Source: Ilex aquifolium (lineage: Eukaryota; Streptophyta; Magnoliopsida; Aquifoliales; Aquifoliaceae). From it: a DNA stretch of 64,000 bases. A program made the position numbers and the translations under genes. The notes beneath the pieces were generated by a model. The model ran no database searches. It was not told the origin of the DNA and saw nothing but the letters and a program-made list of their open reading frames with translations. Shown here piece by piece: positions 1 to 64,000 of this stretch. The stretch's first letter is position 1; each line of letters opens with the position of its first letter. Where the stretch lies: contig OX637404.1 in NCBI GenBank assembly GCA_951799425.1, forward strand, positions 18,810,045 through 18,874,044, in the 5' to 3' direction.

Positions 1-486
1 TGTTTGAAATTTTATCCCATACATTTTTTTTTTTTCTAAAACCATTTCATCACCCATTTTTATCACATTTCTAATCATTTAATATTTGATTAAGTTGTAG
101 TTTAACATAATTTTTATTTCAAACATTATTCATACACGATAATATACACATGTTGAGAAAATTTGTTAGATTAAGTATTTTTGTCTATATTTTTTTTAAA
201 AATAATGGGTAAAAATAAAATTTAAATGATGTAATCAAATAAATGAAGAAAATAAAAAATATTATTTAATATAGTGAGATCGATTTTTTGGACGCTAGAA
301 TTTTATATTTCATCGTGCCTTCAAGCATGAGTTATGACTAGTGTGTATATTGAAGAAGATTACTAAGAACATTGTTTTACTACTTCATTATAATAAAAAA
401 AAAAGAATATTATATGGGTTATAAAGTGATTTAGATTGATTATTATACTTTAATTCTTGAAAATAATTAATCACCTTATATATGTA
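1..486. other. AT-rich intergenic DNA; left edge of duplicated block 1
   Basis: No gene is seen. From about 340 the sequence matches 15,765-15,905 and 33,363-33,485: a stretch with agattactaagaacatt, then a run that ends just before Helitron H1. This is the leftmost recognisable part of the triplicated segment. Confidence 0.6.
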
Positions 487-839
487 CTAGTAATTGCCCG
501 TGCCTGAAGGCACTGCGTGACTCGTAAAAAATGAACAAAAAATTCTCCAAAACAACACCACATATACAAATATATTAGGAAAAAAAATTACTGACAGAAC
601 CAAATCAAATTTATGATAAAATCTTTGGAGAATTCATCACCATTACCATAATCTAATTCAATAACATAACATAATTATAAACTCAATCCACCCACGTAAC
701 AAATATCTCAAACAAAAAACAGCCCACAAATGCAATCATCTATATAATAAAAATAAGTTCACAAATGCTATCAAAAAAATAAGTTTTCCCATTTGAAATT
801 CCACCAGCTTCCAAAAGAATGAATACAACTTGTAAACAT

Positions 840-1830
840 TTGGTACAATCGGTTTCATGTATTTTTTTTTATTGGTCGCTTGTTATTTTTTTGTTTGTGA
901 GAAAATGGTAATGACGATTAGATTGGTTTTGAATTTTTTTCTGCAATTGCAATTAGTTTCAATTGTTTTGGTTTTATTGGGCACTTGTTATTTTTTTATT
1001 TTTTATTTTTTGTTTGCATGGAAGAATTTGTAATTAGCTTGGATTTTATTTTTTTTATTTTTTTGGTGTAATTGGTATCACTTATTTTTTTTATTGGTGA
1101 TTAACTTGGGCTTTGTGTTTTTGTTTATTGGGAGAATATTTATATTTTTGTTTGTGTGGAAGTGGTGATTGTGATTAGATTGGTTGTGAATTTTTTTTTT
1201 GCAACTGCAATTGGTTTCAATTGTTGTTGTTTTTATTGGTCACTTGTTATTTTTTTTTTTTGTATAATTTTTGTTTGTGTGGAAGTGGTGATGACGATTA
1301 CACTGATTTTGAATGTTTTTCTATAACTGCAATTAGTTTCAATTATTTTATTTTTTATTGGGCACTTGTTATTTTTTTATTTTTTGTTTGCATGGAAGAA
1401 TTGGTAATTAGCTTGGATTTTATTATTTTTTTTTTGGTGTAATTGGTATTACTTATTTTTTTTTATTGGTGATTAACTTGGGCTTTGTGTTTTTGTTTAT
1501 TGAGAGAATATTTATATTTTTGTTTGTGTGGAAGTGATGATGGTGATTAGATTAGTTTTGAATTTTTTTGTGTGATTGCAAATGGTTTCAATTGTTTTTT
1601 TTTTACTGGTCACTTGTTATTTTTTTATTTTATACTTTTTGTTTGCATGGAAGAATTAGTAATTAGTTTGGATTTTATTATATAGAATATTTGTTTTTTT
1701 TGGTGTAATTGGTATGATTTTTTTTTATTGGTGATTAGCTTGGGCTTTGTGTTTTTGTTTTTTGGGAGAATTGTTTTGTTTTTATTGGTCACTTGTTTTT
1801 TTTTTTCTGGAACTTGGGGGAATTGTTTTA
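840..1830. repeat. T-rich tandem repeats inside Helitron H1
   Basis: A long T-rich unit recurs: the marker ttaacttgggctttgtg lies at 1,101 and 1,473, with a variant at about 1,735, so spacings are about 372 and 262 bases. Shared submotifs include tggtcacttgttattt, gcatggaagaatt and gtttgtgtggaagtg. The open frames here are by-products of the low-complexity sequence. Confidence 0.75.
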
Positions 1831-2165
1831 TTTTATTTTGAGAACTATATGTTTGCATGTAGTAGATTTTTTTAATTTTTATTTATATTTAAGATTTTCT
1901 GTGGCTGTGTTCATAGAAAAAAATAAAATATTTTCTCATTTGGGTACTGATTGTGGTATTGTTAAACATGCAAATCTTGAGTAAATAAACAATTAAAAAT
2001 AACAATACACATTTAACATATAACATCTTTGTATAATGATAAATTCATGTAAAAGCATGCACAAATAAACCAAGACAAAACTAATTAAAAAGAACAAATA
2101 TTTAATGATAATCACACAACAAATTTTTAATATGAATTAAGAAGAACAAATTCATTACTACTTAC

Positions 2166-2205
2166 CTGGTGAAGAAGAAAATGCGTATTTTGGTAATGTG
2201 TAGCT
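2166..2205 (-). other. Exon-like segment in Helitron H1
   Basis: On the minus strand a pyrimidine-rich stretch ending CACAG is followed by 40 bases and then a perfect donor, CAG/GTAAGT. It reads SYTLPKYAFSSSP in one frame. This is what a captured host exon would look like, but it is too short to assign to a gene. Confidence 0.3.
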
Positions 2206-2456
2206 CTGTGAGAAAATAATAATTAAATTGACAAAAATAATTAGTCAAAATATCACGTACACCATAATTAAAATAGATGCAAGTACAATATAAATTAAGT
2301 AAGCAAGAAAGGGAGTGCTTATAATTATCAAAAATTTAAAGAGAGAAGAAACTTGGAAACCAAAACACACATGAACACAAAAAAAAAACCAAAACACACA
2401 ATGACACACACATGAACACACTGGTAGACAACACACACACCTAAACACAGCCAGAG

Positions 2457-2909
2457 GCACACACAGGCACACGTGAATTTAGCATTTTGTTTCATGGGTT
2501 TTAAATGCATTGTTTCATGTGTTTCTTATCTCATTTCCTGGGTTTGAATTGCAAGCCACATTCTGGGTCTTATGGGTATTATATTTAACTTAAGGACGAA
2601 GGTTTTTTTTTTTTTTTTTTCTCTTTGGTTTTTGCATTACCCTTCTTGCACCGATTGGCTCCAATCTAAAAAATTACAGGAATGCAGGAACACATTCTGA
2701 AAACACTATATTACACACATGAACACCGATTGGCCCCGACGAAACAATATATTACACACATGAACACATTCTGAGTTATTAAAAATACAGCACACAGGCA
2801 CACATGACTTTAGCATTTTGTTTCATGGGTTTTAAATGCATTGTTTCATGTGTTTATTATCTCATTTCCTGGGTTTGAATTGCAAACAACCATTCTGGGT
2901 TTTAGTCTA
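2457..2909. repeat. Direct repeat pair of about 120 bp, with ACACATGAACACA motifs around it
   Basis: A unit containing agcattttgtttcatggg and ctcatttcctgggtttgaat occurs at about 2,457-2,577 and again at about 2,787-2,909. The surroundings (2,370-3,640) are rich in acacatgaacaca and similar short motifs, which produce several spurious open frames. Confidence 0.7.
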
Positions 2910-3900
2910 AAAAATTACAGAAATGAACAAAAAATTAATTTAACTTAGAATGAACACAGGAAATGCTAAAGACCAAGGTGTTCTAATTCAGAAAAAAACA
3001 AAATGCATGCGACTTCGATTAACAAATAGACCACAAAATGATAAACATGAACACATTCTGATAATATTAGAAAAATCTGCCAAATCTATAATATAAAACA
3101 GATTTTTCTAATAATTAAATTAAATAATGACAACAGTAGAATGTGTTCATACCCATAAGAATGTTTTATATTAAATTAAATTTCATATTATTACATGAAC
3201 ACATCATGTAATCATATTATCACATTCATGTAATCATAAAATTTTATAATTTTTCTTATTATAATAACATCTGCCAAATATATAATATAAAACAGTAGGT
3301 CATCACTGGAAATGGAAGTACCAAGGTGTTCGAATTTGTAAACATGAACACATTCTGAATTAGAACACCAAGGTGTGCGTCTTTAGCATTTCTAATTAAT
3401 TTTTCTAATAATAAGTCTAAAAAATTACAGGAATGCAGGAACACATTCTGATAAACATGAACACAGCCATACCAATGGTTTCCTAAATTTTTCAGAATGT
3501 GCATTATTACTGGAAACATTTGGTGTTTCCATATATACACACAAACACAGGCATACCATGAACACAACCTTCACACACACACATGAACACAGCCACACAC
3601 ACACACATGAACACAGCCACACACACACAGTTAGAGAGAGAGAGAAAAAGAAAGAGAAGACCCAGAGAGAAATACCTGGACTGTTTGCAGTGGGTTGCTC
3701 AGTGTGTATTGGAGGCGCAAGGTAGTGACAGAGAAGAAGGGAAAGAGTGTTAATTTGGTGTGGTATGTATTGCAGTGGGGGGAAAAGATTAGAGATAAGG
3801 GAAAGTAGTTTGTTTTTAAAAATGAGAGAGAGATTTAGATGAGAGATAAGGAAGAGAGAGAGAGGTGCCGGGTGAGAGTTGGTGGGAAAATGGAAGAGAT

Positions 3901-4148
3901 GGGTTGCTAGTATTTTTAAAAATGAAAGAGATAATGGAAGAGATTGGTTAGTGGGAGTTACTGGCTTGGTGGATATAAGAGATGGGTTGCTGGGTATGGA
4001 AGAGAGAATGGAAAATGGGTTGATGGGTTGCTAGTATTTTTAAAAATGAAAGAGATAATGGAAGAGATTGGTTAGTGGGAGTTACTGGCTTGGTGGATAT
4101 AAGAGATGGGTTGCTGGGTATGGAAGAGAGAATGGAAAATGGGTTGCT
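3901..4148. repeat. Tandem duplication, period 124 bp
   Basis: Two adjacent, nearly identical copies both begin gggttgctagtatttttaaa, at 3,901 and 4,025, inside the purine-rich end of Helitron H1. The high identity suggests a recent local duplication. Confidence 0.8.
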
Positions 4149-4428
4149 GGGTAATAGAAGAGAGGAGGGAGAGTGTATCGGAGAGAGAAAGAGAGTTATT
4201 GTTGAGATAGGAAGATAAAGTTAAAGGGGAGATAGGAGTTTGTATTGGTTAGTATGAGATAAGGGAAGAGAGTTAGATGAGAGATAGGAGTGTTAGGAAA
4301 ATTTGGTATGAGGACTGTCGGATCAAAAGTCTTGAAATGATCTGAGCCGCGAAAAGCTAAAGACAAACAAAATTAGCTACTTTATTATATAGATGTTTGT
4401 TATTTTTGCTGTGGAAATTTGCTTTCAT

Positions 4429-5172
4429 AAGACATCTCTAATGTTAATCCAAACTCAAACTCAAACTCAAATTTGAATAAAAAAAATGAGTAAAAAATTT
4501 GCTTCCGTATGGTTCTCTTCAATGGGTAAAATCAAATTTATATTCAAATCTTTTTTAAAAAAATTCATACTATCCCAAAACTCATTTCTTTAAATTTTTT
4601 CCTCTAAAACATGTGTATATATAGGATTTCAACAGAAAACTTTTGCCATGACCAAAAATAAAAAAAAAATAAAATGAACTTTTGTGTTGAAATTGAGCAT
4701 CTCTGGTTTGACGCATTCCACACATGTAGGGGAAGACTGGTTTGAGCAAGATCTGGTATTTCACGCATCCACACACCCACGACCGATTATTCCACTAAAA
4801 AAGCAAACAATAACCCACACATAGATGCTCCAACTTTTGTGTCATTGAGCAAGATCTGGAAGCTGGATCCTGGATGAGTGCTATTGAGGTTGATCTGGAA
4901 GCTGGAAGGAGCAGATCTGCAGTGAAGATGGAAGCTGATGGCTATTGGTTTTGGCGGGGAAGACTGGTTCGCAGACCACATAGAGAGAAGAAGATGAATT
5001 TTTGGCTCAAAAAATTGAGTAAAAAGTTTGGTTCTCCTTTAATTTGAGTCAAGAATTGAGTTTTTCTTATTTTGGTATAAGTTAGAGTTAAAGATTGGAG
5101 AGGGTTTTTAGGCTTTATTTTTTTTTTTTTTTCTAAATTTAATTTTGGATAAGGAGCGGAAATGACCTAAAT
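4429..5172. mobile_element. Probable MITE inserted in block 1
   Basis: Block 2 runs from gctttcat directly into taataaaag (about 17,905-17,920), whereas block 1 has about 740 extra bases at this point. The insert starts near GACATCTCTAATG and has the inverted similarity CCTCTCCAATC near 5,100, a common plant MITE-type end. I could not fix the exact ends or the target duplication. The frames in it encode nothing recognised. Confidence 0.45.
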
Positions 5173-5301
5173 AATAAAAGTTAGTTGAAACTTATTTTAT
5201 GGATATGTCTTCCTAGATATATTCAAATCAAATATGGACTTGACTATTGTATTTTTTTAGCTTTTGTGTATTGTTTTATAATCAAAAAAGTTTATCACTT
5301 G

Positions 5302-6085
5302 TGATGATGCAAAAATTGGTCTTATGCACCACTTGTCAAGTGACTGATAATTAATGCAGTAATTAAGAAGTAAGAGAGCAACACAAGCAAGACAAAGATA
5401 TAGAGTGGTTCGGTCAACTTGACCTACGTCTACTATGAAGGGCTAAGATATCCTGAGTATTTTTTTACTTCGAGGAGTGTAGAGAGAGCAGGGAGATACA
5501 AGTTATGAGAGACAGATGAGAGTAATAGCAGATGTGCTCGATTGTGTGTGATGCCCCCAAATATTGGCGAGACTTACAATTTATAGTCGTCTCCTAACAG
5601 ATTGAGGCGGCTTATCAGTAACTAAAAGGCTAATTTGGTGGAGCTGGCGCCGTCTTCTCAACGGATGAGGCAGTTACGGCACTCCCCATAAGATTCGGTC
5701 AAAGGATGACGTGATTGTTGACTTCTTCCAAGACGACGTGGATGAGGCTCTTGAATGACCCTTACTCCAAGGTGGCTTGGATGAGGCGTGTATGAGACTC
5801 TTGGATGACCCTTACTCCAAGGTGGCTTGGATGAGACTCTTAGGATGGCGCTTACTCCAAGGCGGCTTGGATGAGGCTCTTGGGATGGCCTTTACTCCAA
5901 GGTGGCTTGGATGAGGCTCTTGGGATGACCCTACTTACTCCCTTGGTGAAGTAGCTCCTTAAACCCTGATCAGTTTGATTAGGCGTGGACCTCTTTTGGG
6001 CTGGACCAATTGGATCTTTTCTAGTTGGACTCTTAATTCAACCTGGGCTTATAATTTGAGTTGGGCCCTTGGGCCTGACACATCA
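5302..6085 (-). repeat. 3' LTR of the 5.3-9.3 kb Gypsy fossil
   Basis: This LTR is 784 bp, paired with 8,543-9,328. It contains a minisatellite of about 40 bp (cttactccaaggtggcttgg) at 5,761-5,930. The opposite strand carries a TATA-like actataaattgtaagtc, shared with the solo LTR at 38,778. Confidence 0.9.
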
Positions 6086-6663
6086 TTTGCCCCCTAATGC
6101 CCTGTGTCCAATGAAACTTGGAAAAGAGGGCATTTGGTTAAATTTGAATTCTGACTGACGGAGACTCCTTTTGACTAATGACCCATTTTTCTTCTTGATA
6201 CGGTTCATAACCATGAGTGGTAGCAATTTGAGTGAGGCCAGGGAGGTTACCCATGAGCTAGGTGACCGGAGACCGCTGCCAGATGAAGGAAGGGAGATGC
6301 AAGAAGTCATTGTCATCGGAGAGGAGGTAGGCAACGACGGAGCAATCGGCGTCGGCGAGGCAACGGGTGTTGGCGAGCTTGGGTGCTCCATGGGCGTCGA
6401 GGGCGTACAAGTGGGCTCCGGTGGTGAGGCGTCAAAGGCACGACTAGGCCTTGAGGATGGGCGAAGACGCCATGGGCACCGCTGAGGGCGAGGCACCATG
6501 GGCCCCGCTAGGCGAGGTGACCTAGGACGCTGAAGGCGAGGCACTGCGGGCGTCGGCTGGTGGGCGTGCTGATCATGGAGAGGGCATCGTCGTGGGCTAG
6601 GCTCGGCCAAGGGAACACGTAACGACATCACCGGGCGCTGGACACGGCCTCGCGAGCGCGCTG

Positions 6664-7400
6664 GTGAACGGGCGGTGCCGGCGGGATCTTCGATGTTGGG
6701 CTAGCCAGGAGCGGCTGCGGTGGATGACAAAAACAATGTTACTCGAATATCAAAATATTCAACATGATTACCTGGAGAAAGGGACAGACCCATCAGCCTG
6801 TAGAGAAATAGAGGCCGCTTGCGTGAGAGTAAAGACAGAGTTTGAGGTTGCTCGTGAGAGAGCTACGACTCTTGAGACCGAGCTTCTGGCGACCATGAAA
6901 GAGTCGATAAGTTGGAGGTAGGCTGATTGTGAGGCTGCCCACATGAGAATAGAGGCAGAATTTGAGGGTTGCTTGTGAGAGAGCTACACCTTTTAAGGCC
7001 GAACTTTTGGCGAACCATGAGAGAACCGCTAAGCTGGAGGTATAGATTGTCTGCTTGAGAGTAAAGCAGAGATAAACCAAGCTTTTGGCGACCCGTGAGA
7101 GAGCACTAAGCTGGAGACATAGGCTACTTGCTTGAGAGCAGAGCGGAGATAGCTTTTGGCGACCCGCGAGAGAGCTGCTAAGCTGGAAACATATGCTGCC
7201 TGCTTGAGAGCAGAACAGAGATATGCTAAGCTTTTGGCGACCCATGACGAGAGAGCCGCTAAGCTGGAGACATAGGCTACCTTCTTGAGAACAGAGCAGA
7301 GATAGGCCAAACTTTTGGCGACCCACAAGAGAGCCGCTAAACTAGAGACATAGGTTGTCTTTTTAAGAGTAGAGCAAAGATAGGTCAAGCTTTTGGCGAC
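6664..7400 (+). pseudogene. Antisense coiled-coil region of the Gypsy fossil, with tandem repeats
   Basis: The strand opposite to gag holds a heptad-like frame at the left (residues such as REIEAACVRVKTEFEVARE), then about 6-7 imperfect copies of a unit of about 65-70 bp. The unit centres on agcttttggcgacccgtgag and ctaagctggagacataggct. The repeats look like expanded coding sequence for a coiled coil. Gypsy-related Tat-lineage elements are known to carry extra antisense reading frames. The region is degraded. Confidence 0.55.
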
Positions 7401-7495
7401 CCGCGAAATGATTCACCTCGCTTGGACCTGTTGATTTCCTTGACATTCATATATTTTTGAGCTTTTGCCAATAATTCTGGCATGCTCTTTAGTGG

Positions 7496-8492
7496 TCATT
7501 TCATTACTGAAAAGAGAAAACTCGATGAGCGGAGGCCTCCCAGAAAGGTGGTCATGGTGACTTTGTCATTGAGCTTCTCGATTTGGAGAACCTTCTCGTT
7601 AAAACGAGTGTGGTAACTCCTCAGACTCTCATCTCGATCTTGTTTTACGCTGAGCAAATGAGTGGCAGGCTTCTGCTGGCGGCATCCACCAATGAACTGT
7701 GCCACAAAGGATCTGCTTAATTAGGCGAAGGAGCCTATGGAGGCTGGGATGAGTTTGGCGAACCACTGTCAGGCATATCCCTTTAAGGTAGTCGGGAAAG
7801 CCCTACACATGATTTTCGTCAGGAACGTTGTGCAGCTGCATCAACGACTTATAAGTTTCAAGGTGATCAAGTGGGTCTTTTGTGCCGTCCAAGGTTTCGA
7901 CAAATAGCATTTTAAACTTTTGGGGAAGATGGTAGTTTGCCACATCTGGCACAAAAGGTGTGTTAGTTCGCCTTACAAGGTACTCCACAGTTTCTGATCC
8001 TTGTGCCTTCATGGCATTGAAGACGTCGCCAAGTTAATTCTGTACTTCTTTGATTTTTTCCTCCCAGTGATTTGGGGCTCCTTTGGAATTATCATGGAAA
8101 TAGCTCTCATGCTCCACACTTTGATTCTTGCCCTCGTCCTCTTGGAAATGAGGGTCTCCACCATGAAAAAAGGGAGTTGGAGGAGGAGGTGGAGTTCCCT
8201 CATGGTTCTGACGAGGGGCTCCCCTGTATGGGACGCCCAAATGGGGAGCTCCTTGATGCCTAGGGCGTAGAGCTTCTCTGGCTTGATGCCCTCCGGGTTG
8301 TGCTCCTCCTTGTTGTCCAGCGAGCATCAATTGCAGGATCTGTTGATTCTGAGTCACGAGCTGCTGCATTGTTTCCAGCATCTGTTGTGCGTTCTGAACA
8401 GGATTGGTTGGTGGAGGGGCAACCTCATCCTCTCGTGGTGGATTGTCTTCGGGCTGATTCATGGACCTGGTGGTGATCACTAGGTACAACAA
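7496..8492 (-). pseudogene. gag-like region of the Gypsy fossil
   Basis: Next to the 5' LTR on the minus strand lies a proline/glutamine-rich N-terminal part. It is followed by capsid-like sequence with DPLDHLETYKSLM and, further on, QDRDESLRSYHTRFNEKVLQ, both characteristic of plant Ty3/Gypsy gag. The gene is broken, with several disruptions. Confidence 0.8.
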
Positions 8493-8542
8493 GAAAAGTG
8501 ATTAGGTGAAAATTTTGTCGATTCCCACAGATGGCACCAAAC

Positions 8543-9328
8543 TGATGATGCACAAATTGGTCTTAAGCACCACCTGTCAAGTGACTGATAATTAATGCAG
8601 TAATTAAGGAGTAAGAGAGCAACACAAGCAAGACAAAGATGTAGAGTGATTCGGTCAACTTGACCTACGTCCATTATGAAGGGCTAAGATGATCTGGGTA
8701 TTTTATTACTTCTAGGAGTGTAGAGAAAGCAGGGAGATACAAGCTATGAGAAACAGGGGAGAGTAATAGCAAATGTGCTCGATTGTGTGTGATGCCCCCC
8801 AAATATTGGCGGGGCTTACAATTTATAGTTGTCTCCTACCAGATTGAGACTGCTTATTAGTAACTAAAAGGCTAATTTGGTGGAGCTGGCGCCATCTTCT
8901 CAACGGATGAGGCAGTTACGTCGTTCTCCATAAGATCCGGTCAAAGGATGACATGGTGGTTAACTTCTTCCAAGGCGGCGTGGATGAGGCTCTTGAATGA
9001 CCCTTACTCCAAGGTGGCTTGGATGAGGCGTGTATAAGGCTCTTGGGATGACGCTTACTCCAAGGCGGCTTGGATGAGGTTCTTGGGATGGCCCTTACTC
9101 CAAGGTGACTTGGATGAGGCTCTTGGGATGACGCTTACTCCAAGGTGGCTTGGACGAGGCTCTTGGGATGACCCTGTCTACTCCCTTGTTGATGTAGTTC
9201 TTTGAACCCTAATGAGCTTGACTGGGCGTGGACCTCTTTTGGGGCTGGACCTATTGGATCTTTCTAGTTGGACTCTTAATTCAAACTGAGCTTATAACTT
9301 GAGTTGGACCCTTGGGCCTGACACATCA
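8543..9328 (-). repeat. 5' LTR of the 5.3-9.3 kb Gypsy fossil
   Basis: This LTR is 786 bp and pairs with 5,302-6,085. It has the same minisatellite with the same 50-40-40 spacing (units at about 9,003, 9,053, 9,093 and 9,133), so the array existed before this insertion. Confidence 0.9.
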
Positions 9329-9348
9329 ACTTGTGTGGGTATTTTTAT

Positions 9349-10808
9349 GGGATATTTGGAGGTCGGTTCCCCTATATGAACTTATTTGGAGATAAGTTCG
9401 TCAAGAAAATTTATTTGATTTTAAGTCCATTTTTTGTCAATTTTACTATTGTAACCATTCTCTATAGAAATGTTATAAACGACGTTTATGGACACAATAA
9501 ACAGCCATATACATCTCTTTTATAATCGCTTTCAAATCCGGCTACAATCTTTCAAGCCACAATGTTTCCTTATCCAATAAATAAGAAACCGGCATTTACC
9601 AAAAATCGTTCATATTCAAATTTTAAACCCATTACATTCTATAAAATACAATTTCAATTTACTATTTCAGTTTACTTTGGACTCCATCGACAAAATATTA
9701 ATATTGAATATTAATATTTAAAAAATAACAATAGTAACATACTCAACAAAGATATTAACATGGTCACTAAAAAAATAGTAACATGGTAAAAAAGTAATAA
9801 CAATTAGGGATTTAATTTGCCAAAGTGGACATTAACCTTATAACCAAGATTCAAGAGAACTCATACATTAGTACTAAATTAAAGTGTTATAGATTTTGAC
9901 TTTGTTGATTTTTTTGTTGCGCAAGACAATCGAGTATTCTTTGGTTGTGTTACTGTGGAAAAAGTTCATGTTACTGTACGTGAACCGAAAATTAGAGTTC
10001 AGAATTTCGATATCTTGATGTTCACAATTGATGTTGAGTGTCGTAATTCAACTGTCGATTGTGTGTTACTACTCGTCATTTGGTAAATTTTCAATTTGTG
10101 GATTGTATTTTCACTAAAATCATTCGAAAATTGATGTTATTGTAAAAAAACTATTGTCTTGTATTTTGTAAAATTAGATGTGTTACTGAGCACAAAGCTT
10201 TGATGTTACTGTGAATATTAAAGTGTATGTTATATAATATACGTCTCAAGGTTTACAATTGTATGTTAAAATTCACTATAATAACATTAGTGTTAGTATA
10301 GTAACAAGACTGTATTGGTAACACGACCCTAATTGTAATTTTAATCATATAGTAACATGAGTGTTACTATATATTAACATTCGCGTTACTGAACTCTGTT
10401 GTCATTGTTCAGCCTCCCTATAGTATGCATTACTGTTGTTAAGGAAATTTTGTAATCTGATTTTGACTTAATAGACCAACAATTTATTCGTACATTAAGC
10501 TTCACATATATAACTATCAGAATATATAACTTCCATATAAAACTTCTGTTAATTATCATAATATATAATAAACAGTTTCCATATATAACTCAATCAAGGG
10601 TTTCTATATATACCTCAATGATCTAACCTATGTGACTTTCCATAACTGGACAAAACTAACACCGTTAGGGGTAATTTTGAGATTTAAAAAATAAGTGGAC
10701 TTAAGTACCTACATATAAGTTTAAACATGGACTTACCCCCAAATAAGTTTCCTTCTAGGATTCAAGTCATTATAAGTCCATTTAGGGGGACTTACCCTCA
10801 ATTTTCAC
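9349..10808. mobile_element. MULE-like element, 1.46 kb, 9-bp target duplication
   Basis: It is flanked by the perfect 9-bp repeat TATTTTTAT (9,340-9,348 and 10,809-10,817). The ends are diverged inverted repeats: GGGATATTTGGAGG at the left and, reading in from the right, GTGAAAATTGAGGG, each followed by a version of CCCCTA-ATG-ACTTAT. Nine-base duplications mark the Mutator superfamily. Block 2 (18,185-18,200) reads through this site without the insert. The interior is AT-rich with scattered gttact motifs and no protein domain. The 15,915-17,877 element has similar ends. Confidence 0.75.
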
Positions 10809-11261
10809 TATTTTTATTACTATCGTGATAATTATTTTTACAATTTTTCTTCGGTACAAAAAAAATTACCATTTTTGTGGGTAATTTTTACTACTATTGT
10901 GATAACTATTTTTACAATTTTTCTTCAATACAAAAAAATTACTACTTTTGTGGACAATTTATTACATTTGTGGATCTTTTGTACCATTGTTGTAGTAACT
11001 ATTTTTATCACTTTTTTTAGTATTACAACAGTGGTAAAAACACACATAACAATAATAAAAGTACCCATAAATGTAATAAATTGGTATCGAAATTCTATTT
11101 TTCGGTACGACAATCAAATCCATCAAATATACGTGTAACCTTTCTAAAAAGTCTGAGAGCGATGGAGTCCAATGAAAAAGTACAAGGTTACAAACACAAC
11201 AACATTATTATTTTACGTTATTGTCACATCATTAGATCAATAAATTAGGTCAATTTTTTAG

Positions 11262-11782
11262 TGATAAATTACACTTTATTCCCTTGGACTATTACTTTTG
11301 TTTCATTTTGCATTCTCAACTATAAATTTTTTCATATTACACCATAAGGTATTAATTTTGTTTCATATCACTCCAATAGATAACGATTGTCAATTTTTTG
11401 ACGATAAATGTATATGTGAGTGATCTGTACTGCCAATAAGCAACTGCTTATTGCACATGTGCAAGTCAAAAATCAAGAAAATACCCATCCGTGACTTTGC
11501 CTTTCCTAATCTCCAAATTTTCTTCCTTTGGCCGACCTTCTTTTTCTTTCTAGCAACTAGTAGGTTGTAAAAGATGTAAAATAAAGCGGTACTAGACAAT
11601 TGACAAGAAGCTCTTTGAGATTTTTCTCACTCCTTTGACAGATTTTCAAGTTTGTCGTTATCTATTAGAGTGATATGAAACAAAATTGATACTTTATGGT
11701 GCAATGTGAGAAATTTTATAGTTGAAGGTGAAAAGTAAAATAAAGATAATAATTCAAGGGGATGATAAAGTGTAATTTACTC
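11262..11782. mobile_element. MULE-type MITE, 521 bp
   Basis: The inverted ends are TGATAAATTACACTTTAT and, from the right, GAGTAAATTACACTTTAT. Flanking 9-mers are attttttag and attttttat (8 of 9 match). The paralogous stretch in block 2 (about 18,560-18,600) lacks the insert. The frame inside on the minus strand has no recognisable product. Confidence 0.75.
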
Positions 11783-12077
11783 ATTTTTTATGTTCAAGTA
11801 ACGTTACTCTTTTTAAACTCACATATACATATAGGAACTCCTGTCTCTAAAACTATCTTAACAGAGATCACAAGAGCTTGACATGACATATACCTTTACT
11901 TACATCACACTGCAGAGTTATTTTTCAGTACTATATTAAAAGTTATTATAAAATAAATGTGACGCTATTTTAAAGTAGGGTTATTTGGGATCGATCTTGA
12001 CAATTTATGATTGATACTAATTTTTTGTGTTTTTTGGATCGTAACTTGATCTCCAATGAATTGAAACTAACTTTATT

Positions 12078-12831
12078 GGGATAATTGCAAATTACATTCA
12101 GAAAGATCATTCGAATCTCAATTTACACTTTCAAAGATAAAAAATTTCAATTTGTACTCTCAAAGATAGAAATTTGTATCAATGCACACCTGAAACTAAC
12201 GGCCGTCAGTTTGTAGTCTAAAATTAAATAAATAAATTACACCTAGATCCCCTCATGCTTGTCACTTAATCATTTGGATCATGTCACATTTAGAATATTA
12301 CTCCTACACCTCCTAACGTTTGTGCACGTGTAACACATAACTCTTTGTCGTTGATATCTGTTAATATAACTGTTAAAAAATATGATTTCATCCTAATAAA
12401 AAATTATAATTTCATACTATCCGTTATTTGTGGGCTCATTATACTCTAAAGTTCAAAATCAAGCTTACCATTTAAATGTCAAATATAATGCAGGTATTTA
12501 TATAATGTTTTTTATATCCGATGTAATACATCACTTAAACAGAAATATTTGAATGCCTAATTGGGAGAATATTTTTAATCATCTTTGGATTCTCAAGGGA
12601 TATAGGTGTAATATTTCAAATGTGATGAGTCTAGGTGATTAAGTGACAAGCATGAGAGGGTCCAAGTGTTATTTTTTCTATTTAATTTTAGACGGCAAAC
12701 TGACGGTTGTTAACTTGAGGTGCACATTGATACAAATTTCTATCTTTGAGGGTGCAAATTGAGATTTTTGGTCTTTAAGGGTATAAATTGAGATTCGAAC
12801 GATATTTCGGAATACAATTTGAGATTAACCC
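12078..12831. mobile_element. MULE-type MITE, 754 bp, long terminal inverted repeats
   Basis: It has a perfect 9-bp target duplication, AACTTTATT (12,069-12,077 and 12,832-12,840). It begins GGG and ends CCC, and its inverted repeats extend about 250 bp inward and include cttgtcacttaatca and its complement. Block 3 at about 40,130-40,165 has the empty site. The copy at 51,436-52,183 belongs to the same family. It lies just beyond the 3' end of membrane-gene copy A. Confidence 0.85.
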
Positions 12832-12900
12832 AACTTTATTATATCAGCATGGTAAAATGCTAGGAACTATTGCAGTATACAATGGCAAGCAAGGATAGAG

Positions 12901-13386
12901 CTAGATGGCCCAGGAGATGAGCTTGAAGCATAGTGGAAATGGTATTGTCACAGCAAAGAAGAATGATGTGGCAGCAAAAAATACCCCAACTCTATCCAGT
13001 GCTTGTGACTGAATTGGATACTTGGAAGCAACAAATCTGGCAACAAGCAGAGAGGTAAAGGCCAGCAAAATAAAAAAGGACAAGAAGTGGAAGAGCAGAG
13101 GCAGTCGGCAAGAATTTTGTACCCAACAGAGAGCTATTTCAACTGCTGATGCTAAGCAAAATGCAATTAGTACCATTGGCCAGTCCCGATTCTTCTCGTC
13201 GTTACGTGTGACGGTGTCGTTGCCCAGAGGAGGAGGAATAACTTCTTGTTCAGAATGTTGAGGCTGCTCCACCTCCACGATGGTGGATTCGGGATTGAGG
13301 ACGGGAGGAGATACTGAAGGGTGCTGGTGCTGGTGGTGGACCGGTGGTGGCTGTGCCTGGTGAAGTCTTGGACAAGGAAAGTTCAT
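12901..13386 (-). CDS. Small proline-rich multi-pass membrane protein, copy A (C-terminally shortened)
   Basis: This 161-residue protein has a proline-rich, acidic N-terminal half (about 1-60) followed by hydrophobic segments beginning at DWPMVLIAFC, LPLLFHFLSFF and RVGVFFAATSFFF. I do not recognise the family. It probably lies in a membrane with the proline-rich tail exposed. It is paralogous to copy B (18,793-19,329) and copy C (40,170-41,476). Compared with copy B, one base is missing after the SWAI codons (ctatgctc in B, ctagctc here). This creates an immediate stop and removes the last 14 residues, the fourth membrane segment. The ancestral stop still sits at 12,860-12,862. The start codon is the one conserved in all three copies, about 73 bp downstream of a TATA box. 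It may be expressed but impaired. Confidence 0.6.
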   Translation of the reverse strand: MNFPCPRLHQAQPPPVHHQHQHPSVSPPVLNPESTIVEVEQPQHSEQEVIPPPLGNDTVTRNDEKNRDWPMVLIAFCLASAVEIALCWVQNSCRLPLLFHFLSFFILLAFTSLLVARFVASKYPIQSQALDRVGVFFAATSFFFAVTIPFPLCFKLISWAI

Positions 13387-13458
13387 CCTTTCTCTTGACT
13401 AAAATGTGAAAGGAGTGGAGTTAAAGTAATGTGTCGAGTGGTTATTCTAATGGCCCGC

Positions 13459-13465
13459 TTTTATA
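13459..13465 (-). promoter_or_regulatory. TATA box of membrane-gene copy A
   Basis: The minus strand reads CCTATAAAAGCGGGCC here, 73 bp upstream of the copy A start. The same TATAAAAG is at nearly the same distance in copy B, so it is likely the conserved core promoter. Confidence 0.6.
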
Positions 13466-13881
13466 GGAATTCTCTCTCTTCCAGCCTTGAGGTAATCTCC
13501 ACATTGTGAGCGGACAAAGAAATGACCAAATTCTAACTCCAAATGCAACATGTACGACAATAATCTAGCATTGGACAATTACTTGAAGACAAACTTAACC
13601 GGCAACATGCCAACATAGGACAAAATTCAGAGTAAATATTGGGTGTAACGAGTCACATGATTCGTCTAAAATAAGTTATGTGTCATCATTCTATGGATAA
13701 ATTTTCGTTTTAAGAGCAAATTAGTGACCAATTCACACTTTCAAAATTATAATTTGTGAATTCCAAATATTAAATCACGAATTAAACATTTAAACTAAAA
13801 CTGAGACACAAAGCCCAAGGCAACACAGACTGCCAGGTTACCATTCCTTCTGATTTGTGATAGGTTTCCAAGTCAAATAAT

Positions 13882-14330
13882 GGACTTGTTTGGGACTGAC
13901 TTGGGAAAAATTACGGTTTGAAAATTTTTGAAAAAAAGTCAAAGTTAAAAAATTTCCCCAAAATTGTTTGGGGTGTTCTTTAAAAATCTGAAAAAGTTAA
14001 AAAAGTTCGTTTGAACTGACTTTTTAGTTTTTTTGTGTCAAAATAAAAAAAAAATTACATGCATGTATAGATTATGCATAATAATTCCCAAAATATGAAT
14101 TTTAAATTTTTTTTTACTTCACTAATATTTTACAAATATAATAAACTAAAAATTTATGTGGGACCTACGACAAAATTCCAAAAAACAAAAAGAAAAACCC
14201 ATAAAATAAACTTTTTGGTCTAAAAAGCTATTGCGTAAGCTGGTCCAGAAGTTTTAGTTCAAACAAACCTGACTTATTTTACTCAAAAGTTTATAAAATC
14301 AACCTATTTTAGCCAGCTCCAAATAGACCC
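13882..14330. mobile_element. MITE, 449 bp, apparent 3-bp duplication (AAT)
   Basis: Block 2 reads ccaagtcaactaatgtcttt (about 19,870-19,890) where block 1 has the same flanks separated by 449 bp. Ends are diverged inverted repeats: GGACTTGTTTGGGACTG and, from the right, GGGTCTATTTGGAGCTG. The short duplication suggests a Harbinger- or CACTA-like origin, but the superfamily is unsure. Confidence 0.65.
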
Positions 14331-15344
14331 AATGTCTTCCAAAGGTATTTGTTAACTCATTCACACATGGTATTCTTTTGATTCAAAAATTAAATTAATA
14401 GTTAATTTTTTTAATTTATAAAATATTTGTGTATAAAAAATAATATTTTTATTAACTTTTATGCATACTAGTAATGCACGTCGTGCGTTACATTTGAATA
14501 AATTTAAATAATATTTTTTTATAAAAAATGTGAATTATATGTGTATTAAATTAAATAATAAATTAGAAGTTAAATAATTAATATATTTTAATTATTACTA
14601 AATTTAATTATTAATTTATTCAATAAAACTTTGAGTACCTAATTTATCATTTATTTAGGTATCTCTCCAACATTTTTAGGCATTTGCACACTAGTTATAT
14701 TATAAAATTATTAATTTTTATTTTTTCAAATAGATTGATTAGATCGTTCATAATACTATTATATTATTGCATACCAAAAAAATAAAATATAATATATATT
14801 TGATCATAGAATTCGATCTAATAAATATATTTGTATAATAATTTAACACACACACACACAGATATATATATATATATTCACCCCCTAGAACACTTGTTCT
14901 CTTGTGATCTAGGTAACAAGTAGAGGCGTCAATTGGATAATGCTAAAACAAAAAATTGGATCATTCAGGTGGATTTGTATGAAAAGTAGTAATAATCTAT
15001 GCCTAAATACATTTTATAATAAAAAAAAATCGAGTATTGATTGTGATCAGAAGAGGTAATTTTGGTAGATTAAATTTTTATTGACAATCAATTGAACTAA
15101 AATTGAAAAATTTATTCACCCCCTCTAGGTAAGTGTCTATTGCTCCACGTGTATAATCGTTATGGAAGATTCACATCAGATTCCCTTCCTAGAACAACAC
15201 TTGTTCTCTGGAATAAGTTACAGCAACATTGATATTTTTCTTTGTAAAATATGCATGATTAGTTTTATGCAAAGAGTCTATGTTTGAATAGGACAATAAT
15301 AGTTAAAGCATAATGGTTATAACTCTTGGACGTGAAGAGCAAGA
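14331..15344. other. Intergenic AT-rich DNA, end of block 1
   Basis: No gene is seen. The stretch has a Helitron-end-like sequence at 14,468, a CA/TA microsatellite at 14,851-14,877, and a segment at about 14,913-14,990 (caagtagaggcgtcaattgg) that recurs downstream of copy C at about 41,792-41,840. That marks how far the duplicated block extends. Confidence 0.6.
14468..14492 (-). mobile_element. Isolated Helitron 3'-terminus-like sequence
   Basis: Reversed, it reads GTAACGCACGACGTGCATTACTAG: a 5-bp stem (GCACG/CGTGC) close to a terminal CTAG, as in H1 and H2. No matching 5' end was found, so it may be a remnant. Confidence 0.35.
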
Positions 15345-15440
15345 ATGATGGTGAAGACCTCGGTCATTTTCGCCACTTTTGTCTTTGCTGTGATAGGTTT
15401 TTTTGTTAAGTCAAACCAAGCTAATTTAGAAATTCCCTAG
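15345..15440 (+). CDS. Tiny frame resembling a signal peptide
   Basis: The 31 residues read MMVKTSVIFATFVFAVIGFF and then KSNQA: a basic start, a hydrophobic core and a plausible cleavage site, as in small secreted plant proteins. A GT donor is possible after FAVIG (GATAG/GTTTTT), so it could be the first exon of a decayed gene. No cysteine-rich second exon was found, so it may be chance. Confidence 0.25.
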   Translation: MMVKTSVIFATFVFAVIGFFVKSNQANLEIP

Positions 15441-16051
15441 TATTAAAATTAAATAAATATTCAAAAATGTCAATTATTTTCCAGCTCAATAACACAATTG
15501 CCAAAATAATACTAAAGAAGGAATTAATTTTGGCAATTATTTTTTAGAAAAATGTATTGTTGTTAGAAAAAAAAACTCGAGAATATAGTGTCTAATCCGA
15601 GCACAATTTTTTTTGTAAATTCACTTTCATCTTTGGAAATTATAGTTAACTTGTGAATGATTAATTCTCAATAATTTGTGGAATTTATTGTATTCTGTGG
15701 TAGAGTTGGCAAAATTTTTGAAATGATCCTTCCATGGCACAAATTATTAAAGGGGAAGTTTTTATGTGTATATATTGAAGATTACTAAGAACATTATTTT
15801 ACTATTTCATTATAAAAAAAGAATATTATATGAGCTAGAAAGTGATTTAGATTGACTATTATACTTTAATTCTTGAGAATAATTAATCACCTTATATGTG
15901 TATGTTTGTTATTTGTGAAAATTAGGACTGTCTCCTATTTAGGGGACTTTTAATGAGTTTAGTCTGTTACTCAAACTTATTTGGAGATAAGTCATATTTT
16001 AATTTTACTATAAATAGTTAAATCTATAATTTTTTTAAAACTCCAAAATAC

Positions 16052-16784
16052 TAGGGGTGACAATTTTTGACACGACACGATAACTCGACACAAACACGAT
16101 ACGAATAAATGAGTTTGAGTTGACTATTTTTTGGCATAAACTCGTGTATGACACGACCTGCCAACATGAAGTATTAATAGGTCGTATTCGGGTTCAACCC
16201 GCTCAACCCGAAATTAACCCAATTAACCCGTGTATTTAATCGGGTTGACACGAACCCGTTTAACCCGTTTTTCAATTCAAATAACCCAATATTATATAAA
16301 TGCACTTAGTTGTTGGATCCATAATCCTAAATTCATTTCACATCTCAGACCTCACATTTACTCTGCTTCTCTCTTACCTCTCCATCCTCCTCACTGTCGA
16401 TCACTACCACCTCCGTCTCCCTTTCGTAGGCCTTCATTGACCACCGCTAGACCACCCTTAAATTCATTGCACTTAATTGTTGGATCTCTAACCTTAATCC
16501 TGCTCAATTATTATTATTATTATTATTAAATTAATTTTTAATTTGTAGAAAAAATATGAGCATGAATTCAATTAAGTGAAAATAGAATATTAGCGTTAAA
16601 TTTTTTATTCAAAATTTATGTGGGTCAACACGAATATAAACACGAACACGACACGAAATTAAACAGGTCAATTCGACACGACACTATTAGTTAAATGGGT
16701 TGGGTTAAGGTTGACTAATTTTCGACACGAACCTGCAATGACCCGACACGAACTCAACACGACACGACTCGATTGCCACCTCTA
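16052..16784. mobile_element. hAT MITE nested in the Pack-MULE, 733 bp
   Basis: It starts TAGGGGTGACAATTTTTGAC and ends TTGCCACCTCTA. The 8-bp flanks are CAAAATAC and CAAAATAT (7 of 8). Subterminal cgacacgaacc-type motifs repeat on both sides. The element at 61,412-61,764 has the same ends. It is younger than the MULE it sits in. Confidence 0.8.
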
Positions 16785-16924
16785 CAAAATATCCTTCCTT
16801 AAAAGTAGCGTTAAATTAATTTCCTAATTTAGAAATTATTATCCCTTAATTCATTGTCAATGGAGATTTGTCAATAAATTTTTTTTTTACATAAATTTAA
16901 AATTCAAATTCAAAGAACATAGTT

Positions 16925-17290
16925 GGGCTATTCTCTCTCTTCTCAATGAAGGATAGTACCTCCAGCAATGTCCCCACTAATGAATACCCTCTCAAAATCG
17001 CCATGGTTGATCAACCAAAGCTCTTTATTATCACCATCATCATTTCCATCAACCGCGTGTGAAGCCACCCACTAAATAACATCCCAACAATCTTCATCAG
17101 CCGCAGGCAAATGGTGCTTTGGAGCGAGCCTGTACTCGACTGAAATTAAAAGAGTTTTGGCTTGAGAGGCAATTAGGTTCATGTATCGGTAGTCGAAGAA
17201 AGAGAAGACAGATTCCAAGAAAAGCCACCATTGTGGAAGTAGACTAAGAAATCTCCAGAGTGTTCGAAAGATGTCGACAAAATGCACCGA
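16925..17290 (-). pseudogene. Carboxylesterase (CXE, alpha/beta hydrolase) fragment inside the MULE
   Basis: Minus-strand sequence gives FLVYFHNGGF, then in another frame LESVFSFFDYRYMNLIASQA, then TLLISVEYRLAPKHHLPAAD. Further along it gives FERVFISGDIAGG. These match the oxyanion-hole HGG region, the SVEYRLAPEHPLPAAYDD block and the GDSAGGN nucleophile elbow of plant CXE/HSR203J-type esterases. The elbow has Ile in place of the catalytic Ser, the HGG is HNG, and there is at least one frameshift. The N and C termini are absent. It is a nonfunctional fragment carried by the Pack-MULE. Confidence 0.8.
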
Positions 17291-17299
17291 AACATGTTA

Positions 17300-17624
17300 C
17301 TACGTTTTCAATTCATGCAATATCATGTTACTATTTTTTTTATATGTTTTTATTTTTTCGCATGTTACTACTTTTTTTTTGGTTCATGTTATTATTTTTT
17401 TTTTGTGCATGTTACTACTTTTTTGTTCATGTTATTATTTTTTTCCATGGTATAATTTTGCCATATAACTACTTTTTTTGTTGAGTATGTTACTATATAA
17501 TGTTACTATTTTTTTATTGAGCATGTTACAAATGTTAATATTCTATGTTACTATTTTTTGTTTGAATGTTATTATTTTTTTATTTTAAATATTTCTATTT
17601 TTTATTTTGATTGTTACATATATA

Positions 17625-17666
<42 letters not shown>

Positions 17667-17668
17667 AT
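17300..17668. repeat. T-rich atgttacta(T)n array with GT and GA microsatellites
   Basis: A degenerate unit of about 20-30 bp, catgttactatttttt, recurs about ten times from 17,300 to 17,600, followed by (GT)n and (GA)n at about 17,622-17,668. The same motif, inverted, is present in the sister MULE near 9,730-9,800. Confidence 0.75.
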
Positions 17669-17877
17669 AAGATAGATATGGTAGAGAAATAATTTTAATA
17701 TTAGTAAAACTCCTAAAAAATTTAGGAATTATTAGTTTTTAAATTTATTTTAGTTAAATATAATTATTGATAGTATTTTGAAGAATAGAGGTCAAAATAA
17801 ACTTATTTTCAAATAAATTTTTTGAGTAAACTTAAATCCAAATAAATCAACAAAAATAAACCGCCCCCAAATTTCCC

Positions 17878-18792
17878 TCGTTATTTTCGCTGTGGAAATT
17901 TGCTTTCATATGTAATAAAAGGCGGTTGAAAGTTATACGGTATGTCCCTCTCCTACAGCTTGTCGGGTTCCATCCAACCAAATAATTTCCCCATAAGTGG
18001 TCCAAACAAATATGCATATATTATTATTCATGGAGATGTTCAAATCAAATATGGACTTGACTATGGTACCGATAAAAAAAATTCGGTATTATATTTCTAA
18101 AATTTATTATTTTAAATGATGTTTTTATAATTTTTGTGGGCCGTTTTATAATCCAAAAATTTATTATTTTTGTGGGTATTTTTACCACTGTTGTATATAT
18201 TTTTACCACTGTCGTGATAACTGTTTTTACAACTTTTATTCAATGCAAAAAAAATTACCACTTTTGTGAATGATTTACAACATTTGTGGATATTTTTATT
18301 ACTGTTGTGGTAAGTATTTTTATCATTTTTTTGAGTACTAGAACAGTAATAAAAACACTCACAACAATGATAAAAGTACTACAAATATAATAAATTTTGA
18401 TATAGGACCAAAATTTTATTTTTCAATATCATAGTCAAATCCATCAAATATACGTGTAGCCCTTCTAAAAAATCTGAGAGTGATGTTCAATGAAAAGTAC
18501 AAAGCTGCAGACACAACAACATTATTAGACTATGGCATTGCCACATCATTAGATTAATAAATTAAGTTAATTTTTTAAATCCCAATAACATTATTCTTTT
18601 GTAAAGTCACACATACATATAGAAACTCTTGTTTCTAAGGCTATCTTGACACGGATCACAAGAGCTTCACATGACATATACCTTTATCTACGCCACACTA
18701 AAGAGTTATTTTTTGGTATAATATCGAAAGTTATTATAAAATAAATGTGATGTTATGATAAAGTAGGTTTATTTGAGATTGATCTTGACAGT
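17878..18792. other. Duplicated block 2 backbone, downstream of copy B
   Basis: No gene is seen. The sequence aligns with block 1 pieces (4,394-4,430; 5,205-5,300; 10,810-11,260; 11,800-12,070) and block 3 pieces (39,370-39,450; 39,840-40,130). This stretch is the least interrupted version and supplies empty sites for several insertions elsewhere. Confidence 0.7.
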
Positions 18793-19329
18793 TTAGGAAC
18801 TATTGCAGTATACAATGGCAAGCAAGGATAGAGCATAGATAGCCCAGGAGGTGAGCTTGAGGCATAGTGGAAATGGTATTGTCACAGCAAAGAAGAATGC
18901 TGTGGCAACAAAAAATACCCCAATTCTATCCAGTGCTTGTGACTGAATTGGATACTTGGAAGCAACAAATCTGGCAACAAGCAGAGAGGTAAAGGCCAGC
19001 AAAATAAAAAAGGACAAGAAGTGGAAGAGCAGAGGCAGTCGGCAAGAATTTTGTACCCAACAGAGAGCTATTTCAACTGCTGATGCTAAGCAAAATGCGA
19101 TTAGTACCATTGGCCAGTCCCAATTCTGCTCGGCGTTACGTGTGACGGTGTCGTTGCCCAGAGGAGGAGGAGGAGGAGGAGGAATAACTTCTTGTTCATA
19201 ATGTTGAGGCTGCTCCGCCTCCATGATGGTGGATTCGGGATCGAGAACGGGAGGAGATAATGAAGGGTGCTGGCAAGGTGGTGGTGGTGGTGGCTGTGTC
19301 TGGTTAAGTCCTGGACAAGAAAAGTTCAT
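18793..19329 (-). CDS. Small proline-rich four-pass membrane protein, copy B (intact)
   Basis: This 178-residue single-exon protein has an N-terminal region (1-70) with proline runs at 13-18 and 50-56, then four predicted membrane segments at about 73-92 (WPMVLIAFC...), 99-120, 135-155 and 158-175. The family is not recognised and no catalytic motif is seen, so no function is proposed. It is paralogous to copies A and C and is the only one of the three with the full C terminus. Proline-run length differs between copies because of a GGA-type microsatellite near 19,160-19,180. A TATA box lies 75 bp upstream. The start MNFSCP is conserved in all copies. The neighbours are transposons. Confidence 0.7.
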   Translation of the reverse strand: MNFSCPGLNQTQPPPPPPCQHPSLSPPVLDPESTIMEAEQPQHYEQEVIPPPPPPPLGNDTVTRNAEQNWDWPMVLIAFCLASAVEIALCWVQNSCRLPLLFHFLSFFILLAFTSLLVARFVASKYPIQSQALDRIGVFFVATAFFFAVTIPFPLCLKLTSWAIYALSLLAIVYCNSS

Positions 19330-19403
19330 CCTTCTCTTGATTCAAATGTGAAAGGAGTGGAGTTAAAGTAATGTGTCGTGTGGCTATTCTAATAATGACC
19401 TGC

Positions 19404-19410
19404 TTTTATA
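19404..19410 (-). promoter_or_regulatory. TATA box of membrane-gene copy B
   Basis: TATAAAAGC on the minus strand lies 75 bp upstream of the copy B start, matching the copy A arrangement. The sequence between it and the start is also conserved. Confidence 0.6.
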
Positions 19411-20230
19411 GGAATTTTCTCTCTCTTTCAGCCTTGAGGTAATCTCCACATTGTAAGCGGACAAAGAAATGACCAGATTTTGACTCCAAATGTAACACGA
19501 CAATAATATAGCATTGGAAAGTTACTTGAAGACAAACTTAAACGGCAAAATGGACAAAATTCAGAGTAAATATTGGGTGTAACGAGCTAAGTCACATGAT
19601 TAGTCTAAAGTAAGTTACACATCATCATTCTACGCATAAATTCTCGCTTTAAAAACAAATTCATCATATTCTAAAATTCACAAATTAAACATTTAAACTA
19701 AAATTGAACAAGCCCAAGGCAACACAGTAGGACTTCTGCTGACATAACAACTAAGGCCCAGCACATGAAGTGACTCATAGAGCAAGTGGTTAAAAAGCTC
19801 ACTGACCCCTTTTTTATAGGCATGTTTTGACTGCTAGGTTGCCTTTTCCTTCCGATGTGCCATAGGTTTCCAAGTCAACTAATGTCTTTCAGGTGCGGAG
19901 TTAGAACTTTTATTTTAGGTGAGCACGCTAACTAAAAACTTTAATTTTCTCTCAGCAATGAATAAAAATAAAATAACGTATTAAACTATTGTGTTATATT
20001 TGAAATTTAAATATTTATTAAATTCAAAAGGAGTCAAACGTCGATGTGTTACTAATTGCAAGAAAAATAAGACTAATTGCATACAATTGATTTTGACGAG
20101 TTTTCTTACTTTGAAAGCGTTACTTAATAATTTTATTGTCAATGGTTATGACAATCTTTATAATTTAAATAATTACAAAATGAGCCCAACATATCAACAA
20201 TTTATCTAAATGTTTGTAATGTGTAGTCCC
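19411..20230. other. Upstream region of copy B and end of block 2
   Basis: No gene is seen. It is similar to 13,466-13,880 upstream of copy A up to about 19,890 (ataggtttccaagtcaa). Beyond that the similarity stops and AT-rich unique DNA leads to the Copia fossil. Confidence 0.6.
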
Positions 20231-20430
20231 CTCTTATATCCGCCTTTGGCTCCATGGAATTCTTTCCATGGGAATTGTGTGTCAAGGATCTTCAAATCAG
20301 AATGATTCTCATGAGGGGACCGCTTCGAGGTGACTGATACTCCCGGCCTGCTTCTCCACGAAACTTCATTAGCAATAATATGGCTTTGGTTGACGCTACT
20401 CGACCTTTAGGATCTATGTGACATCATCGC

Positions 20431-20856
20431 TTGGGTCATCCATTTTCTCGCATTCTAGCCTTGTTGCGTGAGACTTTGAAATTTTCAGATTTTATGCAAG
20501 TTAATAATTTTTGTGACTCTTGTCAATTGGCTAAGAGCCACAAACTGCTCTTTAAAAATTCAGATTGTATATCTTCTTCTTCTTTAAATATCATTCATTG
20601 TGATTTATGGAACCTTCTCCAGTTGCATCAAATTCTGATTTTCGTTATTATATACTGTTTGTGGATGATTATAGTTACTTTTCTTGGCTATATCTTCTAC
20701 ATGCAAAATCTGATGCGCTCTCACTGTGATGGAACTCTTGAACTCACTCGTGGTCAGTTCAAGAATTTTTTGGATGAATGTGGCATCACCTATCTAGTTG
20801 TTTGTCCTCATGCCCAGGAACAAAATAGTGTTGCAAAGGGAAACATCATCACATAA
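20431..20856 (+). pseudogene. Copia integrase-region remnant
   Basis: The motifs LGHPFSRIL-like, CDSCQLAKSHKL and NIIHCDLW are the GAG-pre-integrase zinc-binding stretch and the start of the integrase core of Copia elements. ECGITYLVVCPHAQEQNSVA matches the later core region. It is a fossil with several disruptions. Confidence 0.75.
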
Positions 20857-21123
20857 CTGAGATGGGACTTGCCCTCTTGTTTGACTCCTACATGCCCAAA
20901 AAGTATTGACTTGATGCTTTCTCTACATGCCCAAAAAGTATTGACTTATTTGACTCCGATTGTGAAGCCCCGCTACCATTCGCATTGTGCTTGCCTTGGA
21001 GGTCTCCAACAACTGGCTTATTCGCTAGCTTGATGTAACCAATGTCATTTTACATGGAATACTCAACGAGGAAGTCTACATGCAATAATCGTTGGGTTTT
21101 GTCGACACTTCTCCTTCCCATGT

Positions 21124-21561
21124 ATGTTGTCTACACAAAGCAATCTGTGGTCTTCGCTAAGCACCACAGGCTTGGCTTCAACGCTTCAGTACCTTCCTTC
21201 TCATGATTGGTTTTTTGTCAAAGCATTGCTGATTCCTCTATGTTTGTGCTTCGTAAAAGAAAATGGTACGCTAATCCTTCTCTTGTATGTAGACCACATC
21301 CTATTGACAAGTGATCAACCTTTATTGAAAACATCCTTCTTATCTCGGCTTAGCAGTACTTTTGTGATAAAAGATTTGGGTGACCTGAACTATTTTCTGG
21401 GTATTGAGGCTATTAGGTCTACTTCTGGGCTGACATTGACCCAAAACAAATATACCTTTGATCTTTTTGCGGTGAACTGGAATGACTGGTTGCAAACCGT
21501 GCAAGACTCCAGTTCCATCAGGTTCCAAACTGTCGGCAAACTGATGGTACCCCCTGTTTGA
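21124..21561 (+). pseudogene. Copia reverse-transcriptase remnant
   Basis: The stretch contains GTLILLLYVD, then FVIKDLGDLNYFLGIEAIR and LTLTQNKYTFDL, the palm-to-thumb part of Copia reverse transcriptases. It is a broken fossil. Confidence 0.8.
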
Positions 21562-23888
21562 CCCATCTGAATATCGCCATCTTGTCAGTGCATTTTAATA
21601 TCTCACCCTCACTCGTCCAAACTTGTGTTACTCTGTCAATCAAGTATGTCAATTTCTCCATTCGCCAACTACAAGGCATCTTCAAGCTGTAATGCGCATT
21701 TTGAGCTACCTTAAAAGGATCTCCAGGTTATGGTCTTCACATCCGCTCTGGCCCTCTCGATTCCCTTGCAGCCTACACTGATGCGGATTGAGCTGGATGT
21801 CCCGCTACTGGATTTTGTATCTTTTTAGGTCCTAATCTTGTCTCTTGGGCATCCAAGAAGCAACCTACGGTCTCCCCATCCAGCACCGAACACTACAAGA
21901 AATTTGCCTTTTAGCCGCGAAAATTATTGCGGCTAAATGCATAAAAATTGTCACTATATACTTTAGTGACAATATTTTTATTGCCACTAGGCCGCGGCAA
22001 TATGTGTGTGGCTAAATCACTTAGCTATGACATTTAATTGTTGCCACTAAAAGTAAATTTTTTAGCCGCACCATGAAAAATGCCACTAAATGTGAAATCT
22101 TTAGTCGCCATAATTATTGTAACAAGTAAACTAAATTTTGCCACTAAAATATACTATATCACCACTAAAAGTCCGATTAAAACCTGACTTTTAGTGACAA
22201 CAATTAATTGCGGCTAAAAGTATACATTTTACCCACAATTAAAATCACCACTAAAATTTGAAACATGATTTTTTGACAACTTATTGTCGTTACTAATTAA
22301 TAAATTAAAATGAACAAAGAAACCTATCGCATATTTGAAAGAATTTATTTTGATTAAAATCACCACTTTTTTTTTTTTTGATTGAAATCAAGTATTACAA
22401 GAAGCAGATTTTACAAGAATCAAAACAATGAAAAGCCTAAAATTCAAGGCTTTAATCACTCCAAAAAAAAAACCAACCAATTTATACAGTCTTCAATCCC
22501 CCTGTCCAGAGACATGAAGAGGCAGTATAACAGTCTACTTCCTTAAAACTTTGGTACCCTACTGTAGCTTCCTGGCTTGTGAACACCTACATCTCTGCAA
22601 CACAGTGAACACCCATTCGCATAATATCTAGGATTCAAGAGGAAAAACAGTTGCTAAATTACACACTGTATACAGATCAGTGAATGAAAAATCAAAAGAC
22701 TAAGATGATGAGAGGTCATGCACTTGGTCTCCTGTAAGGATATACATCCAACAATACTGAACATGAGGTATGTGTCTGCTGATGCAACACTAATTGACAT
22801 GAAGAATATCTTCTAAGCATCACATAAGAATCTTTGGTTGATAAATTTAAAATATCCGGTACACCAACAAAGAAAATAAACTTGAGATACAATAATTTGT
22901 TCAAAATAAAGGAGTGAACGTGGCATTACCCGACAATTCATTTACAATCGAAGATAAACTGAAATATACACTACCATATGTACCTCTTTCAGACAACAGG
23001 AATATACATTGGTTTCATGGCAAAAGCGAACTCCATGAATTTTTTAACTCCTTCACGGTATTCAGGGCGTCGTCTATCCCTAATCCCCATCCAAGTCTTA
23101 TCCATGTGTCCCTACCCTATCCCGAAGAATAAGAGGAATCCCTGTAGTAAATTAACAAAAACCAATTTTAATACGAACCAATTTTAATGCACGTACAACC
23201 ATTCTCATAGTCATAGGGATGCTATCAATCTGACTGATGTACAACTTGGGGAGGGAGGGTAGCACCATCAAACACAACAAAGTTACAGGGAACTGTAAGC
23301 TCATAAAACTAAATATTCCCAAGGAATTAAACCAATAATACCACAAAAACATCAAGTCACTTTTCAACCAAGAGTGGCAAAGTGGAATAAACTGATGAAA
23401 AACAACCATTGATCAAACTGCATTTAAATAAAAACTAAAAACATTACGTGACTAAAATGTTCATCCAGATATCTTAATTTTAATTCCTACAAGCAGAGAA
23501 GTTTGAAGTGAATGCCTACATGGCAACTCCAACATATGAACACAGGGTGTTATTCCACTCACCTGGTCAGTCTTGGTGTCAATATCTACAGCTGGGCAAC
23601 TCCCAATCCTGACAAAAATTAGCGCAGGCAGAATTAGATAATTAAAATCTAGCTGACACATGAGTGAATAAAAATATTTAAGTATTTAATATATACACAT
23701 TAATAGAGTTACATCAAAAGAAATTAAAACCCCTAACCAAAACCATCAACAATATCTAAGCCGAAGCGGCCAAAAACAACTCCATTAAGTCTTATCTCAA
23801 TCATGAGTAACCAGTTAATGCTGTGAACAGAAGTGCAATCGAGTGAATTGACAAAACGCAGTGCAATAGAAAACAAATTTTCCATTGC

Positions 23889-23994
23889 TTAAAGGATCTC
23901 CAACCAATCTGACCAAGTTTTTAGAGCAATCTCATAACTCCGGAGCATATCTATTTCTTTGTAAATCCCATCAGGGCTTTCAAATGATCCCCAC
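23889..23994 (-). pseudogene. Captured exon fragment, possibly TBL/DUF231 type
   Basis: After an acceptor (TTGATCAG) the minus strand reads WGSFESPDGIYKEIDMLRSY and then EIALKTWSDWLEI. The ALKTWSDWLE portion resembles the conserved ALKTWA-WV stretch of plant trichome-birefringence-like O-acetyltransferases. The match is short and recalled, not searched. A further exon-like piece bounded by CAG and GTGAGT lies at about 23,570-23,610. Both are inside the CACTA element. Confidence 0.35.
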
Positions 23995-24312
23995 CTGATC
24001 AATGTCAGTAACTATCAATTAATTACTGCTATATAGGTAAATTTTATGATACCAAAAATAAATAAATAAATTTGATATCAGTATCATCGATTACTATTTT
24101 GTAAACATCTCCCACTTGCACTCGACTCGACTCGACAAAGCCTTTGCCCAAAATAAACATAAGCTAAAGTAATAAATACGGAGTAAAATATACTTCAGAA
24201 TATATGGATATACACATTTTATATACATGTATAGATCAAGAACCAGAAATCATATACAGAGGAACAAAAGGAGGTAAAAACAGAGGAACAAATCGAACGA
24301 TTCGATTCTAAC

Positions 24313-24479
24313 CTTTGCAATTGCTCTTCAAGATCCTTGCACCTGGACAAAGCATCCTGATGGCTCCTCTTCTCCTCGTGAAGCTCATTATCCAAATTCT
24401 CTGTTTTTGTCCGCAGAAGATTTATTTCAGTTTGCAACTTCTTAGCTCGCACTTCAAGTGATCTGTATGACTCTGCCAT
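24313..24479 (-). pseudogene. Captured exon of a filament-like plant protein (FPP), coiled coil
   Basis: The minus strand encodes SYRSLEVRAKKLQTEINLLR and then ENLDNELHEEKRSHQDA and LSRCKDLEEQLQRLE, a continuous heptad pattern ending at a perfect donor (CAAAG/GTTAG). The CKDLEEQLQR signature is typical of plant FPP coiled-coil proteins, which bind microtubule-associated partners. The apparent ATG lies just before an AG (GGCAG/AGTCATAC), so in the parent gene it was probably the tail of an intron. It is a transduplicated fragment in the CACTA element, not a complete gene. Confidence 0.6.
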
Positions 24480-25980
24480 ATAGATGCGGGTATATTTTTT
24501 TCAGATCTAATGATAAACTTTCTGTCGATAAACTAGAAATCAAACTGAATAACAACAAATTGGAACAATAAAGAAACAAAGGCATCAACTGATTTCATCA
24601 AAATAGTCATCTGTTTAGCTAATTTACCGAAACAATTAGACAAATGGTAAAGGAATCTGGTTGCAGAAAAACAAACACAAAAAACACAAATCAATGCTCT
24701 ATAGAGAACAGAGAAGCAAAACAGAGAGTAGAGAGAGGAGCTTACTAATTGTTTATCTAGATTTGCTCTGCAAAACACAAATTAATAGCTTCGTCTTCTT
24801 CAGATCTGGTCTGCAATCACCGAGAGGTTGATAGAGATAAGGCTTTGTGCCCTAGCTGATCACTGAGCTCGTGTGTGAGATAGAGGTCGCGAGGTCGCGA
24901 GGCCGCGAGAGAGAGAGAGAGAGAGTATATGTGAGTGCTGAGAATCAGCTGCAGTAAAAAGAAGTGTAGTGACTAAAAATAATTGTTTATATAGATTATT
25001 AGTGATAAAAATAAATTGTTGCCTCTAAATTATTTTTTCATCAAGAATTAATGACAAATAGTTAGCTTTTTAGCCATGACAATAAAACTGTCACTCATTA
25101 AATTTATTATATTATATATAGTGACAATAATTATTTTTTGACTAAAAATTTAAATTTAATTTGTGACTAAATTTAAATTGTTGTCACTAACTATTTGGAA
25201 TTAGTGGTGAATTAATGATGTGTTTTTTGCCGCAACATTCAAATTGTCACTAACTGAATACACTACCATATCTCCAGTGACAATAATAATTTTTCATCAC
25301 TAGTTACATATCTTTAGTGGTGATAAATAATTATAATCACTAAATAATTTGAATATCATGTCTTCAGTGGCAATTATAATTTTTTGTCATTAAAGATATG
25401 TATTTAGTGACAACATTTTTAGCTGCAATTTAAATATAGCGGCTAAAAGTGATTTTTCTTGTAGTGGAAGTAGAGTATAAAGCCTTAGCTATCACTACTT
25501 CCAAAATGCAATGGCTCTCTTTTTTTGCTCCGCGACCTGCGCATTCCATTTTGTAAACCAATGGTTATTAACTGTGACAATCTTGGTGTCGCCCATGTGA
25601 CTGCTAATCCAATTCTTCATGCTCACATAAAACACATTGAAGCCGACTATCATTTTTGTGCGGGATCTTGTCGTCCAAGGTGCTCTCTGAGTTCAATTTG
25701 TTCGCTTCAAATCACAAGTTGCCGACATTTTTACAAAAGGTGTTCCTGCTCCTACATTCCTTCGACATCTATCCAAACTCATCTTGGTTCCCAACATTTG
25801 TTTGCGGGGGCGTATTAGTGAGATAAACATTGATTGTAACTAACATCTTATCATTAGGCTAAGAGTCCTATATCTTCTTAGTTAGGATATCTGTTGGCTT
25901 TGTTATCTATCTCTTGTAATTCAAATCTGTCGTACACTAACAATTCTATTATAAATACAACTCCTCAACCCACCTACGGG

Positions 25981-26556
25981 TAGGTCTGTCAATCCTAGAC
26001 AAGACTTGTGAAACCGATACGAATCTGACACGGCGAGTTTGGTTGTAGTCTTTACGGGTTTGGGTGATTAAAAGGTTAATTTGGTAGACCCGTGAAATAA
26101 ACAAACAAATTTCATGTTTAACCCATAAACACATTTCATTCCGTTTAACTCATTAACAGTGGCACAATAAATTTTAAAAAAAAAAAAATAGGTGTCTAAG
26201 CCTTTGCCTCATCTCACGGCTCCCATCTCTCAGACTCATTCGAATTTTGTAGTAATTTAATGTTTATTTTTTGTCTCTATATTTTTTGCTCATCCATGAT
26301 TTATTGTTATAATAAGCCAAACATGGTGTGGCGAGTTGATGATTTTTTCTGTAGATTCAAAATACTCTAATCGATTTTATTATTTAGTGGGTTACACATG
26401 AGTTGTGTCAGGTAACCCGTCTAATAAACGAATTGTGTACGAGTGTGACAATTAAACCCGTTTACATAAACGAATGGGATATGGATGAATTTTTTTTGGC
26501 ATGGACCCATTTCATCCAATACAAAACTATTCCATCCGACACGATTGTCAAGTCTA
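25981..26556. mobile_element. Older hAT-like MITE, 576 bp
   Basis: It starts TAGGTCTGTCAATC and ends GATTGTCAAGTCTA, an inverted match to hAT MITE ends here. Flanking 8-mers are cctacggg and cttacagg (6 of 8). The interior has repeated acccgt and cgaatt motifs. It sits at the end of the Copia fossil. Divergence makes it less certain than the other hAT MITEs. Confidence 0.5.
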
Positions 26557-26871
26557 CTTACAGGTGAGCCATTCAAACTATTGTATAGTGTGTGGTGGTA
26601 TTGTTGTGTTGAGGAGAGTGATTGGTGTAAGCTTGGATTTTCTGATAAAAAACAAAAAAACTAATGAGAATACAGAGTCTAATGCAGGCACAATTTTCTT
26701 GCAAATTCACTTTTGTCTTTGGATCTGTCTTTGTAAAGTATAGTTAACTTGTAAATAATTTATGGAATTAATTGTATTATGCGGTAGAGTTGGCAAAATT
26801 TTTGAAATGATCCTTCCATAATACAAATTATTGATGGGGAAATTTTTATATGACTCTATGTATATTAAGAT
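26557..26871. other. Left part of duplicated block 3
   Basis: No gene is seen. It aligns with 15,560-15,790 of block 2 (shared gtagagttggcaaaattttt and gaaatgatccttccat), up to the insertion point of the next LTR element. Confidence 0.65.
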
Positions 26872-27593
26872 TGATGGTGTAAATCTACCGAAAATGGACT
26901 AAGGGTATGGATATGCGTGAAATTAAATGTGGTGTCTGAGCTACAAGGCTCGTGCCAAACAATATCAGTTGATGCTCAGGGGAATTGAGGAAAAGGAGAT
27001 CTCAAAAAGGAATTACAGTGGTTCACCGGCCTGGGAGCTCGGCTAGTCCACTCTGCAATGGAGTCTCTAGCTCCTATTTTCTTATTGATTGTGTTGAATG
27101 TGTTACATCGTATTGAGGAGGGAATTAGGGTTCTTCGTGGCTCTATTGCCTATATCTCCCTCTCAATGGAGGTCTATCCCCCTTTTATAGCCTCTTTCGT
27201 ACCTCTAATCCGATTTTACTTCCTATAATGAAGGGATCTTCCCTCCTTTCTCTCTCCAGTCCCGGAGTTACCTAAAACTCCATATGGTTAGCTTTAACGG
27301 TCTATATCCCGAGATCTTTGCCTTCTACCATGGCATCCTCCTTAGTATTTGGAGAGGATCTTGGTTGGTTAAGGGTTTTATGCCTCGATTCCAGCTTGAC
27401 TCCTACTTTGGAGGTGTCAGCTATCGTCTTGCTGTCTCCTCATCCTTTTCCCTATTGCCTTGCTTCGGGGAGCTCCAATACTGGTTGGACGAGCCCTGAC
27501 CATAGATTGGATGAGCTCTGCTATTCTTGTCCGAGCTACCGAGCTGAGCTCATTTCCTGAGCTCATGTTTGGGGTTTATTTTAGGTATCATCA
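26872..27593 (-). repeat. LTR of the 26.9-33.4 kb element
   Basis: This LTR is 722 bp. Its last 286 bp (from about 27,308, cccgagatctttg) recur at 33,077-33,362 with few differences, so the element inserted fairly recently relative to the degraded Copia fossil. Confidence 0.75.
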
Positions 27594-28060
27594 GTTGCCC
27601 CCTAGCCCTTGGTTTAGGCGAGCTTGGGCAAGGGCTGAGCTGCTTTTAAACTGAGCTAGATCTACACATGGCTGACCCTGACTAGCACGTGACTGTAGCT
27701 CTTTGACGGTTTGTATCAATCATGGCTCTCTTCGATTTCCGCGCACATTTCAGCCCACGTCCTTCAGGCTTTAAATACCCAAACGGCTGTCTGAACCGCT
27801 TTTCTCCACTGTTCAACTTCTTCTCTGTTCTTCGAACTTCTTGCTTCTGCGAATCCTCGGCTTTCTGTCTCAAAGCTCTATGATTCTTACTCAAAATCGG
27901 TTTTCCTGTGTTCGATTCGAGGACTCACAGTGCTTCCCCTTTTGATTTGGCCCCGGATTGTTGTTCGTCGCTTTCTCCCAACTAGGTACGTTCTTTCTGT
28001 CCCCTTTTCGCATCTTTCGTCGTTCTGGATCCCTCGAGTTCGAGGTGGTTATTACATTTT

Positions 28061-30970
28061 TTGTCTTTTCGGTTCTTTTATTGCTGGAATCGTGATTGTT
28101 GTCTGTCCCCTCTTCCTCGCTTTGTGGATTGGAGCTCTATTGTGCATATTCTTGTTGTTGGGAGCTATTGTGCTGACCCTAGGGTTATTAGGGAGAGTTT
28201 GATTAGTGTTCCCCCCCTTTATCGCTCCTTTAATCTTCCCTTTTCTTGCCCAATCATATCTGCCTCTTCTGGTGCTACCCGTTCCTCTGTTTCCCTTCTA
28301 GGCGATCGGTCTGAGGACACTGATTTAGGGGATATAGGTGATGAGATTGACAATTTTCCTGGTGTGGAGGCTGTGGAAACCGAGGTCGGCACTGAAGAGC
28401 CCCCTACTACCTCTTCACCTGTGCCCCCCAAGCCTGACAAAGGTAAGGGCAAGGTGAGTGGAGTTGGGGTTGCTGATAAGTCTTCATACCTGGGGGCTGC
28501 CTTTAGGTATGCCGAGTCCGTGGGCTATAGTAGAGAGGCCCCTGCGTTAATGAGAGCATATAAAGCTCGATACGGTTTTCCTCCTGGGGTTGAACCCTGA
28601 TGCCCAGATAAATCCATCTATTACGTAGAACAAGTGCGCAAAAGGGTCTGCTTCTTCCTTGCTGCTTTTGAGAATGACCTTCGCTTTCCCCTGCACCCCT
28701 TTATCAAGACTGTTCTGCAGCACTTCAATGTATGTCCTTCTCAGCTCTCCCCCAATTTCTATGGCGTTATGGTAGGCCTCTTAGTCATCTTTAACAAGCA
28801 TAAGCTCGAAGTTCCTAGCATTTCTCTTCGTATGGAACTTTTCAATGTCAAGCTAACCTCTTCCGAAGGTTTTCTGTATTTCTCTAAACGAAACGCTGCT
28901 AGGAAGATTATTACCGACCTCCCGACTTCTCACAAAGGGTGGAAAAAACACTTCTTTTTTATTGGGGGTACCAACTGGGAATATAATCCTGCTGATAAAA
29001 CAGATACTTTGGGCATCCCTACGGCCTGGTCTAGACTAGAAAACTTGGGTGAGTCTTTACTCAAGCTGGCTGAGCTCTGATCTGGGACTTATGAGCCTCT
29101 TGCTTTTCTCTTACTTGCATTTTTTTTTTCTTTTTAGGTGGTCGGCCTGAGCTAAGCCCTGAAGATAACAAGGTGCTATTGAAATTGGGAAAAATCAAGC
29201 CAGAGAGGTACGATGATCTCATTGAGTCTCGAAATCTGGTGGAGTTAGGTCTGAGTCCCCCCCCCCGGCGACCTTAGCTATTCCAATATATGTTGTAGGC
29301 GCTGAAGAAGGTAATATCATTAACATTTTCTTTCTCCTCCTCTTTCATTTTCTTTCCTTCTCCTCTTTTTCTTTTTATATCTCCTGATTCCACTCAGACC
29401 TTCCAGGTCCCTCCACCATGAAGTCTACTCCTGAAGAGCTTCAGGCTAAGGTTGAGAAATTGATGAAGGGCGGTAAATCTGGCAAGCGAAAGGCCCAGGT
29501 TAGCTCTGGGAGTGGCCCTATCACCCGGGCTAAAATTCCAAGATTGGAGATGCCTTCACCCTCTTCATCTGCTAAAGAACCGGCTCCCACCAAGGCACTG
29601 CCTTCCTCCTCTGACACTCCTCAGATTGCAGCCACCTCTTCCCCTTCAGAGACTCTGTTTGCATTGGTTCAAGCTCAAGTGGGAGGTCTGGCTTCCCCCT
29701 CCTCTTCTGAGGTCGAGAAGGCTTTGAGACTGATCACCGATCTCCAACCCGACACTTTCACATACAGTGCTTCCGGGAAGATGGTTGAGAAAGAGGGAAA
29801 ATCCGAAGAGGAAGATGAAGATTCTTACTTCGACAACATGGATCTAGCTGCAAGAGCTATTTCTTCTATTTTTTCTGAATCTGACGTCCTGAAGGCCGCT
29901 TCTGTGCCCCTCGAGGAATCCATTGCCTCAGCTCTTCAGGGAGCAGCTGCTATAAGTGTTAGCATTTTTCCATCTCTATTTGCCCTCGTATAATAGCTTT
30001 ACGCAACTTTGCTGATCTTACTTTACATCCCCAGGCTGCCCTACATGCGAAAGGTTTATTGCACCGGATTCGGTTTTATGAGTGCTCTGTTAAGGCTCTG
30101 AAGGCGTATAAGGTCAAAGTTACTGAGTTGTCCCTTGAAAACGAGGACCTCAAGACTCAGGTGCAAAGCCTTAAGGAGCAAGCAGTGAAGCAAGCCTCTG
30201 ACCTCAAACATACCTTAACCGTCAAGGCCAGAGCTGAGGAAGGGGAAAAGAAAGCTCGAGATGAGCTACGGTTAACCAAGGAGGATCTGGAGCTCAAGAC
30301 TGAGGCGTGGACCAAGGCTAGCCAAGAGGCCTTTGACGCCAAAAATTCCCTTATGCAGGCAAGGCAGGAGTACCTCACTCTAAACGAGGCCAATGACAAA
30401 CTCTGCGAGGAGCTTGAGGGGCAGAAAGACCTGGTCAGACAGAGGGATAGCGAGGTAGCAGAGCTGAAGGATGAGGCCACCACCTTGTGGGCTACTGGGT
30501 GGCTCGCCTTTAGGCGCAAGGCTATCAAAGTTTTTCCAGACTTGGACTTCAACTTCCATATCCCCACTGAGGAAGAAATGGAAGGATCTGACTCTGATAA
30601 CGAGGAGGATGCCTCGGTTCCACCAGCTGAAGCCTTGAATCAAGATGTACTTGCTTCTCCAGCTATTCCATGTACCACTCCCTTCTCTGCTGAGATTTCT
30701 GAAGCTCTTGCCACTGGGACAGGCTCTCTTACTGCATTTCCTGAGCTCCCAACTACAGCTCCTGAGCTCCCAACTGCAACTCCTGCTATTCCTGCCACTA
30801 CACCGTTCTCAGCTGACCTTGTGACTGAGGCCCTTGTTCAGAATTCGGAATCAATAGGAGCAGAGACCCGTGTAGCTGGCACCCCTGGAAGTTCTTCTCT
30901 TTTGCCTGCTGCTGAGGGCTCATCCACAGGGTTGCAAACTCCTTCAATTACGCCTTCCTTAGATACTTAG
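28061..30970 (+). pseudogene. First antisense unit: PF04195-like domain plus long coiled coil
   Basis: The plus-strand segments at 28,061-28,600, 28,634-29,080, 29,418-29,993 and 30,059-30,970 follow one layout. There is a Ser/Pro/acidic leader, then a domain with FPLHPFIKTVLQHFNVCPSQ and SHKGWKKHFFFIGG, then a Ser/Pro-rich linker. A coiled coil follows (LKAYKVKVTELSLENEDLKT and on), then a Pro/Thr-rich tail. The domain resembles Pfam PF04195, which is common in plant repeats. Pyrimidine tracts ending in AG between segments suggest introns. It is broken. Confidence 0.6.
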
Positions 30971-31649
30971 AGCTCTTCTTTGTGTTCATGTAATTCTATC
31001 TTTCTTTTTTCCTGTACTTCGAACTTGTGTTTTGGAATACAAACTTTAAAAAGTAATTTCTGAATTTTGTTTTGAATTGTGATGTGTTGTGATTTTGATT
31101 TGAGACATAACTCACATGAATTTTCTTCTCCTTGTACTTCCCTTGCCCCCCTTACTTTGAGAAGTGTTTCAGTCCTTCTTGAAGCAAGATTATGGACTTT
31201 ATGAGCTGCCAAGTTCTTTTGATGAACTAAGGAACTCATCAGGAACTTCATTATCCTGATGTGAGCAAGGTTCTTGGAACTGAAGGTCTCAAAGACTTGC
31301 TATAGAGATGCTATGTTGCCAACCGAGCTGAGCTCAAATATGAGGAATATTCTGTTTAGGTGGGGTCAGACTCATTTCCGGTTGTTTTGAGTGCATTAGG
31401 AGGGGTAATTTGTGCTGACTCTTTTTCCCGCATTTTCTCAACTGCTTTCCATAGCCGTAACCACCTTTATTAATTAGGAAACCAAAAAGACCGCCTACTC
31501 TGCCCTTCGTGTGACTCTTGGTTTCCTAAAAATTGGCAATCTTCTTTAAGTCTCCTAACATCTGCTGAGTTTCTTCTTCTTTGCCAAAAATATTTCTGAG
31601 TTTCTTCTTGATCCTTCGTGGTTATCCTCTGTTTCCACCGTAATCCTTA

Positions 31650-32768
31650 ATGGCTGCCTCCGCTTCTTCTCTGTTCAAGGAATGCACTTCCTTCGGAATC
31701 GAATGGAGGTGGCATTGTCGCTATTTGTCTCCTTCGACCTTAGAGCCTTCTGATTTGGTAGCCATCAAGAAACGGTTTTTTCCTGATCTTGATTTGCCTC
31801 TGCGAGTCCCTACCCCTGACGAGCCCTGCAACTACCTTTCTCGAGGGGAAGTCTGCCTTTTTGAGGGTGCAATGGACATGGGACTTCGCCTTCCCATTCA
31901 TCCAGCTATCGGGCGAGTTCTTGCCCATTATGGTCTATGCCCTTCTCGCCTTTCCCCACGAGGATGGGCCGCTATGGTGAGTTTTTTCCTGTTCTGGCGC
32001 CTGTATGGCAGCGGTAGGTTCCCTTCTGTTTTCGAGTTCCTTTACTTCTTCGAGATCGAGGAAGACGATGCCCCCTGCTTCAGCTTCTTTCGTTGAAGGC
32101 TCTTTAATTCACCTCCTTTGGTTCTAGGCCTTCCTTCCAATCCCGAATGGTGGTCTAATTTTTTTGCTTCTGGGGAGTCTTGGCGGTCCCCTGAGGTGCG
32201 CGGTCGTGATGCTAGGATTCCACGGTCCTGGAAGAGCTTCTCTCGCATTGGTAAGCTCAAGTTGAGCTCTCTTGAACTTTACTTTGAAGACATATTCTTA
32301 TTATATTCTTGTTGCGCAGGTCCACCTGATCTGGATGTGCCAGAGATGATGATTATTGACGAGTTGCGGCTAGTGGAGCTTAGGACTTATTCTGAGTTGA
32401 TGACGAGTGCAAACCTTTATTTGCTTGGGGTTGAGACTACTGAATATGAATTTTCCTCCGTTCCCTACTCTTCCTGGACTTCTTTCTCTGATTCTGACGA
32501 GGAAGGGGATTCCTACGAGGAGGGGGATACTGGTGCGAGTTCAAAGAGGCGTAAGAGGGATGGCTCTTTCTCACCCGACTCTCTTTCCACTATTTTTCTT
32601 ACTCCAGCAGGTCAGAAGGTTCTTGACTCACTCTACAAGGCTGAACAAGAAAGGGACGAGCTGAAGGAGGAGAATGCTCGCCTAAATGAGGAAGTTTCCG
32701 AGCTTAAGTCACAACTTAAGAAGGATTATGAGTTCTGTCTCCTTGTACTCCCTTTCTTTCTTGATTAA
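31650..32768 (+). pseudogene. Second antisense unit: PF04195-like domain plus coiled coil
   Basis: The segments at 31,650-32,096 and 32,118-32,768 repeat the layout of the first unit. LRLPIHPAIGRVLAHYGLCP corresponds to FPLHPFIKTVLQHFNVCPSQ of the first, and a coiled coil (KAEQERDELKEENARLNEEV) closes the unit. The two are clearly paralogous but diverged, so the element carries two related passenger genes. It is a fossil. Confidence 0.6.
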
Positions 32769-33074
32769 TGCCAAACTCTATTTCTCTTTTTCTTGAATGC
32801 TTGTATTCTTGAACTCTTTGAATGTCAAATCTTTCTTTTTGAAAGTGCATGTTCATGTATGAGCTGAGGGGCTTATCCCTTATCAGTTGAGCTATGGAAC
32901 TCATTCTGAATTCTGCAAGCTCTAGATGCTGAGCTGAGGAGCTCATCTTGAATTTTATAAGCTTAGAAGCTTATCGTTTGTTTATGAGCTGAGGAGCTCA
33001 TCTTTCATTTTATAAGCTTAGAAGCTTATCGCGAGCTGTAAAGCTTGTTTCACATGTGCTTATTATATATTTAT

Positions 33075-33362
33075 TTCCCGAGATCTTTGTCTTCTACCAT
33101 GGCATCCTCCTTAGTATTTGGAGAGGATCTTGGTTGGTTAAGGGTTTTATGCCTCGATTCCAGCTTGACTCCTACTTTGGAGGTGTCAGCTATCGTCTTG
33201 CTGTCTCCTCATCCTTTCCCCTATTGTCTTGCTTCGGGGAGCTCCAATACTGGCTGGACGAGCCCTGACCATAGATTGGATGAGCTCTGCTATTCTTGTC
33301 CGAGCTACCGAGCTGAGCTCATTTCCTGAGCTCATGTTTGAGGTTTATTTTAGGTATCATCA
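33075..33362 (-). repeat. Partial LTR at the right end of the 26.9-33.4 kb element
   Basis: It matches 27,306-27,593 closely. Just to its left (32,900-33,050) are short repeats of gagctgaggagctcat and ataagcttagaagcttatcg. Confidence 0.8.
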
Positions 33363-33367
33363 AAGAT

Positions 33368-33655
33368 TATTAAGAACATTATTTTACTTCACTATAAACA
33401 AGAATATTATGTGCTAGAAAGTGATTTAGATCGATTATCATATTTTAATTTCTTGAAAATAATCAATCTCCTAATATGTGCACGTTTGTTATTTTTGCTG
33501 TGGAAATCGTATAGGTGTATTTATATAACACCCCCTCTAGTTTTTAAAATATCACTCTACACCCCTGTTAGTTTTTGTCTGTTAACAGACCTAAAAGATT
33601 ACGTAATTTTACTACCCTTACTAGAACTCCCATTTTATAAGAGTACTAGTAATTG
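33368..33655. other. Block 3 backbone between two insertions
   Basis: No gene is seen. 33,363-33,510 aligns with block 2 at 15,785-15,910 and with block 1 at 360-486 plus 4,394-4,420. After that comes a stretch with tctgttaacagacctaaaag that resembles MULE-MITE sequence and is cut by Helitron H2. Confidence 0.6.
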
Positions 33656-34173
33656 CCCGTGCCTAAAGGCACGAAGTAACGAAAAATTGAATTAAAACTT
33701 GAAAAAAACTACCGTGCCTACAGACACTTTGCAACCTAAAATAAACCATCAATTTGAAATAATTTTTACATCATTTACTTCAATTAAATAAATTGAAATC
33801 AATCTACTCCCCACTAATTTTTCAAAAATTTCGACCAAACTTCCTCTAAAAATAGGAGTCCAAGAAGATTTCAACCTGTCTACAAAACTCACAATCATAC
33901 ATAACAATCATAATAATGGCTAGTATCAATACAATTCAATTCTATTTCCACCACAATCATCATACATCACAACTCAATGCCATACCCAACTATTAATTCA
34001 AATCAAAACCAAACATAACCTCATAACCATGTGTAATTAGTTCGCCGTATTAAACACGGAATAAACAAAACACATGCAAACTGCACACAAAAAACATACA
34101 CATGCACAAATACAGAAAGAACTTCCTTCATCATCATCTTCTTTGGAGCTAGGAGTTACATTCTTTAAGAAGC

Positions 34174-34238
34174 TCACATGTTCTTAGCTTCTGATTTCTC
34201 AATTTCTTCCCATGTTTTGACTAATGACGGCCTCTTAT
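34174..34238 (-). pseudogene. Captured remorin-like exon fragment in Helitron H2
   Basis: After an acceptor (TTACTTCAG) the minus strand reads KRPSLVKTWEEIEKSEAKNM and then a stop. This closely resembles the start of the conserved C-terminal remorin region (KRLSLIKAWEESEKTKAENK). Remorins are plant plasma-membrane nanodomain proteins. Only about 20 residues are present, so this is a fragment, not a gene. The family assignment rests on recalled motif similarity. Confidence 0.5.
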
Positions 34239-35366
34239 CTGAAGTAAAACTCAAGGAAATTACTCAAGTGATAGGCAATAAATTTAATCACAGAGTACAA
34301 TGTGAATGAGTAAATAAAGTGACAGAGTCTACCCTTTTGATTGCTTTGGATGTAATCAATGGTGTGTCTTTACACACAATTGACTGGAGAAGAAGGTTCC
34401 ATGTAATCCCCTCATGAAGTTTTAGTTACTGATCATGGAGCAAAGTTGACTTGGAAATAGCAATTGGAAGCAATAAAAACTTGCTAAATAAGCCTACTTG
34501 ATCAGAGATGTCGCCGATCCAATTTCTGCAGGTATCTCAAGTATCGAGTTAAACGAAACATCTAATGATTTTAGCAAGTGAAGCCTGCCAAATGAGAATA
34601 AGAAGTATACAATGATGTAAGAAAGAGAGAGAATGAGAGAAAGACCTTAAAGAAAACCAATTAGCAGTTTAACAGTTAATTCAATGCATATCAACACACA
34701 ATCAATTCAAATCCATAAGTTGTCTAACAAAAGGATAACCTATTCACAGCCTTATCTCTGATCATCCAGATGACTTACATAATGGCTCATCATATTGGCA
34801 GCAACACCCAAAGCCTTATTATGCATTGGAGATACCTAGGTTCTTCTGTTTGGCAGCCTGTTCAAATCTGCTGGAATATCAAACAGTTAAATAAATGGGC
34901 CTGCATGAATGAGTAAATAAAGAGAAAAAATAATTTTCCTTGCTTTGATTTATTTTGGTGGTTTTGTTAATTTGTATGGACTGGGTGTTGTTTTTTGGTA
35001 GTTTGATTTTTTCTATTTTTTGATTGTTATTGGGTAACCCAGTTTAACTTTAACGTTATCAATATCAACGAAAAAAAATCAAGTTTTCCACCAAAAAGAC
35101 TATAACTCCGATCAATACACTTCGATACGAAAAACCGGCAAATCAAGTGATTAAAGTAAACAACTAATCCGAGAAAAATTCTGATCAACCAAGATAACAA
35201 ATAAAAAAATCACAATACCTCAATTTTATCACATAGCCTTACATAAATAATCAAACCACCAACCATACACCAAAGGAATACATAACTAATGTTGTCAACC
35301 AAACCATTAATAACGAACCAAATAAACACCAAAAAAATATTCAAAATTCACTTATTGAATTTTTTT

Positions 35367-35402
35367 TTAGTTAATGTATGTGCTTGAAAGCACTGTGTAA
35401 CA
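35367..35402 (-). mobile_element. Internal degenerate Helitron 3' terminus
   Basis: The plus-strand stretch from ttagttaatgtatgtgc to agcactgtgtaac mirrors the H1 terminus (ctagtaattgcccgtgcc ... ggcactgcgtgac). It keeps a 5-bp stem (GTGCT/AGCAC) but has TTAG in place of CTAG. The distance from here to the H2 5' end is 2.3 kb. Confidence 0.6.
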
Positions 35403-36562
35403 AAATAAAAATTAATAATTTTAAAAAAAATGACCATCAGTAAGAGAAAAGTAATGCATATAGTCCATTTAAGAGACCAAATAAGTTGCTAGACTTGATA
35501 AACAAAAATCTTTGGGCAGAATTTTCTTCAAGAATAAGACCCAAAGAATCTAACAACAAAGGCCTATACTAAATTAGAGACCAAAAATTTAAACAGTAAA
35601 CAAACAACAAAACAAAATAATGCGACTCAATCTCTTTTTTTTTTTTTTTTTGGTGAACCTCGACAGCACGAGGAAGTTTTATTGCTTTCCAGAAAAATTA
35701 CACCTAGCTAAGGGAACATATGTATCTTACCCCTCAATGCAATCTAATTACATGGAATAAATAAAAGAAATCAAAATATGCATGCTTAGAACAATAATTA
35801 TTATCCTATGCATGCTGCCTTCTTAACTAAAAAAGTCCAACTGATATAGGAACTCAGCTAGCTATAAGTGTCAAAGCATTCCAGCTGAACATGAAGAGAT
35901 GTCCAGGAAAAGAAGTCCAGCTGCAGCTCCAGCTGAACAGAGACGTGAACATTGAAAGAAATGTTACTGCTGCCTACTGATAATCTCTTTTAGCCCCAAT
36001 GACTTAGACTCATTTCTTTCATGGAGCAATGGTGTTTAAACCTATAATCCATATTGAATGCAATACCTAGACGTAAGATAATGAACAAAATCAAATTAGT
36101 TTTACTTAATCACCAAACGAAGTTATATTTTACTCCATCATTAACTGAGACAAATTACACAAACTAACGAATTATAAACAAAAACTCAAATTAAAACATA
36201 ACCAACAATCATAAATCATATTAAAGACAAACATATCATCCTAATTCAAATTCATTCAAAAGTACAAAATTTCTATAATGGTACAATACCATCATAATTA
36301 TATAAGTTTTCCCACAATCATATGTAACTGGTAATTACCTTCGTATTTCAAGCATCACATTGCAATAACAGGTTGCTAAGCTTTCTCTGCTAACCTTCCC
36401 AAATGAACTTTTAATAAAGAGAACACCGTGACAATATCAAAAAAGGGAAAAAAATAGAGAATAGAACATTGAGTCACAGGGTCAATCAAATAAAAACATC
36501 AACAGTAACAAAAAGTCTGAAAATAACAAAACAAAGAAAGAACAATGGTTAAAATAGCTTAC

Positions 36563-36644
36563 AATAATGGAAACTAATTGCAAATTTTTCCTTGCTGAGC
36601 GCCATGTTTTTTGCCTCCAATACGAAAATGTGGTCCTACTGCTC
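36563..36644 (-). other. Exon-like segment in Helitron H2
   Basis: Bounded by TTTTGCAG and a GTAAGC donor on the minus strand, it reads AVGPHFRIGGKKHGAQQGKI in one frame, with a stop shortly after. The parent gene is not recognised. Confidence 0.3.
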
Positions 36645-37689
36645 CTGCAAAACAAAACAAAGGATTTAGTTAGAAAATAATTAAACCCCAAGGGAACCCA
36701 ACAAATGACGTATAAATAGTCACAAAATCAAACAAACCCCATCCAAGGGATACATAAATTCAACCAACAACCTTTAGAAAACCAAGAAACCAAAGACAGA
36801 GGACCATACAGAAACCAAAAACCCAAATCCCTGTCAAGCATTTTCTCAAACATCTTGCGAGCAAGCCAAAAAAATGGAAATTAACAAAGCTGTGCGTGTT
36901 GTGCGTTTGGGTGTGTGTACGTGTGTGTTGTGCGTCTAGAGGGTGTGTGTGCGTTGAGTGTGCATACAGAATAAAGGGAGAGAAAGTGGAGCTGTGGAGG
37001 GAGAGAAAGGCGGGATATGGGCTGGGGTTTGGGTTTGGGTATGGTGGAGTTTGAAATGGAGTAAATAAGAGAGAGGGAGAGGAAGGAGAAGAACAGGGGA
37101 GGGGGAGGCAGACAAAGAGATGGAAATACCTGGCGAAGATGGGTGGCAGACCACTGTTGCTATCAGACGTCATTGGGTGATGATGGGTCGCCATTACCGT
37201 CGGGGCAGAGATAAAAGAGAAAGTGCAGAGAGAAAAGGGAGAGATTAAAGCACAGAGGTGAAGGAGAGAAATTGGTGGGGGTAACAGAGGAGAGCAAGGG
37301 GAAGATTTGAGAAGACGAAGGTGCGTTCTGGGTCTTTATCCGCAGAGAAGAGAGAGAGAGTTTGGCTTGGACTGCAGTGCTTGGATGCCGTGTGTGTGCA
37401 GCCAAAATCAGTGGGATTTGGGTTTTGGATGAGATTAGGGAAGATTTGAAAGATTTCGAAGAGAGAGAGAGGCGTGAGTCAGGAAACTGAGTTGGGCGGA
37501 AAAAAAAAATTTAGGACTAACTGTAGACCATTGGATCAAAATTTTTGAGATGATCTGAATCGTCTTTTATGTTGGGGTTACGTTGTCCGTTAGATTTGGT
37601 TATGTTTCGTGTCAAAACGATCTGGATCCCTCTTTGTCTTTTGGATTCAAACTTCGCTCTACTTTATTATATAGATTATTCGATTTTTC

Positions 37690-38480
37690 CATTATTAACA
37701 TAATTGCATCAAATTAATATAAAATTAATCTATAATTTTATCAAATTAATATCAAATTGACCTTTAATTTTTTTGATTAATATTAAATTTTATTCAATTA
37801 ACATTAAATTTTATCAAATTAACGCTAAATTGATATTAAATTTCATGCACCAAATTAACATTAAATTTTGCCAAATTAACATTGACATTCATCAAATTAA
37901 CATTCAATTCATCCAATTAATATTCAATTTTATTAAACTAATACCAAATTGATATTCAATTTCATAAAATTAACACTAAATTAATATTCAATTTTATCAA
38001 AATCACATTAAACTTCATCAAATTAATATTCAATTTGATCTAATTAACTATTAATTTTATTAAATTAATATTAAATTTTATCAAATTAATACAAGATTTT
38101 ACCAAATTAACGTGAAATTGATTTTAAATATTATAAATTTATTATTTTATTCCAACAAACTAATATTCAATCTCACCAAATTAATATTCAATTTCATAAA
38201 ATTAATACCAAATTAATATTTAATTTCATCAAATTAACCCAAAATTAACATTTAATTTCATCAATTTAACATCCAATTTATCAAATTAACATTAGTTTTT
38301 TGATTGAATTTTAAATTAGCATTTAATTTCATCAAATCAATACCAAATGATCATTCAATTTTTTGAATTTAATATTTAGTTTTATCAAATTAATATTATT
38401 TTTAAAAATTAATATTTTGTTTAATCTATTTTTTATAGGAAAGATTCTTTTTAATCCAATGAATATTTAATTTAATTTAA
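37690..38480. repeat. AT-rich minisatellite-like array (aattaacattcaattt units)
   Basis: About 800 bp is built of imperfect repeats of atcaaattaatattcaattt and aattaacattaaattt, with units of about 20-40 bp, right after Helitron H2. No coding potential is seen. Short tandem unit changes rather than a transposon explain it best. Confidence 0.75.
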
Positions 38481-38777
38481 TTAATACTAAAAATGATGGT
38501 TTCTATTACTTTAAGCTTATTTTATATGACCAAGGGTAAATTTAGCAACCCATAAAAGAATAAGTCATCATCATATCACATTTTTTTGCTTGACAATAAC
38601 GGTATTAAACGTCAAGAATAATTTGTAAAACGTGTATATAAATTATAGGAGTGTACAATGATTTTTAAAAATAAAAAAGATTGAGTGAAATATGATTTAA
38701 ATTTAAGAATTTTCATTGAAATTTACCCTATTATTAATCATATAAAGCCAATTCTATATCATTTTAGTGTTACTTAC

Positions 38778-39356
38778 TGATGGACCAAGTCCAAGGGCCC
38801 AGCTCATGTTACAAGCCCAAGGGCCCAACTTCAAGAGGTCCAGTTAGCCAAGCCCAAAGAGATCTACACCCAGTCAAGCTCATCAGGGAGCTACATCAGC
38901 TTAGCTACGTCATCAGGAGAGCATCCAGGAGCCTCACCTTCACCACCTTGGAAAGAGTCAGCCCTCACTCCATCCTTGACCGAGTCTCATGGAGAGCACC
39001 TCAACCACCTCGCCCGTTGAGAAGAAGTCGTGAGCTCCGCTGACATAGATACTTAGTTGCTATTGAGTCGCCCCAATCTGTTAGAGAGCGACTATAAATT
39101 GTAAGTCCTACCAACACTTGGGGGGCAAGACACTCAACTGAGCACATAGCTTCTCTCTCACTCTAAGCTTGTACCCTCTGCTCTCCCTACACTCTTGAAT
39201 TAATAAAGCACCCGCGCGACCCTAGCCATTGAGAAGTGGACGTAGGTCAGATCGACCGAACCACTATAATTCTCGTCTTCTCTCTCTCTACTTTAATTAC
39301 TGCATTTACTACTCACACTTGACAGGTGGTGTACAAACCTAATTTGTGCATCATCA
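38778..39356 (+). mobile_element. Solo LTR of the Gypsy-type family, 579 bp
   Basis: It starts TGATGGACC and ends TTTGTGCATCATCA, with flanks CTTAC and CTCAC (4 of 5). The second half matches the LTRs at 5,302 and 8,543 in reverse orientation: actataaattgtaagtc (a TATA region), the ctcactctaagc region, gacgtaggtcag, and the end. No internal region or second LTR is nearby, so it is a recombination remnant. The frame at 38,780-39,043 is LTR sequence, not a gene. Confidence 0.75.
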
Positions 39357-40169
39357 CTCACAACCGACAACTTTACACAGCTATGTCCCTCACCTCGCAG
39401 CCTATCGGGTCCCATCCAACCAAACAACTTCCCCATCAGTGGACCAAATAAATGTAAGAAATTGAGTTCTCAATTTATAAAAATATAATAATGATTAAAA
39501 TTAATTTAATTTTTATTTATATAAATTTAATAGTATAAAATTTATCTTAATTTTTTAAAATACACAATTAAAGAAAACATCATTAATTCCAAATAATCTC
39601 ATTAATTTACACCTACATATCTCTTCTCTTTCCCCTACCTCTCTTTTATTTTTCTCTCTATTGACCTTAATTTTTAAATGTATAATTAAAGAAAAAAATA
39701 AAAATAAATTACTATTTAACATATAAATATTACACGATTAATATTCCATTTTTAATATTATAGTGTCTTCAGCAACATAAGTATTCCTAATATTCATATA
39801 TTATTTTATTATTTAGAGAAATGTTGAAATCATGTACACATATATGATATAACCTTCGAAAATCACATATACGTATAGGAATTTTTGTCTCTAAGACCAT
39901 CTTGATTCCGGACGTGGATCACAAGAGCTTCACATGACTTATACCTTTACTTATGGCACATTAAGTTATTTTTTCGTATCATACCGAAATTTATTATAAA
40001 ATAAAAGAGATGTTGTGTCATGATTATAATAAAAGTAGGAATGTTTAGAATCGATCTTAACAGTTTAGGATCAATCCTGAAGTTTTTTTGTTTTTATTTT
40101 TGTTTTTGGGCCGTAACTTGATCTCAAATGAATTAGAGCTAATCTTATTAAATCAGCATGACAAAATGG
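39357..40169. other. Block 3 backbone downstream of copy C
   Basis: No gene is seen. It includes gtcccatccaaccaaa (compare 17,970-17,990) and a run at 39,840-40,165 that aligns with 11,815-12,070 and 18,600-18,790. An unrelated AT-rich insertion separates the two. Confidence 0.6.
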
Positions 40170-41476
40170 TAGGAGGTGAGCTTGAGGGAGGGTGGAAATG
40201 ATATTGTCACAGCAAAGAAGAATGCTGTGGCAGCAGAAAATGCCCCAGCTCTATCCAGTATTTGTGACTGAATTGGATACTTGGAAGCAACAAATCTGGC
40301 AACAAACAGAGGGGTAAAGGCCAGTAAAATAAAAAGGGGAAATTACATCTAAACGCCGTGAAATTTGTCATTTAATCACTTAAATTTTTTAATATTTGAA
40401 ATATTATATACAGATTCCTTAAAGTTTGTACGCGCGTAATATTTAGACCCCTGCCGTTAATATCAGTTAGTATATCTATTAGTAAATTATACTCAAACTC
40501 TCTGAAGTTAGTAGAGGTGTAACACTTAGATCTCTCGAGTTTAAAATATTATACTTTGACCCCTTATTAGTTATAGAACTAACGAAATCTATTAAATGAT
40601 CAAATTATCCCAATTAAAGATAAAAAAATATTATATCCATTACAGTTTGACCATTTATTTGATTTTTTAGTTTTATTCCAATAGATAGTATAATTGTATG
40701 CAAATAAGTATTGAATTGAGTTCTTTGATATATTTATACTGATTACTATTTTTTTCTCAAAAAATTGGGGTTTTGTTTGGTTTTTATGTTAATGAATAAT
40801 ATAATGGAATATACAAATGTGTTGATTAGACTTATTTCAGATCTTCGTACTTGATGATGAAAAAATTTATCCATTGTGAAAAGTCCATTGTGGGACTTGT
40901 GTCTAAGTCCAACCCATCTTGTCAAGAATTCTAATTTGAATAGGATTCTACATATTATGGATAAGCTAAATTTAACCTTCAAATTTTAGGGGTTTAAGTA
41001 TTACACGCTTCAAATTGTAGGGATTTGGATGTAATTTACTGACGGACATTAACAGCAGGGTCTATGTGTTATGTATGTACAAACTTTAGGGAATTTGTGT
41101 ATAATATTTTAAATATTAAGGGATCTAAGTGATTAAATGACAAATCTCAAGAGATTTGAGTGTAATTTTCCAAGTGAAAGAAGGACAAGGAAGAGCAGAA
41201 GCAGTTGGCTACAATTTTGGACTGAACAGAGGGCTATTTCAGCTGTGCTGATGCTAAGTATAATGCAATTAATACCATTGGCCAGTCCCGATTCTGCTTG
41301 GGGTTAGGTGGGACGGTGTCGTTGCCCAGAGGAGGAGGAATAACTTCTTGTTCATGATGTTGAGGCTGCTCTTCCTGCACGATGGTGGATTTGGACGGGA
41401 TGAGATACCGACGACGGTGCTGGCAAGGTGGTGGCGGTGGCTGTGCCTGGTTAAGTCTTGGACAAGAAAAGTTCAT
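40170..41476 (-). pseudogene. Membrane-protein gene copy C, split by a MULE-type MITE
   Basis: The N-terminal part (from MNFSCPRLNQ at 41,476) and the first membrane segment (DWPMVLIALYLASA) match copies A and B. The sequence is interrupted at 40,336-41,171 by an 836-bp element and resumes with the code for the later membrane segments, down to about 40,170. The 3' end is shortened by about 50 bp relative to the others. The upstream DNA is unlike that of A and B, so the TATA box is gone as well. A pseudogene. Confidence 0.8.
40336..41171. mobile_element. MULE-type MITE inside gene copy C, 836 bp
   Basis: Ends GGGGAAATTACATC and, from the right, GGAAAATTACACTC form inverted repeats that continue through tttgtcatttaatcactta. 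The flanking 9-mers are aaataaaaa and aagtgaaag (6 of 9), consistent with an aged 9-bp duplication. Copies A and B are uninterrupted here, which fixes the insertion site. Confidence 0.75.
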
Positions 41477-41520
41477 CCTCCTCTTGATTGCAAAAATTGA
41501 CTTCTTGAAAATAATCACTT

Positions 41521-42071
41521 TTTTTTTTTTAATATTTATATAAAAATATATAAATAATTCAGATCAGATCATAATTAAATCGGATATAAATATATCTAAA
41601 TTTGAATCCGTGAAATATAAGATATCAAATTCGAATTCAAGTTCGAATTATCAATAAAAAAATATTAATTCATATCTGAATAATTATATTTGAGTCAGAA
41701 TTCGATCCATTTATAGGCCTATTGAAAAGTAACTCGAAGACAAAAACTTAACCGGTAAAATGGACAAAATTCTAGCCTGTCGAATGTAACCAACAAGTAG
41801 AGGCGTCAATTGGATCATTCAAGTGGATTTGTATTGTGTCGGAGTATCAGTGTTTCAATAAAGGGGTTAACTCACATGATGACTTTTGTTGGAATATTAT
41901 GGCCCTTCCCCTTTTCATATGTGCCTGTTAATTTGACGAGAATCGTAATCGGCGTTATGGTTGGATCACATTGTTATTAATTAATTTTATTGTGGGTATA
42001 AATTGAAATAATTGATCTTTGCAGGTAAAAATTGAAAATTTTATAATCTTTCGAGGTACAAACTGTCATTC
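41521..42071. other. Intergenic DNA with a MITE remnant just upstream of the next gene
   Basis: No gene is seen. It includes an AT-rich unit with cggatataaatat and aattcgaattc motifs. The end of block 3 is at about 41,850 (caagtagaggcgtcaattgg, also at 14,918). The run at 41,988-42,055 (gtataaattgaaataattga, ttcgaggtacaaactg) matches the inner inverted repeat of the 12,078-type MULE MITE. Confidence 0.55.
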
Positions 42072-42079
42072 TATAAATA
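42072..42079 (+). promoter_or_regulatory. TATA box of the 42.2-45.8 kb gene
   Basis: TATAAATA lies 143-150 bp upstream of the start codon, implying a leader of about 110-120 bases that contains a (CAC)n run at 42,162-42,187. It lies less than 20 bp from the MITE remnant. Confidence 0.55.
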
Positions 42080-42221
42080 TAAGGGCTTTTAACTCTTCAG
42101 TCCTCAATGGATCAGTCTTGCTTGCATCTGCTTGAGACGATACCACAACTACAATAGAGTAGCACCACCACCACCACCACCACCACCGTTTCGCTCTTCT
42201 CTGCACTCGAACTCTAAATCA

Positions 42222-45200
42222 ATGGCTTCCTCACCAACTTCCTCGACTCAGTCCACCTCCGATTCCGACAACTCCACCACTCAAACTCCATCACACCCGG
42301 TCCTCTTTCTCTACACACACACACACACACACACAAAACCCATGTATATATATGTATATCGTTTTGTTTTCTGTGTGATGCCTTAGCTCTGGGCTTTTTT
42401 TTTTTTTCAGGTTATTGCTAACGAAAATGGCGCTCATGATATGCTCCAGAAAAAGACGGAGGCTGGCGCGATCGACCTATTTAAGTAAGTTAAAAAATTC
42501 TTAAGATTTTTGCTGTGCAACTGCTTTTACTTTTAGATGAATTACATTTCTTTAGGAAGTTCATATTCTTCTGTAATTCTTTATTGTTTTGTGTGATTGA
42601 ATTGTTCCCATCATACTATAAAAACTTAATTAATTGAACTGGAGGGTTACTTTTGGTAGCCTCTGTTTGGATGCTAGAAAGGGAAAGAAAATGCAGAAAA
42701 TTATTTGCTGGGGATGCCATTTCCAAGCATTTTTTTTTACCCAGTTGATCTGTTTCCTGGGTGATGTTTGGATTTTCTGTGCCCTAATTGAATTTAAGGG
42801 AGAACTAGGGATTATGACTGACGGATAATTTAGGAATGTAGGGCAGGTAAGAAGTACAAAACCATCAGATGAGCAAGGTGGGGCCCCAGATATTTGTGGA
42901 AAAGCAAGTGATGGGCTCAGTTATATACTTAGGTAGATAGAATTATATGAGATCAAGTATGCATATGACCCAAAAGGTGAAAAAAAAAAAAAAAGAACTA
43001 TCTTAGTGATTGACTGAAATGTTGGAATCGACACAAAATTTGTGCTGATGTGAATGTTGGTATATAACAGCTATATTGGGTGTTCGATGTGGTGGCCAAT
43101 ATTTAGAGGGCTCGTGACATGAATCCCAATGCAAGATATTTGGCATTGACGTGTGCCATGTCAAAATAAAGTGTTTAGTTTCAGCTAGCCTTGGTTAAAT
43201 TGAATGGAAAGTTGACAATCATAATTGATTACTTATTAAGTTCGTGTACACACAAACAGGTATCTGATGGATCATTTTTTTACCTGTAAAGGAAATCTGT
43301 TGAATCACTGTGGATGGATCAGAGTCATTTACGAAAGGCAAGTGATAAAACATAATTGTTTAGTACAAAGTTAAAAAGGATGCATATAATCGTTAAGTAG
43401 ATAAAAACTGTCACAACGGTTTGCAGTGAACTATTGGAACATACATTAAATTATGTTGTCATGGGTGTCTTAATATAAGGTACATGGCATGCATTCATGG
43501 ATTCTAACTTTGCTGGAACAGGACATAGTTGTTGCATAGGCTGGGATTTAGGAATCAACTTATCCTATTACTCTGGCTGAAAATAGCAGACCAATGTGAT
43601 CCTTAACAGTAATTGTGTGATTATCTTAGTTGCTAATCAATAATTCTTCTTCTATTCTTCCCATTGTTGCATTTCAAAGTTTCTGTGGAAGATGTTGCAT
43701 GATAAATGGTTTATTCTTTTTAGGGTTGCGATGAGCGATCTAGCTCGTAACTGGAGTAGTTTTTCAACACTGTTTCTTTGATGTGTTTAAGAATTATTGT
43801 CTCTTTACAGTTCTGAATCTGTTCGCAGTCATGTAAAAACATTTTTAAATTGTCTGTTAACCACTTCACCAATTGGAAATAATGTCTGTTTTCCATTCTA
43901 AACATTAAGAAGAATAATAACATGTTTCCTAAGGGTAGTGTAGATTTGAAAGAATGTGCTGATTTTTTATTGTGCTCTGCACTTTCCAAAGCACATCAGT
44001 GGTATGCAACAATGCTCTGTGATGAAACATTCAGGAATGGTGATTAACATAAACATCAATGTGCCCATTTTACTCAAGCTTAGTTTACTGTTAGCAATTT
44101 TGATTGGCGTTGATGGAAATTGAATATCAACACCGCGTCTTTGTTTTGTAGAATTTTTGGTTTTCTTGCCTAAATGGACTTACTTTTGATATGTCATAGC
44201 TTGATGACTAATAGATTCAATTTTACTTGCCCAAAGGAAAAAAGATCCAATTTTCTTGCTCACTTCTGTACCAAATAAGAGCCCAGATGCCCAAGTTAAG
44301 CAAACAAGTTCTCTCATAGTTCTGATTTTTGAATATTTCTGAGCATCTTCTGGCTAGCATTCTTTCAAAATTTCTCCCTGTATTATTTCATACTCTCGCT
44401 GTGGCATTCAAGTGAACTGTGTGCTGCATTTCTATGATCTTGACAGATGTTATACAATCGATCCGGATTGATGCCATCTTTGTGTCTGTAGGGATATGAA
44501 CAGCAAGGAGTACATTGGAAAGTTCAAGAAGTATGAAGCTGACTACACTCGTCGATTAAAGGCAAAGTACTTCTCAGATAAGAATATCTATGGAGGTAAA
44601 CATTTTTTGTACGAGGTGACAAACATGGTCTAATTTTTTTTTTTGTTAACTGCATAAGTTAATAGAATGCAGCTTGTGCTAAGTTTATCAGTTCCTTTTT
44701 TTTTTGGGGGGGGGGATTTTGTGAATTATTATTTATGCATTTGTGCTCCAAATAATCTAATAAGCTGGGTTTTGATTCTTTTATGGAATGAATGTTGGCA
44801 AATAGTTTTATTGTATTTTAGTTTTTGCAAAATCATAGTTGAATATTCTTTTTCTTTAATGGGATATATGTTGGCAAATAGTTTTTATTCTATTCTTTTT
44901 GATAGATAAATTGCCTTCTGATTGTACTCATGTACCTTTAGTGTTCTACACATTGTCTTGATCAGCTGCTGCAATAAACAAACCTCTGTCATCCCCCCAC
45001 CCCACCCCCAATTCTTTTTTTGGGTTCTAGAGTTTACTATTTTTTGTAAATATTTTTGCTTTTTTATTATATTCGATATGCTAATGTCATTCACTTTAAG
45101 AGGCATGATATTGAACTCAGTGGTATGGGTTCTTTGACACCTAACCAGGTCGCCTATTGATTTGCACACTCCTGCAAATGTCAGTATGCGTCTAGAGAGA

Positions 45201-45816
45201 CTAGTCTGTGTTAAGGTTTCGACAAACCCATGCATAATTTATGAGGATATGCTTGACATTAAGCCTCATTTTGATGACCACTACAACTCTAATGGAAGTG
45301 CTTGTGTAATCAAAGAACAAGGCAGATATAAATGAATTGGCTAATTGGACGCCCCAAGAATATTGACTTATTGCAATTAATTTATTTTTCTTATATTCAA
45401 AACAAGTTCTGCTGTGTCGTTGTTATGTGTTATTAAACAGATGCTGGAGGTGCCCAGATTATGAGGAAATTGATCAGCACATGTTTCTTTTACAAAGATT
45501 TGAGCACACAATAATCCCGTGACATGGTATTCTCAAAAATTAATTAGTGTACTTGCCATTCTCGCAGGCAACATTTTCGATGTAAAATTGACTATAGATG
45601 GCGAAAACATAAAAGCAAGCAGGTATGTTATCTAATTACGTTGTCTTAATAGAAGTGTCTTAAGTTGCATCAGTAGCTAAGCTATGTTTGGTACCCTTTG
45701 CTAGGTGGCCTGGCTATCAATCATATGCAGATCCAGCAAGTTTTTTGGCAGAACAGAGCAGCAATGGGTCAACTTGTGCATCAGAAGCCTCAAACGATTC
45801 AAACGGGAAGCACTAA
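42222..45816 (+). CDS. Conserved plant protein of unknown function, 140 residues, five exons
   Basis: The exons are 42,222-42,299; 42,411-42,484; 44,492-44,595; 45,568-45,622; 45,705-45,816. All introns are GT-AG and the spliced length is 423 bases, divisible by three. The protein begins with a Ser/Thr-rich tail (MASSPTSSTQSTSDSDN), then HDMLQKKTEAGAIDLFK, a basic/aromatic core (YIGKFKKYEADYTRRLKAKY), then NIFDVKLTIDGENIKAS and an SYADPASFL ending. It has no signal peptide, membrane segment or catalytic motif. I think it belongs to the small plant family that includes Arabidopsis At5g25360, but this is from memory. No function is proposed. Intron 2 is about 2 kb. A TATA box precedes it. The start is the first ATG in frame with the conserved part downstream of the (CAC)n leader. 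An ATG upstream at 42,132 would add 30 residues, largely polyproline. Confidence 0.8.
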
Positions 45817-48800
45817 AGTAGAGCAGTTGACATTTCTCCGTCATATCACCAATGGTACTGCCTTTATAAAGTTACTAGTGTATTCTAACTTGGAGAGACT
45901 ATGAACTGAAACTCGTCTATAATATTTTTGGAGAGATACTTATTTACCTCTTTGTCCTGCTTGTTGGATATTGATGTTTGTTTTCTTAAAAATGGCATGC
46001 CTAATCAAGTATCTAACATTTCTTGAGAGTCTCTGTCCACATAACAGTAATGGAGGGTGCTTGCGACTGTTTGTTCAAGCCACATTGTGTTTGTATGGTG
46101 TGATGCAGAGTGACTAGGTAGGAGTGATGAAATCTGCAATTTGCTAGGCATTTTCTGGCCATTTTAACTAGTTTTTTTCAGACCTTTGGGACGATATGTT
46201 ATTTCGCGGGACATAAAGAGCTTGGATTCCATTTCAAGTAATTATGACCACTCAGGGTCGGTTTATATGCATAAGGAGTCTCTTTATATTTTTGTCGGTT
46301 GATTTCGAATTGAATACACTGTATCATAACTGGATCCTAGATGGTTAATGAAACAAATTTCTTACCAATTTGAATTTCTTGCTATGCATGTTTGTCCGTT
46401 TGTTTGTTAGCTTTACACGTGAGCTGAGCTCGAGTTTCGCAAAACAAAAGGTGTAAGAGAGTTTGTATTCTACATCGGATGATTAAAACTACTTGAAGTT
46501 AGTTTATAGGCTTAAGGAATTTTTTTCATCCATTGAAAATTAAATTAACTGCTAATTTATGAAAGCCACAACACGTACGCTTTACGTTGCATGAATTTTT
46601 GTAGAATTAAATGATTTTAAATCTGGTTTTGCCATAATCGAACATGACACAATTTGAATATGATATAACATGATTCGATAAACACCTCTACTAAAAACCC
46701 AATATCTTCGCAGAGGTCCCTGTTCTATTCTTGGAACGCGTAATTCAGCATGTTCGAAGAGGGAAGCAACAAACAATGTTAATAATGATGTAGCCATGTA
46801 ACAGCATCGAGTAAACGAAGGATTGTTCCAATCATTTTGAAGGAAAGGATGGAAAAAGAACTAGTTATGTTTCCTACAACATCCTCTTTAATAGTTCTCG
46901 AACATAATCAACATTCTAGTGCTACACCAAAACTACATCCATACAAATCAAAGTACACTCTAGTTTTAGTGTTCATCAATATGAACCAGATTTCGTCATT
47001 ACCTTGTGCCGGAAATCATTTAGCTGAATTAACAATCAACAGACTTTTCCTCAACATTGACCGCATTTGTGAATGCGAAATCCGAGTACAAAGTTAAAAT
47101 ATACCTGCTTCTTGGCCGTCCTCTATTCATGCCAATGTCCCATTGTTTCTTCTCACTGTTAAGAGGTGTTACTCATCGTTGAGCATCATTACTTGATCTC
47201 ATCAATTTTCACTAACCTTGTCATCAGAGAACCTAGCTATGAGCTATCTACATGACAAGAATAATTTCATAGAGTAGAAAGAAAGGATTTGAGTAGCTAG
47301 TAAACATGTTGAATTTTCATAGAAACAATACTAACTATTCTGTGCATCGTGAAAAATAACGCCTCAAAAGAATTGTTATCCATTATCGAAGGGGCATATC
47401 CAAGCTTACGAGGATGGCAAACATACTTTTGTGAGAGGGGGTAGGGGGGAACTTCTATGAGTCGGTTTATATTAATTGGATTGAACAAAAATCAAAAGAC
47501 ACTTCTTACTAACAAATATCACCGAACTTTCCAGAGATTATATATTAATTCGACTATTCTATGGAATGAGAAACATTTCAGTATTTGGAGTGTCACAAAC
47601 TCTTAACACAATATGTCATGTTCCGAAAGTCCTACCAGAACGCCACTTACGATTAGCATTTCTAGTGACCTGCATGATTCTATCTTCTAGGCTAAGTAAT
47701 TCTGGATAATTTAGAAGGACAAGCTTAACAAAAACCCAAATACAACTACTTAAGATACCACCTGATTGAAATTCAGCAATGCCTAGGTCACATCCTTTAT
47801 CAGAATGTATGCCATCATAACTTTTTTCTTTTCCACAAACTCAATTTATACATTCCCTTTGGCCGTCTACATGCAATTGTAGCATGCTCATTCAAGGCCC
47901 CTTTGGGGAGGACAGTTAATAACTGTAAACAGTATTTAACCATTTTCCGAAAATCGTAAGCATGTCTTGTAAAATATCATTCATTGATTTTTGAAATCCT
48001 CCTTGGCCTTCATTATTTGAGTGGGAATCAAATAATGTGGTGAAATATTTGAACAAAAGCAAACTAAGGAGGCTTCTAAGCCCACCAGAAAGCCTAGTCC
48101 AAAGTCCAAATACCCAAAACACAAGGACAATTATACATTTAGATGAATGTTATGATACTTCTACTGCTATACTTAACAGGTATGCACGTTAAGTATATAA
48201 AGAATTCATCTACACAGACTTAAGAAACCGAAACCAATGTATTGCAACCTAACATATGCTGAAACATTGAACATGTTGCATTCTACTTTGATGTCTAACT
48301 TCACATGAATGAAAAAAATTACTAATGTACTATTCATTCTCCAAGTATTAGGTACTTTCAATAACATTTTCACATACTTTCCTCGCTATTTAGAAAACAA
48401 ATGGAAGTGCTTTAAGAAGCAAAATCTGAAGAATGCACAAATTGTAACATGATACATATTCTCCAAGAGTACCATTTAATTTAAAAATGGTAGAAGTTTC
48501 ACCAGTGGGTGTTTCCTTGGGTTCAATAGATTTGTAACATACTATTTGGGTGACAAAGAATAAATAGCAGCCATAGTTGAAATGGGCAGATATGGAATGT
48601 GAAATCATGCTGTTCTTTCCTTCTACAGGTAGAAGTCCCTTCACCATGGTGAATTGTCCAACTATCAAAGGGACCTACCTCACAAACAAGATACCAATAA
48701 TCCAATTTCTCTGCCGATCACAACCATAAAATCAAGTCAAAAAAATTTGGGACCTTAATAGACATCCCTGCAGCCCCTAAGGTTCCAAGTATGGAAGCAT

Positions 48801-49229
48801 AAAGAACTATAACCCTATTCAAGATAAGTACAGGTTAGGTAAGTTTAAAAAACTGTTGCACTAAAGCTGATATGATTGTGTGGCACCTGGTCAAATTTGA
48901 GCATCCGAGGCCCCTGCTGTGAAGAACAACTAAAACAAGATGGCAATAATGAATAAAATACAGTTTACATATTCTGCAAATCTTCATACTATGAAACTTC
49001 ATTTAACGAGGTAACATTTCCTCAGGAAACCTAGCACAATCCATATATAACTCATTGGGAAGCCAGTTATACAGAAACTCCCAATTAAATAACCTATCAA
49101 CAAAACATTCATACAATCTCAATAAATCACAAACAAAATCATTACAAATGTTATCATTCCTGAACTCATGGAAAGAAAGAAACTTTACTCAACATAATAT
49201 CCAAGCTCGAACATGACCTTACAATACCT
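45817..49229. other. Intergenic region without a recognised gene
   Basis: About 3.4 kb lies between the convergent ends of the 42-kb gene and the RING gene. Open frames are short and without domains or codon signal. Parts probably serve as the 3' UTRs of both genes. I saw no transposon ends, tRNA or long repeat. Confidence 0.5.
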
Positions 49230-50537
49230 TCACCGGGGATGAACAGCTCTTTGGGTTTTCCTCCGCTCATAGTCAGTATCATCTGTAGGCAACTCATAAC
49301 GACAGACAGGACAAGTATTCCTAATCCCCAGCCATGGGACAATGCAATCCCCATGGTAACGATGCGAGCAAGGCAGCTTCTTCGCCATTTCCCCAACACC
49401 CATCTCATCCTTGCAAACCGCACAAAGTGCATTATTACTTTCCACATCCTCTTTTGTACAAACCACAGATGGAAGATTTTCAGTAACACTTTTCGCAGCA
49501 GGTGGTCGACCAATCAACGAAATCTCATTCTCTGTGAACTGCCCAAACAACATCTCATACTCCACGGTATGATTATGGTCGTCATGATCACCAAAATTAA
49601 ATTCCCCATCATGCCCAATTTCCGAATTCATCTCCAAGTTATGAATATTCAACAAAACCTCCCACTCCGAATTTCTCAGCCCATCCACCCTCTCAACCCC
49701 AACCTCTTCTACCGATGGACTTACGGCAGGCACTGACATGTTGGTATCCGCCTCACCATTGAAAGACATGCTCAAAACTTCTCTCTCATCAATTCTCCCA
49801 TCCACTTCTTCCCATTCGAAATCTTCATTCACATCCCTATGATCTTCCAACTGAAAAGAATCCCAACGTAGCCGAAGACCCGAATCATCGTTATCACCCA
49901 CAATCTCATTTTCCACTCCAAAATCATCATTTTCATTCAAATCTATCCCTATAACTCCATTTTCTTCGAAATCCGAGTCCGACCCAATGTCCACAACCCT
50001 CAAACCACCCATAAATTGTTCTTCAAATTCAGAATTATCACTATTATCATGATGATTTTCCGTACAAAAATCTAACCCTAGCCCTAAATCTAGCTCCAAA
50101 TGGGTCGAACCCAATTCCTCATTTGCTTCAATGACTCCAAGATTAGGGTCAATACTCGAATCCGGATCCATCAAATCGGAGCCTAAGACCACATGGGTCG
50201 ATGACTGCGATTGCTCTACGCGTTGGTGAAACAAGTCCATTACGAAATTCACCTGGTTGTCGCGGTCGAACAGATCGGCGCTGGTTATGGATCCTGGGCC
50301 CGAAACGTCTTCGTCAGAGAGTTGGGTTGATCGGCGTTGATGGCCGGTGGAGATTTGGGGGCGGAGAGGGAGATCGAACTGCTGGAGTTCTACATCGACG
50401 TCGAAGCTGTCGAAGTCGTGAGACCAATACGGGACGGAGTCGAGGTCCAATATAGCATCGTTTTGGAAGGAAGAGTCGTTGTCTTCTTCGTCGTCGTCGT
50501 CGTCTTCGTGAAGATTAAGGTAAGAGACCTCAGCCAT
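49230..50537 (-). CDS. RING-H2 E3 ubiquitin ligase, 435 residues, single exon
   Basis: The C-terminal RING-H2 finger has all eight zinc ligands: C372, C375, C390, H392, H395, C398, C409 and C412, with the E2-contact Trp at 402 (core PCSHRYHGDCIVPWL). It would transfer ubiquitin from an E2 to substrate. The first 360 residues are strongly acidic and probably disordered (EDDDDDEEDND at 11-21, many Asp/Glu/Asn runs), with no membrane segment or signal peptide. That suggests a soluble cytosolic or nuclear enzyme whose acidic arm recruits partners. The layout is like the plant RING1/CIP8-type ligases, but the substrate cannot be told. The start MAEVSY is the first ATG, about 80 bp below a TATA-like sequence. 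The plus-strand frames across it are shadows. Confidence 0.9.
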   Translation of the reverse strand: MAEVSYLNLHEDDDDDEEDNDSSFQNDAILDLDSVPYWSHDFDSFDVDVELQQFDLPLRPQISTGHQRRSTQLSDEDVSGPGSITSADLFDRDNQVNFVMDLFHQRVEQSQSSTHVVLGSDLMDPDSSIDPNLGVIEANEELGSTHLELDLGLGLDFCTENHHDNSDNSEFEEQFMGGLRVVDIGSDSDFEENGVIGIDLNENDDFGVENEIVGDNDDSGLRLRWDSFQLEDHRDVNEDFEWEEVDGRIDEREVLSMSFNGEADTNMSVPAVSPSVEEVGVERVDGLRNSEWEVLLNIHNLEMNSEIGHDGEFNFGDHDDHNHTVEYEMLFGQFTENEISLIGRPPAAKSVTENLPSVVCTKEDVESNNALCAVCKDEMGVGEMAKKLPCSHRYHGDCIVPWLGIRNTCPVCRYELPTDDTDYERRKTQRAVHPR

Positions 50538-50614
50538 TGTTTCCGAAGCGGAAAGTGTGAAAGCGTTTCGCCTTTTTCGAAATTTCTGATCTTTTTTAAT
50601 ATGTTAATTGAGTT

Positions 50615-50623
50615 TATATATAG
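50615..50623 (-). promoter_or_regulatory. TATA box of the RING-H2 gene
   Basis: The minus strand reads CCTATATATAAACTC, about 80 bp before the start codon, a normal plant spacing with a short leader. Confidence 0.5.
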
Positions 50624-51435
50624 GTTTGTTGTGTTGTGTTTGTGTGTGAAATTACACAAAAGATAAGGAGATGGAGTGTTTGGGTATTAGAGTGTACATG
50701 ATTAGGATAAGGATTGATTTGGGGATATGATATTCTTCTTAGTCTTTGAGGGAATTGGACTTAGAAAATTCAACCATGCACAATTTTATCTCTCATTGAC
50801 ATTTGAGAACAAAAATTATCCCTTTTTTTCTTGCTATTATTGATAGCAATGAGAATTTAATCACTTTTCCACCTCTTCTACATTGGGTCTAAAATAATGG
50901 ATTTCGTTAATATTGCAACAAATAAAGGGTAATTTTATTTAAATTTTATTTATTAATTTAATTATTTATAATTATATGATTGACAGTGAATCTCAGTATT
51001 CGTTGAGATCCATTATCGATTCAATAATTATGATGTATTAAATTAATAAATTATGTTAATAAATTTAGTTTAAATAATGTTATTGAAAAACAAAAGCAAC
51101 ATTGAACTAGCTCTAAGTGGGTCTTTAATGGATTAAAATTTTAATTTATTTAAAACTTGGCAGGTCACTTGCGGGTCAATCATGTGACGGGTTAAACCAG
51201 CCCATGGGCCGGAATTATTTTCCGTCCTTCAAAGATAGGGTTTCTTTTCACTTTTTGTGATTTTTTGGGTATGTGGATTGAAGTTTTCTTCATGGAGTAG
51301 TTACAAGTGAAATGGATTCTCTACCAACTGGCCCGTCACATTAAAGACTAGGTTAGAACAACGGTATTTGGTTTAGATGCTTTGATATCGGTTAAATAAA
51401 GGAATTGTGGTCTAGGAAGATTGCAAACTTTTTTT
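50624..51435. other. Upstream region of the RING gene, no gene seen
   Basis: AT-rich intergenic DNA. It probably holds the remaining promoter of the RING gene. No repeat structure was recognised until the MITE at 51,436. Confidence 0.5.
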
Positions 51436-52183
51436 GGGGTTAATCTCAAATTGTATCTCAAAAGATTGTTTGAACTTCAATTTATATCCTCAAAGATTAA
51501 AAATTTTAATTTGTACCATCAATGATAGAAATTTGTATCAATGCGCACCTCAAGCTAACGGCTGTCAGTCTAAAACTAAATGAATAAATTACACTTAAAT
51601 CCTCTCATACTTGTCACTTAATCACCTAGACTCCTCACATTTAAAATATTATACTTACATCCCTTGAGAATCTAAATATGACTAAAAATATTCCTCCAAT
51701 TGAGCATTCAAATAATTCTATTTAAGTGATGTATTATATTGGATATAAAGAATATGATATAAATATCTGCATTATATTGGACATTCAAATGATAAGTTTG
51801 ATTTTGAATTTTAGAGTATAACGAACCCATAAAATAAAAAGTAATATAAAATTATAATTTTTTATTATGATGAAATCATATTTTTTAACGGTTATATGAA
51901 CAGATATTAACGACAAATGATTACGTGTTACACGTGCACAAACGTCAAAAAATGTTGGAATAATATTCTAAATTTGAGATGTTCAAATGATTAAGTGATA
52001 AGCATGATAGAATCTGAGTGTAATTTATCTATTTAATTTTAGACAGCAAACTAACCACTGTTAATTTCAAGTGCGCATTAATACAAATTTTTATCTTTAA
52101 AGGTGAAAATTAAAATTTTTAATCTTTGATAGTACAAATTAAAATTCGAACCATCTTTTAAAGTGTAATTTATAACTAACCCC
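51436..52183. mobile_element. MULE-type MITE, 748 bp, same family as 12,078
   Basis: It has a perfect 9-bp duplication, ACTTTTTTT (51,427-51,435 and 52,184-52,192). The element begins GGGGTTAATCTCAAATTG and ends with a diverged inverse ending CCCC. Long inverted repeats contain the same catgatagaatctgag/cttgtcacttaatca blocks as the 12,078 copy, and the central part is also alignable. Confidence 0.88.
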
Positions 52184-52192
52184 ACTTTTTTT

Positions 52193-53017
52193 AAGGTAAC
52201 TCAGGCCAGTGGCCTCGATTTAAACACTCTTTAAGATAAAACTTAATATTTAGAACCGATCAAAATATTTTAAGTCGATCCCAACTTTTTCTAAAGCAGT
52301 AACTTGACTCTCTTGAGTCGCTTGAGTCATCACTTAATCTTAAACGAGGTATAACCAACTCTCATTTTTTATATATAAAATTTTAATACAATACCAAACT
52401 CAATAATGTAATCATAACTAATATAGAACGTGAATCAAGACTATTGTGGTTGCATAAACAAAGTGGTATAAAGGATAAGACACCAACCAGCAAGAATGAA
52501 AACATCGTCATCTCTTCTCGGAAAGTGAGGTAATTCAACTTAATCCAAAAATGTTTTTTTTTTTTGGGTACGCAAGGGTAAATAAGTTGCACTAATAATC
52601 TAAATACAATACATGCATCACTATTACAACCGAATAATAAACACAATCATAACATCAAGTCAATATTAAGTGTAACAATAACATCACATAACTATGATGT
52701 ATATAAATTTAATAGTTATTAAATTATATAATGATTGACCTACCGATTTCGAACGACAAGTTGTAGAGAGAGCTAAGTATGAATAATTAGGTTAAACCAA
52801 GTTAGTTAGTCCATCCATGTGGTTGGATCCTTCTATATAACAACTCAATCAAATCAAAGATGATTGACGGGTTATAAATTGAAATATTGAATAAGACATA
52901 TACTTACCAATTTGAAAAAACATAAGATTTTTTTTTTTTAAAAAAAAAAAAGCTTTTTTTCCAGGGCCTGCTGATGGGTTATTTTTCCCAGGAGATACAA
53001 TCATCCTCTCTTTATCT
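52193..53017. other. Intergenic region downstream of the CTF4 gene
   Basis: No gene is seen. It contains a T11 tract at about 52,556 (ttttttttgggtacgcaagg), possibly the tail of an old SINE or retrocopy, and a T/A homopolymer pair at about 52,928-52,950. The last part is likely the 3' UTR of the CTF4 gene. Confidence 0.45.
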
Positions 53018-56000
53018 TTAACCATTACTGTCAATCTTCTTCATCTTCTTTAGAGAATCCAATAAGGAGGATTTTTCTTGGTTGTTTGATGATTTTGCAA
53101 AAGGATTCAATGGACGATGAGATTGTACCTGATTCACCTCCCTCACCTTGATCTCTCCTACATTCTTCACTTCCCCAGCATTCTTTAACTCCCTTACATT
53201 CTTTACCTCCCCTGCATTCTCGAATTTTCCATTTTGCTTTTGTTCGGTTTTCGCTGTTCCAGCTTTAGCAAGATCCTCCAACTTCTCTTTCTTTGCATAG
53301 GAAGAAGAAAACTTCTGTGATGGCAGTGGAATAACAGGTTCGGATGGTCTAGCACTTTCTAGTGAAGTAGAAGTCTTGGTGGCTGCAACATCATTTTTGA
53401 TAGAAGTATCACTGTTCAAGTTTGTGTGAGGGGGGACTGTATTTTCCATGGTCTCACTGAGCAACCTTTCCTGTAAGAATGGAGAATGTATAACATATCT
53501 ATCCATTACAAAGCAGGAAACTTCCAATCTAAATGACTTGGACAAGAAATCACAAGCCTTTGTTTGGAGATTGACTTACTTCCAATATGGTATTGAATCG
53601 CTCTGCCAAATTCGGTAGTTTTAGGGCAGTAACAAGCTTAATCGCTCCTTTCACTGATTTTGCCAGCGAAAGAAGTTTCACAAGTTCGGTAGCTCTCACA
53701 AGCTTATCGCCTGATATAAATATCACAAGAAAGCATATGTTACTTTTTGTACTGGAGAGGAAAATGATGGTTTGAAAAAGTAGTAGAACATAGTCAATAT
53801 GCTAGCAGTTTTGTCGCCATTACAATTAAGAACTCACTCACCGTTGCAGCAGGATGCTATGAGCCTCAAGATGCATCTATCAAGAGCTGCTTCTGTATTG
53901 AAAGCCTCGTCATCGAGTGAAGTAGTATCCTCACCTGCAGCTGCCATTTCTTCAATTCTTTTCTGAATCTGTCAGGTTTTCCATATTAGGTAATTCAGAT
54001 ATTAAACATCATCTATGCTGTCAACTACGAAGAAAGATGAATAAAGCAGATTACAGAAGACACAAAGGCTAAGTAAATAAGATATACCTGGCAGAGATGC
54101 ATATTGCTAAATATAAATTCATTTTCAAGGGCATCTGCTCCCAGGTCAGAGGATGCAAGAGGAAATGAAAGATCTAATAGAGTGAGAACTGGTTTGGGAA
54201 TGGCCTGGGGAGAAAATAGGAATAAGAAAAATAAATGAAGTGATAGTTGGCATAACAGCAAAGCAGATAGAGCAATGAGCCCATGCTACCTGTGGGGATG
54301 AATCAGGAGATTTGCATACAATGCAAAACAAATTGATTGCGTTCAATCCGACAACCCAATAGTATTCCTCTGATTTCTTTAATTTACTAGCACTGCATAA
54401 TTCGTAGATTTTATTGATCAAATCTTAGATGACTTAATATCGAGATACAAAAATCATTCATCATATATAGAAGCATACTCTACCTGAATAGTGGGAGCCA
54501 ACTGCCTCCATATTGATTTGTAAAGACTCTCAACACACCCTACAAATATAGAAACAAAATCAAATCAAGTTACAAAGCCATATTCAGAAATATTTTGTAA
54601 GATGAATCATGGTCAGAGGTGAAAGACCTTAGAATCAAAAGAACTTAATTGCCCTTCTTCGCTGAAACCAAACCATGTTAGACATGAACCAGGAGTTAAT
54701 GGAAGTCGTCCTCTGAGGGGCTGCATCCCATTATGAATATTGAATACTCTAAATTCTAACATCTGCATACATCATGAGAAAACAACATATGTTAAATCAT
54801 GCGATATATATAAACTGAACTCATCTACTAGCCAACCTATGTCTTCCATGCACAAAAAATAGGACAAACAAAATTTCACAGCTTGGTCCAGACCACTTGG
54901 GTAACCAACACATCCTAACCCTAACAGGTATTAAGCTCAATCTGATGTCATTCAAATATCTTTTAAGTGTAGGCCACAAGTTAGATCCTAACGGGAATAA
55001 CGTCGAATTTAAAAGGAAAAACGGGACTTTTTTGTCAAACCAAATTGCAAAAGAAAGCAATACACCTTTTGAGGCTGTCAGTGGCCTCGCTAATGTTACT
55101 GTTGCTAGTTTGATAACAAGGGAGCTATGCTGAGGTTTTAGTACTAGCAGAGGCTTAAAAAGAAATCAACAAGTATTCACTCAGAGGACTGATAAATGAA
55201 AGTACAAGTATTACCTGCTCATCAGAGGGAAGAGAAGGTGAAGCATGTGTGACAACAGCAAGTTCATCTTTGTAACCTGATGCAGTCACCACTGGTCCAT
55301 CCAGAGACAAAATACATCTCTGCAACATAAATAAATCCAGCCCAGTATCATCATCAATTTCATTAGCATAATTCCAAACAGTATTTCTGTAACCAGATGA
55401 ATAAGCGAAATAAAATTAAACAGCAGCATTACTTCCAGCACGTTTAACAAAATCGGTAACATCATCACAGGCATAACTTATGTTAGCATGAAAAGATCCC
55501 CACAAATTCAGCTAAGCAAAAAACACAGTACAGGATGCTGGTGGTTTGTATAAGACAAACCTGCAATCCACCCTCGGTGAAGATGCGAAGAAAATTAAGA
55601 CTTGTAACAGCAGCAACCCAAGCAGTACCAAGTGCCACAGCTCTCACTTCTTCTTCTTCAAAACGCATAGACCACTAAATTTGCAATGTGCAGCCAAAGT
55701 CAGCCACAGTAAAACTTTAAAATGGTGAAACATAGCATAGGCAGTTATTCATTTGCAGATGCAAATATGAATTGAACTAACCTCACTGTTATTTGCCCAG
55801 CTACTGAATGGACGATACATGAGAGTACTCATGTTCTTCTCACCCTTGCATGGATTTGCAAAGACACTTCCGCTTTCATTTAATGAAGCCATGGTGAAAC
55901 CAAAATAATCAGTCATTGCTGGAACTCGTGGGCCGCTGCCAGTATCATGAAAATCTATCTGCATCCATGTCATAATTATCTGTTAGAATGTTCTTTGCAA

Positions 56001-58993
56001 GATGTTAATGTGAGTGAGATACACTAATTCATTACTCAAGTTATCGAACCATATTTAGTAGGCATAAAATTTGTTTTGAAGTTACATAACAGGATGTAAG
56101 TTGTCTTACAAGACTACTCTAATTCTTTTTTTTTTCCATCATCCAAAAAGGGCTCTTCTTTAAGTTTTGCTTCAAAGTTAGTGTAATCATGTATAAAGTT
56201 ATAAACTCAAATGCCAAAACCAAACAAGAGACTGAAATACCTCTATGTGGGAGTATCCATCATGCTCCATTGTGGTTATACTTCCAAGCATATTGTAGCA
56301 TAGAAATCGCTTTTTTCCTGCCTGCACAGGAGTAGCACCTGGCTGAAAAGCTTCCTGCATTTTTGGCCCTGCAGATATTATTGTGCTTCTTAGTCCCTCT
56401 TTCCCATTACCCAGGCTACCCTTTTGACCATGAGAAGCTTTTTTGCGGGATTCTATCTTTGGAAGCAAACTCAGCTCATCGCTAGTGTCTCCATCCCAAT
56501 CTCCATCATAGTCAGACTGTTTACGTAGTCTTTTCCTGCTAGGTAATTCAGCTTCACCATTGCTATCTTCACCAAGATCACTTAAACTGCCAGATGCACT
56601 AGGCTCTCCTTCCTCTTCATCGAAAAAGAGGAGGCCATTACTGTTTTTTGTTTGAAGACCTGGAATATTTTCAGTAGGAGATTTCATTGATGTAGGTACA
56701 GGCGATTCCCATACCCCATATTTTCCCATAACATCAATGACTGCCAGTGCATTCCCATGTGGCTTCCATGCCATACAACATATTGCAGCCTCAAATTTCT
56801 GCCGATCAATGTCCTGCCTTCGATCAACATCCCAAATCAGAACCTGCTTGTCTAAACCAGAAGTGGCCATATATTTCCCATTAGGTGACCAAGATATGAA
56901 ACAAATAGGTTGCACATGATCACCTCTAAGTGAAAACAGCTTTTCAGCAGTGTCTCTATCATGCATCACCACATCATTTTTCAAACCTGGGACAGCTAGA
57001 ATCTCCCCATCTGGGCTCCAGTTAACTACATTCATAGTGGAATTGTCAGAAAGAGTGTAAGGAGCTATGCTTTTAAGTGTATGAACAGTTCTTCCAGATT
57101 GGAGTTCCCAGTATATCACTGTCCCAAACGAATCAACTGAAGCCAAGTATTCACTCTTTGGATCAAAAGCTAAGCCAGTGATAGATCCTTTATGTCCTTT
57201 GAGAACCCTTGCAATTGAACCATCAATGGTATTGATAAGTTTAATACCTTCATCATCACCAGCAGCTGCCAACATGGTACCAGATTTATTAAAAGCAAGT
57301 GCACGGATTGGCAATGTAAATCTGGTGATATTGGTCTCAAATTCTCCACCTGACATGCATATTCACAGAAAAAATAATCAAAACACGATGCCTAAAATTT
57401 GCTGAAGTATTCAGAACGAAACTGGGAACATGATATGCTAGACAAGCTACAATTTTTTGAACAGTTTGTGGTAGAAGAAGAAATGAAGTTTTATAATAAC
57501 TACGAGGCAGCAAATTAGCATGCAAATTCAAAGGGAGTTACATAAACAAGAAACAGGTTGTCTGCAAACATTAAAAACTCAAACCAATATGAAAGATAAC
57601 AATGTGCTAAAGAGTTGGAGTGGCAGAGCTCCAAGCCCCCTCTGCTCGGAAAAGGAAAATTGAAGAAATCTCAGTCATTGAAGCAGGCAGATATTACCCC
57701 AGGTCTAATCCAAGTACCTCGAAACTCTACCAGCAGGCCAGGTGGCACCTTAGACTGGCATTAATTCTGGCACCTCGAAACAAATTGTGCTTTAATACCC
57801 ACATAAGTTTGTAAGTCTTTCATAATTGGAGTCATCCACTGAACAACTAAGTACAAAAACCTACACAGAAAAGCAAGAGGTTCCACAGGACACTTTTCTC
57901 CAAATGTCTCTACTGATAATTCGAAATCAGAGACTTGTACCTTCTCTATCCATGATTCAAATTAAAGACATCCGTAAGCACTAAAGAGCTAAATTCTATC
58001 TGTTTAAAATGCTTTCAAAGCCTGGTTCTATGTACATAGGCGAACAGTGTACACATGAACAAGACAGAGCTCCACAACATACACAAGACCCTGGGCAAGT
58101 GTTGGGTGTGTTGATACAATACTATAGCCAACACGAAAACTACGAAAATACTTATCACCATGAGCTTAAAGTTTAAGTGTGGCCGACACTCAAAAATATG
58201 AAAACTGGCATTGTTCCCGAAAAATCATTTTCCACTTTAAATCATTAGGATTTGTTATTGACCAATATTATTGCCACTAACTCAAACAACGAAACATGAA
58301 TCCCACCTATCTTTTTAAAATCAAATTAACCACCCATGACCCATCCTTTTTATTTCAGAAGTGCTATACAAGTCGATGGTCGACAGTAAATTTCATGGAA
58401 ATGTCAATTCCAAAAGGGCCATAACAAATTAAAGGTCAGATTTTCAATCTATTTCCTATTATTTTCAATAAAATTAAGAACGAACAAAACACAACTCATT
58501 CCCCCATTTCCCACTAAAGAAAAAAATGTTACAAAAAATCTCGTATTGTTAGATTTTCAGTTTATTCTTGAGATAAACATTAACAATTCTCTATGATTGT
58601 CATTGAAATTAAGAAGCAGCAAAACACAACTTAACCCCCAATTTCAAACCAAACAAAAGGATTTGACAAAATCTGATACAAATACAAGACGCCATATGAG
58701 GACCGAAACAAATTACCAGGGAATTTGTAGAGCTTGACAGAATGATCGACAGATCCAGAAGCAAGACAGGTAGAATTAGGGCTGAGAGCCAAGGCCGTGA
58801 CACCATCTCTATGATTCCGAAGAATCTTGGGTGTATTCGAGGGCAAAAGAGGGTCGTGAATGCAGATGGACGAATCGGAAGACGAAGAAGTGACGATGTG
58901 CTCGGCTTTGAGGTCCCAAAGAATCGAAGAGAATGAGGCCGCGCCGTTGTTGTTCCGGTGGGCTTCTCGGAGCTTCACCGATCGGATCTTCAT
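53018..58993 (-). CDS. CTF4: CTF4/WDHD1 (AND-1) replisome adaptor, 967 residues, 12 exons
   Basis: Exons (minus): 58,993-58,717; 57,349-56,241; 55,958-55,782; 55,674-55,561; 55,319-55,215; 54,762-54,628; 54,539-54,484; 54,392-54,290; 54,204-54,088; 53,968-53,842; 53,710-53,580; 53,470-53,018. All junctions are GT-AG and the total is 2,904 bases, in frame throughout. Residues 10-310 form WD40 repeats (DGVTALALSPNS, GDDEGIKLINTIDGS, LDKQVLIWDVD), followed by an acidic linker. Residues about 430-690 are the Mcl1-type middle beta-propeller, then helices to 817 and a charged tail ending LLDSLKKMKKIDSNG. The tail has repeated KNAGEVKNV units. Ctf4/AND-1 tethers polymerase alpha and other clients to the CMG helicase in the nucleus. 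The Arabidopsis homologue is At3g42660. No animal-type HMG box is seen. I chose MKIRSVKLRE as start because homologues begin there. An in-frame ATG 16 codons upstream is possible. Confidence 0.93.
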
Positions 58994-59093
58994 GCTAGGG
59001 CTGGATTTGGGGGGGTTTTGGTTGGCTGTGTTTCTGTGCAAGTGCTGGTCTCCGGCTTATGGGATGCTCGCTTGTGTTGTGTGATAATTTGGT

Positions 59094-59134
59094 TTTGGCG
59101 GGAATTGGAGGTTTTGTTTTGTGTTTTCGCGGGA
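59094..59134. promoter_or_regulatory. Two E2F-binding sites upstream of the CTF4 gene
   Basis: TTTGGCGGGAA (59,094-59,104) and TTTTCGCGGGA (from 59,124) both fit the E2F consensus TTT(C/G)(C/G)CG(C/G). They lie about 100-140 bp before the start codon, 30 bp apart. E2F factors drive S-phase genes in plants, which fits a replisome protein. Confidence 0.7.
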
Positions 59135-59366
59135 GTATTTGTATTCGTTAAATCAGTGGAGGGAATTGAGTTGTCAAAGCAACTTTACTTTATCACTAAA
59201 GACATAATTTAGGGATTTAATATATTATGATTATTGAATTGTTAGTGTTGAGACCAGTAATAATTTAATATTGAAATCCACCGACAATTATAGTTATAAT
59301 AATTAAACCCTAAATTATGTCTCAATAACATTGCTCTTATTTTATATAACCACAAAATATTTTATA

Positions 59367-60449
59367 GGACAAATTACACTTGGACCCCTTCACATTTGGC
59401 TTTATTACACAGACACCCTTTTATATTTCAAAAACTACTTTGAGACCCATATAGATAGATGTCGTTAACGGTATTAACAACAGATTCATTTTTCTTCCTG
59501 GTTTTTGCATAGAGTTGCACAAGTTGGAAAAGGCTGTGACGTTGTTAGACTACATGGGGGGAGGGAATGGAATGAATGTAAGCAGGGCTGGGGCCTGGGT
59601 TGAGGGGAAACTACGGGTTTTGTAAAAAGGGTTGGCTGTTGAATTTGATCTTTGGGAAGGGTGGTTGCAAGTTCAGCTAGGGTATGGGTATTGGGTTGCA
59701 ACGGCGTTGAAGGAGAGAGAGAAATGGTTTGGTGATGATTGGTGTCTGGGGTGGTTTTCGAAACTCACTGCAGTTAGTGATGTTAATTGAACTGAGCTAT
59801 TCGAGCTTGACTCGAGTTCGGTTCGTTTAGACTCGGTTCGTTTTCTAAACGGGCTCAAATTTAAACAAGTTTTTAGACCAGTTTAGAAAACAAGTCTGAC
59901 AGACTCGGCTTAAACTCAACAGGCTCGACTGGTTTATGTGCAAATACTCGGGCTCAACTCGTTTTGAGCTCGTTCAAGCTCGGCTCATTTTCTAAACGAG
60001 CCGAACTTGAACCATTTTTTAAGCTCGATTATGAAACAAACTTTTTAAGTTTGGCACAAGCTTTTTAAACTCGGTTCGAGCTCGTTCGACTAACAGCCTT
60101 AACTGCAGTGGTGGCAGTGGTGTTGGATAAATTATAAAAAATTATCTAATTAAATTGTATGAAAAATTATTTAGTTAACTTCATTCTAATGTGTATACTT
60201 GTCTTTTTAATATTTGTTTATTTATTTAATTGAGATTATGACATGGCAAAAGGGCATTTTTAGGGTATTATATTAAATCTTGTTGATGATGTCATCTTAT
60301 CTCCTTATTTATTTGATGTCCGTTAGACATAAGGGGTGTGACCGTTACAAACCTTAAAACGTCAAGGGATCTCAGTGTAATTTTTGAAATGTGAGAGAGT
60401 TTTCGTATAATAAAATCAAATGTCAGGAAGGTTTAAGTGTAATTTATCC
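59367..60449. mobile_element. MULE-type element, 1.08 kb, with a nested hAT MITE
   Basis: Ends GGACAAATTACACTTGGACC and, from the right, GGATAAATTACACTTAAACC are inverted repeats that extend through catttgg-tttattaca-g. The flanking 9-mers are TATTTTATA and AATTTTATA (8 of 9). An hAT MITE is nested at 59,775-60,101. It lies upstream of the CTF4 promoter. Confidence 0.75.
59775..60101. mobile_element. hAT MITE, 327 bp, nested
   Basis: It has a perfect 8-bp duplication, ACTGCAGT (59,767-59,774 and 60,102-60,109). Ends TAGTGATGTTAATTGAAC and, from the right, TAAGGCTGTTAGTCGAAC match. The interior repeats gagctcg and ctcggttcg motifs. It is younger than the MULE around it. Confidence 0.85.
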
Positions 60450-61411
60450 AATTTTATACAGGTCAAACGGGTTAGTGGTGACGAGTTTGAAATATTTTTC
60501 TCGTGAAACGGAATAGTCCTTTAACGGTCCATTTATTTAGCGAGTAATATAGGATGAATAAAAATTCAAACTCTTATCTAAATTTGAGTAAAAAATAAAT
60601 AAAAAACTTAATTTAGTATAGACCTCTTAAATGGAAAAAATTAAATTTAAAAAAGAGAAATTCAAATTTAAATGAGGACAAATTCAAACTTAAAAGATGA
60701 TAAAATATAATCATTGGATCTTAAAGGATGATGAAATCTCATCATTAAATATTTGGGTATGAATTTGAGTTTCCCTTGATTTGAATAAAAAAATGAGTCC
60801 CCCTCCATTTGATATGGGTATGGATCTAATATTGCAAAAGATTTTAAGAGATTTTTACCCAAATTTAAATTTGGATTTAAAAAAAGATAAGGATTGGAGA
60901 TGCTAACATGTTTAATAAATAAGGTGTGTTCAATTTTGTAATTTTCATCCGTTCTATACATGAATTATGCATGTGTTGAGTAATTTTTAACACTAACCCG
61001 TTTAACTTGATACGATTATCTAGCCTAATTGTAATGTATAGGGATGTTAAATATGACATGACACTATCCTAACAATTGAACAAGTTTTGCGGTTTTTTTT
61101 TTTTAATTTTGAGAATTATTTATAACTTTTGGGAATTATTTACAACTTTCAAGGGTCATTTATAATTTTTGAAGTTCATTTACAATTTTTTGTGCTTACC
61201 TTAGGAAATATTTTTTGTTCTACGCAAAAACTTCTATACGCACAAAACTTGCACAACTTGGTGGTATAGTACCGATATATTTTTTTAGTAGTGTAGTGTT
61301 CTCCATCACAATAAGCCTATCTCGGCCATTTTTTTTGTACCAGCCTATGACATCCGTAAAAAATATGAATGTTGTATCAAAATTGTTTAAAGCCGGTGAT
61401 TTGGGTTTGAT
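60450..61411. other. Intergenic DNA with a probable MITE remnant
   Basis: No gene is seen. About 60,520-60,905 ends gataaggattggagatgc before TAA and includes tttgaataaaaaaatgag, shared with the 4,429-5,172 element. It probably belongs to the same loose MITE group, but the left end is unclear. Short direct repeats (aattatttacaactttt) lie at 61,110-61,190. Confidence 0.4.
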
Positions 61412-61764
61412 TAGGGGTGTTAATCGTGGTGTGTCGTATCATTTTCGTGTCGTGTCACTTTCGGTCGTGTTATTTTCGTGTCGTATCACTTTCGGTACGT
61501 GTCAATATTCGTGTTAATAAAAAATTATTTAATTTGGCAACAACTAATATAATATTATTTAAAAAATTATAAAATTCTTATTTTATATCTACAATACTCG
61601 TTAAATAATTATTTTATATCTACAGTACCCATTAATCGTGTTATTTGTGTCGAACCTTAATTTGACTCATTTATTATTCGTGTCAACTAATCGTGTTATT
61701 TTCGGGTTCGTGTCGGATTCGGTTCGAGTCGGGTTCGTGTTAACGGAAAAAATTGACACCCCTA
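61412..61764. mobile_element. hAT MITE, 353 bp
   Basis: It has a perfect 8-bp duplication, GGTTTGAT (61,404-61,411 and 61,765-61,772). It starts TAGGGGTGTTAATCG and ends TTGACACCCCTA, with tcgtgtc and ttcgtgt motifs inside. It is the same family as 16,052-16,784, which is about twice as long. Confidence 0.88.
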
Positions 61765-61877
61765 GGTTTGATTGCAAGGCCGACCTAATAAGGGAGGCAC
61801 AAAAACATGGACTTTTAGGCCACAATTATAAAATAAGCCTCATATTTCGTATATTCATGATATATTTAAAGTTAAAC

Positions 61878-63781
61878 TGTAATGTTCCAATTTTCACAAT
61901 GAAAACATTAACTAACTATGAGCCATCTAAATTATAAAAGCAGATTAAAGTATTATTAAATAAATAAAATTATTTAATATTCAATATCTAACTAGATAAA
62001 TTCTCAAATAAACATATAAACTCCTTTAGATTACATCTAAAATCAGAATAACAATCTCCCAACTAATTAATAAAATAAATATTCCAAAACATTTATTCAA
62101 TCACCTACAATTCATAAATTTAAACTAAAGAAACATCTATAGGCATCTACTTTCATATCCATTTTAAGATCCGCTTCAGCATCCCAATTTACCTGTTCAC
62201 CTAGAGTTATATCCTCTTCAAAGTCAAAATCTGAAAAATGTATATATCGTAGGATGAGCAAATAAGCGCAGTAAAAAACATTCTCAAACCCAAACAAAAT
62301 TTAGAAAATCATAAAAATAGGTAAGTATAGTGTCAGTGAACGATCTCAAGTTTACTCAATAGGAACATTAAAATTTTGATCAGTATCGAATCATTCATAA
62401 AATCATATTTCATATTCATATGCTAAATAAACAAGAATCCACATAACAAACATATCTAGCTCACAAAACTCCACATTCTAAAAAATAACACCCCACAGTT
62501 CAAGAAGGGCATATACTGACGCATCAGTAGTAACGAATCATTCCTAAGATTTTGTTATACCAACCCCTATCCTAGTCTCCTGTGGAACAAATAGTGGTTT
62601 GGAACCCCGCAAAGAACCAACTACACTACGAGTGATAGGAAACCTTCGAACCCCTCAAGGTAAAAAACACGTCTAAACACTCTGCAATATATATATGCTT
62701 TCATAAAAATTCACATTTTCCAACATTCAAAATTCCACAATTCTCAAAGCACAAGAGTAATTTAATCGAAACATGTAAGAGATCATAAAAGAAAGCATTC
62801 AATTTAACAATAATCAATATCTAGGGTTTTTTTTTATCAAGAACATGCAATGTATGATGTAAAATATGTAATTCTCTCAATAAATGAATCATATTATCAA
62901 AAAGTGTATAAAAACATTGTAGATCTAACACATTTAATTGAATATGAATCAAAATATATACATAAGTAACCCTAACCCTCAATAAGAAAGAACCTCTACC
63001 TTGATTCACGAGTAGATGATCTTAACATGTTTTTGATGCGATTTCTACGTGTTAATCCGTCAAGATCTCGTTCGTTTTCTGTTCTCCCAACTTCTTTTAA
63101 CCTCCTTGGGTTGAAAAATAGCTTAAACCGACCTAAAACACTTCCTTAAGGCTTATATAGTGTAAAAATTGGAGAAAACACTCCAAACAGGTTGGAGCCG
63201 ACGTTAAACGCTTGTCCGAACGCGTGTTTTGTGCATCCAAATGGACCAAATTCACTGTCAAACACATTATTATCGCGTTCGGGGGTGAGTGACTTTCTAT
63301 TCCCAACTTTCGACTCTATTTTGACCTAGTTAAAAGCTGTTTCATTAAATTTTCATGAAATACATTTTTTTAACCCTTGAAGTCTAGTTTTTACAAGACA
63401 CAAATCAGATCAATCATACATTAGAGTAATAAGTTATTGATAAAATACTAAGGTAGAGTCTAATTCATTTCTACCCAAAATGCGTCTAAGTTCCGGAACA
63501 CTTCCTAACCTCTAATACACCTTATATCACATATCCCAAGATTTCTTGACCCCTGGGATCTATTTTTTATGTTATTTTTCTCTAAATATGTTTAAAACTT
63601 AACTATATTCATTTCTTATAAGAATTATCATCCCGAAGCTTCAATTTTCTCAACATATCTAAACTATTTCTACAATCACTAACTACGTAGTTTATTCATT
63701 CTTAATTCAATCTACATCAACACAAATACATCGTAATTTAATATAACTCAAATATATAATTAGATGGGGGTTTACATAACA
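61878..63781 (-). mobile_element. Possible LTR (chromovirus-like), solo or truncated
   Basis: On the minus strand the stretch starts TGTTATGTAAACCCCCATC and could end GGAACATTACA at 61,878. It has a TATA-like CACTATATAAGCC at about 63,150 followed by a leader-like region. That is the usual look of a plant Gypsy LTR, but no target duplication was found and no partner LTR is present in the window. The ends are uncertain. Confidence 0.35.
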
Positions 63782-64000
63782 CCCATAATAATCTAAGTCA
63801 ATATCAAAAGAACCTTATAAAGTTTAAGACCAATAAAAAAATTATATGTTCAATGGTTTAGACCCATCTATAAATTAGCCCACAAAATTCAAAATTCAAA
63901 ATTCATATCACTCCCCCGGTTCTAGTGCTTCACAAAATTAATAACTTCAAATCTCCCTAAAAATAGTCCACTAAATTTTGTTGACAAGAGTGATAATCTA

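Follow-up and report, generated by a model that had tools for sequence, protein, structure and literature searches.

Three collinear tandem copies of an ORF-bearing stretch in Ilex aquifolium, lengthened unequally by transposon insertion

Layout of the array and its open reading frame

On a chromosome of Ilex aquifolium, three direct, collinear copies of one stretch of DNA lie side by side, all on the same strand, and are designated here, from left to right, as A, B and C. They were analysed within a 64,000-nucleotide stretch of contig OX637404.1 (the window), in which the copies align both in their non-coding flanks and in a minus-strand open reading frame (ORF). An earlier note on this DNA had proposed three such collinear copies, each with a minus-strand gene, and had taken an alignment of the genes without their flanks as the observation that would speak against it; it is flanks and ORF together that align.

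Copy A, whose part inside the window is 1-14,981, begins 1,037 bases to the left of it (C14:18809007) and not at 340, as had been thought. Copy B (15,249-19,884) is the most compact of the three, and copy C (26,654-41,834) the most diverged. The spans are thus approximately 16.0 kb for A, 4.6 kb for B and 15.2 kb for C; among the lengths given previously (14.6, 4.3 and 15.2 kb), the one for C stands. The left non-coding flank of B (15,249-15,917) aligns to both other copies, its counterparts being found at -1037..-825, -311..-21 and 341-486 in A, and at 26,654-26,872 and 33,363-33,497 in C. Since the left flank common to A and B extends approximately 320 bp further than that of C, the start of B is placed at 15,249 rather than at the 15,560 suggested before. 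A dispersed repeat (approximately 15,049-15,203) lies between the end of A, at 14,981, and the start of B. To the right of B, beyond 19,884, neither A nor C could be matched; the B-C junction has been lost, with 6.8 kb of other DNA lying between the two copies, so that it is closeness, order and strand that justify the term "tandem" for B and C. The right end of A aligns to C over only 43 bases.

The ORF is intact in copy B only (18,796-19,329, minus strand; 178 codons before the stop), where its 178-residue product carries a proline-rich N-terminal part and several strongly hydrophobic stretches. An AlphaFold model of low confidence (mean pLDDT 53) displays four helices, at residues 72-93, 99-125, 130-150 and 153-177, and was too poor for a fold search. 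In copy A (12,904-13,386, minus strand; 161 codons), a 1-bp deletion creates a TAG codon that removes the last 14 residues, approximately half of the fourth predicted helix. In copy C, the 5' part (41,177-41,476, minus strand) carries a 2-bp insertion leading to a frameshift and a stop, and is split by a further insertion from the 3' part (40,171-40,338, minus strand), whose 3' end is unlike those of A and B. Judged by their reading frames, copy C is a pseudogene and copy A a truncated form, while copy B could be the only one still able to encode the full predicted four-helix membrane protein. The region upstream of the ORF in B (19,330-19,727) aligns to 13,402-13,828 of A, and both copies carry a TATA-like box, CCTATAAAAGC, approximately 80 bases upstream of the ATG. 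In copy C, the site of this box is occupied by a dispersed repeat (41,509-41,721; 39 other places among the matches listed) that lies approximately 30 bases upstream of the ORF and contains other TATAAA strings.

Identity of the ORF and constraint upon it

Profile searches with Pfam and NCBIfam placed the ORF in no family above its cut-off, NCBIfam returning nothing. A weak match to DUF983 (PF06170) over a hydrophobic stretch, with 18.3 and 16.7 bits against a curated cut-off of 22.6 (E = 0.003-0.01), was set aside and is likely compositional. The plant family of PGG-domain ankyrin membrane proteins (PF13962), represented in this genome by 115 stretches among the matches listed, has a membrane part similar to that of the ORF in size and in its number of helices; the PGG tripeptide, however, is absent from the ORF, Pfam reported no match to the domain, and hhalign gave a probability of 0.2 against 14 PGG domains of this genome (from 14 of the 20 PGG loci fetched, with two sequences only on the ORF side), so that membership in this family is not supported. 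The sole PDB match, 9f63_A (E = 0.73), is weak and was taken as chance. A search of this genome revealed no clear relative of the ORF beyond the three copies: with the helix part as query and E <= 10, eight places were returned, three within the copies and five elsewhere, the latter being regarded as chance matches (24-26% identity, E 0.2-7.8, four of the five with stops). Across the window, Rfam identified no RNA at gathering scores, and five short single-frame stretches to the right of copy C matched no family above cut-off. Further neighbours on the right are the WDHD1/CTF4-like and RING genes.

The ratio of Ka to Ks between copies is approximately 1 with wide limits (A-B 1.36, bootstrap 0.62-4.46) and does not, therefore, establish constraint on the protein; of the changes that could be assigned to the branches of A and B, 2 are synonymous and 17 non-synonymous. 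Between A and B, the ORF nevertheless shows less divergence than the flanks (24 of 480 sites against 89 of 963, p = 0.005), where the 963 flank sites come from the three blocks on the left plus the upstream one, out of eight non-ORF A-B blocks, and leave out the dispersed repeat (66/388) and the 3' block (39/228), which differ by 17%, as well as a 55-bp block with 8 differences and a 43-bp block with 2. The lower divergence of the ORF is found together with a Ka/Ks that is not low, and the synonymous sites of A and B (5.5 of 114.8, rounded to 6/115), taken alone, display no significant difference from the flanks (p = 0.17). Such a pattern could result from gene conversion between the two copies.

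These observations bear on the question of whether the ORF was ever a working gene. The array could be real and the ORF a chance open frame within a duplicated non-coding stretch, which would be in keeping with the Ka/Ks values and the excess of non-synonymous changes, with the breakage of two of the three copies, and with the lack of a family match above cut-off or a clear relative elsewhere in the genome; but a frame of 178 codons with several strongly hydrophobic stretches and four predicted helices (of low confidence), a TATA-like box that A and B carry in the same position, and the lower A-B divergence of the ORF relative to its flanks make this possibility an unlikely one, if one deserving of serious weight. 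It is also conceivable, but doubtful, that the ORF is a lineage-specific (orphan) gene for a predicted four-helix membrane protein, triplicated locally and lost twice, with little constraint on the remaining copy. If so, the locus would capture a young gene in the course of its birth or death, and its intact copy and two broken ones would serve the study of gene loss; unless the ORF is an orphan gene, the array carries little weight outside genome annotation. The expression "novel membrane-protein gene", employed in the earlier note, finds partial support in the lack of any Pfam or NCBIfam match above cut-off, but two of the copies are broken and Ka/Ks is close to 1.

Relationships among the copies

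Pairwise comparison of the copies (E <= 1e-6, with low-complexity filtering) yielded 13 matches between B and A, 8 of them on the plus strand, 16 between A and C, 9 of them on the plus strand, and 6 between B and C, all on the plus strand. Reversed-sequence controls for the same three queries gave no matches in any case (0, 0 and 0), and comparison of B with four other 16-kb stretches gave 0, 0, 0 and 1, the lone match (138 bases, in a stretch that overlaps the left end of A by 138 bases) being probably copy A itself. In genome searches, all 5 matches to the left flank (15,560-15,925) and 9 of 10 to the gene block fell inside the three copies, self-matches counted, the exception being a 57-bp match; the DNA search skips very common words, and absence elsewhere holds at that sensitivity. 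The stretch at 18,053-18,442, near the fourth of the anchor strings discussed below, belongs to a dispersed repeat present many times in the genome and for this reason does not, by itself, provide evidence for duplication.

Four anchor strings had been described as common to all three copies, which holds for the first (identical in A and B, one substitution away in C) but not for the set as a whole. The second is exact in A only, has one substitution in C, and is present in B in a diverged form detected by BLAST, with no match within 4 edits; the third matches C exactly and B with one substitution, but A yielded nothing within 2 edits; the fourth matches both A and B exactly, and a search allowing up to 4 edits gave no collinear counterpart in C.

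Over aligned blocks, identity amounts to 89.4% for A-B, 86.7% for B-C and 84.4% for A-C, and the corresponding K2P distances are 0.115, 0.148 and 0.177. Segmental duplications, in the usual sense, have a length of 1 kb or more and an identity of 90% or higher; the present copies are adjacent and 84-89% identical, so that of the term "segmental duplication", applied previously, it is the second word that fits. Parsimony sites in five three-way blocks (98 for AB, 46 for BC and 25 for AC) support the tree (A,B),C, with p = 1.8e-5 for AB against BC; the excess of BC over AC sites (p = 0.017) indicates faster change in A than in B. Within the 3' block (18,603-18,798), BC and AB sites are nearly equal (16 and 19). 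The dispersed repeat at 18,053-18,442 of B recurs at the corresponding position of A but went undetected there in C, which fits the prediction of the tree, and the tree in turn fits two successive duplications.

Insertions and proposed history

Much of the size difference between the copies comes from insertions. Copy A harbours an LTR retrotransposon (5,302-9,328) with LTRs 90.9% identical and target duplication ACTTG, assigned tentatively to the minus strand by eye from its minus-strand ORFs; a foldback element (12,078-12,831), with a relative at 51,437-52,182 and a 9-bp target duplication, AACTTTATT, of a size typical of Mutator-like elements; and a second element (11,262-11,782), whose target duplication has one mismatch and which is 81% identical to one at approximately -840..-307, left of the window. 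Copy B carries, in addition to the dispersed repeat shared with A, an insertion at 15,917-17,877 flanked by a short repeat, GTTATTT, recognised by eye, no target duplication having passed the script test. In copy C, a plus-strand LTR retrotransposon (26,872-33,362) has target duplication AAGAT and a shared LTR stretch (291 bp) that is 97.9% identical; a minus-strand, solo-LTR-like stretch (38,778-39,357), 72% related to the LTRs of the copy A element, has flanks CTTAC/CTCAC that were noted by eye and failed the script test; and the foldback element that interrupts the ORF (40,339-41,176) displays an imperfect target duplication, likewise seen by eye, with none passing the script. The large extra stretches at 487-4,390 of A and 33,508-39,372 of C are only partly assigned to named elements.

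For three of these elements, those with target duplications ACTTG, AACTTTATT and AAGAT, uninterrupted counterparts exist in other copies, and separate insertion is thereby seen. The divergence of the LTR pairs (K2P 0.098 in the A element and 0.021 in the C element) is consistent with insertion later than the duplications; the value for A is close to the A-B distance, so that this element is dated chiefly by being missing from B.

An intronless ORF with transposons all around it could evoke the idea of three retrocopies, or of copies captured and moved by transposons, that landed near one another. Retrocopying would be expected to copy the transcribed part alone, with a poly-A tail and unshared flanks, whereas here the non-coding stretches to the left and right of the ORF correspond between copies in unchanged order, the left flanks and the A and B upstream region among them, no poly-A tract was seen after the stop codon of copy B, and the copies lie mere kilobases apart on one strand; this explanation was rejected as very improbable, chiefly on account of the common flanks. 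Haplotypes laid end to end during assembly can, as is generally known, yield tandem near-copies, but copies that differ by 11-16%, carry private insertions of different ages and give a resolved tree render such an artefact a next to negligible prospect, and it was likewise rejected.

The preferred reading, to which we assign a probability of about 0.92, is that of two successive local tandem duplications of a one-ORF stretch, followed by independent insertions and the decay of two copies. The earlier proposal of tandem duplication over retrocopying, with subsequent unequal transposon insertion, is well supported by flanks, order, strand, target duplications and tree. In a first step, a unit with the limits of copy C (26,654 and 41,834) would have been duplicated; in a second, the left copy together with approximately 320 bp of extra left flank would have been duplicated again to generate A and B, an order that the shared sites and the extended A/B flank support. 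The mechanism was probably unequal crossing-over or replication error, the junctions being too altered to be read. Transposons would then have inserted separately into each copy, and the ORFs would have decayed by truncation in A and into a pseudogene in C, that of B having stayed open.

The locus represents a clean case of tandem duplicates masked by transposon insertion, in which target duplications and shared sites put events in order. The array is itself an ordinary tandem duplication, a common kind of genome change. Tandemly arrayed genes of plants are described as arising by local duplication through unequal crossing-over (PMC7565063). The present array resembles them in its adjacent, same-strand copies with common flanks, and departs from an otherwise usual pattern in that two of its copies have been stretched by transposons to approximately 15-16 kb.

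Three collinear copies and their limits

Three direct, collinear copies of a tandem unit occupy the left part of the window and extend beyond its left end (negative positions): A (-1037 to 14,981), B (15,249-19,884) and C (26,654-41,834). An earlier note had described three backbones of matching order, each closed by a minus-strand gene that it proposed as a novel membrane-protein gene, and the copies are directly visible in self-comparison; its reading of a three-copy tandem duplication, with lengths altered later by transposon insertion, is correct, with several details corrected here. With low-complexity filtering and E <= 1e-6, B gave 13 matches to A (8 on the plus strand) and 6 to C (all plus), and A gave 16 to C (9 plus); in an A-C list at a looser cut-off, LTR matches occur among the minus-strand rows. 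Reversed queries produced no match in any of the three copy pairs, and B compared with four other 16-kb stretches gave 0, 0, 0 and 1 matches; the single one is 138 bases long, and its stretch has 138 bases in common with the left end of copy A. When the genome was searched (800,232,872 bases, 103 contigs, the window being C14:18810045-18874044), all five matches to flank 15,560-15,925, itself included, fell within A, B and C, as did nine of the ten to the gene block, itself included, the other being a 57-bp match on C7. The stretch at approximately 18,053-18,442 is a dispersed repeat, with at least 86 matches listed (best 40 of 2,596 candidates scored). The duplication is real and of an ordinary kind; PMC7565063 names tandem duplication through unequal crossing-over as a standard source of gene copies.

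At the left, copy A reaches further than proposed earlier: it starts 1,037 bases outside the window, at a point that aligns with position 15,249, the start of B. A and B therefore have in common a left flank of approximately 320 bp that was not found in C, which starts at 26,654. A short right end is common to A and C (14,915-14,980 with 41,792-41,834; 43 aligned bases, 98%), and B is recognisable as far as 19,884. In the 20 kb to the left no match to B was found beyond copy A, and the 20 kb to the right yielded only two short ones (144 bases at 64% and 39 bases at 90%). Four short anchor strings had been assigned to every copy; a search of A tolerating 2 edits did not find string 3, and one tolerating 4 edits did not find string 4 at a collinear place in C. 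String 2 is exact in A only.

Insertions within the copies

Copy A contains an LTR element at 5,302-9,328 (LTR pair K2P 0.098; target duplication ACTTG) together with a foldback element at 12,078-12,831 (9-bp target duplication AACTTTATT), and copy C an LTR element at 26,872-33,362 (target duplication AAGAT; LTR K2P 0.021 over 291 bp). Three other insertions are less certain, because none showed a target duplication that passed the script test: C has a stretch resembling a solo LTR between CTTAC and CTCAC, and a foldback element within its ORF, while an insertion of 1.96 kb in B was read by eye. A dispersed repeat lies approximately 30 bases upstream of the C ORF, with at least 39 other places listed (best 40 of 895 candidates scored). 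The remaining extra length is only partly assigned to elements; this concerns 487-4,390 and other stretches of A as well as 33,508-39,372 of C. Elsewhere, a foldback element at 51,437-52,182 is approximately 83% identical to that at 12,078-12,831, and decayed Copia-type fragments lie between B and C at 20,422-21,561 (gag_pre-integrase below cut-off, RVT_2 above).

Proposed order of the duplications

A three-way comparison of five blocks (974 sites) gave 98 informative sites for AB, 46 for BC and 25 for AC (AB vs BC, p = 1.8e-5; BC vs AC, p = 0.017), all three copies differing at 7; the 3' block is closely split, with 19 AB and 16 BC. K2P distances are 0.115 for A-B, 0.148 for B-C and 0.177 for A-C. 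A also has the dispersed repeat of B at 18,053-18,442, in the corresponding position but subsequently split by the LTR element and one further insertion; in C the repeat was not found at that position. Shared sites, distances and repeat placement fit an order in which a first duplication would have separated C from the ancestor of A and B, and a second would have separated A from B.

The minus-strand ORF and its neighbours

In copy B the ORF (18,796-19,329) encodes 178 residues, the first third proline-rich and the rest hydrophobic, for which a low-confidence model (mean pLDDT 53) predicts four helices. In copy A (12,904-13,386) a 1-bp deletion leads to TAG after 161 codons, and B's last 14 residues, approximately half of the fourth predicted helix, are absent. 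That of copy C, in two pieces (41,177-41,476 and 40,171-40,338), has a 2-bp insertion causing a frameshift and stop, an element inserted inside it, and an altered 3' end. All four genomic matches to the protein at E <= 0.001, itself included, lie in these copies (32 candidates scored). Pfam returned only DUF983, below its cut-off; NCBIfam gave no match, and PDB no convincing one. Membership of PGG, which has 115 matches in this genome and matches in none of 14 control genomes, was not supported by profile comparison. Gene content and repeats, these PGG matches among them, point to a plant genome.

No protein constraint since the duplications is detectable, within wide limits. Ka/Ks is 1.36 for A-B (bootstrap 0.62-4.46) and, with codons pooled from C's two pieces, 0.90 for A-C (0.55-1.57) and 1.15 for B-C (0.64-2.65); by separate C pieces it runs from 0.63 (A vs the 5' piece) to 2.38 (A vs the 3' piece). 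Taking C as the outgroup assigned 19 changes to the branches leading to A and B, of which 17 are non-synonymous and 2 synonymous; one change was ambiguous. Two observations, however, count against an absence of constraint: A-B divergence is lower in the ORF than in the flanks (p = 0.005, for chosen flank blocks, four of the eight non-ORF ones), and A and B have in common a TATA-like box approximately 80 bases before the ATG. C carries other TATAAA strings, 64 and approximately 240 bases before its ATG. Copy B is possibly active. The helix-coding part (96 codons; A 12,904-13,191, B 18,838-19,125) shows 2 synonymous and 6 non-synonymous changes, and this closeness of A and B at both site classes perhaps reflects gene conversion.

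To the right of copy C, 42,093-45,332 may hold the start of a plus-strand gene (ATG at 42,222); short stretches within it matched no family above cut-off. A minus-strand ORF of 457 codons at 49,230-50,603 carries a C-terminal RING-H2 finger (PF13639, E = 7.7e-13) and is likely a ubiquitin ligase. Minus-strand stretches at 56,199-59,056 belong to a WDHD1/CTF4-like WD40 gene (56,199-57,362, PF24817, E = 1.4e-63; 58,631-59,056, PF00400, E = 7.9e-11), of which the ORF at 53,018-53,575 may be the 3' end.
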